Origin: Hexactinellida sp. DTS-2022
Lineage: Eukaryota; Porifera; Hexactinellida
Assembly (NCBI GenBank): GCA_028753945.1
Contig: JAPNXP010000001.1
Span: 1,912,501 to 1,976,500, forward strand
Direction of reading: 5' to 3'
DNA length: 64,000 bases
The notes beneath the pieces were generated by a model, which saw nothing but the letters and a program-made list of their open reading frames with translations, did not search any database and was not told the origin of the DNA. A program made the translations under genes and the position numbers. Shown one piece after another: positions 1 to 64,000 of this stretch. Every line of letters starts with the position of its first letter. Positions within the stretch are counted from its first letter, which is position 1.

Positions 1-36
1 GGCGCGCGAAAATCGAGAAACTCCCATAGACGTAAT

Positions 37-387
37 CAGAGTTGGGTTCGGGTTCAGATTCGGATTTAGAATCGGGTTCGGGTCGGGTTCGGGTTCGAAG
101 TTGATCAGTTCGAACTTTGTGCGTAATTTTTTTAAATTCAATGAATTAAATTCTATTTTTTGAAAGATTATATTTACAATAGAACATTATATGGAATTTT
201 AATGAAATGGCCTCATAAGGACATTTATGGGATAAATATTATTAAGCCATAATATTGCAACAGAGTTGGAATCGGGTTCGGGTTTCTCGGGTCGGGTCGG
301 GTTCAGATTCAGATTTAGAATCGGGTTCGGGTTGAAGATCGTCGGGTTCGGGTCGGGTTCTGAATAGTGGACCCGATTCCAACTCTA
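37..387. mobile_element. hAT-type MITE with GGGTTCGGGT-rich body
   Basis: The element starts CAGAGTTGG and ends CCAACTCTA, and is flanked by the 8-bp direct repeat GACGTAAT at 29-36 and 388-395. The body is mostly degenerate repeats of GGGTTCGGGT and GATTCAGATT on both sides of an AT-rich core. An 8-bp duplication and short inverted ends fit hAT-type non-autonomous elements. No coding potential is visible. Confidence 0.75.
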
Positions 388-907
388 GACGTAATACAAA
401 TTGAGTATTTTAGGCGCGTGTGAGCGAGCTCAAACTTAATCTAGGCGCGCAGAAAATTTTGCCTAGATGAAAGCCTGATTGTATCTCATCCAGTGTTGAT
501 ATTTGAATATTAATAATCATTGATAGCAGTATTAGACATATACCCAAACGGTAGTTTCAAGTGCTTATTAAAAATTCGGGCGTGGTACTAACATAACAAC
601 ATATTTGGTTGTATTCTGGTAAATACGCAACTCAATTTTCCTAAGTAAGAAGAAATGCTGTAATGATCTTGTTGATTAATAATATTTTACTTATCAATTT
701 ACTCTAAACACAACAATGAATGTAAATTATGTAAAACTAGTCTTCAAAGTAAAGAGAAAATTTAGAATTAAGATCATGTACAAAATTATATGCTAAGGTA
801 AGTAGTATTATTAATAATACATTGAATCACCAAATTCCACTCATTTGTTAAAGTAATAATCCTGAGCCAGTATTACATCTTCCTGACCACAGAGCATGAA
901 GAAGTAG

Positions 908-1159
908 AGGGAAGAGGGCGTGAGCAGACGACTATCCGTGAAATGGGATGCTAATAGCGAAGTGAGCAATAAGTGGGTAGGTTCTCTAAGAATGTACTCC
1001 TCTAGTGAAAGGAGACACAGTACTGACTTAGCTGCAGAGAGCGGATATGGGCGGTTATTAGGTGAGCTAGATATCAGGTTGAGTAAGATTCTTTGTAAGA
1101 AGTCTCGTGTAATATTGGAAGGTACAAAGCAAAAGGGATCATCTTCACAATATTTCTAG
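908..1159 (+). CDS. possible 3'-terminal coding exon, unknown product
   Basis: An open stretch follows a possible splice acceptor ending at 907, or another at the end of a pyrimidine tract near 890, and runs to a TAG at 1157-1159. It is richer in G than its surroundings and would encode about 83 residues rich in Ser, Arg and Leu. I recognise no domain. It could be the last exon of a gene lying left of the window, or a chance ORF. No partner exon was found in 388-900, which otherwise holds only AT-rich sequence. Confidence 0.25.
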   Translation, partial: REEGVSRRLSVKWDANSEVSNKWVGSLRMYSSSERRHSTDLAAESGYGRLLGELDIRLSKILCKKSRVILEGTKQKGSSSQYF

Positions 1160-1216
1160 AACATTAAAATGTTTGCATAAAAGTGTATTCTTGTTTAATC
1201 TATCTATCTATATCTA

Positions 1217-2428
1217 TCTATATATTAAAAGAGGAATTGTTGTGTGTGTGTTTGTGTGTTTGGATGTTTGTCCGTAATTAATTGGAAAGACTACCAGTCC
1301 CAGAAAGCTAAAAATTTGTATACAGGGGTAATTTTGTACTGCGACAACGATCTATTGGTTTTTGAAACAAAATAACGGGATTATGACGTCACAGTTTCGA
1401 AAAACAGATATTTTGTACTAGCTTCCCAATTTTGCTCCGATCTGTAGAAAATTCAAATCATTAGACGTACACTAAATTTCTACACCTGATAGCAGTTCAC
1501 GAATTCCCATTTACTTCTGATTGTGACACAGTTAATTAATTAGTCCCTGCACTAATCAACCATAAATAGTGTATGGTACCACCACAGGTATAGCAAAGTG
1601 CAAAATCGATTTTCGACTGTGTTCTATTGCAAACAATTCAAGTATGAGTGATTAACGAAAGTTATTAGTTAAAATGTATCATATTATTCTTAGCACTATG
1701 TGTGTGATCTGATTTGTTTGGTTAACAAGAATGCACTCGAGTAGTTAACTTCTCTGATGCATTGTTTATTTATTACACACTATTGGCTTCCTATTAATAA
1801 GACAATGAATGGAATTCCGTAATTTCTAATATACCCCTATTATGAAATTAAGTAGTTGATTCATCAAAGGATTTAGGATCTGTCTAATTATGAGATTGAT
1901 TATGTTTATTATTACTATCAATTAAATCAAATATTTTACAACCCTGGATTTAACCATTATTATGCAGAGATTAAATTACTTTGCAATACAATATACTGAA
2001 ATGAATAATTGCGTATAATTTATCATCCACGGGTTTCAATTTATTTGAGCTAACAAGCTAACCTTTTAATGGAGCTGAAATGAGCTACCTTAATTAAGAA
2101 TTATTGAGCCAATATCATATATTATTAACTAATAATATAGAACTAATAAGTAATGAGAATAACATACATAACACATCATTTCCCAAACAGATTACATTAA
2201 CGAATCACAACCCAGAATGAATTTAAGCACGCGTTAAGTAGTGTGTGTAATATACTAGCCAACAGGTTAACTTATATATTATTAATATTACTGTCTTTTA
2301 GAGGAGGGAAAGGCCGCAAAGCGGCCGTTAATTGCATCGCGTAGTGCCTAACACGAACGAACAAAGGTCGCGAAGCGACCTTTGTGAGAGAGTGATCCGT
2401 CGCGAAGCGACCGAGACCGAAGGGCTCG
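1217..2428 (+). mobile_element. Helitron-like element, tandem copy 1
   Basis: It begins TCTATATATTAAAAG after an A within a short TCTA microsatellite, continues with a TTTGTGTGT-rich 5' segment, and ends with hairpins built on GCGAAGC followed by GGGCTCG. No transposase or helicase ORF is present, so it is non-autonomous. The 3' terminus CTCG matches the one mapped precisely at 36914. It is followed directly by a second copy. Confidence 0.65.
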
Positions 2429-3700
2429 TATATTAAAAGCGGAATTGTTGTATGTTTGTTTGTTTGGATGTTTGTCCGTAATTAATTGGAAAGACTACCA
2501 GTCCCAGAAAGCTAAAAATTTGTATATAGGGGTAATTTTGTACTGCGACAACGATCTATTGGTTTTTGAAACAAAATAACGGGATTATGACGTCACAGTT
2601 TCGAAAAACAGATATTTTGTACTAGCTTCCCAATTTTGCTCCGATCTGTAGAAAATTCAAATCATTAGACGTACACTAAATTTCTACACCTGATAGCAGT
2701 TCACGAATTCCCATTTACTTCTGATTGTGACACAGTTAATTAATTAGTCCCTGCACTAATCAACCATAAATAGTGTATCGTACCACCACAGGTATAGCAA
2801 AGTGCAAAATCGATTTTCGATTGTGTTCTATTCCATACAATTAAGTAAGAGTGATTAACGAAAGTTATTAGTTAAAATGTATCATATTATTCTTGGCACT
2901 ATGTGGGTGATCTGATTTGTTTGGTTAACAAGAATGCACTCGAGTAGTTAACTTCTCTGATGTATTGTTTATTTATTACACCTATATTGGCTTCCTATTA
3001 ATAAGACAATTAATGGAATTACGTAATTTCTAACCTATACTGAAATTATGAAATTAATTAAGTAGTCGATTCATCAAGGATTTAGGATCTGTCTAATTAT
3101 GAGATTGATATGTTTATTATTACTATCAATTAAATCAAATATTTTACAACCCTGGATTTACCTCTGCATAATAATGGTTTAATGGTGAGAATAAGACCGC
3201 GAAGCGGTCTTATTCTCATCTTTAAACCATTATTATGCAGAGATTAAATCCAGGCTAAGTAAATTACTTTGCAATATAATATACTGAAATAATTATTTGC
3301 GTATAATTTATCAGCCACGGGTTTCAATTTATTTGAGCTAACAAGCTAACCTTTAATGGAGCTGAAATGAGCTACCTTAATTAAGAATTATTGAGCCAAT
3401 ATCATATATTATTAACTAATAATTAATGAGAATAACATACATAACACATCATTTCCCAAACAGATTACATTAACGAATCACAACCCAGAATGAATTTAAG
3501 CGCGCGTTAAGTAGTGTGTGTAATATACTAGCCACAGGTTAACTTATTTATTATTAATATTACTGTCTTTTAGAGGAGGGAAAGGCCGCGAAGCGGCCGT
3601 TAATTGCATCGCGTAGTGCCTAACACGAACGAACAAAGGTCGCGAAGCGACCTTTGTGAGAGAGTGATCCGTCGCGAAGCGACCGAGACCGAAGGGCTCG
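2429..3700 (+). mobile_element. Helitron-like element, tandem copy 2
   Basis: Head-to-tail with the preceding copy and nearly identical to it. It starts TATATTAAAAG, so it lacks the first four bases of copy 1, and it ends ACCGAAGGGCTCG. It carries an extra hairpin at 3151-3253 absent from copy 1. The terminal hairpins at about 3585-3600, 3636-3655 and 3670-3683 all use GCGAAGC. Confidence 0.65.
3151..3253. repeat. near-perfect ~100-bp hairpin inside a Helitron
   Basis: The arms start CCTGGATTTA and end TAAATCCAGG and pair over roughly 48 bp each, with a central CCGCGAAGCGG turn near 3200. Copy 1 of the same Helitron has only one side of this sequence, so the palindrome arose by an inverted duplication in copy 2. 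Confidence 0.85.
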
Positions 3701-3710
3701 TTCATTTAAT

Positions 3711-4128
3711 CAAGGCTGAATTCGGTTAACCGGCTAACCGGTTAACCGTTGCTGACATCGGTTAACGGTTAGAGATTTTATTAACCAGTTAGCCGGTCTT
3801 TGAATATCAACAGAGTTATTGGGAAATTAATAAATAAAGTATCAATTTTTTTGAATTTATCATAATATGTTAGTCCTAAATCCATTTCTCATCACCACTT
3901 AATAAATTTTCTTAGACAACATTGATTTAAATTCACCTAAAGCACGAAATGTATCAGTTAATATACTTATGCGGTTATACTTAATACAGCTGAGTCTTAT
4001 TCTGTAGTATAATCAAATTTATATAAAGGATTTATTGTATTGAGTAGGATGGGCTGTTAACCGGTTAACCGTGGCGAGAAATCGAATTGTAACTGTAGCC
4101 TCAGATCGGTTAACCAACCCCACCCTTG
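3711..4128. mobile_element. hAT-type MITE (GGTTAACC-rich)
   Basis: Starts CAAGGCTGAATTCGG and ends CCAACCCCACCCTTG, flanked by ATTTAAT at 3704-3710 and 4129-4135. Both ends carry repeated GGTTAACC. A relative lies at 36083-36355 in the other orientation and is interrupted there by a Helitron. Confidence 0.7.
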
Positions 4129-4135
4129 ATTTAAT

Positions 4136-5024
4136 TATAGAATGTTGGACTACAAACTATGACTGATAATATATAAATTATAAACAAGTTATACCAGCAA
4201 CAGTTACATATCTAAATTTATACATATGTTAACATTTGATGGTATGGATTTTAATCCTCGAAGCTAGACAAATGAAGGAATAAAGTGTCTCTAATGTCCC
4301 CAAGCCCCCTCCCCATGGCTACGTCCATATGTATAATACGTAAATTACCCTCGCGTATAACGTTTAATACTTATTATCGAATTATATGTAGATATTAAAC
4401 ATAGGACAACTGAAAATTAGCCTATTTAGAAGGTGAAAATTCTTAATGTATGACTAGGGTGAGAGATTATTGTTACTGTAAATATATGTTAGCTGTCACA
4501 TTCAATCGATATAGTACATTATTTTCTACATAAATATTTTCAATTATAAATATCTTTTAAAACTAATAAAATATACCCCATCTCCTTCTGCTAATGTGTA
4601 TATCAATTAATTGAGAGCCTTATAATTAAAGGGAGCCCTACCCTAAATTAGCCCGGACAAAATTTGTCAATTAATCGGGATAAGGACCAAATAGGGTATG
4701 TCATAACACACTACTATATTTACTGAATAGTGAAATCTAGTTGACTTTCTAAAATTGACTGAATAATGTAATCTAGTGGAATTTGATCGAATTGTTAACC
4801 TCATCGAGTTAATTCTTACTTCCTTGAATGAAATACAAATTATTCTTAAAACCACATAGCAGTATTAAACCACAAGCAACTGCGAAGCGGTTTATATGTG
4901 GTTGTATTCTGCCGCAAAGCGAGTAGTAGTCAACAATTAATTCAAATTCCACCATCAGCTAATTGACTCAATTCCAATATATTCCACTATTCAGTTAACG
5001 TCCACTAGATTTCACTAGAATCCA
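4136..5024. other. AT-rich non-coding stretch with a Helitron 3'-end relic
   Basis: No gene was recognised. At about 4868-4925 there is a decayed Helitron 3' end with GCGAAGCGG and GCCGCAAAGCG, resembling the terminus at 51308. Around 4720-5030 there are loose repeats of CCACTAGATTTCACTA. Confidence 0.4.
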
Positions 5025-8000
5025 CTAGCTATATACACAGTATGCTCTGCTATAATATAAGTTCCAGGGCATATGGGCAAACACCCCTGTACCTGTTCTA
5101 AGGTGTTGCTATTGTCATTAAACTCCATAATAGTATATCAATCGGTTAATTGATAAATAACCTGTAGAGGAAAGGGTTCAGTCCTTTTTAGGAAGACATT
5201 CTGATAGAAGGATCGGCCTACTGAGTAAGCATCAACATGAGCATATACAAGTTTTATCTCCAACTCAGACAGTTGATCTTTAGGTAGAGAAGAATAGTGA
5301 GAGAGTTCGGGGGCGTATGATACATTGCAATAGAGAGGAATGCTATTGTTGATATCTCTAACGCGATAAGGGTCTCCCTGAGGATTAAATAGCTGTATGC
5401 AATTGGAGAAATTGGAGATGAGAGCACTCTTGTGTTTACTACATTGGAAAATAACTATAAGACTTGTAACTAACCATATAAAACAAGCAAATTAAGGAAT
5501 TAACCAAATACAGTAAAACCTCGTTAGTGTAATATCAGGGTTGCCGTGGGAGTTGAATTTCCATTCCCATGGGGAGCCCCATAATAATCAGCAAATAAAT
5601 CCTGTGTGTATAAGATGGGATTCATGGGAATGGGAATTCCATAGCAAATTATGACTTAATTGTCACATTTTCGCTATAACTCACGTCCCATTAAAGCTAG
5701 AGCCTAGAAGGTTGAAATGTTAAAACAATGTGCCTTCGAGACAGGAAGTTCCGTAGAACACAAAGATACACACATATAAATAGCTGCTATAACAATTCAG
5801 AAAAAAGTAGTAGTGAAAATGCCGTAACTGGAGTAGCGGCTTTGTATCAGTTGTATTGGTATCCATAAGGGCATCCTATGGGAATCCCCATGGGGGAAAA
5901 TCTGATTCCCATTCCCATTCCCATGGGTAGGGAAATCCCCATGGAAAATGGAAATTCCCATACCCACGGCAACTCTGATTACATACAACAAGGGACCGTA
6001 AAAATGTGTATTCCTTATTTATAAATTCGTTTTAATCGGTGTGATTTGTAATTAAAAGGTTTTGAAGGGGACATAAATAGTGTCCGTATTAACGAGGTTG
6101 CACTGTAGCTGTAGGGAACACGATTGGCAACAATTATCAGACTAATTAGTGGTGCACAAACCATAATAGAATACAAAATTAGGAATTACAATAACATCTC
6201 AGTTCACTATTTGGTCTCTTCTAGATTTTGTACGTACAAAATTTATCCATAATTTATTAGTAATTAATAGTAATTAAATTAAATTAAATTGTTATTAAAT
6301 TTAATACCAGAAAGGAGTAAACTATATTTATGTAGTAAACTATATTTATGTAGTAAAGACTTTCTTATTGTCAAATGAGAAAGTATTTACTACACAAACT
6401 AATCATAGGCGTTGTAACTTGTAAATACGAGGGTCGGCCGTTCGGGGCCGCTCGGTTAATAAATCTAGGGCCGTAGTTCGATCCACTACTATGCATGTGT
6501 GAAGTAGCTAGCAGTCACGATAGTATTTTCAGCAGCAGATGGACAACCCAAACCTTGTCTTAACATAGTGCATGTGCAACCCTGAGAAGAGGAAATGCGG
6601 AAATAAAGAGTTACTCGGTAATATGTACATGGGAGTGATGTACATGGGAGTGATTGATTAGGAGGACTGGGGTTTATCTAAAATATACACAAATAACAAA
6701 TAACAAAACGAACATAAACTCACATATCAACAATAATGTTTTGAGGAGATATGTTTCTATGCACTATTCCTTGCTGTCTGAGGTGCTCTAGAGCAAGTAG
6801 ACAGTCGCTGAGCAAAGAAAGGATAGTTAAATCTCGGCGGGAATCAAAATTTTCCTGATCTTCTGATTTTGAGTAAAAAAACTCATAAAGAGAAATATCC
6901 AGTATAGGAGATAGTATGAAGAAAGCTGAGGATGGTAATTGGAGAGTGTGAAAATCCTTATTCTTTAGATATGGGAGATAGTCCTCGATTGATGCACAAT
7001 ATATATGTGAAGGCTGAGAAGAAATATTTAAGTGAATAACTAAGTATACTAGATGTAAATGTAATAAAATAATGATTGTTTAGCTCATAAGAGCACATTT
7101 ATAATTGTATATAAAATATAATAGTATCAAAATCAAAATCCTATGTAATACAAAAATAACCTGCAAAATATTGGGATGAAAGAGAATCTTATATGCAGGG
7201 TCATATTTGCTCAGATATTTAAGTAACATCTCATTGTTTACTCTCTCTGTTGCTGGATCATAAAACTGGCCATGTTCTGATGAAAGGAGAGCTATCTAAA
7301 TGGAAATAGAATATAAATAAAAATAAAAAGTGTCTGCCAATCATTGTTAATGATTCAAAAAGATAAACGTAATGTAGAATAATATAATAAATTATAAATA
7401 AACACGCATACCTTAATGTTAAAATTACCCACTCCAATAGCATCTAATGAAATGAGTTCCACTCTGCAAGATGTTGGATCTCTTATAAAAAGACATTCTT
7501 TACTAGTATCTATAGAGAAGTCAATATTTACTCTCATGCCATTGCCAACGTTATAATTAGTGTAGAGGTCGAAGATACTGTCAATTCTGAAGTCTCGATA
7601 AAATTTATCAATAAGTTCAATAACTTCTGGGCCGGCAATATCTAAAGGAATAAATATATAATCTGATATAATACATAACCAATAAATATAGTAAAACCTC
7701 CAAAAGTGAACACTTTCAACTTCAAGAATTGAACAACTCCAAAATATATACACTTTTTCCCGGTCCCAATTTTTTCCTAGTGCTTTACACTGTGTTACCC
7801 CTCTAACTTTAAACACCTCTGAAAAGTTAAATGTGAACACCTAATCTGGTACACATGTCCAAATTGCATACAGGGCTGTGCCACTATTACAAACTGACCA
7901 GGTCAAACCTGGGCAGAATTTTTCCAGACCAGGTTCTGACCAGGTTGACCTGGTCATATGACCAGGCTTGCTGAGTTTCAAAACAATTAATAAGATAATA

Positions 8001-8976
8001 TTTTTAAAGTTTAAACTAGTATAATTTTCTAGCGAATACTCAAATAAAGGAAACCATGATATCAAGATTTTAAGAAGTTAATATTATAATTTTTTTTACA
8101 ATGGGTAGTCTAGCTTACTCTAGTTAAGTTTGACCTGGGCAGGTATCAATAGGCTCGCACGGCCCTGGCATAGGATATGACCTCTTAAGATGCACCGAAT
8201 TTACAAACTGTCATGTTAAATGCGATGAAGTCATAACTATAAAATAGAAGCCGTAAATATTTATTCGTCTAATCCGGAAATTCGTATTAACCATGTTCGT
8301 ACTAACGAGGTTTAATTGTATTTTAATATTAAACTTGGCAAAAAAATGCCCATCTTATTAATATATAGCGAATGGAAATATTTAGAATCGTAGCATACAG
8401 AATGGTATTTAAGTTAATTTCCTGTGAATCTGTGATAGAAAAGAACAAAGATTTAAAGCATTAAAACAATGAATGGAGAAAATATAGAAACTATTATAAT
8501 AAACTCACTTTTAAGTGTGTTCAACATAACAAAGAACTCCTTAGCAACATTTTTCTTGCTGGCTTGTCTTTGCACCAGCTCTTTAACCATGCACAATCTG
8601 AATCTGAGCAAAGAGTCTGATGTTGGTTGAAAACAATCCAACATGTGCCTTACAACACATTCTGGCATGTTATTATTGTCAATGTTGCTGCGGGAGTCAG
8701 TGGATAAGCCAGAGAGGGTAGTCTCACGTCTAGTAGGGACATAGTTGTATTGTGGAGACAAATCATTTAATTTGCAAGAACAAAAAGAATTGGTGCGAAA
8801 GCTAAACAATTAAAAGTTCATAAACTAATAAATTTAGTAGTCAAAAAATATAAGGCAAACATAAATAATTTCAGTTAAGATTCAGATTAGATAACTGCTT
8901 TAAGGTATGGAAACAACCTTGATGAATTATGATAACCCTGCTCAGAAGAAGGTCTGTTATATGGTATTAGTCTCAT
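5025..8976 (-). CDS. Pseudokinase-like protein, seven exons
   Basis: Exons on the minus strand: 8918-8976, 8509-8801, 7412-7641, 7161-7295, 6724-7013, 5162-5438 and, less surely, 5025-5108. Every internal junction has GT/AG ends and consistent phase, giving about 455 aa. The first 120 residues are Ser/Asn-rich. The C-terminal half has protein-kinase landmarks: HPNIL, then LLALEHLRQQGIVHRN in the catalytic loop, NFSN at the DFG position, SYAPEL for APE, and VDAYSVG for the DxWxxG helix. The catalytic-loop Asp is Asn and the DFG Asp is also Asn, so catalysis is unlikely. The order HLRQQGIVHRN..NIIV followed by APE and DAYSVG recalls PINK1-type kinases, but I see no typical glycine loop, so the family is open. 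The last exon is weak and would leave the C-lobe short. Introns 5439-6723 and 7642-8508 hold MITEs. Confidence 0.7.
5511..6105. mobile_element. pogo-like MITE with a nested CATTCCCATGG element
   Basis: Inverted ends CAGTAAAACCTCGTTA and TAACGAGGTTGCACTG are bounded by TA on both sides, as for Tc1/mariner-pogo relatives. Inside, 5536-5977 starts CAGGGTTGCCGTGGG and ends CCCACGGCAACTCTG, with repeats of TTCCCATGGG. No convincing target duplication was found for the inner unit. The whole lies in the intron at 5439-6723. Confidence 0.6.
7871..8167. mobile_element. hAT-like MITE in intron
   Basis: Starts CAGGGCTGTGCC and ends GCACGGCCCTG, with internal GACCAGGT repeats. Only GCATA is shared by the flanks, so the duplication is decayed or shorter than usual. 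It lies in the 7642-8508 intron of the pseudokinase-like gene. A pogo-like right end (AACGAGGTTTAATTGTA) follows near 8320. Confidence 0.5.
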
Positions 8977-10402
8977 ATCTAAAATACAAGAGAAATAGCA
9001 AGAATAGTTGTAAATAATTGTTTAGAAATTTAAGCGCTGCTCATACAAGTTTGGCGTGCGGGCACCCCACTTGTATTTCTCCATTCTGACTCATTTAATG
9101 TAATCAAAAAGTTTTAAGAAATAAATCATTGAAATACTAAAGACTAAAAAGAAAAGATAGGTCAATACAGGATTGTAATCTACACCTCAAATATAATCCT
9201 TCTTTTTAGCCCGGAAAATGGATTAGGTGAATTTAGGTGCAAAAAAAGGATTTTTAAAATCTTATCAGACTAGATGGAAGTACGTATACTTTATAATTTT
9301 TGAAATAAAATATATTACTTGAGTAATCCCTTATCATAACTGTAACTGTGATTGGTTGAAAAGACTGGAATATTATAATCCTTATTCTATCTAAATACCC
9401 TATTAAACTAGTCTAGTAGCTAATTAATTGATAAATTAAACCTACTACAAAAATTATTTGTACAAAAATGTAAGGTTAAAATAATTTGTTAAACACAAAA
9501 GTATTTTATGTAACATTCGGGAATACCAGACGCAAATTAAACCATATTTCCTAAATCTGTGAAAGTTTGAAATAAATATACGTAATCTACAATATAATTA
9601 ATGCAGACTAAATGGGAATAGTAACATGAATTAGAATTCCTTGCTTCTTGAATTACCACCTATCGTATCTTTGCAAATAGGCATGATTAGTGTTCATTTG
9701 TTATTGATAACTGATGCAAAATAGGTGTAAAAAATCGAAAATCTCAACAAAAGTGGAACACAGTAAATCCAGAAAGTGATTAATTTGGGGAAAAGGTCTA
9801 GCTTAATTTGTTATGTGATGATACAGGGTGTATACAGGTTTCAATTCGATCGAAATTGGAGGAGTTTTACCTAAATACATTAGAACCCCATTAGTACGAG
9901 CACGGCTAATAAGAAATTCCGGTGAATACAAACACTATTTCAGTCACCTTCAAAGCCTTTTCAACGCAACTGATATTGGTTAATACCAATTCCGGAAAAG
10001 CGAACGAATTTTACGGTCCTCTGGTGTTCATACTAATGAGGTCCTACCTTATTTCTCATATCCCCAAAGTTTATCTTCACAAACTAATAAATCAGTCGCA
10101 GCGCATAATTAGCCCTGGATACAAACTTTCAATTACTGGGGCTCATGGTTTTTCCAAATAACTCTGGATATGTATATATTCTGGAGATGTTGCTCAACTT
10201 TCGCTGCATTTCACGATCAATATTATTTACTTGTTACTGGGCCGACTATATATACTATAGAATAGTGGCCCCGTTAATTTGAAAAGTATTTTTCCCATAC
10301 GATTGCTATTCCTAAAATATGGCTAATGAAAAAATCTTCATGCAAATGAATTTCAGTACCATTGTTAACACATTTTCATAGACCTTCAGTGAAATACATC
10401 TA
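8977..10402. other. intergenic AT-rich stretch
   Basis: No gene recognised. A decayed pogo-like end lies at about 9885-9995 (CCCATTAGTACGAGCACGG, then AATTCCGG), related to the segment at 30748-30880. The putative promoter of the minus-strand pseudokinase-like gene should lie at its left edge; no TATA box was obvious. Confidence 0.35.
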
Positions 10403-10410
10403 AAAAGTAG

Positions 10411-11124
10411 CAGGGCCGGATCACCCAATAGGCTAAGTAGGCTGCAGCCTAGGGGCCCGTCGATTCTGGGGGCCCGATATAATCTGCTCGTCGTAAGTTT
10501 TTACATTAATTAATACATTGTTGATCTATCAAAACGTAATTATTGGCCTACTAATAAGTAATTAAATTACAATCTATATATTAAAAGCACGATTGTTTCT
10601 TTGTTTGTGTGTGTTTGTGTTTGCCGGGTGTATTAAAGTGATGGGGGAATCGAAACCGCATTTATAATTGAGATAGACACTAACTTCAAAATTTTATAAT
10701 AGGTAAACAAGTATGCTGATTTCAAATTTCGCAGTTACAAATTTCTAATTTCAATAATTGTTGTTGTTGTTGTTGTTGTTGTTGTTAGTGTTGTTGTTGT
10801 TTACACAAATAGGTGAACAAATTAATTAAAATTCAAAATCGACCCAGAAGTAGGCTTTCATTGGGTTTTACGTAACATATTGTGAGTATGCAAAATGCTT
10901 GAAGGGATGGGATGTATATGACTAAGACAATTATTAACAAACTATGTAATTTATTGTTTGATCAGGAGTAAGGCCGCGTAGCGCCAGTTAACTTGAGACC
11001 GAAGGGATCGTGATCATACAATTAAATATACTAGTTATTTTGTGATCCATATTTTGATTGAAGGGGGGAGGGGGCCCCTAATTTTACCCAGCCTATGATC
11101 CCAGAGACCCATGATTCGGCCATG
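10411..11124. mobile_element. hAT-type MITE carrying a nested Helitron
   Basis: Starts CAGGGCCGGATCACCC and ends GACCCATGATTCGGCCATG, flanked by the 8-bp repeat AAAAGTAG at 10403-10410 and 11125-11132. GGGGCCC lies near both ends. A Helitron-like element at 10573-11010 is inserted within it. Confidence 0.75.
10573..11010 (+). mobile_element. Helitron-like element, CTCG family variant
   Basis: Begins TCTATATATTAAAAG after an A and ends ACCGAAGGGATCG before a T, so its last four bases are ATCG rather than CTCG. It contains a (GTT)n microsatellite at about 10760-10800 and the segment AAATAGGTGAACAAATTAAT shared with the elements at 36356 and 51778. No ORF. Confidence 0.65.
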
Positions 11125-11132
11125 AAAAGTAG

Positions 11133-12085
11133 TATACTTAAGAAGAGCATGGGGTTACTTTTACAATACATACAAAAGGAAGAGTTATAATTAAATACGT
11201 AACAAAGAGTATTAGTCATATACCTGATTCCGGAGTTTTGAAATCTTGTAAATTTCTTTCCATTGTATAGTCTTCATTTCTATGGGAATTTTAATTAGTA
11301 TTGAAAGCAAGACGAATTAAAATTAACATTTCAGCCAAACAACAAGAGCAAAATGAAAACAGCTGCTCCAAAATAGAGGTGATGACAATTATCACCAACC
11401 ATTTGTTTGTATCGAAGTTTTATATCAGGAAAAAAACTTCCATAAATTCACAATGTAAAATACAATTATCAATTAATGATATTTCCTCTCGTATGAAAGG
11501 TAGATATTGGCAAAGCAGTTGCTAAAATTTATAAAAATAGCATTAAAATTTATTATCATTGTGGTAAATATATAGGGCCTAACAGAGGCTTGTAAAAGTG
11601 TTTCAGAGAGCTTTAGACACAAAACAATCTGCGTTTTATAATTTGCAATCACTTGGTAGTAGGTTACTTACTCAACAGGACTAAAGATGGGTAGTGAGAT
11701 GTGAGGAAGAATTCTTTCTTGGAAAGTAACAGGATTTGGAGATATCGATCTCTTTTTTGTATCTACGAAATAGTATATTTTAGATTTTGACATTTAAAGT
11801 CATTGTTTCATATTAGGTTAGTAGAACGCATAATAACTTCACACTTTTTGGACGCAAAAAAAAAGCTATTTTATAGATTAAACTCCAGGTATAATAAGTC
11901 GAAATCGGTCAGATAAAACGAAATACCCGCTTAAAACGAATTAATATTCCCCATACTTATTTACTTCACTAATATAGATTGAAATAAACCAAGGGGCCTG
12001 GACTTCGCTATAATGAGTGTTTAGAGTATTATGCAGATTGGAGTGTCTATATTTTTTTCCAGGTTATGATTAAATGTGGGTAAAA
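11133..12085. other. AT-rich intergenic stretch
   Basis: No supported gene. Around 11880-12030 there is a decayed pogo-like segment (AAATACCCGCTTAAAACGAA, later CTTCGCTATAATGAG). ORFs here are short and of low complexity. Confidence 0.3.
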
Positions 12086-13170
12086 TTAAGACGGACAGCA
12101 ACGAAAAAAATTACGTTTAGAGTGGTCAAAGTCTTTGAGTACTTGCATTATGTTGAAATGTGAGTTACTGGCTGCCTCCATTGCAGGGGATTTCCCCATA
12201 TTATTTTTTATTTCTAAGGCAGACCCAGCATCCAGCAAGATATTGACACATTCCTCATTGCCTCTACAGCAGGCTAAATGCAAAGCTGTATCGCCATTAG
12301 AATCTTGTACGTTAATACCAGTTGTGTGCTTCAAAAGTAGACTGAGTACACTGTCATGGCCGTGAGATGACGCCCCGTGAATTGGGTAGAAGTCATGCCC
12401 AGTCTGCTGATTAGCATTTGCGTTTGACTATAAAATAGAGAAGTACAATATTTTTGCGTGTTTACGGGTTTATCTGCATTGTGTACGATAATAATCTACA
12501 TTTTTAACTAAACATAATAACTCAAACCTTTGTAAAATAAATATTGACATTTTCAAATAGAACTTTATACTAGTATAGAAATATGGTAGGATACAGGGGA
12601 TACAACCACTAGGTCGTCTAGACAACTAGTCAATCATAGATTTTCCTATCTCAATCTCTGGTATAATTACATCAAGAAATCTTAATGCCCCTAGTTGTCT
12701 TAAATGCATTTTGACCCACAATCGTAGTCCCAGGTGCAAATTAGATGTCATACCGCACCTATATGCCAAATTTCAGCCCTCAATCTATGAAGGAGTGGCC
12801 AGGGAACCGTCTACGGAGAAATAAAATTAAAATAATAATAGTTTCAATACTGGCCCATTTTTACTGTCGTGTCGTCACAGTAAAAATATACTTAAATACT
12901 ACAGTAGAATACTACATCTGAGCAGATAAATTAATTGAATTTTCGTGTAAAAAGGTGCAAAATGAAACGTACTGAAAGGAGAAAACTGCATAACTCAACA
13001 TTTCCTGAGCAGGCGGCTGCATAAAGTGGGGTTCTACCCTCGTTGTCCACACAGTTCACAGTATTCGGATTTATATAGCAACGAACTATTTCTAGTTTGC
13101 CATCTGCACAGAATTGAATCAGTTCAGTTACTAGATTCTTCTTAACTTCTTCTTCTTCTTTGGAAGACAT
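12086..13170 (-). CDS. Ankyrin-repeat protein, two exons
   Basis: Exon 1 is 12973-13170 and exon 2 is 12086-12427, joined in phase 0 across a GTACGT donor and a TATAG acceptor, for a 179-aa product. After an acidic start (MSSKEEEEV) come about four ankyrin repeats, seen as DNEGRTPLYAAACSGNVELC, then a unit with HDFYPIHGASSHGHDSVLSL, DSNGDTALHLACCRGNEECV, and a last unit with NNMGKSPAMEAAS. The TPLxxAA and TALHLA signatures are typical. Such short proteins are protein-binding adaptors or inhibitors; no partner can be inferred. An upstream in-frame ATG at 13240-13242 would add 24 mostly hydrophobic residues; the acidic start is preferred. Confidence 0.8.
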
Positions 13171-13242
13171 TATTAAAGAAAAATATGAAACGAAAGAGAA
13201 AAGTGAAATTGATACTGAAAGTATTGTTGTTCCCTGATTCAT

Positions 13243-15031
13243 TAATATATTATATTTATATATAAAAATTATACATTAAATATCTAGTTTAAACAATTAA
13301 CCCATCTGGATTAATGAAAGTGAAAGAGAATATTTGTGTCTGAATGCCAAATTAGTTACAACATTACAATAATTAATTCAGCAAATTGTGTTGTTGTAAT
13401 AGAGAGATTAATTAAGAGATTAGATTGGATCTAGAAGTGATAAATACCAGTTAATATGATGTGGTGGATGATGTAATCAGAAATTAGGTTTGCAAGACTA
13501 TAGAATAATAATTCTAATACTTTCAACTTGAGATGTAACTATGACATCATAGAAAAATATGTGAAATGCAAATGATGCTTTCCTGTATACCAGAAATTCT
13601 TCAATGTCAAAAACTTCCTAATCAATGATAGTAATACATTTTGTTGCTCTATCTCCAACCAATTTTCTGAGAATTGTGATTAATGTAATATACATTCAAA
13701 AAGGTATACACATTTTGCGCATCGAAATGTATTATCATTGAATAGGAAGTTAAGGACGGGCTATCAACTAAGCTGTAACTATATTCCTTCTCGAGATAAG
13801 ACCTCAAGCATTGAAATCACGTTTCCAAGGCAACAGAGGAATGTGGTAACATTCCATATTTGATTCTGAGATATTTTATGTAAAATGACTCCTAGATGGG
13901 TTAATGACAGCATTTTATTTTAAAAAGCGATATTGACATTTTACATGCGTTCAAAGTTTGGCATATTTTGGCTATTAGACAATATGGTGACGTCATTTCG
14001 ACCAAGACTAAGTGGTACCTCAAAATATGCGTCTTGTACATCATATACATGACTACCTTTATAAAAAACAATTACATAAGTAGAAGCACACTGGATTACA
14101 TATTTCGAAGAATATTTGAATTGCATATATTTAGTGCCATTTAGTGCCATTGCCTTTTGTATAGATGCTATGGTTAAAGTAAACGGGAATAAAATTTCAA
14201 TCATACAACTAATTATTTAGTTAGAAAATATTAAAAAAAACCCTCACAGACGGGATGGGAGTGTGCTCCTTCTGATTACACTTCCCCAATGTTTAATTTA
14301 ACAAGAATTTCAATATTCAAATTACATTTCATCTTAATGTAATACAATTTAATTAATGTTTGAATTGTGAAGACTTCAAATGTTTAATTAAATTAATTAA
14401 AGATTAAATATTACAAATAGAAATTAGGAATACGTGCTAGTATTTACGTTACTATCTTGAATAATAAATTGACATCATCATCAACTTGTAAAATATTCCA
14501 ACTTCCAAGTGTTTCAATTGCACTTGTATGAAACACATTCACTTACAAACCAATCAATAATAGTCATTATCCTAGCAGATAGTAGGCTTATGTAATATGT
14601 TCTATTGTATTGAGTATACTATAGAGTAATTACAATATGGAGAAGATGGCTGATTTATGTAAATAATCGTTAATAAAACGTAGAATTGATTAGCGACCTA
14701 ATAATTTTAATTGATATATAGAAAGAACATCCTTAGGAGAATACAACCTCTATATTTTCAATAACTAATTCGAATTATTAAAGAGTCACTGAACCAGAAT
14801 ACAAATTTCGATATAACTGACGAACAAAAGCGAAATTGAGAAATCAGGCTTCGAGGTGATCATCTCCAGGAAATTCTATATCTCCTGTCCAAATTTGAAA
14901 TCTCTATCACCAATGGTTTAGTCAGGCCATCGCGTACGGCCGGTCGGCCGGAGGCCCGACAGAGGTAAATTCAATAGTGTGCACTTATAGTATAAAACTA
15001 TAGTAGGACCCTACTATAACGTTTTTTCATA
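13243..15031. other. AT-rich intergenic stretch
   Basis: Nothing convincing was seen. It contains ATTAATTAA-rich tracts near 14340-14400 and a small GC-rich patch CGGCCGGTCGGCCGGAGGCC at about 14938-14957. It ends at the KDZ-like element boundary. Confidence 0.3.
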
Positions 15032-15040
15032 TATTAAAAA

Positions 15041-15130
15041 GTCCTTAGCGCATGCGCTACTCTACCCTTAGCGCATGCGCTACTCTACCCTTAGCGCATG
15101 CGCTACTCTACCCTTAGCGCATGCGCCAGT
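15041..15130. repeat. left subterminal palindrome array (4 copies)
   Basis: Four units of TTAGCGCATGCGCTACTCTACCC (shortened here to core GCGCATGCGC plus the CTCTACCC spacer) in direct repeat with period 23. They are the reverse complement of the right array at 21110-21470. Subterminal repeats of this kind usually serve as transposase-binding sites. Confidence 0.9.
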
Positions 15131-15382
15131 CGATTAGGCTTATAATGTACAAACTATATAAGGCCATATAAAATAAATAACTTGTTTATCATCCCCGTAC
15201 GTCCCACATTTTACCCTCCATCCGGATACATTTTATCTTATCTTATGACATAATCGTATTGATATTGGCTATAAACTTGTGTAAATGTATCAATGTATCT
15301 ATTATTAGTGCCAGTGAGATTCTTGCCAGTCGATTCATTAAGCTTATATTGATTCTAATAATATTTACATTAGAAATAACAC

Positions 15383-17379
15383 ATGCCTAAAATGACGAAA
15401 TCGAATGCAAGAGAGATTCTTGCGAACACTCTCAAAAGATTTCGACTCACAACTGGAGAGGGTATCGGAGCAGTTTTTACGTGGCACGGGAAACTAGCAA
15501 CGATAGGACCTGAAAGTTTCCAAGCCCTGTTGACTGGAATAACGGACGATACTTGGAAATCACTCACGACCACCACAACCACCAAGTCTATCGACTCAAC
15601 AAAACCTGCGCAAGATCAACATACAGTTGAGTTATTACATGGTGACTTTGAGAGCTATAGTGTTCCAACTCTGCGGAGACTTGTATCGTGGATAACGAAA
15701 CAGTCAACAGGTACTTATTCTGATTATTTAAATGTTTGTTGTCCCAAGAATCTTTATACAATTCATTTTAAATTGTACTAGGCATACACATGGCTTTCTG
15801 GAGTGATCCATCTATCCAGCCATCCTTTTGGCCAAAAGATCTGCCATATGGAAATATTAAGTGTTTCAAGAAGAAGTCCTTGTGTCAAATTATTCGGGCG
15901 TATTTGAACAGCAATAGTCAAGACGAAGCTACTCATAGTTTTCGTGATCGTTCTCCTAAGAGATCTTCTCACAAATCTCCTAAGAAAACTCCTAAGAAAT
16001 CTCCTAAGAAATCTCCTAAGAAAACTCCTAAGAAAACTCCTAAGAAAACTGCGTGCGCCAGTCCGAAAGATCGTTCAAATTGCTTTGCAATTTCAGAAGT
16101 GGACGACAATTCCGAAGATCAAACTTCCATTATACCATCAAAACTAACCGATATAGATACCAGCAGCGATACTTTTTTTTCCAGGATTGCGACAACCCGA
16201 TAGCACTTATAGCCACCAGGATCTCCAAGTTCCTACACCCAGTTTAGCTACATTAATTGGAGCAAAGCCTTTAGACCCCGTTTTCAAATTTACTCGTATC
16301 CTCTCTGACAGCGTTAGAAATCAATGTATTGGGGAGTTATCAAGCAGAAATACATTTCTAACAGACGGGTCTCTGAATGCTTTCTGCGTGAGTTCACTTG
16401 ATTTATTAAATACACTATAGGCTACTTTATATATAGAAGGTTATGGCTATACAGTAGATAATAGATATAATCATAATGGATATAGTGATCATTTGGCCAT
16501 AAATCCTCGTCCCCTACCATTATCACTATATGCAATATGTAATGTACTTATTCTATAATTAATTTTTAAATTTTATATTATAGATACTCTTACAGAATAA
16601 CTATCCCCATGTTCAGGGGCTCCAGGACACAATTCTTTCCAGAGTAAGTACTTCTTATAAATAACTACGTGGATATCGTTATAAGAAATTTGTATTTTAC
16701 TCCTGACCATGTTTTTATGACCAATATCCTTTGTACCTACTTAGAACAGTTATTGATAGTAATCTTTATTTAATTTTAGAATCGCCAATTTGTGAAGGCC
16801 CCTCGCCCAAGTATGCAGATCCACCACGACGGAGCATTGCATTGGGTTTGTTCTAACATTGATTCTAATGGCCAGGTAACCCTTTACGACTCGCTACTGA
16901 CGGGAAGAACTAGTGAGGAGCTTGACATCCAGTTAGCTCTCCTCTACGGTGGTCGTACAGGAGACTTGAAGGTGACATTTGCTCCGTTACAACAGCAAAG
17001 GGGCGGATCCGACTGTGGGTTATTTGTAGCAACAGTCTGTCTGGCCCTAGCTACAGGAGTTGACCCTGTCACAGTACAATGGAAGCAGAGTAGAATGAGA
17101 TCTCACCTCAGCGAGTGCTTTAAGAATGAATTACTGACGCCATTTCCCACAATAGAGCGGAGGGACAATAGAGATTTGAGACCTCGTTTCACCAGCAAGT
17201 CATCAACATATTATACGATTAGGCTTTGGTGTGTCTGTCATCTACCCTCTTTTGCTTTTAGGAATATGGTGGAATGCCCCAATTGTCTTAATTGGTACCA
17301 TAAACCCTGTGTGGGGTTTGTAGACACTGAGCAGATTGTCGGTAATTTCTGCTGTGCCCAATGTAAATACAAAAGCTAA
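15383..17379 (+). CDS. Transposon-borne Ulp1-like cysteine protease with PHD finger, one frameshift
   Basis: Exons 15383-15710, 15782-16387, 16584-16643 and 16780-17379. The product has an N-terminal domain starting MPKMTKSNAR, a Lys-rich SPKK/TPKK tract (about residues 170-195), an acidic linker, then a Ulp1/C48-type protease with His in GALHWVCS, Asp in LYDSLL, Gln in QQQRGG and Cys in SDCGLF. It ends in a PHD-type zinc finger (CVC..CPNC..WYHKPC..CAQC). One extra T in the T8 run at 16173-16180 breaks the frame: dropping it restores agreement with element 2 (FFPGL against FLPGL) and all splice phases, giving about 530 aa. This is therefore a recent frameshift, a programmed slip or a sequence error. 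The N-terminal part matches the element 2 homologue exon for exon. KDZ elements are known to carry Ulp1 proteases. Confidence 0.82.
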
Positions 17380-17485
17380 ACATTTCAATACTCATTTCAT
17401 TAGCACTGTATCTTAGGTTGTACGTCGTACAATTTATTAGTTCATAACACATACTTATTATGTAGTAATTGAAATTATGAATAAA

Positions 17486-20389
17486 CTAAACTTTGTTTGC
17501 TTTGACAATGTTATCTTGGTTTATACAAGCTAAGAAGTATCTAGTAGTGAAGAAGATGTTCTCTACACGCATGTAAGCAATCTGAGTTGCTATTCTTCTT
17601 AACATCGAGAAGAGTTGTTCAGAAACTTGCGAATTGATTAATTTCATCTCTTCTGTACGAATATGTCTCATAGAATACGATGGGTTACATTTGTGGTTTG
17701 TAGAATGAAACCTATCTACCAGAAAGGTTGTATTCCGAAAAAGTTGGGGATCCCTAAAATAATAATTAAATATTAAATATTAAATATGTAGTTTATTTCT
17801 ATACGGCCCGATCGCTACTGATTTATAGCTTACCTTTTCATGCATGTTTTGTGTAAATTACAAGCGTTATCGTAGATAATAACATTTGGCTGCACTTTGA
17901 AGATGGTTAGTAACAGATTATAAATTAAAACGGTTGATTCATGTTCTCGAAGAATCTGAAATCCGTAACATATTCTGTGTTTACACGATATAGCTAACAG
18001 TCCTGGCGAAAATTTGTAATGCTTGGGAAAAAATTTGGAACACTTCTCAGTCGTTTTTTCATGTTCGTTCTCGTAAAGTGGCACCCTAAGTAAAGATAAA
18101 TAACAAGATTAAATATTATTTTGCTGAAGTTAATTAATTACACTTACTTATAGTTCGTTGCAAATGTCGGGAAGTAATTGTAGTAGTCGTTAGTTTTAGC
18201 GGAAAATTCAACTAGTTGTCTTGAAGGGTTCTTGAAAAGGTGGTTAATCTTTATAAGAATGCATCTTAAGAGTGAGGAAACTGCTGGATGTAACGTGAAG
18301 AATCCATTCTTACATTCAGGAATGATAGATTTGAATAATATTTCTAAATTATGCATCTTTTGGAAAATTATTGATAAATTTTCTTCCTTTGTTGGCTCTC
18401 CATGGGATAGAAGAGCTATTATTTTTCTCTCCATTTTGTCGAGAATTGAAAATTGAAATAATCCGGTAATTGGTTCAGTACGAGAGAGCAGTTGAATTAC
18501 CTTCTTTACGTTCCCATACTCTTGATTAATTGTCACACAATCCTGGCTTCGGTATGAACTGAACAAAATGTAGTTGGCGAATTCTTGATTATTGAGGGAA
18601 TCTATCATCTCATCGAATGTATCTTCCGTTATGCCTTGCAAACAATAGTTGTTGAGTTTGTTCCGTACAGATGAGTCATGAGTGAATACTCTATCTGAGA
18701 GAGGAATTAAAGGGCATATCTGGTTTTGATCAACATTTGGAACGACAACTGGAAGCGCTTTCATTGTACCCATAGCGATTCCGTCTAAAATGATTATATC
18801 TGGTTCATGTTTACACTGGGGACAGGTATAATGTGAAGAATAGTTAATATCTACCATTCTTAAGTAAGAATTCCAAGCATGTTGCACGATGTGGTACTTG
18901 AAAGCGTTCTTCCTTCCCATCCTTTTAAGCTTCTTGTTTTTTGCACTAGAGAGTATGTGACATAACTATGTATTCAAAAAAACTAGTATTATAATTAACT
19001 AACCTCAAATAGCCATATAATGTATTTCTGGACATTGTCATTAGCTCACTATAATCATAGAGTAGACTATAATGTACGAAGTACCTATTGTTTATATTGA
19101 GTAATAATTCGCTTTGTCCTTCATAAACAGCTAGACAATTACAAGGACCATTGCATCTCGAACTGTAAACTAGATTTAGATTAACAAATAAATACCTAAT
19201 TGCATATAGTATGTGTATTAGATAATATAATAACAATTAATAATAATAATAATATATTTGCATACCTTTGTGTTCATCGAGTTCAATGATATCATTTTCT
19301 GTATATATGGTTATTCCGGTATTCTCCAGTTTGAGGTTTTCTTCAGCCTTGTATTTGTAGCCAAATTCACAGATATTGCTCTCAGGTAATATGTTTTGTG
19401 AAGGAAAACTGATTCCTTGGCAGAGCTGCTTATTATAAGTTGAAGTAAGTTTCTCATCAAATATTAACGGTATTTTCGAGGTGGAAATGGTTTTGTATTC
19501 AATTTCTTTAGAATTTGGAGTTGATGAGGAAAATCCAATCTTATTGAGGACAATTGAAAGTTTAACTTGTTTCTTACACTTAGAAAGACAAGAACAACAA
19601 TGCCAATTGTTACTGCTAAGATAAAAGTTGTGAAGACTTTTATCTGAAATCAGGATAATGTTGTGAGGATTGGGTGTAAAATAAATTACTTCATCTAAGC
19701 TGTTGGGTTCACAAACTAAGAGACAATTATTCTGAGTACATTCGTAGAAGGCTTGAAAGTGGAGACAGTTATTACTATCGCAATAAGTACAAATACCAGC
19801 GTTAGCATTTATCACAATATTCCTCTTGTTTAGCACAACCCTTCCTATAAGAGGGAACAAGTTGAACAAAACAACAACATCTTTTAAAAATATTGCATAA
19901 TTTGAAAGTTTTATATATACTATATATCTACATGATATACATATTGCAAATATGAAATAACAATATTGAAATTATACCTTGTGAGTTATCGAAATCAGCT
20001 ACAATTGAGTATTCACTGCCCTTCAATTGATATGCACGACCCTCTTCTGCCAAAATTCTGACATACTGATTAATTTTAGAAATTTCTACTTCTCTGATCA
20101 ATTCAGAATCATTAAAGTAGAGTTCTTCTTGACTGTCCTGGGCATGGCCTAAATAACAATTTACGCTATTTAAACTAATTACTAAACATCTGAATTAACA
20201 AATTATGTTATTTAGAGTTTTACCTGAAATTGTCCACAGTTGCGATTCATATTGAACAGGCTCTTCGATATCTGATAAGTACACTCTATCAACATTACTT
20301 GTGATAAAGATCATATCATCATTCTCCGAAATCTTTCTCTTCTTATTAGAATGAATAGAGTGAGTAGAATAAGTTAGCTCTTCGGCCAT
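17486..20389 (-). CDS. KDZ/Zisupton-like transposase, seven exons, intact
   Basis: Exons on the minus strand: 20224-20389, 19978-20148, 19266-19844, 19004-19169, 18148-18945, 17834-18085 and 17486-17753. All phases join cleanly to give 799 aa with no internal stop. Cysteine clusters (CTYCDSNNC, CCSCLSKC, CNGPCNC, CPQC) precede the catalytic part, as in the CxC modules of KDZ transposases. Candidate acidic residues are D415 in IILDG, D699 in IIYDNACNLH and E756 in NSQVSEQLFS. The RNase H-like fold and DDE role are inferred from these motifs. Intron positions and phases are the same as in the transposase at 39579-42588, although the proteins are clearly diverged. A basic stretch (NKKRKIS) near residue 16 may be a nuclear signal. 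Confidence 0.85.
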
Positions 20390-21008
20390 TAGGAAAAGTA
20401 ATTAGATTCACGAAAATCAACCAGTTAGGTAACCTGCATTCGTAATCAAGCCTGTTATTTATAGTCGGTCGATAATCAGGTTGAAGTGGATAATGTTATG
20501 TATAAATATAAGCATTCCAATTAACATTTTGTGAAGTGTTATATACATATAGGGGTTCATTTCTTATAATATTAACACATTCCAAAGTAACGTTAATTTG
20601 TTGTAACAACACTAATGATGTTGGAGAATGTGAATAATACACTCCAATGAATATCTTTTACTTCATAATTTTCTATTTTTAATCAATTAGCATTCCAATC
20701 TTACAGATTTATTGCTACAATAATCTAATATGAAATACAACTAGTGTCTGAAATAGCATCGTAATACCTAGTAATTAGATACAACCTACCACCTTGCTCA
20801 TGTGAAAAAACATCATTGTTTTGTATTCCCCAGCCTATTATTTAAGTTTTTCCCGTTTACCTACTCGTATACTTCTTTATTTATTCACTTCTTTATTTAC
20901 TCATCTCTTTTTACTAATCTGTTTCTTATTGGTACTATATTTAGTTTTTGAAGTGCCTAAGCCTTCTCAGGCAGGTCTTTCTGTTATTGTACTTTTTTTC
21001 TTGCACAA

Positions 21009-21039
<31 letters not shown>

Positions 21040-21105
21040 GAAATACAACTAGTGTCTGAAATAGCATCGTATTACCTAGTAATTAAATACAAATTATGTA
21101 GTAAA
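20390..21105. other. non-coding interior of element 1
   Basis: It holds the presumed transposase promoter and an AT-rich spacer. A GAAATACAACTAGTGTCTGAAATAGCATCGTA-like segment (at 20732-20764 and again at 21040-21071, given here only by position) is duplicated, and a (TTA)n microsatellite lies at 21009-21037. No gene is visible. Confidence 0.5.
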
Positions 21106-21109
21106 ACTA

Positions 21110-21470
21110 GCGCATGCGATAAGAGAAGAGTAGCGCATGCGCTAAGGGTAGAGTGGCGCATGCGCTAAGGGTAGAGTGGCGCATGCGATAAGAGAAGAGT
21201 AGCGCATGCGCTAAGGGTAGAGTGGCGCATGCGCTAAGGGTAGAGTAGCGCATGCGCTAAGGGTAGAGTGGCGCATGCGCTAAGGGTAGAGTGGCGCATG
21301 CGCTAAGGGTAGAGTGGCGCATGCGCTAAGGGTAGAGTGGCGCATGCGCTAAGGGTAGAGTAGCGCATGCGCTAAGGGTAGAGTGGCGCATGCGCTAAGG
21401 GTAGAGTGGCGCATGCGCTAAGGGTAGAGTGGCGCATGCGCTAAGGGTAGAGTAGCGCATGCGCTAAGGA
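21110..21470. repeat. right subterminal palindrome array (16 copies)
   Basis: Sixteen 23-bp units of GCGCATGCGCTAAGGGTAGAGT plus G or A, in direct tandem. Two units (the first and the fourth) carry the variant GCGCATGCGATAAGAGAAGAG. The left end has only four units, so the element is strongly asymmetric. Confidence 0.92.
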
Positions 21471-21746
21471 CTTTTTAATAACTCCGTTTTTTACTAGAAG
21501 AAGCACACTAAAAATACTGCACTTTGATAGGATTCTAATAAATAACCATTTATCTATCGATTGGTGTGATTCCTGAACAGAATCAACTAACTAATTGTTT
21601 AATTAGAATCAACATAAATATAAATATTTTGATAAACGAATTCAAAATAAATTTACCAATACGTAATCAGATTCATCGATGTTGTTTGTGGTGAGTCACT
21701 GGTGACCTAACAAGGAGTATTTGAGTGAGAAATACCGTATATTCAG

Positions 21747-22249
21747 TAGTGCTGCGAACTGGAATTAAATTTGATTCAATTCAGTTACAGTTACAGTTAC
21801 AGTTTTAGTTTCATTTCAGTTACAGTTTTAATTCAGTTACAGTTACAGTTTTCATTTCAGTTACAGTCTTAATTCAGTTACAGTTTTAATTCAGTTACAG
21901 TTTTCATTTCAGTTACAATTTTCATTTCAGTTGCAATTTTACTACAGTCAGTACAATTTCGTACTTAGTTAGGTATTCCAAGGTCTGCAGACAACATAAT
22001 CTAGTTTAATTTTTTCTAATTTCATTTTGTGCCGCCTACTTGTGCTGCAAACCGGAATTGAATTTGAAGAAATTCAATTTCAGTTTTAATTTCAGTTGGA
22101 GAAAAATACATTTCAGTTACAGTTACAGTTACAGTTTTATAAACGAGTACATTTCAGTTACAGTTACAGTTACAGTTTAGAAAAATCGCTAAAACTATTT
22201 CAGTTTTAATTCAGTTACAGTTTTAATTCAGTTACAGTTCGCAGCACTA
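21747..22249. mobile_element. hAT-type MITE built of CAGTTACAGTTTT repeats
   Basis: Ends TAGTGCTGCGAACTGG and CAGTTCGCAGCACTA are flanked by the 8-bp repeat ATATTCAG at 21739-21746 and 22250-22257. The interior is almost wholly degenerate CAGTTACAGTTTTAATT repeats, with an internal second copy of the end (GTGCTGCAAACCGGAATTG) near 22040. Confidence 0.85.
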
Positions 22250-22451
22250 ATATTCAGAGGTGTACCTAGGCCTGCTTGTAGGTGCAGCCGCACCTACAAT
22301 ACTATCTTATTGGATATTTTAGACGCTAGGAATACACCAGATTTAGCCGATTTTTGGGTGGATCCGGCCGCATCCAGGATGAGAATTCTCGGATCAGGAT
22401 TGTATAATAATTAATATTTAATTAAAATATATTTACCCAATCATTCAATAA

Positions 22452-23125
22452 TCTATACCAGTGGTTCTCAAAATTTTACAGCGCGGACCACTTCAGCAAA
22501 TATTAGGGTCTCCGCCTACCACAATAAATGACCGATATTTATATACTCCCCTGAAAACGACGTACAGCATAACGTGCTATAGTACAATTGCATTGTGTCT
22601 AAAAACATTTCAATTTTGATATATTTTAAAGTAAATGAGATACCTCCGCGTACCACTAGAAGGAGCTCGCGTACCATCAGTGGTACGCGTACCACAGTTT
22701 GAGAACCAATGATCTATACTATTAAAACACAAACCTGTGTGTATGTGTGTATTTGTATATATATTTGGTAACTTTTGGCACCCGCCAACAAGTTGAGGAT
22801 TCCACTCAAAATTTCTCACACCTCGACAAGTTATGACGTCATTGTCACATTTCGAGAATCCTGAAAATTCACTTAATCGCACATAATTCCCGCCCTCTAA
22901 GTGATAAAATTTGAAAATTTAATAGAACATGTACATTAATGATGCGGACACGTTGATCACATCAGATTGCCAATACGCTTACTCATTATCGCATGATGAC
23001 GTAATCATAATTTTTAAACATTGTTAAATTTGACTATTTACGCTATATAATCAATGTTAGAAGTATGTAAACCAACACATCAACCGCGAAGCGATTGGTG
23101 TGTGTGAGCTAGCAAAGCGCGCTAG
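22452..23125 (+). mobile_element. Helitron-like element with canonical CTAG end
   Basis: Starts TC after an A (22451) and ends GCAAAGCGCGCTAG before a T (23126), with the GCGAAGCG hairpin just upstream. A hAT MITE is inserted only 7 bp from the 5' end. Non-autonomous; the same family occurs reversed at 51308-52619. Confidence 0.8.
22459..22711. mobile_element. hAT-type MITE nested at a Helitron 5' end
   Basis: Ends CAGTGGTTCTCAAA and TTTGAGAACCAATG, flanked by the 8-bp repeat ATCTATAC at 22451-22458 and 22712-22719. The duplicated bases are the first bases of the host Helitron. Confidence 0.88.
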
Positions 23126-23231
23126 TATAATTAATTAAATTGATAATTTATTTCATTGAATAAATAAATTGTATAAATTACCTGTGAACGTTATATAACA
23201 CATTTTTTATAAGGAGCACCTAATATCGTAC

Positions 23232-23506
23232 CAGGGTTGTCAACTTTTTGTAAGCACAAAGCGGGATATTTTGTACTTTTTTTGAAAAAAAGCGTGATAT
23301 TTTGACTAAAAAGCGTGGAGAACAATTTTTCACCTCAAAAAGCAGTATATTGAGGGTTTTGTTTAGCGTCCACCCGTTAATTTTATGCTACTTTCTCAGG
23401 CGAGGGACGTCCTTTCTAACGTGAGGTTTTGAATGTAAGCGTGAAATCGTGAGATTTTAAAAAAAGCGTGAGATTCACGCCTAAATCGTGATAGTTGGAA
23501 ACCCTG
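23232..23506. mobile_element. hAT-like MITE
   Basis: Starts CAGGGTTGTCAACTTTTT and ends ATAGTTGGAAACCCTG. The flanks TATCGTAC and TATGGGAC agree at 6 of 8 positions, consistent with an aged target duplication. The interior has AAAGCGTGATATTTT-like repeats. Confidence 0.65.
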
Positions 23507-23738
23507 TATGGGACTCCAGGCAGAAATTTGCCAAAAATTAAGGAATTGTCCATCCCAGCTTAATCAAATCCATATCCATAACATATCAATTTGAATAAAT
23601 ACAAACTAGTATAAATGCTTTTAAGACTGAACACGGAATAAAATTGGACGAGTAGAAGTTTTGATGATGGAATGAAAATATAATAACCTGTATATAATTA
23701 GGATTAATCTAACAGTAGCAAGAAATGTACAAAAAAGA

Positions 23739-24923
23739 TTAATGGTGAATAGAAGAATAATTAGTGTGAGGCCTGGGGGGCATTGGTACATTAATTGTAA
23801 CCATTTCATAGTCCCCTATATTTGGAGAAAGGGTATATATTGAGTAGGGCCAATTTTCATATTGAATAGCTTTCCTATCTGCTTCGTCTCCGCATGAAAA
23901 TCGACCTGGTACTCTTCTTAGCTGAATGGACCCTACATTTAATAAAGTTTTGATTGATTCACAAGAGGGGTACCATTCTGGGGGACCTGGGTAGCTAGCA
24001 CTGGCAAATGCAAACGTAGGTGCAACAGCTGATAAAAACACCTTACTGTTAGCTCTGATAGAATTTCCATGGTGTGACATTTTTAAGTGAGTGGATCTTA
24101 GAGGTTGTCCTCTCCTCTCCCATTCATTGACAAGGAGTTCTTCTATGTCGGAACCAAGGAAATCTCCAGGAAGTAACATTTTAAAATTCGGACCTGCATT
24201 AATTTGCATCATTATGCTCCTGCCATCCACAGAGTTACCAAGGTTTGCTCCCAAGTATCTAAATACCACTCCGTCTTTTCCACTATTACATTGTGGAGGA
24301 TCATTATTACATTTCCCAATGCAAGGCTCTCCATTGTTAACATATTCAACAACCTCTGCATGCTGATTGAGCCATTTACGAAACGGTGGAGAAGTGTAGT
24401 CATCTTTTCTACCACCAAGAATGATCCTCTCCAAATTAGGAACGTCATTAAGCGTGAATAATTCAGGTATATAGCTGAAGTGGTCCCTATCTGCATGCAT
24501 TATGATCAGGGTTGATATTTTAGAGAGTTGAGGTTTCAAAAAGGTAGCAATCATTGCCTCCATCCAACCCTCGCCGCCTGTGTTACCAGCGTCGATTATT
24601 ATGAGTTCTCCACTTGGACACTGAACAATAGTACAGTCTCCATTACCAACTGGTAGGGCGAATATGTTAAGGTCATCATTAGGTTTTGGGATGGTTGTGA
24701 GTGCCCGGATGACAGGGTCGTATGCAAACCTCTGTTTCAGTGAAGAATTTGTCAGAGAAGGGATAAGAGACGAGTTTAGGCCTAGTTTATCAGTGGATTG
24801 CTTGGAGTAAGGTAAATATATGTATCTTGAAAATAGCAATTGGGTGATGAACCATGCAGAAAGTAAGAAAAATATGATGGAAAGAAGAAAGAAGGCATAA
24901 GTCATAATATATTGTAATTTCAA
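23739..24923 (-). CDS. Membrane-anchored metallo-beta-lactamase-fold hydrolase
   Basis: A single-exon 394-aa ORF. Residues 7-31 form one hydrophobic segment, so a signal anchor is likely. The rest is a metallo-beta-lactamase fold with D111 in IIIDAG, the metal motif H-A-D-R-D-H at 143-148, LLPGD ending at 254 and SHHG at 284-286. The layout (PVGNGDCTIVQCPSG, then IIIDAG, then MHADRDH) is like the ComEC/Rec2-type branch. The substrate is unknown. The tail after residue 330 is Pro- and Ser-rich with several Cys. Lack of introns contrasts with neighbouring spliced genes and leaves room for retroposition or horizontal acquisition. Confidence 0.8.
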   Translation of the reverse strand: MKLQYIMTYAFFLLSIIFFLLSAWFITQLLFSRYIYLPYSKQSTDKLGLNSSLIPSLTNSSLKQRFAYDPVIRALTTIPKPNDDLNIFALPVGNGDCTIVQCPSGELIIIDAGNTGGEGWMEAMIATFLKPQLSKISTLIIMHADRDHFSYIPELFTLNDVPNLERIILGGRKDDYTSPPFRKWLNQHAEVVEYVNNGEPCIGKCNNDPPQCNSGKDGVVFRYLGANLGNSVDGRSIMMQINAGPNFKMLLPGDFLGSDIEELLVNEWERRGQPLRSTHLKMSHHGNSIRANSKVFLSAVAPTFAFASASYPGPPEWYPSCESIKTLLNVGSIQLRRVPGRFSCGDEADRKAIQYENWPYSIYTLSPNIGDYEMVTINVPMPPRPHTNYSSIHH

Positions 24924-26068
24924 TAAATAGAATTATTCTAAGAATACAAGAGGATATATATATACTATAGACCTTCGTATATTTACCTAGATGGAAGTTT
25001 AATCAAATTGATAGCAAAAGGATGCTAATAAGAATCCTGTGGGAAGATACTTAAGCTATAATTGTAGCAATTCATGTAATTACCAAACTGGTAGCAAACC
25101 ATAATCTAATTCGGAAGATATTAACAAAGAAAGAAACCAGTGAAATTAAATAAAAGCAATGTAATAATGCATTCAATTCTCTTGTTAGTTTAGAATTAAA
25201 ATTTCGTGGCTTCCCACAATAATTTCACATGCAGGGATGTAAGTGTAAAACGAGCCCTTGATTTCAGGATTGGGGCCAGGGAGCCGTGGCCCTTCCTGGC
25301 GATTTCACCCCCTCTCCTCAAAGTCGCCAGGGACAAAGATCAGTTTACCAGTTGGACACGGGTGAACTAGGCTGATCAAATATTGAATGCCTCGAGCTTA
25401 AAAGGCCATAAAATGAAAATAATATTTCAGTTGTAAATTGGCTTGTATTTTGGAACGATGAAGAGTAAGGCCGGGCGAAGGCCCCTCTCTACTAATTATT
25501 GTATTCTACTTATACCAATTATTTTTATTCATCACAATAAACTTACATTCTGAACAATCGAAAATTCCGAATGGTATTCGGCATTTGTACCCATTTTAGT
25601 CTGACAGGGTTGCCAATCCAATCCAATCCAATCCAATCCAATCCAATCCAATCCAATCCAATCCAATCCAATCCAATCGATAATCGATGAAGATCATCGA
25701 TTATTTATTGATTTTCAATAGATTATTTATTGATTATTTATTGATTTTCTATAGATTATCCATCGATTGTGTATAAATTATTTTAATTTATAGATTATAA
25801 ATTTAGAATTCTTTATCTTGTCTCCATGATTAAGAAATATGTGCACTACCCGGCCAAAAGTATTTGAACAACAACATTATGAATTTATATTAAGCTTATA
25901 GCAGCATAATAAATATATCATCTATAGATGCTTCAATATGGATATTTACATAAAACGATACCATATGTAAAGTATAAGCAAATAGCAAAACTTTTGAAAA
26001 CCCCCGTGAAAATATAATCTCATTTTCTGCTTGTGGACCGCACTTATGACCAGTGTTGTATATACAGT
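24924..26068. other. intergenic stretch with (CCAAT)n microsatellite
   Basis: No gene seen. A pentanucleotide CCAAT tract spans about 25612-25678, preceded by CAGGGTTGC (a hAT-like end) and followed by repeated ATCGATTATTTATTGATT. A GC-richer patch at 25250-25340 has no clear ORF. Confidence 0.5.
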
Positions 26069-26818
26069 AATACCTCGTTTTACGCGTTTTTTTTTACGCG
26101 TTTTCGTTTTACGCGGAACTATTTTTTATAACCCAAACTTTATTTACGCGATCCTCAACTCGTTTTACGCGGTTTATCTTTGATTTTCATACAATTAATT
26201 CTCTTTTTTATCGAGATTTTAGATAATTTTTAATATTTAGTCGTAACAAAGCGATTCTACATTTCCAAAAAAATAAAAAATGATGATTAGGGATAGTAGA
26301 TAGTTAGCGATATGTATTTGTCATATAGTAAGTCATCCAAATATATTATTGGTCAAATGAATACATATTTGCTTCACTATACACACTAAATATACCCGGT
26401 TGTGGAGGTACCCGAAGGTGTAGGGTTGCGGTGTTAAGGGAATTTTAATTCCCTTCACAACACAATTCCCTTTCTGTGGGAATTCCCAAGTATTCTCACA
26501 AGTTGGTTTCTATCAGGATTCCCATAGGTTAAAATAATTTCCATTCAAATTCCATATTGGAAATCCCAAGGGTATTCCCATAGGATTAACATACACACGT
26601 GAGACGTAAACCTTGGCAATCTGAGATGTCCGGATGTTGGAGGTTTGAAAGTTTAAACACTAGGTATTTAAAATTTTATTCGATGTTGATAATATTTGGA
26701 AACGCATCTATTGGTTTAATATTTGTTACTATGAGAATATACCTTTTTTTTAACGCGATTTCGTTTTACGCGGGCTTTTCAAGGAACGCATCTACCGCGT
26801 AAAAAGAGGGATACCTGT
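26069..26818. mobile_element. pogo-like MITE
   Basis: Inverted ends CAGTAATACCTCGTTTTACG and GTAAAAAGAGGGATACCTG are bounded by TA, as in Tc1/mariner-pogo elements. Further TTTTACGCG copies lie near both ends. An inner AATTCCCATAGG-rich segment (about 26430-26590) looks like a second, degraded insertion. Confidence 0.65.
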
Positions 26819-27585
26819 ATTTGTTATTAGTGATTGTAAACAAGTTTGGCTAGACAGACGTAATTCCAAAACAAATGATTGGATGAATGAATTTAATATC
26901 AAGTAAGTCTCAACCAATTAAATTATTCTCAGTTAGGCATTCTATAATGCACACTTAACAAATGATGAAAACAAAATCAATTTATATGAATAGAATGCTA
27001 GGTGTTAATCAAAATTGGCACAACCGTCCAATTAAAATCATAGTTGCATTATACGTAACGTATAAACGAGTGTGAAGTTGGCTGAATATTCGATCAGCAC
27101 AACTTCAGTCAATAAGTTGACTAACTTGCTGACATCAGATTTAAATGATTTTTACAGCATTCGAAAGAGTAGAAACCTACGTTTATGAAACTAGCATTAC
27201 AATTTTAAAAAAATTCATTTTTGACAAAAATAATTGACCCCTGACCCGCACTAGTTGACCCACTTTTTTAATATACTAATACTAATTATCAAGCGATGAA
27301 ATTATGCATGTAAACTCCAGAGACATCTACGTTTATGTTATAGAAATTTCATCAAAAAATATAATGTACTTTTTGAAATATTTATGTTTGAATATTGAAG
27401 TTGTCAAAATCGAGTCGCCATAAAATCCTACTATGCATACAGCTAGCAGCGTCAATTCCAGTTTGACGTAGATAGTTAGAAGTGATTAAATTAGATCACA
27501 AGCTTCAAGCTGATATGCTATTACGTATTAATAATTCCTTATGAAGAGGATAATGTCAACTCCCGCCTCTCATTCTATTAATAAA
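26819..27585. other. AT-rich intergenic stretch
   Basis: No gene, repeat array or RNA recognised. Confidence 0.3.
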
Positions 27586-28943
27586 TGGGAAAATTCCAAA
27601 AATACTCAAGTTTTTTAAAAATTTCCAAATATACTCAACTTTTTACTGATACTCAAATATAAAACTAGATCTTTCCGAATCTACTCAAGTTTTTCAAAAT
27701 AATTCCAAATCTACTCAAGTTTTTCAAAATAATTCCAAATCTACTCAAGTTTTTCGAAATAATTCCAAATCTACTCAAGTTTTTTAGAATAATTCCAATT
27801 CTGCTCAAGTTTTTTCAGTAAATTCACAGATCTACTCAAGTTTAGAAAGGCTATATTTAGTCTATCTTATATATTAAATCACAATGTTTTTGTGTTTGTT
27901 TGTTTGTGTGTTTGTTCAGAATTGATTGAGGAACTGGTAAAAGCTACAGACCCAAAATTTGGCAGTGGGGTGGGGAATACTAGTAGTATTGTATGTACAA
28001 ACAAGTTCAATATCTAAAAAGATATTCAAATCTTCCATCACAAAAGGTGTCAAAACCTTTAGCCAATTAAATTCGAGGGTTGTTCCAGTATGGATTAGCA
28101 GCTAGCATTTCAATTAGTATAATCGAATGAATGCTTTAGTGTCTGTCAATTGTTAAGTATGCATTATGGAATACTGAGAAAGTAATCTAATTGATCGAGA
28201 GGAAGTTCAGGCATTTAATCAGTTATTTGTGTTCTGTCTGTCTAGCCATACATTTATAACATTCCATTGTGTTATTTGATATCAAATTATTATCAATCAA
28301 TACAATAACTTCTCCACATCCCAAAGTTAGGGGTCCACTGGTACAGTTTCTTAGTGATATTTAATTATATATTTGGAATTGGTATATTATTATACACGGA
28401 CAAGCTTATATATCTAGAAAATTATCTGTTCAAATTTGCATAAATATCCAAATTATTTAATCTGTCCTTATAGAAACCTGTAGCTAGGATGAACGGATAT
28501 AAATAGACGGCTAGCGGCCAACCATCAAGAACGACATTTAATTTGAAAAGCAGATGCTTTAAATACAAGCGAGGGCCGTAGACCCGAGTACAAGTTGTAA
28601 GGACGCGCGTAGAGCAGACGAGCAGATTGTACTAATAAATATTTTTTGTGGTTGGGATCTCCATACTAGTTTCAATAATCCAATAAAACTTGAGTATATT
28701 CGGAATAATCCAATAAAACTTGAGTATATTTGGAATAATCCGATAAAACTTGAGTATATTTGGAATAATCCAATAAAACTTGAGTATATTTGGAATAATC
28801 CAATAAAACTTGAGTATATTTGGAATAATCCGGTAAAACTTGAGTATATTTGGAAAAACTTGAGTATATTTACAAATTAGTCGAGTATTGTTGAGTATAT
28901 TTGGAAATTTTAAAAAAACTTGAGTATTTTTGGAATTTTCCCA
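27586..28943. mobile_element. MITE with ACTCAAGTTTTT subterminal arrays and a nested Helitron
   Basis: Inverted ends TGGGAAAATTCC and GGAATTTTCCCA are flanked by the 8-bp repeat TTAATAAA at 27578-27585 and 28944-28951. About eight units of CTACTCAAGTTTTTCAAAAT line the left arm, and the inverted form (AAAACTTGAGTATATTTGGA) lines the right arm. A Helitron-like element (27865-28629) sits between them. No ORF. Confidence 0.8.
27865..28629 (+). mobile_element. Helitron-like element, CTTG family
   Basis: Starts TCTTATATATTAAATC after an A and ends AGACGAGCAGATTG before a T. Its relative at 56739-58238 fixes the 3' boundary. It has the TTTGTTTGTGTGTTTG 5' tract shared by all Helitron families here. 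Non-autonomous. Confidence 0.7.
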
Positions 28944-29337
28944 TTAATAAATTTGAGGTATTTCAAAGCATGTAATCAATCACCAAGTCCCGCAATAATA
29001 GTAAACGGGCTAATTTACTCCATCAATTAATTAATACCAAATTTTGTAGACTGAATAGCCTTTTTCACAAATGGAGGGAGAGTATTGTTTTAATTATTGC
29101 AAGGAGATGCGCTAGATGACCTCGGTCATAAATAAGATAATAAATAATTTGATAGTTTAATTAATTGGATGACTTATTAGATTTCAAAGATTATACAAAG
29201 CATTGATTATATAATTCAAAATTCTACATAGTGTACACAAATATCATTAATACACTTATAAATTAATCGTTAATCATTAATCGTTGTCCACAGAATTAAA
29301 ATAGAATAACCATAATATGCGCGCGAAAATAAATAAT

Positions 29338-30060
29338 CTAAAACTTCGTCTCTATTTCCTTATCTGATAATTCCAAGACTGGTTCATAATGATTACCAGT
29401 ATGTACAATGTAAATTGATCCTGTTGTGTTGGCGGGTGGTGTATTAATTACCTGATCTATACTAGCACCTTTTCCAGAGAAAACATTCCATGTGTTACCC
29501 GTGTCTTTCGAAAAGACCCAAATATCTGTCCTAAATAAGAGACCTGCTGCAAATAATTCTAAATCTCGCCCCATTTGGCATTACTCTTCATACCAGTTTT
29601 AGCCATATAATCTCCGATATTTCTGTAAGTATTTGGGTATTTATTATTAATAAATTTCACACATATTACTCTTAATTTATTTATCATACTATCAACGATA
29701 AGTTTCCGTATTTCGTGACAATTATCCGAACAACCCGTAATCCAATATGCTATAGAAGAAAACAAACAATTTCCATCTCCGGGGACACAATAAGTCTTGC
29801 TAGGTACATACTCATTCAGTGGTCTCTTTACATTACTGTAATCTTGCTATGTACTGGCGATATTACAACATTCCTCCTTACAATCTTCTTCATTAGGTAC
29901 TTCTAGTTTACGCTTCTTTGCTTTAAATATTTTAGAAGCCAAGGGATGAAATCCAAATTTGAAAGCAGAAATTCTATCATGAATATTACTATCACTAACC
30001 AGCCAAAAATATTTGAACATTGGAGATTTTATTGCACACACAATACTCGTCTGGTAACTT
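29338..30060 (-). pseudogene. Transposon relic with OTU-type cysteine protease
   Basis: Reading down the minus strand: a segment ISAFKFGFHPLASKIFKAKK, then PGDGNCLFSSIAYW (the OTU catalytic Asp/Cys motif), DLELFAAGLLFRTDIWVFSK, and IYIVHTGNHYEPV with the catalytic His. This is the usual OTU deubiquitinase order. A one-base loss near 29573 separates KSNAKWG from DLELF, and a stop lies between the first and second segments, so the copy is broken. The segment before the OTU domain matches 53030-53110, so both belong to one transposon family. Confidence 0.65.
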
Positions 30061-31560
30061 TTTAACGGCTATCAAAACTACTCTGAAATGACTGTAAATA
30101 TCTTATTATATATATACGTACAGGTCTAGAATTGAACACTCCTAACTGTCTTAAGGTCACTATAGTATGAATTTTGTACGCCTAAAAGGTTAGTTTTGTA
30201 TTACTCTATGGGTGGGGACTCTCGGCAGTTTTCGCGCTCCTAAACGAAAAACGCCTTTAAGCGTATGGCGCGCTCCTGGATAAAACCCTGGTGTATATGA
30301 CCCCGTTTGGTATTACTGTGTTTTGTCATGACTCCCAGAGCTCAGCAGCATCACAAAATCTTTCACTGGTACGGAAATCTAATTTTGCATCAGTGAGAAA
30401 ACTCTTTCCTTTTTCATTAAATTTTTATTTTTGTATTTTGACAGCGATCTCTATCGGAGTGATTGATGATCAAAAAATGATACTGAGTAGCCTCGATAAA
30501 CTTTTTAGCCCTTCCATTTGACAGATTCGAAACTTCTTCATAATAGAGAACTTGGTAGGTACGCAATGGAACTGTACCTCGGGTCTCGGGATGTACGGCA
30601 GGTACCATAAGAGAGTTCAACTCCAGTTACTCAGAAACATGTACGGGTGGGCGAAGTTGTACTTCCGTCCTTCCCATTGTTCCCAAATTGAGACTAATGG
30701 CGTAAAATCCGTTCCGTAATTCCTGGGGAATGTTTATAACCGATGTACAGTAGAACTTCGTTAGTACGAACACGGTTAATACGAATTTCCGGTTAAATAC
30801 AACACTATTTCAGTCCTATCAATGCCAAATGACATTGGTTAATACGAATTCCGGATAAAGCGAACACATTTTTACTTTCCTCTGTGTTTATCGATTTTTC
30901 TCGCTTATTAACATTCCCAAGTTCAAAATTAGTGCGTCTATAACATAGACAAGCATAACCTAGGAAGATAGTTGGAACTTGACTAGGATAATGAATATCA
31001 ATCAGCAGAGAAAGAAGAGACCTGGTATATTATAAATATAATACAAAAACAAGCAGCTGTGCCAATTAGTCCAGATAAATCCCTGGACACATTTAGAGAG
31101 GGGTTGGGGACGTATGAAAATCTTCACTCGCTCGGTGTTCACTATGAACATACATATTATAAATACATTAATGTTGGTCTTTCAACTAGTCCCTAAAAAA
31201 TATTATCTATTGAGAGTGCCATGCCAATATAGCGGAACAATATAGAACATGTCGAGGGGTTCCCTAGACGCATGAGAAATTCCAACCAAATCGAGATGTT
31301 CAATTATGATTTAAAAGCGGAACACAAATTCAATACAATCATACAGTTTACAGTGAGTCGTGAGCTATTGAAAAACTGTTAATAACTGATATGATTAAAA
31401 AATTGTTCGTCTAGGGATTTGTGGACTCTCTAATAATTAGTCATTTGTACAAACTAAGATGTATAACTATAAATATTAATGTCACGTACCTATTGTGATG
31501 CAAATATAGTAAGTTTGCTCCATGTAAGAATCGCTGAAATAATAGTGTAGATTCCTGGAC
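30061..31560. other. intergenic stretch with pogo-like end
   Basis: A left pogo-like end (CAGTAGAACTTCGTTAGTACG) starts at about 30749 and fades after 30880, with no right partner. No gene recognised in the rest. Confidence 0.4.
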
Positions 31561-31699
31561 GCCTGAACACTCTTTCACACCTCTGAATAATATTGGTGTG
31601 TCTGAAGTTAACTCGCAACTTTCTTGCGATCGAGGTGTGTTCTTCGTAACATTGAATAATCCACAAACCTTCTCACTTACGCGGGATGGCTTCTTGGAG

Positions 31700-31833
31700 G
31701 CTCACGAGAAATATCCTCTTTCAGGCAGCGACAGAATCGATTACACTCAAAGTTGCATATTTCAAGATGCGCTGAATCATCCTTTTTCATGGCAAGTTCC
31801 TCTTCAGAATTGAAGTCTAAATCCGGGCTCCTC
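31700..31833 (-). pseudogene. Partial copy of RFX N-terminal segment joined to a Cys motif
   Basis: Positions 31787-31833 match the RFX gene around 34900-34945 almost base for base and in the same frame (SPDLDFNSEEELAMK). Downstream in that frame the sequence does not follow RFX but reads KDDSAHLEICNFECNRFCRC, and a GTAAGT donor occurs near 31690. ECNxxCxC resembles pre-SET zinc-binding segments, but the match is short. The fragment lies about 3 kb 3' of the parent. Confidence 0.55.
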
Positions 31834-32597
31834 TAGTTTACAGCACTGGTTTACATCCCTAACGTATTTTCGATCAAAAAATTTCTTGCCATTTTGTCAC
31901 CTGAAAAAATGGTCAGATTTCGTTGTTAATCTAAATGAAAGAAACCATAGTTATTAATTTAAAGTCAATTAATACTTTTTAGTAAAATATTTCCCGGTCA
32001 AAATTAAGCAGAGGCTGATTGCATTGTATTTTATAATAACATCTACTTATTTAGATCGCAAAATTTCAGATTCATATTAAAAATAAAATGGCCTAGCTAA
32101 TCCATTGCAAATTAAATTTAATCCATTACTTAATTTATTTTAGTTATCTATTCTACTATGCAATTTTTCGATAAGAAACTTTCTATCTAGCGAACTCTCT
32201 GAAGCAGTTTATAATTATTGTCTCTATTAAGGGCTCAATATCTATCTATTAAATTTTAAAATATAGCATATAGTATATAATTAAGTTTCACATGCAAACA
32301 ATGTAATACGAGATATTGAGGATATATTTGTGCTTTCACATTATATTACTCAATCTATAGATCTATACTAATAAAAGTTAGATCAGTTACAACAAATAAA
32401 GAGAATCAAAAATATAAGCGTAATAGTCTACTATAATAAGAGAGACGAGTTATGATGTGACCGATAGTGAGATTTGAAATGATTGCAAAGCTTGAGTGAA
32501 AAAGTTTAAAGTACAGTAGGTAGAAGTACATAAGTGAGGCGGCTTGACATAATCTTCGCATATAATAACTGTTATAAGTAAGAAGGAATAAATAGAA
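31834..32597. other. presumed 3' region of the RFX gene
   Basis: AT-rich, no coding potential. It probably includes the RFX 3' UTR. Confidence 0.35.
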
Positions 32598-35048
32598 TCA
32601 TATTTGGTAGTTTTGATTAACCATGCCTGGTGGGTACACCAGCCGAGCTGATGCAATCATAGAAGTTGAATTCATGGCGCTAGTTAGCAGTGTGTGGTCT
32701 TGAGTGGGAGGTTCCGCAGAGAGTACATAGGGAAGGGAGGCAGAAGGGTGCATCAGTTTGTTAACACCAGACGGGGAATAAATAGAATCTACTTGTAGGG
32801 TGTTGTTGTGGAAAGGTGTTAATCGTTTCTGTTGAAAGTGAGCTGGGTTAATGGAATGGGGCTCATGTAGATTAGAATAGCCGTTATCACCAGGGTAGTC
32901 AAATGTAGGAGCGTAAGAAATCTCGTTAAGGTACATGCCATTCACAATAGCACTCTGTCTATTCATAGAATCTTCAGAAATAGAATTTGTTGTATGGAAG
33001 GAATTGGGTGAGTGACGTGGAGTGTTGCAGGTATCTGAGGAGTCATTCGTTTGATGGGTTCTAAGGGAGAGGTGCGGAGCAACTGGTAAGGTGCGAGATT
33101 CCAAACGCTCTGAAAAATGGGATGATCTGGAATAATCGAATCTGAATGGTATGATAGGAGAGGGATAATCGACATTAATAAGGGGGTTGGAGGATTTATT
33201 CGCATCAGAGGAACAATTCGGGTAGCCCATAAGAGGGTGCATTAGATTATCACTTGGAGACAATTTTGAAATAACTTGTGGATAATCGTGATAGTTAGGA
33301 ATTATATTTTTCGGGTGAAGCAGTGGCTGAAATTCACATTCATCTGACAGAGTAATTACCCGTTCATCTGTTTCAGGTGAGAGTTCCAAATTACCTGGTA
33401 CGATTATCTCAATAGGTCGAGTAGGGATTTCATCTAGCGGTTGAAGATTGGGATTGTGAGCGATAAAAATTTCACGCAAAACGTCTTCATAACCCTTCTC
33501 AATTTTTTGGTAAATGAGGTGTTCGATAACAAAGAAAATGTACTCTGATAACATCAAGTATAATAGACGGAAGCATCCAAAGCTAGGAGCAGACTTTATA
33601 GTCATTTCCTCTTCGATAATTCTTCCAATGAAGAACCACTCTAGCATCACCTGTCTACTTTTGGATCTAAAGTGGTTGATGTTAGAACCGGCGGGTATTA
33701 CCACAAGCGAATTAATCATCGAGTCGATCCACTCGAGGTAGAGGTCGAGAGGGGCTTGCTTAACAAATAGACTCTCCAATTCAATAGATAATATCCTAAC
33801 TAAACTTTTCTCCTCAGAAGCACACCTCTTCCTTACGAATGTAAGTCTTAGAGAAATATCACAGAAGTCCAGAGTCCTCCAGTCTTCCAGCATAACTGAG
33901 ATAGACTCGCAGTTCCTCAGAACTCCACGTGCAGTCTGTGCTAGCATCACCAGAGTAGTCTGTCGGAGAAGGATCTTGGAGAAGTTTTTCGCTAACTCAA
34001 TCTTCCTAATCATCAGCTTTGGGGGTAGATCGGAGAGAGCTTCGAACAGCCATTCCTTTATATTCACTGCAAAATCTTTGATATCTGCAAGGAGAGATTC
34101 GGGTAATGCTTGTAATGAGGCTGGAATAAGGACTTCTCCTAACACACGGTATAACATTACATCACATACAGTTATTATATGTAGTGTAATTGAATAGTTG
34201 AGGACTTCAAGCATATGCTGAGGCATCCCTTGCCAGAAGTGAACCATTAAGTCATTCACTTCTTCAAAGTTTGCCCGAATAACAGAGTCCATTATTCGCT
34301 GACAATGGGTCCTGTACATTATCATAAATGTTTTTAGTTTCCCTTTATAAGAGTTAGGTTTCAGGTCGAGATATGAAGTGTCCGGGAAATCAGGCAGAGG
34401 AGTTCTTAGCTTCACACTAGGAAAACATATTGAAGTACTCTCTTTCTTTGCTTTTGATAATATTGGAGTAGTGATGCCCCCTCCAAGGGAAGTAGAAAAA
34501 CGAGACAACCCATTTTTATGTTCAGAAGACCTATAATATAACGATTCTGGTTTAATCGCAACACCGTAGTAATGGTATTTAGACTGTCCTCTCGTGCCAA
34601 GTCTACGTGTTTTTAGCTCTGGGAACTTTTGCTTGATAATCTTCCCAAAAGAGGCTGGACTTACTGGAAATATGGAACTTCTCTTACAGTAGTCCAAGTA
34701 ATGGTTGTACATAACACTACGAGCCAAACACTCATCATCTTTCAACTCGTAGTTGTCTTCCAGCCATACGAATACAGCATGATTATTCGATCTCCTCTGT
34801 TTACTAGAAATGAGTTTGGAGAAAGATGGAGAAAGAAAAGGTCTACCTAGGTAAGTTGAACTCATACTATCTACTGGGGCGTGTTGAATATCAGGCTTCA
34901 TGGCAAGTTCCTCTTCAGAATTGAAGTCTAAATCTGGGCTCTCTTCATTACTATTACTATGCAATAAGTGTTGGTCATTGAGGTCCATAGGGCTAAAACA
35001 GTAATATTTGTTATTAATTTTAGTAAGAAGAAAAGGGTAATCCTGCAA
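32598..35048 (-). CDS. RFX-family winged-helix transcription factor
   Basis: An uninterrupted 816-aa ORF. Residues about 90-168 are a full RFX DNA-binding domain, recognised by FVWLEDNYELKDDECLARS, SFGKIIKQKFPELKTRRLG and TRGQSKYHYYGVAIK. A long conserved region follows (about 230-545, from TFMIMYRTHCQRIMD to EKGYEDVLRE), as in the extended dimerisation part of RFX1-4/6/8 types. The C-terminal 270 residues are Ser/Pro/His-rich and probably regulatory. RFX factors bind X-box motifs and in animals often drive ciliary genes; which subgroup this belongs to cannot be settled by eye. The first codons (MQDYPFLL) follow a TTTGCAG that could be a splice acceptor, so the true start may be the ATG at 34986-34988 (MDLNDQHLL) or an upstream exon. 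Confidence 0.92.
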   Translation of the reverse strand: MQDYPFLLTKINNKYYCFSPMDLNDQHLLHSNSNEESPDLDFNSEEELAMKPDIQHAPVDSMSSTYLGRPFLSPSFSKLISSKQRRSNNHAVFVWLEDNYELKDDECLARSVMYNHYLDYCKRSSIFPVSPASFGKIIKQKFPELKTRRLGTRGQSKYHYYGVAIKPESLYYRSSEHKNGLSRFSTSLGGGITTPILSKAKKESTSICFPSVKLRTPLPDFPDTSYLDLKPNSYKGKLKTFMIMYRTHCQRIMDSVIRANFEEVNDLMVHFWQGMPQHMLEVLNYSITLHIITVCDVMLYRVLGEVLIPASLQALPESLLADIKDFAVNIKEWLFEALSDLPPKLMIRKIELAKNFSKILLRQTTLVMLAQTARGVLRNCESISVMLEDWRTLDFCDISLRLTFVRKRCASEEKSLVRILSIELESLFVKQAPLDLYLEWIDSMINSLVVIPAGSNINHFRSKSRQVMLEWFFIGRIIEEEMTIKSAPSFGCFRLLYLMLSEYIFFVIEHLIYQKIEKGYEDVLREIFIAHNPNLQPLDEIPTRPIEIIVPGNLELSPETDERVITLSDECEFQPLLHPKNIIPNYHDYPQVISKLSPSDNLMHPLMGYPNCSSDANKSSNPLINVDYPSPIIPFRFDYSRSSHFSERLESRTLPVAPHLSLRTHQTNDSSDTCNTPRHSPNSFHTTNSISEDSMNRQSAIVNGMYLNEISYAPTFDYPGDNGYSNLHEPHSINPAHFQQKRLTPFHNNTLQVDSIYSPSGVNKLMHPSASLPYVLSAEPPTQDHTLLTSAMNSTSMIASARLVYPPGMVNQNYQI

Positions 35049-35483
35049 ATTATTATTTAATTAATAATTAATTCTAAAATACTTACAAATTCGAAACGAA
35101 ATAATAGTAGATAGAAAAGCATATTTTATACTGCTTCTCGCTACTTGGTTACTAAGTATTGTTTTAGTAATGTCTGAGATTATACTGAAGCCAATTAGAA
35201 TATCAGAGAAGCAGCTTCGTAACTATGCAAGGTAATAACAACTAATATTTCTTAATTTAATTTAATAAATACGTTTTATTGCAAATTAGCTAAGAAAACA
35301 AACACTACTACGTACTTTAGAGATTAGAGATCCTTAGGAGATTAAATTGTATATGTTACCAATTTACCATGCCTATACATGTATGTAACTTTGGACTTTT
35401 TGAGGAAATTTATAAGATCACATTATTGACTGCAACTCGGAGGTTGTCGTAGTTAGAGGTGTATTATCTCAAATGTTCACATT

Positions 35484-35941
35484 CAGAGATGCAGCGGTCC
35501 GGAAATTTCATGGGCCAGACCGGACGTCATGATTTTTTTCTGGACTGTCCGGACCGATCCAGACCGTATGATCAAAATATTGGATCGGTCTGGACCGATG
35601 AACGGTCAAGACCGTTATATCCCTTATTTGGACAGTTACAGCCCGCATAGTTGAGTGTCTAATTATATCCACCTGTATATATAAGATACTTATTACTTAT
35701 GTGCTTGTAAACAATAGGAAATAACGGATGGACTCAGCCTGACTCATTGGAGCCTGATCGTTTGTCCAGACCTATGAACGGTCCAGAACGATGTACTGGT
35801 CCAGACCGTTATATCGTTAATTTGGACCGGTCCAGACCGCACTTGAAAATAAGCGGACCGGACCGACCTGAGACGGGTCGGTCCAGTCCGGTCCCAGTCT
35901 GGACTCTGGACCGCAGTCCGGTCCAGACCGCTGCATCTCTG
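35484..35941. mobile_element. hAT-type MITE rich in GGACCGGTCCAGACCG
   Basis: Ends CAGAGATGCAGCGGTCC and GACCGCTGCATCTCTG are flanked by TTCACATT and TTCACAAT, which differ at two of eight positions. The interior consists of degenerate GGTCCAGACCG repeats in both orientations. Confidence 0.75.
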
Positions 35942-36082
35942 TTCACAATGTATTATTTGTAAAGGAGTGTCAATGGGTATGCCTAATTTCCGGGACGGGA
36001 CTGAACCGTCCCGGAAGTTCCAGGTACCTAAAGTACGGGACGGGACAGGTAGCAATAAATTATTAATTACGATTACATGGGT

Positions 36083-36960
36083 AAAGGGTGGGATTGGTTA
36101 ACCGATCTGAGGCTACGGTTACAATTCGATTTCTCGCCACAGTTAACCGGTTAACCGCCCATCCTACTCAATACAATAAATCCTTTATAAAAATTTGATT
36201 ATACTACAGAATAAGACTCAGCTGTATTAAGTATAACCGCATTATAAGTACCGTATATTAATTAACTGATACATTTCGTGCTTTAGGTAAATTTAAATCA
36301 ATGTTGTCTAAGAAAATTTATTAAGTGGTGATGAGAAATGGATTTAGGACTAACATCTATATTATTAAATCTCGATAGTTTGTTTGTTTGTGTGTTTGTC
36401 CGGATTGTATTAAAGTGATGGGGGAATAGAAACCACATTTATATATGAGATATAAACTAACTTCTAAATGTTATAATGGGTAAACAAATGTTATAATAGG
36501 TAAACAAGTATGCTGAACACGAATTTCGCATTTATAAATTTCTAATATGAATATTTGTTGTTGTTTGTTTACACAAAATAGGTAAACAAATTAATGAAAA
36601 TTCAAAATCGACCTAGAAGTTAGCTTTCAACGGGTATATTATAGGTAAACAAGTATGCTAATCACGAATTTCGCATTTATAAATTATAATATGAATATTT
36701 GCTGTTGTTGTTTACACAAAATAGGTAAACAAATTAATGAAAATTCAAAATCAGCCTAGAAGTTAGCTTTCAACGGGAATTATAAGTATATAACTATGAC
36801 AAATATTACTAACTATGTAATCAATTGTTTAGTGAGGAGTAAAGCCGCGTAGCGGTCGTTAACTTGAGGTGCGTAGCACCGATCTGTTGCAAAGCGACCG
36901 AGACCGAGGGCTCGTATTCTGATAAAATTCAAAAGAGTTTTATACTTTATACATTGAGGC
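36083..36960 (-). mobile_element. GGTTAACC-type hAT relic split by a Helitron
   Basis: 36083-36355 matches the MITE at 3711-4128 in reverse. The match resumes after 36914 with TATTCTGATAAAATTC, corresponding to TATTATGATAAATTC in the intact relative. Similarity fades after about 36960. The pair provides an empty-site comparison for the Helitron between them. Confidence 0.75.
36356..36914 (+). mobile_element. Helitron-like element, CTCG family (boundaries fixed by empty site)
   Basis: Inserted between A (36355) and T (36915) of the host hAT relic. It begins TCTATATTATTAAATC and ends GAGACCGAGGGCTCG. The interior has two copies of a segment containing AAATAGGTAAACAAATTAAT. Three GCGTAGC/GCAAAGC hairpins precede the end. 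No ORF. Confidence 0.85.
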
Positions 36961-37680
36961 ATTACAGTGAATTCATAAAATCTAATCAAGTTCCAGCTAA
37001 TTGGCAGTTCGCAAGTTGGTTTAAGGGGGGTAGCATATAATATTAACATATTATGCGACGAATTTCCCGTTAACGGTTTGAGAACCACTGCTTTAGAATA
37101 CTTACGCGGTATAGCAAATAATTTTAACTTCTGATTTTCATATTTTTTTAATCTCATTCTTACATATCAAATATATTTGTTAAATTTATATCTTCATTAA
37201 TTCTACATATTCAATAAACAACTTACTAACCATTTTATATTAAGCAACTGAACTTTATCAATAAAATGTTTTCCTTTCGACTAATTTCCTTTTCGACCAA
37301 ATTTCCGTCGACGAATTTTCCTTTCGACCATTTTTATCGACCAAATTTCCGTCGACTAAGTATCCGCGAACTCGTATATTCCGGATATTAAGCGTTTAAA
37401 ATTCCGGAATAATATTTTTGTTCAAGAAATTATCTAATTTTAATTAATCTACAGAAACTTATATTCCTGATATTAGGTGTTGAATTTCCGGAATAATATT
37501 GTTCTAGAAATTAGGTATTCATATTTTCCGGAACCGTTCCGCCCAATTCCGTAATTTTGGTACTTTGATATTCCGGAATGGTACCGTTGCACACCGTTCC
37601 GTTCTGGATATTGGGTATGCCCAATCATTTCTTACAAACTCCATTCATTTACATTGAAAATACTTGTTAGCACTAGTACT
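36961..37680. other. repeat-rich upstream stretch
   Basis: Contains TTTCGACCAAATTTCCGTCG repeats (about 37280-37365) and TTCCGGAATAATATT repeats (37380-37590). A possible right end GGGTATGCCCAAT at 37613-37625 weakly mirrors ATGGGTATGCC near 35973. No gene. Confidence 0.4.
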
Positions 37681-37710
37681 CAAACCCAATTTGGATATTC
37701 CAATCAACAA

Positions 37711-37753
37711 CCAATCAGATTCCAGTATTTTATGTTGTACTCAACTATATAAA
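37711..37753 (+). promoter_or_regulatory. Histone H3 promoter: CCAAT and TATA boxes
   Basis: CCAATCAG at 37711-37718 (a second CAATCAAC at 37701) and TATATAAA at 37746-37753, which is 56 bp before the ATG. This spacing suits a compact replication-type histone promoter. Confidence 0.75.
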
Positions 37754-37763
37754 CACTTGCTAA

Positions 37764-38219
<456 letters not shown>

Positions 38220-38237
38220 GAACTCCAGATACTACCC

Positions 38238-38253
38238 GGCTTTTTTCAAAGCC
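38238..38253 (+). promoter_or_regulatory. Variant histone 3' stem-loop
   Basis: GGCTTTTTTCAAAGCC, a 6-bp stem with a TTTC loop, starts 19 nt after the stop codon. The position, stem length and loop match the animal histone mRNA 3' stem-loop (consensus GGCTCTTTTCAGAGCC) with one compensated base-pair change. It supports 3' processing without poly(A). Confidence 0.85.
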
Positions 38254-38495
38254 ACATTCCCGATGGATTATTTTGTTTTGCTCTTGTACTTCTCGGTCCA
38301 ATGTATTAAAATCTCTTTTAATTATTTCATAAAGTATGGACATAACTAATTTACGGAACTGGACCATTTAGAAAACAGTCTGTTCTCTCAAATTGTCCAC
38401 TTTTCTAATAGTCCACTTATTTACTTGTCCAAATCAACTACTAAAGCTGATTTTTTCGAATTTTTTTTTAGATTTGTTATCTTGGTGTATTAAAA

Positions 38496-38580
38496 AGTCG
38501 AGTGCGCATGCGCATAGGGTCGAGTGCGCATGCATATAGGGTCGAGTGCGCATGCGCATAGGGTCGAGTGCGCATGCGCA
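38496..38580. repeat. left subterminal palindrome array (4 copies)
   Basis: Four units of GTCGAGTGCGCATGCGCATAGG, period 22; the second unit reads GCGCATGCATAT. The core GCGCATGCGC is shared with element 1, the spacer is not. Confidence 0.9.
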
Positions 38581-39064
38581 TCTGCGAAGCCAGTCGAGGC
38601 TGCCGGAGCATGCAGAGGGCATATAGATTTTAGTTCATTCGAAAATTCCGTCTGCCCACAGGCCACGTTCAGTATCCCAAATAAGTTAATTGAGCCTGAA
38701 AACTTGTATACCATATTAGTGCTAATAGCTATATAATAACATAACCCATTTAGAATTTGGTTATTTCGTGAAGCATACGTAAACCTATTAACGAAGTAGA
38801 GCGAATTTTTCATGTGGTCGATTCCCACCCAAACTTCTATGTAATACTTCGCGTTACAGTATTACAAGTATGGAAACCTACCACAAGTAAATTCCAAAGC
38901 CTTCCTTTTGTTACTAGTGAAGTCCTACGGTACGTATATATTTCAGTGCATATATGTTACGGAAGATGTTGGCTGGGGGAATTTATATTGCGATTCTGAA
39001 AATAAGATTACACCAAAACATATAATATCAATACGTATAATATTCCAACATGCATAATTTACTA

Positions 39065-39228
39065 CAGTGACCAAGTCGGATATAATGAAATACCCGCTTA
39101 TAAAGAAATGGCTATTTTCCCCCAGAGCACTAAATGCATTAACTATTATCCGTGCTTATAACGAATATCCTGTTATAACGAATGAATTTACAGTTCCCAA
39201 GCACTTCGTTATAAACGAGAGTTCACTG
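39065..39228. mobile_element. pogo-like MITE
   Basis: Starts CAGTGACCAAGTCGGATATA and ends TATAAACGAGAGTTCACTG, bounded by TA. Located in the 5' part of element 2, upstream of its transposase. Confidence 0.65.
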
Positions 39229-39578
39229 TATATTCATGTTTACTTATAGTATTTACATATTATCTATATTTCAGATCAATAAATATATTTGTAATTTTCG
39301 AGCCAACATCTTCCAAACACGGAAGATGCTGGCGTTTACAAAATCTTATTTGTGGAATCCTTATTACTGCAAATGTTACCAGAAACCTTATCAATGCTAC
39401 ATAATTGGATACCTGGTCAGTGCTGCGGTTAACTGAAACCTCTTAATGCTGAAGAAAAGCCATACAAATTAACCGAGCCAACACCTTACGTAACATATAT
39501 ACTACTTGTACAGTTAAAGGTTTTAAAGTGCATTTATAAATTGTATCAATTGATCACATTTTCTTGAATTGTTAAAAT

Positions 39579-42500
39579 ATGGCAGATGAGATAGCGTACA
39601 CAAGCGTCAACATATCAAATTCAAAGAAAAGACAACGAACGGATGAATTTGTAGAAACTCAAATCTCACATCTAAACATAAGTTCTGCAGCAAGATGTGT
39701 ACATGTTTTGGATGAACCCTTAACCAGAATTGAAATTGATCAGCAAACAGGTTGTTCTATTTACGTTATACTAGTTAAATACCAAAATAATTAATAACAC
39801 AGTACAACAAATTTTACTTTAGAAAACGTCATGTTCAATTATTAAATTAATGGTTAAAATACTCTTCTAATATCGTAGATATTGATCATCGTTCGGACAT
39901 AGTTAAATCAGATGATGAAGCGATATCAATATTCCCGATACCAACCTCTGATCAGTACACCTCCCTCTTGATTTTACATACAAAGGCTTGGTTATTGTGT
40001 GATACAGTATTCGCAGTTGTGTCAGATTTTGAATTAACTAAAAGCGGTATGTTTTCTAGTCCTATTGTGGGTATTTTGTTATAATAATATTTCTTAAAGA
40101 GTACAGACTTAACCTTGTCTATTTAGAAGAAGTCAAGTTAACGAAAGCAAAGGTAGTGATCGAAACAGTAAAGGAACTGTGTTTGAAATGTTGCAGTCAT
40201 GATTGCATTCATTATCAAGGGTTCCAACAATGCTTAATTGACAACTACCTAATTCTATGCCAACCCAGCTATGTTAATAATACTTATACATCTTTCTCTA
40301 TCACTTCGTCAACTGTTATTCTTATTGAAAATAAGGAATTTCACATTATCTACAGAAATGAGATGAAGTGGTATTGTGATTCATGTGTGAAAAAATGTAC
40401 TAAGTCAGCTTGTATGAAAAACATTTTACCTGGAAACGATCTAAACGAGATACTAACTGTCCCGAAAGAAATTCAATATACTGTAATTTCCAACCTCCCT
40501 ATACCCGCATCTTTTGATGTAAACATGGCAAATATCTACGAAGAGCAACAACTATACAATAATCTGAATTTACCCATCGAACTACTTCCAGAAAAGGAAC
40601 TGTGTGAATATGAATATTCATTTAGTAAGGAGAATATTAGATTGGAGAGAGAGGGACTCATCCTATACACTGCAAAGGCTGTTATTGATTTAACAGGACA
40701 TAAAGGTAAGATTATACCAATCATTACACACAACCTATAACCTGTCCAATGTTTACATTCTTAATTCTTTAGTTTATAGCTCTCAATGCGAAGGTCCTTG
40801 TAAATGTAGGGCATATTTCGATGGTAGTTCAAGGCTTTTGCTAAACATAAATAACAGATACTTTATGCATTATGACCTAATGTATGAGTATAGTGAATTT
40901 ATGACATCATCTAGGAACACGCTACACGGTTATTTCAGGTAAGAATCGCCCTGAAATTAATAAATAACGAAGTTGATTATATTATTCTATATATATAGGG
41001 CAAAAAATGCAGTGATGAAGAGACTAGGAAAGAGAAATATGTATCTATATCACATTCTTAAACACGGGTGGAATGCATATTTGAGGATGGTCAATATTGA
41101 CTACAAAGCGAGTTTTAGTTGTCCTATATGTAAGGAGAACCCAGAAGTAATAATTATGGATGGTATTACATTAGGGACATTAAAAAATATCCCTGAAACT
41201 TCTCATTTGATTGACCAAGAACAACATTTTGATCTCACCCCATTAACTGAACGTGTATTCATTTCTAACGCTGCTACAAGAAAATGGTTAAAAGACTTCA
41301 GCTCGATTGGATTGAAAATGTCCCATTTTACTGAAATGTTGGGATCTATTTCTAGTACTGAGCTTGTGGAGTATATATTATATAGTAGTATAGAATGTGA
41401 TGGCCTGAAGATAGTTCATAAAGATTTCCCTGGAGTTAGTGTCTTCTTAGGTTTACTAAGCTATCCTTCACCATTATGTGGAATATTTCAGTTATCACTA
41501 CTCACTAAGAGGGAGCGAGAACTATTAGTTTTATTATCAAGGGGAGGATACCTTCTTCAAAATGAACTTCAACAAATATATGTTAAAATTCATCCTGTAA
41601 GAGTATTATTTGATTCATTACCAACCAAATCAAAAGGCGATGGACGGTTGGCGGCACATCACCTTGTCAATGCCCTGTTAACAGTGATTTTGACGAAAAT
41701 TTATAATCTGTTCAAGAGGCCTACACGTCAGCTTGTAGAATATCAAGTTGTTGACAATGATTACTTCATGTATTTCCCTACATTTTCAACCACCTACAAG
41801 TAAGTAATATGATAGTTATTAATACAAATTATTATTCAGGATGATATACATGTACACTTAATTTTTCTTAGAATACCCACATACGAATCAGAGAAGCCTC
41901 AATCAAATCTAAGATGTTCGAAGATTTATCCAAAGCATAATAGATTCTCTCCAGGGATGCTAGTAATGGCTTGTAAACATAAGGTGTGCTATGGATTCGA
42001 AGTTCTAAGGGAACGGGAATCTACTCAAATAGTATACAAAATGCTGATCTCTATTTTCAAGCGACCACCAAAGATGATTATCTATGACAATGCATGTAAC
42101 TTGCATACTACATGTATACTAAGGTAAAGTTGATAATTAAATATACGTACACCCCGCTAAATTATATAGCTATTGCTCATCCGAACAGTCCCGGACCAAT
42201 GAAAATACAAATTTATCGGATTAAAGAGTTTGGCATTAGTGAGAGCATTAGTGACTATTGTAGTGGTATTGATATGATATAAGTATTATACAATATTTAA
42301 TTGGTTTTGTAACATAGGGATCCTGCTCTTTTTCGGGATACAACTTTTTTAGTGGATAGATTTCACTTTTCGAACCACAAATGCACTCCATCATATTCCA
42401 TGAAATCAATTCAAACTGATGAAGTGAAGCGCATCAACTCACAAGTTTGTGAACAGATCTTCTCAGTTCTAAGGAGAATTTCAACCCAAATTGCGTACAT

Positions 42501-42588
42501 GAGAGTAGAAAACGTTTTCTATAACACAAGATATTTTTTGGTTACTATGAATCAACAAGTAATGTCTGATATAGTAATGCATAACTAA
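39579..42588 (+). CDS. KDZ/Zisupton-like transposase, seven exons, intact
   Basis: Exons 39579-39750, 39879-40046, 40127-40705, 40773-40938, 40999-41799, 41872-42123 and 42318-42588. All junctions are GT/AG and in phase, giving 802 aa. It matches the element 1 transposase along its whole length: CLKCCSHDCIHYQGFQQC, CDSCVKKC, CEGPCKCRAYFDG, NINNRYFMHY, CPIC, IIMDGITLGT, ACKHKVCYGFEVLRE, IIYDNACNLH, FLVDRFHFSNHKC and NSQVCEQIFSVLRR. The third and sixth exons have exactly the same lengths (579 and 252 nt) as in element 1. The D...D...E assignment is by these motifs. The gene looks functional at the reading-frame level. Confidence 0.85.
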
Positions 42589-42655
42589 TAACTATGTATT
42601 TATACTAAACTAATGAAGAGATTTATGTATATAGTACTGTGTGAACAAAATTAAT

Positions 42656-44565
42656 CTATTTCTTATTAGGTGGGCATATAGGGCAAGAAAATTTTAGCAC
42701 TTTGCTGTTGTTGTCTGGTAGGCAAACACATGGCTTGTGAAACCACCTTCTACATCTTGAACATTCCACCATATGATTATGTAAAAATTGTGGCAACCTG
42801 CAGACGCACCACAATTCTATGTACAATGACTCAAATGGAGTCATGAGAGAGTTTGATTCTTGATGTATTCTTGTGTTGGGCTTTCGTATCGTTGGAAAAG
42901 GTGTTAAAACTTCTGACTGTATACAGCTTGTCAAATGCTTACGCATGTTAGCCTGGCGCCATCTAATAGTTGCTGGATCCTCCCCAGAAGCTATCGCTAA
43001 ACAAACTGCCACTGCGAAAACGCCGCAGTCTGCACCTCCTCGCTGTTGTTGCATAGGCACTACACTTATTTTAAGTTTAGATTCCTGATGTGCATACAAG
43101 AGAGCAAGCTGTATATCTAACTCCTCGCTTGTTTTTCCCGAGTAATAAGAATCGAACAAAAAGATTCCTTCTTTGGTTATTCTAGAACAGACCCAATGCA
43201 GGTTTCCGTCATGGTGAATTTGAACACTGTTCATTGGGGCTTTAACAAATTGACGATTCTATAGAATGTGATAGAATAAAGTTTCATAGACCGTATGCGA
43301 GAATACAGAACATAAAAATAATAAGATCTACATAATCTACCTTTGCTAAAATTGGGTCTTGTAGTCCTAGTATAGTAGGGTTACTCAGCTTTAGTAGATC
43401 CTAAGATTTTACAATAGATAAATACAGTGAACTATCGTAATAACCAAGTCGGGTATAACGAAACTCCGCTTATAAATAATTAAAATCGAGGCCCCGAAGG
43501 TTTCGTTATAACGGGAGTTCAATGTAGTATTATAAAAATAATTACCATGCAACTGTTAATGCAATTTCCGGTCAGGAAAGTGCTAACTTAGGGTTTGATA
43601 GAATATTGATAATTTCCATCTTAAGGCTGTGCTCTATCACTGTAAATTTGACATTTAGGGGATTTATTCTCTGCGCATTGGCTTGGACAGCGAGTGAAGA
43701 TGTTGGCGATGCTTGTGTAATATGAAAAGAAGTGCATTCGGGTTGCTTGTAATTTTCACTAATCATGTTTTGATTTACAGAAAGTCCAGGTAAAAATGAA
43801 TCATCTGAGTCGTCCACTGGTATAATCTCACTATGTGTGCAATCGTCTTGCACATTATAACTGCAACTGGGCAAATCTGTCAAGTCTTCGATTGAGGACA
43901 GAAGAGCGTTTTCTTCGTCTGGGGTAGGATTTCTTTTTGGGGAATTCCGAGGAGATCTATCTCGAAATACCTCAATCTCTTTCAGTGGAGCTTTGGAACT
44001 AGAATTGTATATCTTGTACGCAGAAATAATTTTAATCAAGGTCGACTTTTTAAAGGTTTTCTTGCTGATGTTTTGGAAAGGAATTTCAGCTGGCCACCAA
44101 ATTGGACTTTTATCGAGATTGCCCCAAAAATGTCGCGTTGTTCCTAGAACGAGTAATACACAAATCTGAATGTTGTGTTGCCAAAACAAGTATTTACATA
44201 TTTGTGTACATATTATACTTTAGAACAATCTTTATTAAAAACTTACCGATAGATTTCTGTGTAATCCATGATATCATACTTCTTAACTCTTTGACAGTAA
44301 TTACAGATAGATCGCCTTCTATTCTGGCTGCCATCTCAAGCTCTTGAGCTGGTATAGAATAATTTACATCATCTGGGCAAGCTAGGGCCCTCCAAATTTC
44401 ATCCGAATGTTCGTTCATTAGTTTGGTAAATAAGCCATTTCCCAAAATTGACAATCCACCTTCCCACGTGAAAGCTAACCCTACCCTCTGTCCGGTTACT
44501 TCTTTAAAACGGGTTAACATCCTTTGTAACATTGTTCTGGCGTTAGCCTTGGTCATTTGAGGCAT
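42656..44565 (-). CDS. Transposon-borne Ulp1-like cysteine protease with PHD finger, one frameshift
   Basis: Exons 44247-44565, 43546-44143, 43341-43400 and 42656-43258 on the minus strand. The N-terminal domain starts MPQMTKANARTML, followed by a WPAEIPFQNI block as in element 1, but the SPKK tract is missing. The protease has His in NLHWVC, Asp in FLFDSYY, Gln in QQQRGG and Cys in ADCGVF. The PHD-type finger reads CVCRLPQF..CSRCRRWFHKPC..CPIC. Near 43580 the frame ends in a TGA, yet the following bases in another frame give FLTGNCINSC, matching FLTDGSLNAFC of element 1. One missing base explains both this and the exon phase. About 526 aa if in frame. Intron 43401-43545 holds a pogo-like MITE. 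Confidence 0.82.
43425..43524. mobile_element. pogo-like MITE in an intron
   Basis: A 100-bp unit starting CAGTGAACTATCGTAATAAC and ending TATAACGGGAGTTCAATG between TA dinucleotides, in the 43401-43545 intron. Confidence 0.6.
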
Positions 44566-44644
44566 GGTTGAATATAATTTCTCGCGAGTAAAAACAAAGC
44601 TCTAGCTAGTTTGGAACTTCTATATTTATATAAAACAACAAAAA

Positions 44645-44731
44645 ATGCGCATGCGCACTCGACCCTATGCGCATGCGCACTCGACCCTATACGCATGCGC
44701 ACTCGACCCTATGCGCATGCGCACTCGACTT
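44645..44731. repeat. right subterminal palindrome array (4 copies)
   Basis: Four 22-bp units of GCGCATGCGCACTCGACCCTAT in inverted orientation to the left array. One unit reads ACGCATGCGC. Confidence 0.9.
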
Positions 44732-44752
44732 TTCAATATATGATTTTCAATG

Positions 44753-44808
44753 TATTGAAAAGTCGAGTGAGCATGCTCATTGGGTCGAGTGAGTATGCTC
44801 ACTGGATT
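44753..44808. mobile_element. Solo end of a third KDZ-like subfamily
   Basis: Starts TATTGAAAAGTCGAGTGAGC and has two units with cores GAGCATGCTC and GAGTATGCTC, followed by TGGGTCGAGTG spacing. It lies 14 bp from the right end of element 2. The terminus is conserved but the palindrome differs from both full elements. No second end or genes were found. Confidence 0.6.
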
Positions 44809-45441
44809 GGAAGGAAAGAAAAGCATTAAATCGTAAGTTATAATTATTGCCAAATTTAATATCAAAAACTGATGAAGAATCATTTTGCTATTTAAGTAAT
44901 CTAGAAGATTGCGATTTGAGTAGGCAGCAACTAATGTGAAGATCCTCTCTTCTCTTTTTAGGGATAGCTTTGAAATTTCTTTGTGTTCTCCCCCTTCCCA
45001 TTTCGAGTAAACTGCCTCCTGAAGTGACTTGCTCCTCCCTTAATTCAGCCATTTGAATTTTTGGCAGTTTGTTGTTGATATTATTTAACACCGTCAATAC
45101 CTTCAATTTCTCTAATGTTGCTAGAGTACACATTCTAAATAAATTGTATTTTGTTTTTGTTAGCAAATTATGCTTCCTGCAGGTAGATCAGTAGTTAACA
45201 TTAACTCTGAAAAAAATCCTGGGGTATAAACCCCATTTAGGTCGCTCGCCACGCTCGCTGCTTGTATCTTTGACCGCGCAGAGACTTTCTCCTAGCTACG
45301 CTCTTGAGAGTGGGTACATCATTATACTTTAAAAATAAATCAAAATTGAAATGTTATTAAATACAATGGCAATGTACTTTAGTACGATATGCTGTACGTC
45401 GTTTTCAGGGGTGTATTTAAATATCGATCATTATGGTGGTA
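44809..45441. other. stretch without recognised genes
   Basis: A minus-strand ORF at 44888-45166 (92 aa, with MAELREEQVTSG and several basic clusters) has no domain I recognise. GC-rich bases near 45235-45310 do not form a clear feature. Confidence 0.3.
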
Positions 45442-45449
45442 CGCGGAGT

Positions 45450-45870
45450 CATAGGCGTAAAGTTTTGGGGGTATTTTTACAAAGTGGGGGGGGCAATCTC
45501 TACCTCAAAAAACGTGCTACCTTCTCCCACAAATTTATAACTTCAGTATTTCCAATGCAATACTAGATATATTTGATTTATTTCTCAACAATAGAATATT
45601 GGTCAATACGTACTACTAAACCAACGGTACCCCTATATAATTTATGTTGGTTATAAGAACATGTCGGTTATAAGCACATTCAAAGCAGTTCCCGACGAGG
45701 TGCTTATATCCGACATCTACTGTATTAACAATATTAGACTGTTTGAATCATTATTTCAAAAAACACTTCGGACTATATTTCCTAGCTTACTAAGTGGGGG
45801 GGGGCCCCCCCCATCTTCAACTATTGGGGGGGGGCCGGCCCCCACCACATTGGCAAACTTTACGCCTATG
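45450..45870. mobile_element. hAT-type MITE with poly-G/poly-C blocks
   Basis: Ends CATAGGCGTAAAGTTT and AAACTTTACGCCTATG, flanked by CGCGGAGT and CGCGGAGA (7 of 8 agree). It contains GTGGGGGGGGC and GGGGGGGGCC blocks. A pogo-like fragment (GTCGGTTATAAGCAC, then CATCTACTGTA) is nested at about 45640-45723. Confidence 0.75.
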
Positions 45871-46299
45871 CGCGGAGACATAGACTACTTAATATACAGA
45901 TGGGCAACTAACCGAAAATGGAAAAAAAAAGAGAGGCCATTCTTGAATACTCTCTCTCGTGTAATCTAGTGCTCTTATCACCTAGATAATATCCACTACT
46001 AGGTAGTCAGGTATGGCGAATCTATTGGGACCATTTTCGAGGTCCTTAGGAATGTAGTTTTGTGGTTTAGACCCTATTTTATGATGACGCTAGCATTATT
46101 TCTATTCATTAGATATATCCAAATATCTCGACATTAATTCATATTTTATACTGCAATCCTATAAATTGTTGAAAGCGCTACTATATAGCACTTCCTTCTC
46201 TATATTAGTAGTTCAACTTCAGCATGAAATTTGTGTTCATTTAGAGGAAACAGAACTATAATATACAAAAGTAAACATAGAACTACCATTTAAACAAAT

Positions 46300-49131
46300 T
46301 CATAATAGATTCTTGATAAGTTTGTTAGCCTTAAATGCTTCTACTTGATCTTTACGCCTAGTTTCACTGATTTCCCTTGAAAGTCCAGTTAGGTAGAGGT
46401 TAGCAATAATAGAATTTGTTTGATTTCGGAGGGCAATGTAATTTGATTCACAAGCAAATGTAGTATCCCATTGGTTTGACATCACCTCAAGTAGACGGTA
46501 AATGAGAATCTTCAATGGCAACATAGTAGCTAGGATCTTTGTTTCTAAATACTGAACAACGCAAAATGCTGTTTCTACATAACTGTGGAGGACTGACGAA
46601 GGTAATTGAAGGCCGCCCCTATTTAATGCGCTAACAAAAGAAGTTGTCATGGGATCTTTATGAAGAAGATCAGAACAGTTTTGGCATTTAGATTGTTTAA
46701 GAAGTGAACGAGTAATATAACCTGAAATGTAGGCTACAACGTATTTTGTATCATGTGATATTACAAGCTGTTCGAGTAAGTTACTATGGAGATTTATAGC
46801 CAAAAACTCAGTAATTTTCTTATTGATAGCATCAGTTGTAGAGTATTGTAATTTGTAGAGCTGTACCGGATTAGAGATTCTCTACTCCGGCCGGATCCGG
46901 ATATCCGGTGCTCAATTATCCGGTTATCCGGCTAAATATGTATTTGACAAATGAAACCATAATATTACATCAATAACAAGTTCTGCTTATTCATAATTAA
47001 ATTGTCCATAAACTAAGCTTGTTTTTTTTAGGGAGGCTTCTAAAATAATTTATCTGATTCCACAATTGATACAGTATATGAATATACTTTCAATCGCATT
47101 CACCTTTGGTAAATAAGATCTTTTCAATAACATATTTATTTTCGATTCCTATATATTATAGCTTGAAAGGTTGCATTTATTATCAATCCAAGCATGAGTG
47201 AAATTTGGCATTTTTCTCACTATCTAATAACGATTCTTTCAGAGCACTCTGTAATGAATGTGATGCCAATACATATATCACGTGGTAAAAATCCTAAACA
47301 TATAGCACGTCACCACTGTGGAACCACATAAAACATTCACATCCAGAAATTTACAAAGAAAAAACAATAAATGAAAATCCTCTTGTAGAAATTCACAACA
47401 GGTGATCATAATATTTTTCAATCAACTAGTTCTGCTATTACACATTATCTAAATTATATTCCAAGAATATCTGTACAAGAAAACTTGTACCAGACATTAG
47501 AACGACAGAAAAAATGGACAGTTAATGAGTATAATGACCCTAGAGCTATGCAAATTCACTTGATATTCGGAGAGATAATTATTCTTTAATTCATACACAA
47601 ATACAATTGGGACCGTTATCCGGCCGGATAGTTGTTCATATCCGGTTCCGGCCGGATATCCGGTAATTGGCCGGATACACCGGATACCGGATTAGAACCG
47701 GATATCCGGTACAGCCCTAGTAATTTGCTATAATCTATATCGTGTTTGAGTAATATCTTGTACGATAAAATTAATTCAGACCTAAGAACTTCAGTCAAGC
47801 TGACTAAGAAACGGCCACCACTCATTTGCCTGTATTGCGAGAAACGCCTTTCCAAAGGATCCGTTTGAAATCGGCCAGTTAACACATATATATAACCTTC
47901 TTGGATTAATTCAGATGACAAGTCAGAAATAGCATTGTTGGTGGTGATTAATGCGTTAAAGGTTTGTTTCGACAAACCAAGTCTTTCAGAATCTTTCCAA
48001 ATTGTAAGCCATAGATTCATGCCTTGGATAAACTTGCATATATTTTCATAGTTACTGACATGTATCGCATTACCAATTGGGTTTGGATGATACCGTTCTT
48101 TCGCATTAACAATTAACCACCATGCATTCATAAGTTCTAAAAAAGCTGGGGTTACGTAATCTGAATCCTTTAGATATTGCCTCATTGCAGTCGTCGTTTT
48201 AGAATCAAATATGGCTAGCGCTAGAGGAACTGATTGTTTGTTATTACCTGGATGTAGTACTGAATAGTTCAGTGCAGGAGCTTTGCGAAGGTGACAATTC
48301 AAAGAATGATCAAAGTCGTGCACTTTGTGGAGGCTACACCATCGGACATGACCCTCTGGAACGCTGAATAATACATCCAAGAGAGAGAGAGTTCAAATTT
48401 AGGAACAGTAAAGAAACGCCTGCCAAGTAAATTATTTCGAATATTCTTTACGAGATGAACAGTATCATAAAATAAGTAAATATTTTTTTCTGTCATAGGA
48501 TTCTTCATGCAATAGTTTTTGCCATTGATAGGGAAATCTTTCATTAGTGTATTGAAAGAGGAAACATTAGACTGGTGATTGTCCGAAATTACACAACGAA
48601 GTTGGAAATCAGCATCATTCAGAATCTTGATACAATTGAGTATTCCATCACATATGATATGTTTTGATAACTTGACAATCGGTATCGCTTTAATAATATA
48701 GGGAATTGATTTTTAAGAGATACAACCATGAAGCATAGAATGCTCTTAAACATCTCAAGACTTTCGTTACAACCAATGAGATCTCGGCCATCAAATTGCA
48801 CTTGCTGTTGAAAATGCATTTCGTCTAAGAGAAGCACCACATCATTCCCACAAAATCCTTCATCTCGAAGTTTACAAAGTGCACTAATACTGTCAATAGA
48901 TTCTGATTTAAGATTACGCAATAGTCGTTCACTAGGTAAGGGCATGTGATGATGTAGTAATCTATATGCGGCATGAGATGTGTAACGTAATTGGAGAGCG
49001 AATCTAATAACATGTGAAGAATATTTACAAGACTTAGGGTGGTAATTACAAAGATGGAGGAGTTCTTTAACAGGCTCAGAATCAAAATTATGTGTAAAGT
49101 TTCTGCAATAGTTTGGTAAATTGGTGAGCAT
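46300..49131 (-). pseudogene. P-element (THAP9-like) transposase copy B, broken
   Basis: Minus-strand homology runs from LRYTSHAAYRLLHHHMPLPS and VVLLLDEMHF (first catalytic Asp region) through VISDNHQSN, FYDTVHLVKNIRNN, the late catalytic motif TDPLERRFSQYRQMSGG and the cysteine-containing tail KYVVAYISGYITRSLL, ending at 46300. The frame breaks at about 48690 (ATTATTAAAGCG), again in a CTCTCTCTC run near 48375, and is split by a hAT element at 46856-47719. No THAP zinc finger is attached. P-type transposases cut and paste DNA with an RNase H-like core; this copy cannot encode one product. It abuts copy A in the same orientation. Confidence 0.85.
46856..47719 (-). mobile_element. Non-autonomous hAT element with BED-finger remnant
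   Basis: Ends TAGAGCTGTACCGGAT and ATCCGGTACAGCCCTA are flanked by the 8-bp repeat GTAATTTG at 46848-46855 and 47720-47727. Subterminal CCGGATATCCGG repeats line both ends. On the plus strand near 47250-47370 a decayed BED-type zinc finger reads CNECDANTYITRGKNPKHIA, and near 47480 LYQTLERQKKWTVN; both are typical of hAT transposase N-termini. It interrupts P-element copy B. Confidence 0.9.
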
Positions 49132-49206
49132 GTCTAAAGAGGTAATTTTATGAGTTCACTGATTTGGTAATATAATCTGGTAGTGGTATGGAAGAACTTT
49201 GAAAAC

Positions 49207-50794
49207 TTAGCTTAATCTGATAAAGTCTTCCGTCTGAGATTTAATTTCTCGATTGGAGTTTTGAATTTGTATAGCTGCGGCAGTTTGATCATTGAAAATT
49301 CTCAAAGCCAGATGTACAGTCTGACGTTCAAGTTTTGTTGGCCAGCACGACTTAGCAGTTAGCTTGGGTGCTTGTTTGACTGAGGCAAACTGTTCTGATT
49401 TGAATAGTAACCTGACATCTTCCATTGTAGCTGTATTTGTAATAGAGAAGTTATCAAACGAGGGATAAATGAATGTCCGGTTGTAGTCTGTTTGATTGAG
49501 CCAATTGTTTCTGATTGTTTTCAGTATGTGAACAAAATCAAACAAGAAGAATAAATAACGACTAGGCCCTAGGGTCAACCGGGTGAGGTACGCCATGGCC
49601 TACTTAATATACGGCTATATATGTTCCCGAGAAGGCCAAGAAAGAAGAAGGCCAGTTTCTAATTTTCATTTTAGGATAAACTATGCCTCCTATTGTTGTT
49701 ATTTGGGTTGTATATGGGGTAATCAACCATTGCGAGTCCAATGGAACCACTTTTGAGAATCTCAGATTTGTGGTTAAGCTGTTTAGGCGCAATTTAATGA
49801 TGACACCACAAATATACAAAAATATAAAATTTGAGTATAAAGAACTGCGAGAAAATGAAAATAATTTGCTAATATACTTCGAATACATTTTCCGGATATA
49901 TATTGATAATGAATATATATAAACCAGCAATTATATACGTTTTATGTACGAAAATAGTAAGTTTTAATTCGGGTACTACTTGTATTTTAGCATGTGGTTG
50001 CTTTATAATTTTTCATTTTTTTTAGAATGTCGCCATTTTGTGATTTAGTAGCCTTTGGGGTATGAAATATATCCCTATATTAGTATTCCTATTATAAAAT
50101 TATTAGAAAGTAGGAAGAAACTGAAATTTATGATATTTGAAAAAAATTCATTTTACCATAAATTGTTACCGTCATCATTAAATGGCGCCTAAATAGCTTA
50201 ACCACAAATCTGAGATTCTCAAAAGTGGTTCTAATGGACTCGCAATGGTTGATTACCCCATATACAACCCAAATAACAACAATAGGAGGCATAGTTTATC
50301 CTAAAATGAAAATTAGAAACTGGCCTTCTTCTTTCTTGGCCTTCTCGGGAACATATATAGCCGTATATTAAGTAGGCCATGGGTACGCAGTGTTCTAGTT
50401 GTGAAGTATTTGAGAATAATTTGAAGAGAAGAACATTTAAGGGATAATTATCAGTTATGAGAGTAACAACAAAAAGATCACATGATTCAATATCGGATAT
50501 TACCTTCTTGGTGATTGGGAATATTTCGGATGCACTAGTTTCGGAACAAGGCAGAAGTCGGACGATAGTAGACCATTTAGTGTATAGGCTTGAAACCATA
50601 AAAGCTAGTATTGTTTTCGCAGGGTTGTTAGATGTATCAGAAGATCCAATAATATTCCCACCTTTGTAGCTATATTCAGCTTTCAAATGAATTTCATCCA
50701 TGTGAAGCGAGACATGGCGCTGTTGGTAATTAAATCCCGAAGTTAATAAAAACCCTATGTAAGTTGTTAAATTGGAACCGTAGGATTTGTTCAT
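49207..50794 (-). pseudogene. P-element (THAP9-like) transposase copy A, fragment split by a MITE
   Basis: The minus strand reads RHVSLHMDEIHLKAEYSYKG, LFVVTLITDNYPLNVLLFKL and then, after the 788-bp MITE, FLFDFVHILKTIRNNWLNQ and KSCWPTKLERQTVHLALRIF before a stop. It is close to copy C at 60536 and more distant from copy B. Both ends are missing: there is no THAP domain and nothing after the first third of the C-terminal half. The A/B junction around 49132-49206 has no evident element boundary. Confidence 0.85.
49594..50381. mobile_element. 788-bp long-TIR MITE, copy 1
   Basis: Starts CATGGCCTACTTAATATACG and ends with its complement; the inverted arms extend about 210 bp. It is flanked by the 7-bp repeat GGTACGC at 49587-49593 and 50382-50388. 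A 108-residue minus-strand ORF in it is identical in copy 2 but looks like chance. It interrupts P-element copy A. Confidence 0.92.
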
Positions 50795-50932
50795 AATAAA
50801 AAATTTTCATATTAAGCAGACGAAATCTTGTTCATAATAAGCAGACCTGAATGTATTAAATATTTAATTCCAGGAATTGTGGTTCGTAAAATTGAAAATT
50901 TTCTTAATTCCTTAACTAAAATTCCTCAAGTA

Positions 50933-51116
50933 CAGTAGAACTCGGTTAAGATGTAGACCCTCGGGGAAGAAAAATTAGTATGTACTATATCCGAGTGTAC
51001 GTGCTAACCAAGTTGATACTACATAGAGATACATATAAATTTACAAACTTGGTCAATAAAAATTAGTACGTAAAAACCCCGAAGTACGTAGAAGGACGTA
51101 CTAACCGAGTTCACTG
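50933..51116. mobile_element. pogo-like MITE
   Basis: Starts CAGTAGAACTCGGTTAAGAT and ends GTACTAACCGAGTTCACTG, bounded by TA. Confidence 0.7.
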
Positions 51117-51777
51117 TATTCCAAAATGAAATTGATTGTTGTATTGTTTTTATACTGCTTAGCTTGAATTAATCCATTTTGGCTCATCTATTTCTGTAAA
51201 TCTAGATTATAAAATTTTCAGACTTCAAACAATCCATGGTGTGGTAGTTCATTGACTAGTGAACAGTCCTGTATAGCGTAGTTCACGACCTGGGATATTA
51301 TCTCTTACTAGCGCGCTTCGCTTGCTAGGTTGCTTCGCGGCAGAACACAACCACACACACCAACCGCTTCGCGATTGGTGTGTGTAGTTTATATATCTAA
51401 CATTGATTATAAAGCATAAATAGGCCTAAATAGTCAAATTTAACGATGTGAAATTTTAGTGATTACGTCATCATGCGATAATGAGTTAGCATATTGGCAA
51501 TCTGGTGTGACCAAGGTGTCCGCATCATTAATGTCCATGTTCTATTAAATTTTCAGATTTTATCTCTTAGAGGGCGCGAATTATGTGCGATTAAGTGAAT
51601 TTTCAGGGTTCTCGAAATGTGACAATGACGTCATAACTTGTCGAGGTGAGAAATTTTGAGTGGAAACCTCAACTTGTTGGCGTGTGCCAAAAGTTACCCC
51701 TATATGCCAAAAATCTCATTTGGAAACCTTCCAGTTTCTTCAATCAACTCGGAACATACAAACAAATATATATACTA

Positions 51778-52563
51778 CGAGCCCTTCGGTCTCGGTCGCT
51801 TTGCGACAGATCGGTGCTACGCACCTCAAGTTAACGGCCGCTGTGCGGCCTTACTCCTCACCCTTCTGCCATGGAAAATGGTAGAAAGGGACGTTATATA
51901 CACCCCTTTATAATATTTCCATAGTTTTAACTTATTTTTCCTGTTCTAAATTTATAAACGCGAAATTCGTGTTCAGCATACTTGTTTACCTATAATACCC
52001 GTTGAAAGCTAACTTCTAGGTCGATTTTGAATTTCATTAATTTGTTTACCTATTTTGTGTAAACAACAACAATAAATATTCATATTAGAAATTTCTAAAC
52101 GCGAAATTCGTGTTCAGCATACTTGTTTACCTATAATACCCGTTGAAAGCTAACTTGTAGGGTGATTTTGAATTTCATTAATTTGTTTACCTATTTTGTG
52201 TAAACAACAACAATAAATATTCATATTAGAAATTTCTAAACGCGAAATTCGTGTTCAGCATACTTGTTTACCTGTAATACCCGTTGAAAGCTAACTTCTA
52301 GGTTAATTTTGAATTTTCAATAATTTATTTACCTATTTTTGTAAACAACAACAATAAATATTCACATTATAAATTTGTAAATGCGAAATTCGTGATCAGC
52401 ATACTTGTTTACCTATTATAACAATTGTTTACATATCATAACATTTGGAAGTTAGTTTCTATCAAAATTATAAATGCGGTTTCTTATCCCCCATCACTTT
52501 AATACAATCCGGACAAACAAACACACACACAAACAAACAACAATCGAGATTTAATAATATAGA
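51778..52563 (-). mobile_element. Helitron-like element, CTCG family
   Basis: On the minus strand it starts TCTATATTATTAAATCTC and ends ACCGAAGGGCTCG, between A and T. It contains four units of a 141-bp minisatellite (51961-52440) that includes CGAAATTCGTGTTCAGCATA. No ORF. Confidence 0.82.
51961..52440. repeat. 141-bp minisatellite inside a Helitron
   Basis: CGAAATTCG recurs at 51961, 52102, 52243 and 52384, each 141 bp apart, with AACAACAACAATAAATATTC in each full unit. Confidence 0.9.
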
Positions 52564-52621
52564 TAATTATATACACACACACACATAAACAATACAGCCT
52601 TGAGTTTTAATAGTATAGATG

Positions 52622-54839
52622 GAATTTGTAGAATCCGAAAACTGTAAAAGTAAATCTTCACATAACTTCTTCTGTCCCCGACTTGTAAGTGGTTGGAATG
52701 CTGGTAGCTTATATCCCATGGTAGCCACTTCTATTAAATTTTAATCATAATTATTTCAACTACACTTGCACGCACTATAACATCAATAACTGTAGCAACA
52801 TCTACTGGATTTTCTTCGCAAATAGTAGCTTCCTCTCTGTCTGTTGAACGTTTACTTATACGTACTTTATACATTAAAACTTTACTTTTACTACATACTT
52901 CAACTTTTACACTTGAAATTTTTAAATATCGTACTAACTTTATCAACAGTTGGTTTAGTATAACTAAATTTATCTTCTTACTTCTAGACCACTCCTCTTT
53001 GCACTCCTCCTAATTCTCCACGCGTAATCTCTTCTTAAGTTTAAACACTTTATGAGCCAGTGGAGTGAAAGCAAATTTAAACGCCGCGGTCCTATTGTCT
53101 ATGTTATTATAAACTGTTTATTGAAATCAGCAGCTCGTATCCCGGTCTCTGAATTAAATATGGGGAAGCTGCATTTGTCCGAATTTTGTAGTATTCATTT
53201 GTCCGAATTTTGAAGTATGCATCTGTCCGACTGACGTATGCATTTGTCCGACTGGAGTATGCATTTGTCCGAATTTACATTGATGTAAGCATTTGTCATT
53301 CATATGATATTTTGTCACTAAGACACTTAGAAATGCGAGTGTTTTATCAATAATCAATACAAGGCACTTAGAAAGTAGGTGTTTTCCCAATGATCACGTA
53401 GACACTGAGATTTTCCACCAGGGCACCATACCCACACGCTCCAAAAGGGCGCGCTTTCCCCCGAAATCATATATACGCACTTAGAAATGCGTGCGTTTTA
53501 ACAATAAACCATAAAATCACACTTAGAAATGCGAGTGTTTTATCAATGATCCATAAAAACTCAATGACAAATGCTTACTTCTGTCGGACAAATGCATACA
53601 ACAAAATTCGGACAAATGCATACTCCAAAATTTCGGACAAATGCATACTAGGAATTCGGACAAAAGCATGCGCCCCTTAAATATGCTGTGTTTAACAATT
53701 CTGAACCAATTCTCAACAAACGCATTAATGCGATTGTTGCATTCTCTGACGAATTAACTGTACATAAAATTATCCCACTCCACAACGATAACAATGGCAT
53801 ATAATACGTGAGAAAAAAATCAACTATCTGGGGGTTATAAGATACACTAGGATCATGTTGCGAATTATTGTCGAATTCGCTTATTGAGACTAAAGTATTA
53901 CGATAAATCATTTCAAAATGTCTGCCAAAAGGGGATTTCTCTCTGTAAGTTACAGCGTTACTCTTAACTCCAGTCTATCCTCGAATTCATTCGGAATATC
54001 ATAACTAACATTAATCTCCGCCCTAATACATTCTTCTAGTTGGTTTAATTTAGTGCAATAAACACTAGTTTGCTTCTTACTACACAAAATATAACAAATT
54101 AACCCGAAAAGTTGATTAATTTCATCCATTTTTAAAAATTAACCATACGACCAAAAACATGCAATATTATTCTTTTTAAAGCTTTTTCTAAATTGAATTT
54201 CTTATTTAAATTATAACTAATTCTGTGCATGATATGAGTCGAGCAGAGATGGAGGACTGTTATAACACCTAAGTTCTCATTATTAGCTATAAATTCCCAA
54301 CAATATTGGAGATAATGGAAAATAGTAAATTTGTTAATTTATTAAACGCTAAACATGTACTGTGCATCATAGTCCAACTAAAATCTATCTCAACTTTCTT
54401 AAGTTGTATTAGATTTTAGTTTCATTGTGTTAAATAATTTTACACTCAAACACCATTTATTCAGGAAGTGTGAGATCTCAGCTGTGCTATGATCGCTACT
54501 AATCATTTCAGCTAATGGGATGGGACTGGTCGAAAACTCCGGGTGTTGTATTGTAAGGGCATAGTAAAATATTTTCTTAGAACAGGAAGGGGGTTTAGAA
54601 TTAAGAAAACCAGTCGCATCTAAATACAAAACAATATCTTTACTATTTATTAGTTATAGAATTTCCAGCTGCTTATAAGAATACATATGATGAAAGGATC
54701 CTGTACGAAACCTGAACATAGCCTGGTAGGGGGATTCATGAAGGAGATAACGGAAATACTGCTGGGTTGCTGCTACATCTTCCTTACATAAATTAGAAAA
54801 CCACTCCGTAGATTTCAATTCAGCTTTGACTTTCCGCAA
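52622..54839 (-). pseudogene. RNase H-like transposase gene of the OTU-bearing family, broken
   Basis: Minus-strand pieces in order: FSNLCKEDVAATQQYFRYLL, then YLDATGFLNSKPP with KIFYYALTIQHPEF and PLAEMISSDHS (a likely RNase H-type catalytic block), VITVLHLCSTHIMHRI, LTYYMPLLSLWSGIIL, RFVENWFRIVKHSIF and, beyond an inserted MITE, TAAFKFAFTPLAHKVFK. The last segment matches the one preceding the OTU protease at 29.3-30.1 kb. Several frameshifts and stops show it is dead. I know such DATG-type ORFs only as unnamed transposase-like genes in animals. The OTU part is not recognisable in this copy. Confidence 0.6.
53162..53676. mobile_element. MITE with GCATTTGTCCGAATT subterminal repeats
   Basis: Ends GGGGAAGCTGCATTTGTCCG and CGGACAAAAGCATGCGCCCC are flanked by TTAAATAT at 53154-53161 and 53677-53684. 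Five GCATTTGTCCGA-like units on the left face four inverted ones on the right. The core has CACTTAGAAATGCGAGTGTTTTATCAAT-type repeats, about three copies between 53325 and 53555. It is inserted in the coding region of the OTU-family pseudogene. Confidence 0.82.
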
Positions 54840-55019
54840 ACAATCTTGTGATTTAAGAGAAGTAATATTACCAAAACAGAGAGCATGATTACTTTATATT
54901 AAAACTGACAACTTTGAAACACAAATGGTGATATAAAGTTCTGAGATTGAAGTTTTAAGTAATACGAGTAGTAGTGACTGTGGTGAGTTTTATCTCGAAC
55001 TGAGTGAGTGGGATAATAT

Positions 55020-55267
55020 GGGGCGTTCCGTGTGGGGGGTATGGGGGGTGCTGCACCCCCACACTTTTCGCCTATCTGGTCGGTAATTCTTGGGTCGTCG
55101 CCTCGTCGGTAAAACTGATCGATTAACAGTAATTTCGGATATTCTTGTTGATGAAACCTGTGGGTAAACTGTTCTATCTGCCTCCACGTATAGCACCAAT
55201 GCATGTTCGTCGGTAAAACCAAGAAGTTACACCCCCCCACTCAAAATGGTCACGGGACGCCCCTGGG
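55020..55267. mobile_element. hAT-like MITE
   Basis: Ends GGGGCGTTCCGTG and CACGGGACGCCCC, with GATAATAT on both sides (55012-55019 and 55268-55275). Confidence 0.7.
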
Positions 55268-55899
55268 GATAATATTTGTATTACCAATTCTACTGGTAAA
55301 ACTTAATTGATTAGTAATTGGACTAATGTTTTTACTGAAAAATTTAAAGATTTTGCCCCCAATGTGTGTGTTTGAAGTTTGTAAATTATTTGTTGAAGAA
55401 ACCTGATAGTCGCAGGGGTAATAGTCCTTTCTTCAGAGCTAGAGCGTATTGTAAGTTTTAAAATTGTCGATCTTATATCTTTTAAATTGATGATGCACTA
55501 AATTTGTTCGATTATGACATACTTGTCAAGATTTACTCAGAAGGATATTTGTCACTTCAACACAATAGACCAGTGGTTCCCAACCTTTTCCAAAAAATGT
55601 CAGGATATTACCCCCTAACCTATATTTTTGCTATAATTCCTCCCCAGCACTACAATGTACAATTTTGGTATTGAAATACGGTTACTGAAAAATTAAGTGA
55701 AAATATAAATAATACTGTTAATGAGAACAGTCAATATTATCAATACTAGGTATTTTTAATTACTCAGTGATTAAATCATTCAGTGAGACAAAGTGATCCA
55801 GAAAATTTCATTAATACGAGCCCTTCGGTCTCGGTCACTTTGCGACAGATCGGTGCTACACAATACAAGTTAACGGCCGCTACGCGGCCTTACTCCTCG

Positions 55900-56687
55900 C
55901 ATGGCCTACTTAATATACGGCTATATATGTTCCCGAGAAGGCCAAGAAAGAAGAAGGCCAGTTTCTAATTTTCATTTTAGGATAAACTATGCCTCCTATT
56001 GTTGTTATTTGGGTTGTATATGGGGTAATCAACCATTGCGAGTCCATTAGAACCACTTTTGAGAATCTCAGATTTGTGGTTAAGCTATTTAGGCGCCATT
56101 TAATGATGACGGTAACAATTTATGGTAAAATGAATTTTTTTCAAATATCATAAATTTCAGTTTCTTCCTACTTTCTAATAATTTTATAATAGGAATACTA
56201 ATATAGGGATATATTTCATACCCCAAAGGCTACTAAATCACAAAATGGCGACATTCTAAAAAAAATGAAAAATTATAAAGCAACCACATGCTAAAATACA
56301 AGTAGTATCCGAATTAAAACTTACTATTTTCGTACATAAAACGTATATAATTGCTGGTTTATATATATTCATTATCAATATATATCCGGAAAATGTATTC
56401 GAAGTATATTAGCAAATTATTTTCATTTTCTCGCAGTTCTTTATACTCAAATTTTATATTTTTGTATATTTGTGGTGTCATCATTAAATTGCGCCTAAAC
56501 AGCTTAACCACAAATCTGAGATTCTCAAAAGTGGTTCCATTGGACTCGCAATGGTTGATTACCCCATATACAACCCAAATAACAACAATAGGAGGCATAG
56601 TTTATCCTAAAATGAAAATTAGAAACTGGCCTTCTTCTTTCTTGGCCTTCTCGGGAACATATATAGCCGTATATTAAGTAGGCCATG
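55900..56687. mobile_element. 788-bp long-TIR MITE, copy 2
   Basis: Same length and ends as copy 1, in the opposite orientation and nearly identical, flanked by the 7-bp repeat CTCCTCG at 55893-55899 and 56688-56694. Confidence 0.92.
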
Positions 56688-56738
56688 CTCCTCGCTAAAC
56701 GATTGATTACCTTATTAGTAATATTTGTCATAGTTATA

Positions 56739-58238
56739 TCTTATATATTAAATCACAATGATTTTTTTTTTGTTGTTGTTCGGAATTGATTGAGGAACTG
56801 GTAAGAGATACAGACTTGAAATTTGGCAGGAGGCAGGGGCGTAGCCAGTGGGCCTGCAGGGCCTGCCGGCAGGCCCAAACTAAATTCCCGCAGGCCCAAC
56901 TGGGCCTGCGCATTTTCAGAATTTATTCTTCTGAAAATGCGACAACACTTAATTATCTAGAGCTGGACTAATTACAAATGGTAAGTTGTATTATATTTGG
57001 TTTGAAATATTAGTAATATGGTGGTACGTGTCAGTTGTCTTTTTATTACTTCAAACCTTTAAACGATTTCATTACCTTAAGTTCTGCTTGTAGCTTGCAT
57101 TCATTTATACTTGTGCATGTGCGGTATTTAGCTTTTCCTTTTAGATAAATCATGTTTTAAACTACGTAATAAGAAATCAGCAAGTGATAAATAAACGAGA
57201 TCGTAATATAATTTGCAGGCCCTACGGCAAAGCCGCAGGTCCTATGAAGGCCCAGTCCGTAAAAACTGGCTACGCCACTGGCAGGAGGGTGGGAAATAAT
57301 GTTTCTAGGAACAAGTTCTAATATCTAAGAAAAATATTCACATGTTCCCTTCCCTAAAGGTGACAAAACTTTAGCCTATTAAATTCGAGGGTTTTCCAGT
57401 ATGGATTAGCAGCTAGCATTCAGTTCGTATAAAAGGATTTTAGTGTCTCTATCAATTGTTAAGTGTGTATTATAGAATGCCTATCTGAGACTGTGATTTA
57501 ATTGGTCGAGAGGAAGTTCATTCATCCAATCAGTCAATGTGTTCCATGTGTCGACCCATACATTTCTAACATTCCATTGTGTCTATTTGATTATTACCAA
57601 TCAATACAATAACTTCTCCACAGCCCAAAGTCAGGGTTCCACAGAGTTGTACAGTTCCTTAGTGATATTTAATTAATTTTCTATTGGGGAGTTGGTATAT
57701 TATTATACACGGACATGCGTTAATAACTAGAAAATTGTCAGTTCTAATTAGCATAAATATTCGACAGTACAGGCGCTGATTAGTATTTCCCAATTTATTT
57801 TTTCTGTCCTTATACGTATATACCTATGGCTAGGGCCCATTTATATAGCTTAGGGGGGCACAACCCTGAAACAATAGCATTACTGTTATGTGTGTCATTA
57901 GCGGTCACCTAAATATTTCCCATATGATTCCCCGTAATATAATGAACCTGTGTATAGGGCCTTTGAATTTTAAGTAATGCCAAGGGGTAAGTATTGCAGC
58001 CCGTCCTTTTTATTACAAAATGGAAAAAATCGTAATGTAGGGAGGGGTATATAATTTTGTTAATTTTTCGTTACATAACCGACATTTTTATAGGCTCCTA
58101 GAATCAGTTTGAGCTCAATCATTCACATACATTACTAACCGGCATTTAATTTGAAAAGCTATCTGCTTTAAATACAAGCGAGGGCCCTAGGCCCGAGTGC
58201 AAGTTGTAAGAACGCGCGTAGCGCGGACGAGCAGCTTG
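56739..58238 (+). mobile_element. Helitron-like element, CTTG family, with nested hAT MITE
   Basis: Starts TCTTATATATTAAATC after A and ends ACGAGCAGCTTG before T. The host Helitron resumes as TACTTATAAT, which fixes the 3' boundary. It resembles 27865-28629 but is longer through a nested MITE and extra sequence. Confidence 0.82.
56834..57280. mobile_element. hAT-type MITE (CAGGGGCGTAGCCAG ends)
   Basis: Ends CAGGGGCGTAGCCAG and CTGGCTACGCCACTG, flanked by GCAGGAGG at 56826-56833 and 57281-57288. GGCCTGCAGG-rich subterminal blocks. Confidence 0.9.
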
Positions 58239-58583
58239 TACTTATAATACCGGTTGAAAGCCAACTTCTAGGTTGATTATGAATTTTCACTAATTTGTTT
58301 ACCTATTTGTGTAAATAATAACAACAAAACTCGTATTATAAATTTATAAACGCGAAATTCGTGTTCAGGATACTTGGAAGTTAGTTTCAATCAAATTATA
58401 AATGCGGTTTCTTTTCCCCCATCACTTTAATACAATCCGGATTAATTAACACACAAACAAACACACAACAATCGAGATTTAATAATATAGATATCTAAGT
58501 ATGTATGTGGAATTCCTCCCGAGGATGGCCAAATTCCTCCCCAGGGAGGAATTCCTCCCAGGTTGGGAACCACTGCAATAGAC

Positions 58584-60535
58584 AGAGTGCACATAGTTGC
58601 CATCTATCTTGCAGTGAGCGTATTAAAATGGGAGAATTATTTGTGAATAATTCGGTTAGTAAATTTATAATAAACAATTTAATAATTCAAGGTCATCGTG
58701 AAATCGAGGATGTGGAAGTTCACTAAATTCACTCAACTCTAAAACTAAAATCAATACACTTACATTCTAAGCACTTAACACCATTAGCATTGTACTCATC
58801 TCTTAACATCTTTACCCAAGTAATAAAAAGACTCAAGCCATTTCCACTTAAAAACACATATTTCTTACCAAACATTTGATACAAGAAATACTACATTCAA
58901 GCTGTAATTCAGACAACCACAAAACCAATAAAGGAGTACATTCCACAAACCTTTACAAAAAGTACTTACAATAGTGGAAATAAAATCAAAACACTCATCA
59001 AAATAGCACATTTCCTCGAATTGTAAAAAACCAGAAACATTTTGTGGATTCATTAATCCATAAAACATAGCATCGTCTACCCATAACTATAACTGGCATT
59101 CAGTTGTACTGAACATCTAATACAAGTCGTGACCTTCACTATTCAGAGAACTAAGATTTGTATCCTGAGAATCTCTCTTCAACCGGTCATACACAGCTTG
59201 GTCGGATGCAGAAGATGCCCACACAATAAGAACTTTATCGTCAACTATACATTCAATTCAAGTTTTCTCAAATCTAAGTTTTCGAATGACGATAATGAAT
59301 CGAACTAAGCAGCTACTTAAACTTACTGCCTTAAGAATTGTGGAAGTTACCAATGATGCTCTGCTCTGAATAGTTGAGTTACTACTATAACTCACGTGAA
59401 ATTGTTCCTCCGTACTAGGACTTACTAAAGGCTTAACTTCGCTCAAAGCATCCCTCACCAGGGTTCTTACGTCATAAGAATTATTTCTCCTTTCTTAAAG
59501 TACAAGCTATGTCTCTTTTCAGGCTTGTACGCAAGTAGACTTTCTTACAGATGGAACCCCAAACAGGGTTGGGGCCGATTACGATTACAATCGTAATCGA
59601 TTGTAATCGATTACACATTTCGCTGTAATCGTAATCGTAATCAGATGATTCTATTAGAGTGTAATCGTATCGTAATCGTAATCATGCTATTTTATTAGCG
59701 TGTTTATCTTTGAAATTAAGGAATATTATCAATTCGTAGGATTGCACCTGCGAAAGTGGTTTTATTCAATAACAGTCACATTAATTTGAATTCCATCATA
59801 ATATATACAGTAACAGTTAGTTTTATAATATTGAAATTGACACTTTTCCTTATTGTTAGTACTACTTTCAGTTTCGAATTTATCAGACTTATCCAGACCG
59901 CATTTAGTATACATTTTGGGTTGTTTTCATAATCGTAATCATATACGTACAAGCATAGCAATCTATATACTAAGGCAATGATAGTCCATTGAAAATATGG
60001 ACCATGGACAGCGATGTATAGCTAATTTCAAAATATATTTCCGTGGCTATTTTAACTTTGTCTATGATTTGATTTATATATTTATACTCAATTCACACCC
60101 TCCTACCTCATAACATTACTTAAGAACATTTTTGACGAATATTAAATTTCGCATTATTGAGTAGCTGGATTTTAAATCTAAAATTGATCGTATATCCCGT
60201 ATAAATATGAGCGAATGAATGTTCTAATAAGTTTATATCATCTTCAGCTACCACTATTATATTTGCTGATGTAAATAGTCCTGGTTAGTGTGCTATTATC
60301 TGATTACATACACACTTATTATCAAAGAAACGTGTAATGGGTGTCACATTATAACCACCCATAATTATTGTTTACAAAATTGATTATAAGATACGAAATT
60401 ATAAATAAATTATGAATCTATTACAACTTCAACAATATCGATAATACTTGTATTCTCTATTACTATTAATCATCGTTTCATCGACTTTTAGTCATTGTCT
60501 CACTTTTATCATAGTTATACGATTTTCTTTTCAAC
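58584..60535. other. non-coding stretch before P-element copy C
   Basis: No gene supported. At 59570-59690 there are repeated GATTACGATTACAATCG blocks after CAGGGTTGGGGCC, which looks like a hAT MITE left end; ATAATCGTAATCATAT near 59930 may be its right part. Nothing clear upstream of the THAP exon. Confidence 0.4.
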
Positions 60536-63500
60536 ATGACATGTGTGGTGCCAGGTTGTAAATCTAATTATCATTCTGAGAGTGGATTTACTTCTGTTTT
60601 CTCTTTCCCTATTGATGAGGATATTCGTGAGAAATGGTTCCGGGCTATACTTAGGCCGAGAGAAGATTACGAGACGCACAAACAGTTGAAGGTAAGATTA
60701 ACTTTTAAATTTACTACTAGGGTATATTTTTATAAGGTGAAATTTATAAATCCCATATTTTTGTCAACATAAATATTTCTTCTCCCCACCAAAACAATGA
60801 ATACCGTATTTACTCGAATAGTAGCCTAGGCGATTATTGTTTTTTACTCCATTTTTGGACCAATAATTTTGAGCAATTTTCTAGAATATCACATTTTATT
60901 ACAATTTATTTATGATAATCGGTTAATAATCGTTTTGTGAGTTATATTAGATATGAATGTTTACTTCGGGTAGCAGTAATAAATTTTTATTTGCTACTTT
61001 AGGGGGGCGATTATTGGAGGTAGGCGATTATTCGAATAGAGGCTACTATTCGAATAAATACGGTATTTACACTTCAGAAAGAGTTCAGATAATCGAAGTT
61101 GCACTGTCATAGGATTATCAATATAAGAATTCATTGACACTGCTGTAGTTTCCTATTACTTCTGAATTCTTTACTTCAATACTTTCTTTGTTTCGAACTA
61201 CAACTTGATACTCATTTATTTTTAGAACTTAATTAATTAAATTTATAAATTTAAATAATATAATATAGTATTACTACTATCATCAAACAATATAATCGAA
61301 ATATTTATAGTTTATAATTTATTCTTTATCTAAAGGTTTGTATTATCCATTTCAAGAATGAGGACATAGAGAGAAACTATGAATTTTTTGATGGTACTAA
61401 AATGGTGGAAGTACCCAGGAAAAAGATGAGTTTGAACAAATATGCAGTCCCAAGTATTTTCCCAAATTGTCCAGAATACCTGACAGATATAACTGTAAAA
61501 CCCCAAAGACTTTCTCGTGCTGATAAAGAAGAGAAGATGATGCAATCGGCGTATAAAGAAAGTCTTATTGACAACAAAGAAAATGATGCTAAGTTTTTTG
61601 TTGCTACTCTTGATTGTATAATTAGTAAATTGAGCCAAATTGAACTCACTAACGGTTGGCTTTGCCACAGACCTAACCCATCTACAATCCTTTTCCTAAA
61701 AATTCATTTTTATGGTGAAATAACTACAATAGATCGCTCCATAATTATAGATCAAAACTTAATTTGTAAGGCTTTATATAAAGAGACACATAAAATTCAA
61801 CTATCTTATAATGTACTGAATGATATGAGGTTATTGGAAAAAATCATTCAAGAAGTTGAGATATTTGAAATGGCCCAAATAAAAAGCGTCAGTTCTTCAG
61901 TCAACCCTGTTAATACACATGTTGAGAATGCAATAATGGAAATTTCTAGTGCTATCAATAAATTAGAGCCCAGTAATAATTCCCTTACTGAGTACGAAAC
62001 CGGGAATACAGATTCTATGCGAATTCGTCTAAATTTTTTGTTAGATCAGCTCAAATACTTAATATTCTCGTTAGCATTCTTACTCAGGTTTTTTGTTTAA
62101 AACTTCAAGGAATTTCACCAGCCTCATATCGTCTTATTCAGTCCTCTAATTGTTTAATTCTTCCACATGAGCGTAACTTATTAAGAATTAGAAACAGCAT
62201 CGGCTTACAGAGTGAGTATACAAAAATCATCAAATAAATTGCAACTACTTTTAAACACCTAGAGCGACATGTCATCCTTCAAATGGATGAAGTACATATT
62301 CGTAGCGATGCAGCATATAAGGGAGGAAGAGTAATCGGGTCAATTGATAACCCTGAAGATCCACCCACGACAGTTTTTTCAATAATGATTTCAAGTTTAG
62401 CCGCTAGGTTTTCCACAATTGTACGGTTAATCCCTTTGGGCTCTTCTTCAGCAGAAAAATTATATCCAATTATCAAGTCAACTATTTATGATATCGAAGC
62501 TTGCGATCTGTTTGTTGAAGCTCTCTGTACAGATAATTACCCACTAAACGTTCGTTTATACAAATTGTTCTCCGCTGATAATACACTTGTGCCAAAAGTA
62601 ACGCACCCATGCAACCCAGAAAGAAGTCTAATTTTGTTTTTTGATATCGTTCATATCATTAAATGCATCCGTAATAACTGGTTAAATCTCAAGGATTATG
62701 AAAGGACATTTATTTTTCCGAAATTCGATGAGTGTCTATTGGAAGGAGAAAAGTGTATCAATTCTATTAAAGCTAATAAAACTCTTTTTATCTCAGTCTC
62801 CACAGCCAACATTTCAACTAAGCATTTCACTTCCAAGACACTTTATCCAGAACTGTGTTACGCACCTTTCCAAGATATTCGAAATTTATTCACATCTGAT
62901 AAGTGTAATATCTTGAAAAGAGCGCCAAGATTAACAGCTAAAGCGTGCTGGCCATCCACATTAGAAAGACAAAATGTTAGCTTTGCGTTAAAAATCTTTC
63001 ATGAAACAACATCCGCTGGGCTTTTATCTTGGAAAATGGAGAATAACATCGTAAACATTAATCAAACGGTCGAATTTCTTAATCTAATAAATCAGGTTTG
63101 GAAAACATTCAATGTCAATTGGGTAGGAAAAGATATTCGGTTCAATGATGATTATTTAGCTCCTATTTATCCAGGTGATTTCCGTTTGCAATTTTTAAGA
63201 AATGTTGTCTCTTGGTTGGATAGCTGGATACATCTGCCATTTGCATATGGGAAGTTAACACCACAAACTTTTACAAGCTTTCGACATACCTGTGAAGCAT
63301 TACCAATGCTTGTTAACCGACTTACTCAGCACTGTGGATACCAGTATCTTCTAACTTCAAGAATCCAAAATGATGCGTTAGAACACCACTTTGGTCTGTA
63401 TAGGCAAATGTCTGGGTCTCATTATCAGATATCATTTACTCAAATTTTAGAAAGTGAACGTAGACTTCAGCTTTCTAACATTTTAAAGGTGTTTGCTATT

Positions 63501-64000
63501 AAATGCCAAGTTACTTCAGACGAAAAGCCAGTCTCTCTAAAAGAATATATTAGCCAATTTAGTGACAACAATGATGTTGAAGAACAACTTGATTTTGAAA
63601 TAGAACTCTATATAGATAAATTGAATGAAATTTCTCGTCCAGGAATTGATGTTGGCCAAATTGATTGTCTCGTATATATTGCAGGCTATGCAGTATTCTC
63701 TTATCTTAAAAAATCTAATGGTTGTCCATATTGTCAAGATTTCTTAACGACAGACAAATCACTTGAAGTAAACAATGATGTAGGTTCTCAATATACGTTG
63801 ATAGATTTAGTGGATAGAGGCTCTCTCAAATATCCGTCTCGTTGTGTAGTAGATTGTGTCTGTATCCTGTATGAAATTTTTATCAAGATTGATAACTGTA
63901 GTACTTTGAACAAAGAGTTTTATTTGGGACAATGTCGAACCAAGTTGGTACAACTTTCTATTAAAATGATTACAGATAAATATAGTGATATGTGGAATGA
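60536..64000 (+). CDS. P-element (THAP9-like) transposase copy C, partial at window edge
   Basis: Exon 1 (60536-60691) and the start of exon 2 (from 61336) form a THAP zinc finger: MTCVVPGCKSN, then FPIDEDIREKWF, VCIIHF and AVPSIFPN, giving the C2CH ligands. A mostly helical linker follows. Exon 3 starts at 62263 after a 51-nt intron and stays open to the window end. It has MDEVHIRSDAAYKGG and CTDNYPLNVRLYKL (catalytic Asp regions), FFDIVHIIKCIRNN, ACWPSTLERQ, and RIQNDALEHHFGLYRQMSGS with the likely catalytic Glu. A one-base shift is needed at about 62050-62080, where the frame ending at 62100 switches to one reading CLKLQGISPASYRLIQ. With that change all phases agree. The long first intron contains a MITE. 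It encodes a DNA-binding cut-and-paste transposase; whether the shift is real decides if it is active. Confidence 0.85.
60804..61063. mobile_element. MITE in the P-element first intron
   Basis: Ends CCGTATTTACTCGAATAGTA and TACTATTCGAATAAATACGG between TA dinucleotides, with further GGCGATTATT copies inside. Confidence 0.8.

Follow-up and report, generated by a model that had tools for sequence, protein, structure and literature searches.

A glass-sponge KDZ transposon family pairs its transposase with an NRF1-like, Ulp1- and PHD-containing protein that probably binds the elements' own ends

The window analyzed here, a 64,000-nucleotide stretch of the genome of Hexactinellida sp. DTS-2022, contains two diverged KDZ (Kyakuja-Dileera-Zisupton) DNA transposons, e1 and e2, in mutually opposite orientation. 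Each has palindromic arrays at its ends and a four-exon accessory gene convergent with the transposase gene. KDZ elements can carry Ulp1, and a first-pass annotation had proposed that this accessory gene, recognized as Ulp1-PHD, acts on chromatin or SUMOylation. The locus raises the question of what the accessory protein (hereafter A) does for its element, and what reads the arrays. Coordinates are collected in the table.

Table. Features of elements e1 and e2 in window coordinates
Feature	Position	Strand	Remarks
e1 target-site duplication, left copy	15020..15027	.	8 bp, CGTTTTTT
KDZ transposon e1	15028..21484	+	6457 bp; ends CATATATTAAAAAG / GAGTTATTAAAAAG
e1 left end array	15043..15131	.	23-bp units x3.7; 4 x GCGCATGCGC
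e1 accessory exon 1	15383..15710	+	NRF1-like dimerisation domain and DBD start (R206 equivalent)
e1 accessory exon 2	15782..16387	+	remaining NRF1-like DBD (with NIK loop) and SPKK-type repeats; T-run frame break
e1 accessory exon 3	16584..16643	+	60 nt
e1 accessory exon 4	16780..17379	+	protease of Ulp1/C48 type with conserved H, D, Q, C; PHD finger
KDZ transposase T1 of e1	17486..20389	-	7 exons, 799 aa
e1 right end array	21110..21469	.	23-bp units x15.7; 14 x GCGCATGCGC
e1 target-site duplication, right copy	21485..21492	.	
KDZ transposon e2	38484..44742	-	6259 bp; borders set from the e1 end words by analogy
e2 transposase-side end array	38497..38581	.	22-bp units x3.9; 3 x GCGCATGCGC
KDZ transposase T2 of e2	39579..42588	+	7 exons, 802 aa
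e2 accessory exon 4	42656..43258	-	Ulp1 and PHD
e2 accessory exon 3	43341..43400	-	60 nt
e2 accessory exon 2	43546..44143	-	NRF1-like DBD (NIS loop); frame break near 3' end
e2 accessory exon 1	44247..44565	-	NRF1-like dimerisation domain and R206 equivalent
e2 accessory-side end array	44645..44738	.	22-bp units x3.9; 3 x GCGCATGCGC

Element e1 is flanked by an exact 8-bp target-site duplication, and a near-identical copy on C7 has an exact 8-bp duplication of its own, ATAATAAA. The length is that of Zisupton, for which PMC12730594 gives 8 bp (Kyakuja, 7 bp). The borders of e2 were set by analogy with the end words of e1, and no target-site duplication was matched at the borders so placed. Inverted arms were 97% (I3) and 98% (I6) complementary. 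The two-element layout with a tail-to-tail gene pair, as first annotated, was recovered in full.

Both transposase genes have seven exons, of 166, 171, 579, 166, 798, 252, and 268 nt in T1 and 172, 168, 579, 166, 801, 252, and 271 nt in T2, with intron phases in agreement (1,1,1,2,2,2). The exon chains were predicted from splice signals and conservation, and all transposase and accessory junctions of the two elements are GT-AG. The proposed conserved seven-exon structure, with its shared lengths of 579, 166, and 252 nt, held, as did the assignment to KDZ, since the KDZ transposase domain PF18758 scored above cut-off in both proteins (36.2 and 34.3 bits against 26.6). The label "CxC-type" fared less well, the one support for it being a weak, sub-threshold CxC4 match in both transposases (24.4 and 23.9 bits; cut-off, 26.9). 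The PF18758 DDE transposase and inverted ends are shared with known KDZ elements, as is a multi-exon transposase gene (PMC9297572). T1 and T2 share 346 of 791 aligned residues (43.7% identity), and the Ulp1-PHD exons 107 of 196 (54.6%); in line with the original suggestion, e1 and e2 therefore represent distinct subfamilies and not a recent duplication. A pattern scan covering 37 loci, of which some overlap and most contain part of the gene, found the D-D-E motifs LDG/IDG/MDG, YDxAC, and NS..EQ in 33, 29, and 27, respectively, and none of the three in L032; by motif, these are the putative catalytic residues.

The arrangement is not confined to the window. Of 53 KDZ places counted genome-wide, 46 had a convergent Ulp1-PHD part within 5 kb and 41 the NRF1-like exon as well; Ulp1 lay on the same strand at a single place, and part of the gene set was missing at 12. 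Judged from these copies, e1 and e2 are part of a large, diverse KDZ cut-and-paste family and not just two elements. What sets the family apart from known KDZ transposons is the separate convergent NRF1-like/Ulp1/PHD gene together with end arrays of NRF1 sites, and we found no description of such an element in the open-access literature searched.

The accessory exons measure 328, 606, 60, and 600 nt in e1 and 319, 598, 60, and 603 nt in e2, bearing out the convergent Ulp1-PHD gene in both elements, with an exon 3 of 60 nt in each. Exon 2 is frame-broken in both window copies, the four exons adding up to a residual phase of 1 and 2, respectively; the same exon is open in the near-identical e1 copy on C7. 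The predicted protein order is an NRF1-type dimerisation domain (DD), an NRF1-type DNA-binding domain (DBD), a Ulp1/C48 cysteine protease, and a PHD finger. For the C-terminal half, the window copies taken singly scored 19.3 and 15.0 bits for C48, below the cut-off of 20.7, and their PHD fingers were above cut-off in e2 and below it in e1. The Ulp1-PHD identity nevertheless stands: protease residues H21, D37, and C79 and two Q, as well as the eight PHD zinc ligands (C4HC3), were invariant in 8/8 aligned copies, PF02902 was matched at E<=0.01 in 7/8, and profiles matched 6dg4 (8.4e-6, protease) and the PHF2 PHD finger (4.7e-13). That the element alters or reads chromatin or SUMOylation is plausible. 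No viral-contig relatives of the e1 Ulp1-PHD exon were confirmed.

The N-terminal half proved more informative. The Pfam family PF10491 scored above cut-off in e2 (25.4 against 23.5 bits) and slightly below in e1 (21.7), and was matched at E<=0.1 in 19 of 20 copies. With phmmer, e2 exons 1-2 matched human NRF1 (8k3d) at E 4.7e-5, and a 20-copy profile matched human NRF1 (8k4l) at 1.3e-11 across DD and DBD, the best non-NRF1 match being 0.21. By these comparisons, the N-terminus of A is homologous to the DD and DBD of NRF1. In human NRF1, R206 reads the CA core of the site, Asn242 reads G3, and R244 is the third base-reading residue (PMC10810270). The R206 equivalent was invariant in A (20/20 copies), and the DBD Trp is conserved between A and NRF1. 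Among 25 tabulated loops, Asn242 was retained in 14, and the R244 position held Arg in 1, K in 6, S in 12, and others in 6. These genes do not qualify as NRF1 orthologues: exon 1 gave 121 matches, a multi-copy pattern, and a tree set host and human NRF1 apart from all 22 transposon rows.

The palindromic end arrays, confirmed with repeat units of 23 bp in e1 and 22 bp in e2, consist of repeated copies of the NRF1 word GCGCATGCGC. In the window this word occurs 24 times, each time inside one of the four element ends. The mean over 100 dinucleotide shuffles was 0.01, which rules out a chance origin of the sites. Genome-wide, the word occurs 379 times against 26 for its reversal, and GCATGC triplets at end-array spacing 581 times (overlapping windows) against 3 reversed. 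The arrays occupy the extreme termini, within the inverted repeats, and lie upstream of both genes, at 252 and 721 bp from the gene starts in e1 and 80 and 998 bp in e2.

An NRF1-type DD and DBD in the same element as NRF1-site ends, both overlooked when A was annotated as an Ulp1-PHD protein, point first to a protein that binds its own element's ends, with the chromatin-accessory reading now secondary. We consider it very probable that A binds the end arrays of its own element, and the overall model, in which an NRF1-type self-end-binder is paired with a KDZ transposase, is likely on present comparisons. An A dimer would sit on each GCGCATGCGC-type palindrome of its element's ends. Given that each terminus carries an array and each gene has one upstream of it, a row of bound A dimers could mark the ends for the transposase, activate the two promoters, and bring a SUMO protease together with a histone-tail reader to the element, protecting it from silencing. 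Whether the main benefit of A lies in anti-silencing and transcription is in our estimate an even call; a role in end recognition within the transpososome is offered more tentatively, and both together are possible.

Alternatively, the transposase could itself bind the subterminal arrays, A serving only as SUMO protease and chromatin reader with its NRF1-like part used for dimerisation or host promoters. KDZ transposase zinc clusters have been hypothesized to recognize DNA or chromatin proteins (PMC12062965), and the CxC4 match, weak as it is, would fit. However, the arrays repeat exactly the word recognized by the DBD family of A, and the Arg that reads the core of that word is invariant, which makes this arrangement unlikely. 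A second possibility is that the arrays are host NRF1 promoter or enhancer sites borrowed for expression, with the NRF1-like part of A otherwise employed. NRF1 is known to act at promoters (PMC10810270), the arrays lie upstream of the gene starts, and a single clear host NRF1 gene is present (C1:12370499, 176.5 bits), its frame retaining R206 and N242 equivalents, with Lys in place of R244. Against this, the arrays form the extreme termini, within the inverted repeats, and the end half-site differs between subfamilies, its flavor following the element's own subfamily. GAGC, GTGC, and TCGC half palindromes occur at some element ends; tabulated affinities give weak human NRF1 binding for these palindromes, so host NRF1 is unlikely to be the sole reader, and several such subfamilies still keep both arrays and the NRF1-like gene. 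We regard borrowing as distinctly improbable. That the juxtaposition is fortuitous and the PF10491 match a spurious weak similarity, as single-copy scores near the cut-off (21.7 and 25.4 against 23.5 bits) might suggest, is hardly credible given independent phmmer and profile matches across DD and DBD, 19/20 copies, and a site word that fits.

A self-end-binding A would have its closest functional parallel in VANC/KIU of plant VANDAL MULEs. There, a transposon-encoded protein binds its own tandem, fast-changing non-coding motif arrays in a sequence-specific manner, and the KIU type also carries an Ulp1 domain (PMC5735166 and PMC13317346). VANC differs in being marked by DUF1985, whereas A has an NRF1-like DNA-binding part; a Pfam search of the accessory pieces gave no DUF1985 match at E<=1. 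The transposase is also another one, and here the arrays lie at inverted ends. The resemblance is, on this comparison, one of functional analogy, not kinship, and the sponge family would be an animal counterpart to plant VANC: a sequence-specific self-binder joined to a SUMO protease. Fungal KDZ elements with TET/JBP offer a second parallel in an accessory gene thought to be anti-silencing (PMC12730594), but a Pfam search of six window proteins gave no TET/JBP match.

To our knowledge, animal NRF1 has no known relative outside its orthologues. Its DNA-binding mode has been termed novel (PMC10810270). A shares with NRF1 (human NRF1; P3A2, EWG) the DD and DBD, the core-reading Arg, the DBD Trp, and the palindromic GCGCATGCGC target; it differs in being multi-copy, transposon-borne, and fused to Ulp1 and PHD, with R244 mostly replaced and diversified end sites. 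The tree, drawn from the midpoint alone and with host NRF1 on a long branch, fits descent in either direction. It is conceivable, if doubtful, that animal NRF1 descends from a KDZ end-binding protein and that its promoter word GCGCATGCGC was originally a transposon end; NRF1 may equally have been captured by the transposon, and either way a transposon family would be adapting a DBD of NRF1 type to the ends it carries itself. The origin of NRF1 becomes testable by asking whether such elements occur outside animals.

Multi-copy natural relatives of NRF1, each with a probable target in its own element, would amount to a ready-made specificity code. Among 47 sequences, 13 had no clear dyad array (L051 and L053 of these are cut around exon 2), and 31 of the 34 observed arrays had a CATG core. 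G3 was present in 11 of 12 Asn242 families and absent from all three Cys families with a CATG core (Fisher p 0.004, uncorrected for descent); all six Cys242 families fall within one clade of seven, so the association reflects few events. No clear pattern linked changes at site position 4 (GAGC, GTGC) to the R244 equivalent. GTGC and GCAC could be products of CpG decay of GCGC instead of tuned changes. As the only cause of site variation, CpG decay is a weak candidate, with a CpG o/e of 0.85, and GAGC, GGAC, TCGC, and CCGC are no simple decay products of GCGC. Individual families vary further: L068, one of the 13 sequences lacking a clear dyad array, combines a non-palindromic array with a DBD that looks intact, L069 (Asn) has mixed A/G at site position 3, the Cys242 families L081 and L054 keep GCGC halves around a CTAG core, and L082, also Cys242, has TTCGACAGTCGAA.

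The window (C1:1912501-1976500) contains two related transposons, e1 and e2, in mutually opposite orientation. All gene models were predicted from GT-AG signals and conservation. Each element carries a seven-exon transposase gene, with open frames of 799 aa (e1) and 802 aa (e2), and a convergent four-exon accessory gene. As the first-pass annotation had claimed, phases agree and exon lengths recur, with exons 3, 4, and 6 of the transposase being 579, 166, and 252 nt and exon 3 of the accessory gene 60 nt in both elements. Exon 2 of the accessory gene has a frame break in e1 and in e2, and its frame is open in a near-identical copy of e1 on contig C7, which is flanked by a separate 8-bp duplication, ATAATAAA. 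Comparison of both flanks of e2 yielded no matching target duplication. The assignment to KDZ held, as both transposases matched Pfam KDZ above the cut-off (36.2 and 34.3 bits). As to their description as CxC-type, the CxC4 matches lie below the Pfam cut-off. When 37 loci were scanned for motif patterns (some of them overlap, and most contain just part of the transposase gene), 33 had the first D motif, 29 had YDxAC, and 27 had NS..EQ; one locus (L032) had none of the scanned D-D-E-type motifs.

Features of the window and related array pairs elsewhere on contig C1
Feature	Position	Strand	Details
Transposon e1	15028-21484		6457 bp; exact 8-bp duplication CGTTTTTT at both flanks
(S/T)PKK repeat run	15953-16050		within e1 accessory exon 2
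30-bp tandem arrays	27577-28952		inverted pair; arms 74-95% complementary
RFX transcription factor	32598-35060	-	820-aa frame without interruption, between e1 and e2; RFX BCD 6.5e-74, RFX DNA-binding 5.5e-30
Tandem satellite	36492-36788 and 51948-52420		141-143-bp units; by eye, one repeat in opposite orientations
Core histone gene	37764-38219	+	PF00125 2.3e-48; near e2 end at 38484
Transposon e2	38484-44742		6259 bp; borders placed by analogy with e1 end words
Third end-like array	44751-44805		GAGCATGCTC-type; ~8 bp past e2, pointing away from it; tandem array also given as 44762-44805
P-element-like transposase fragments	48619-50806	-	Tnp_P_element, TNP-like RNase H
Inverted end-array pairs (G000)	C1:3940842-3942093, C1:7494474-7495995		just 1.2-1.5 kb apart

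The third end-like array may be a remnant of another subfamily or a nested or rearranged insertion, and the inverted 30-bp arrays possibly represent another, unrelated repeat-ended element.

Exon 4 of the accessory gene encodes a Ulp1/C48 protease and a PHD finger. Aligning eight copies showed no variation at H21, D37, C79, two Q, or any of the eight zinc ligands; Peptidase_C48 was matched by 7/8 and PHD by 8/8 at E<=0.01. The exon-4 profile matched the PHD of PHF2 (4.7e-13) and a Ulp1-like SUMO protease (6dg4, 8.4e-6), while the single window copies fell under the Pfam cut-off for C48 in both elements and for PHD in e1. The Ulp1-PHD gene of the first-pass annotation thus stands, but the likeness of its exons 1-2 to NRF1 had been overlooked. 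Nrf1_DNA-bind scored 25.4 bits on these exons in e2, passing the cut-off of 23.5, and 21.7 bits in e1, and phmmer matched the e2 exons to human NRF1 (8k3d, 4.7e-5). A profile of 20 copies matched human NRF1 (8k4l) at 1.3e-11, spanning the dimerisation and DNA-binding domains, with the best non-NRF1 hit at only 0.21; PF10491 was found in 19/20 copies at E<=0.1. The (S/T)PKK repeats of exon 2 are more numerous in the C7 copy; motifs of this type in histone H1 bind AT-rich DNA.

Genome-wide counts cover 112.4 Mb on 18 contigs, and the search lists behind the family counts make these lower bounds. The e2 exon-1 query gave at least 121 matches; 117 entered the downstream count, and 77 of them had a same-strand Ulp1-PHD within 4.5 kb. 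Among 53 KDZ places, picked by hand as one per element from 124 KDZ rows, 46 had a convergent Ulp1-PHD within 5 kb and 41 an NRF1-like exon as well; one had a same-strand Ulp1, and part of the set was missing in 12. This count used 122 of 150 Ulp1 rows; most of the 28 omitted rows had low scores or were second fragments of a single copy. Three more KDZ places (C9, C14, and C15) lie outside the 53.

The end arrays carry NRF1-type sites. Their tandem palindromic unit is the NRF1 ten-mer GCGCATGCGC, which NRF1 binds as a homodimer (PMC10810270). All 24 occurrences in the window lie within the four transposon ends (shuffled mean 0.01). Genome-wide, the word occurs 379 times vs 26 for its reversal, and overlapping, array-like GCATGC triplets 581 vs 3. 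Arrays stand upstream of both genes, at 252 and 721 bp in e1 and at 80 and 998 bp in e2.

We inspected 47 sequences around accessory genes, several being copies of one family. By script or by eye, a dyad array was seen in 34 and not in 13. Among these 13 are L068, whose array is not palindromic, as well as L051 and L053, both cut around exon 2. The core was CATG in 31/34, CTAG in L081 and L054, and TTCGACAGTCGAA in L082. Half-sites were GCGC, GAGC, GTGC, GCAC, GGAC, TCGC, and CCGC, certain arrays being mixed. A single clear NRF1 gene belongs to the host genome itself (176.5 bits). That human NRF1 binds palindromes with GAGC, GTGC, or TCGC halves only weakly (PMC10810270) speaks against host NRF1 being the sole reader of these arrays.

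In NRF1, R206 contacts the CA core, N242 the outer G at position 3, and R244 positions 4-5 (PMC10810270). The R206 equivalent is invariant (20/20). The residue-site comparison took in 19 families whose array is CATG and whose residue is known, excluding the C7 near-copy, with residues and commonest bases assigned by hand. Families with Asn at the N242 position had G3 in 11/12 cases, the exception being L069 (mixed A/G); those with Cys had non-G in 3/3, and the others (K, K, G, Y) all had G3. Fisher's test gave p 0.004, ignoring kinship among families. Because the six Cys families share one clade of seven (100/99), with L098 (Tyr, GCGC) nested inside, the independent events are few. Changes at position 4 showed no correspondence with the R244 equivalent; only 1/25 loops have Arg there. 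The evidence for a site code linking the N242-position residue to G3 is suggestive and falls short of proof. L081, L054, L082, and L068 combine an NRF1-like DNA-binding domain with arrays that have GCGCTAGCGC, TTCGACAGTCGAA, or a repeat that is not palindromic rather than the CATG core, making them good test cases for code shifts.

Most likely, we infer, dimers of the accessory protein coat the arrays at both element ends. So bound, they could mark the ends, switch on both promoters, and supply the element with a SUMO protease and histone reader. Among working systems, plant VANC is the closest parallel: it binds its own transposon's tandem motif arrays, its specificity shifts along with the arrays, and it removes DNA methylation (PMC5735166). 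The parallel extends to KIU, a VANC form carrying a Ulp1 domain (PMC13317346). We treat this likeness as analogy, not kinship, because a Pfam search found no DUF1985 match.

The link of KDZ elements with Ulp1, also claimed by the first-pass annotation, is already known, and Iyer 2014 is reportedly the founding KDZ paper. KDZ elements, 8-bp (Zisupton) target duplications, and fungal accessory genes are likewise described (PMC12730594, PMC9297572, PMC12062965, PMC12477816). No paper among the matches listed in the open-access literature connected NRF1 with transposon ends or with KDZ elements; the NRF1-like domain on these KDZ transposons would be a striking capture, or the source, of the NRF1 domain. 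Finally, the closely spaced inverted end-array pairs on C1 are possibly non-autonomous derivatives, mobilised in trans.
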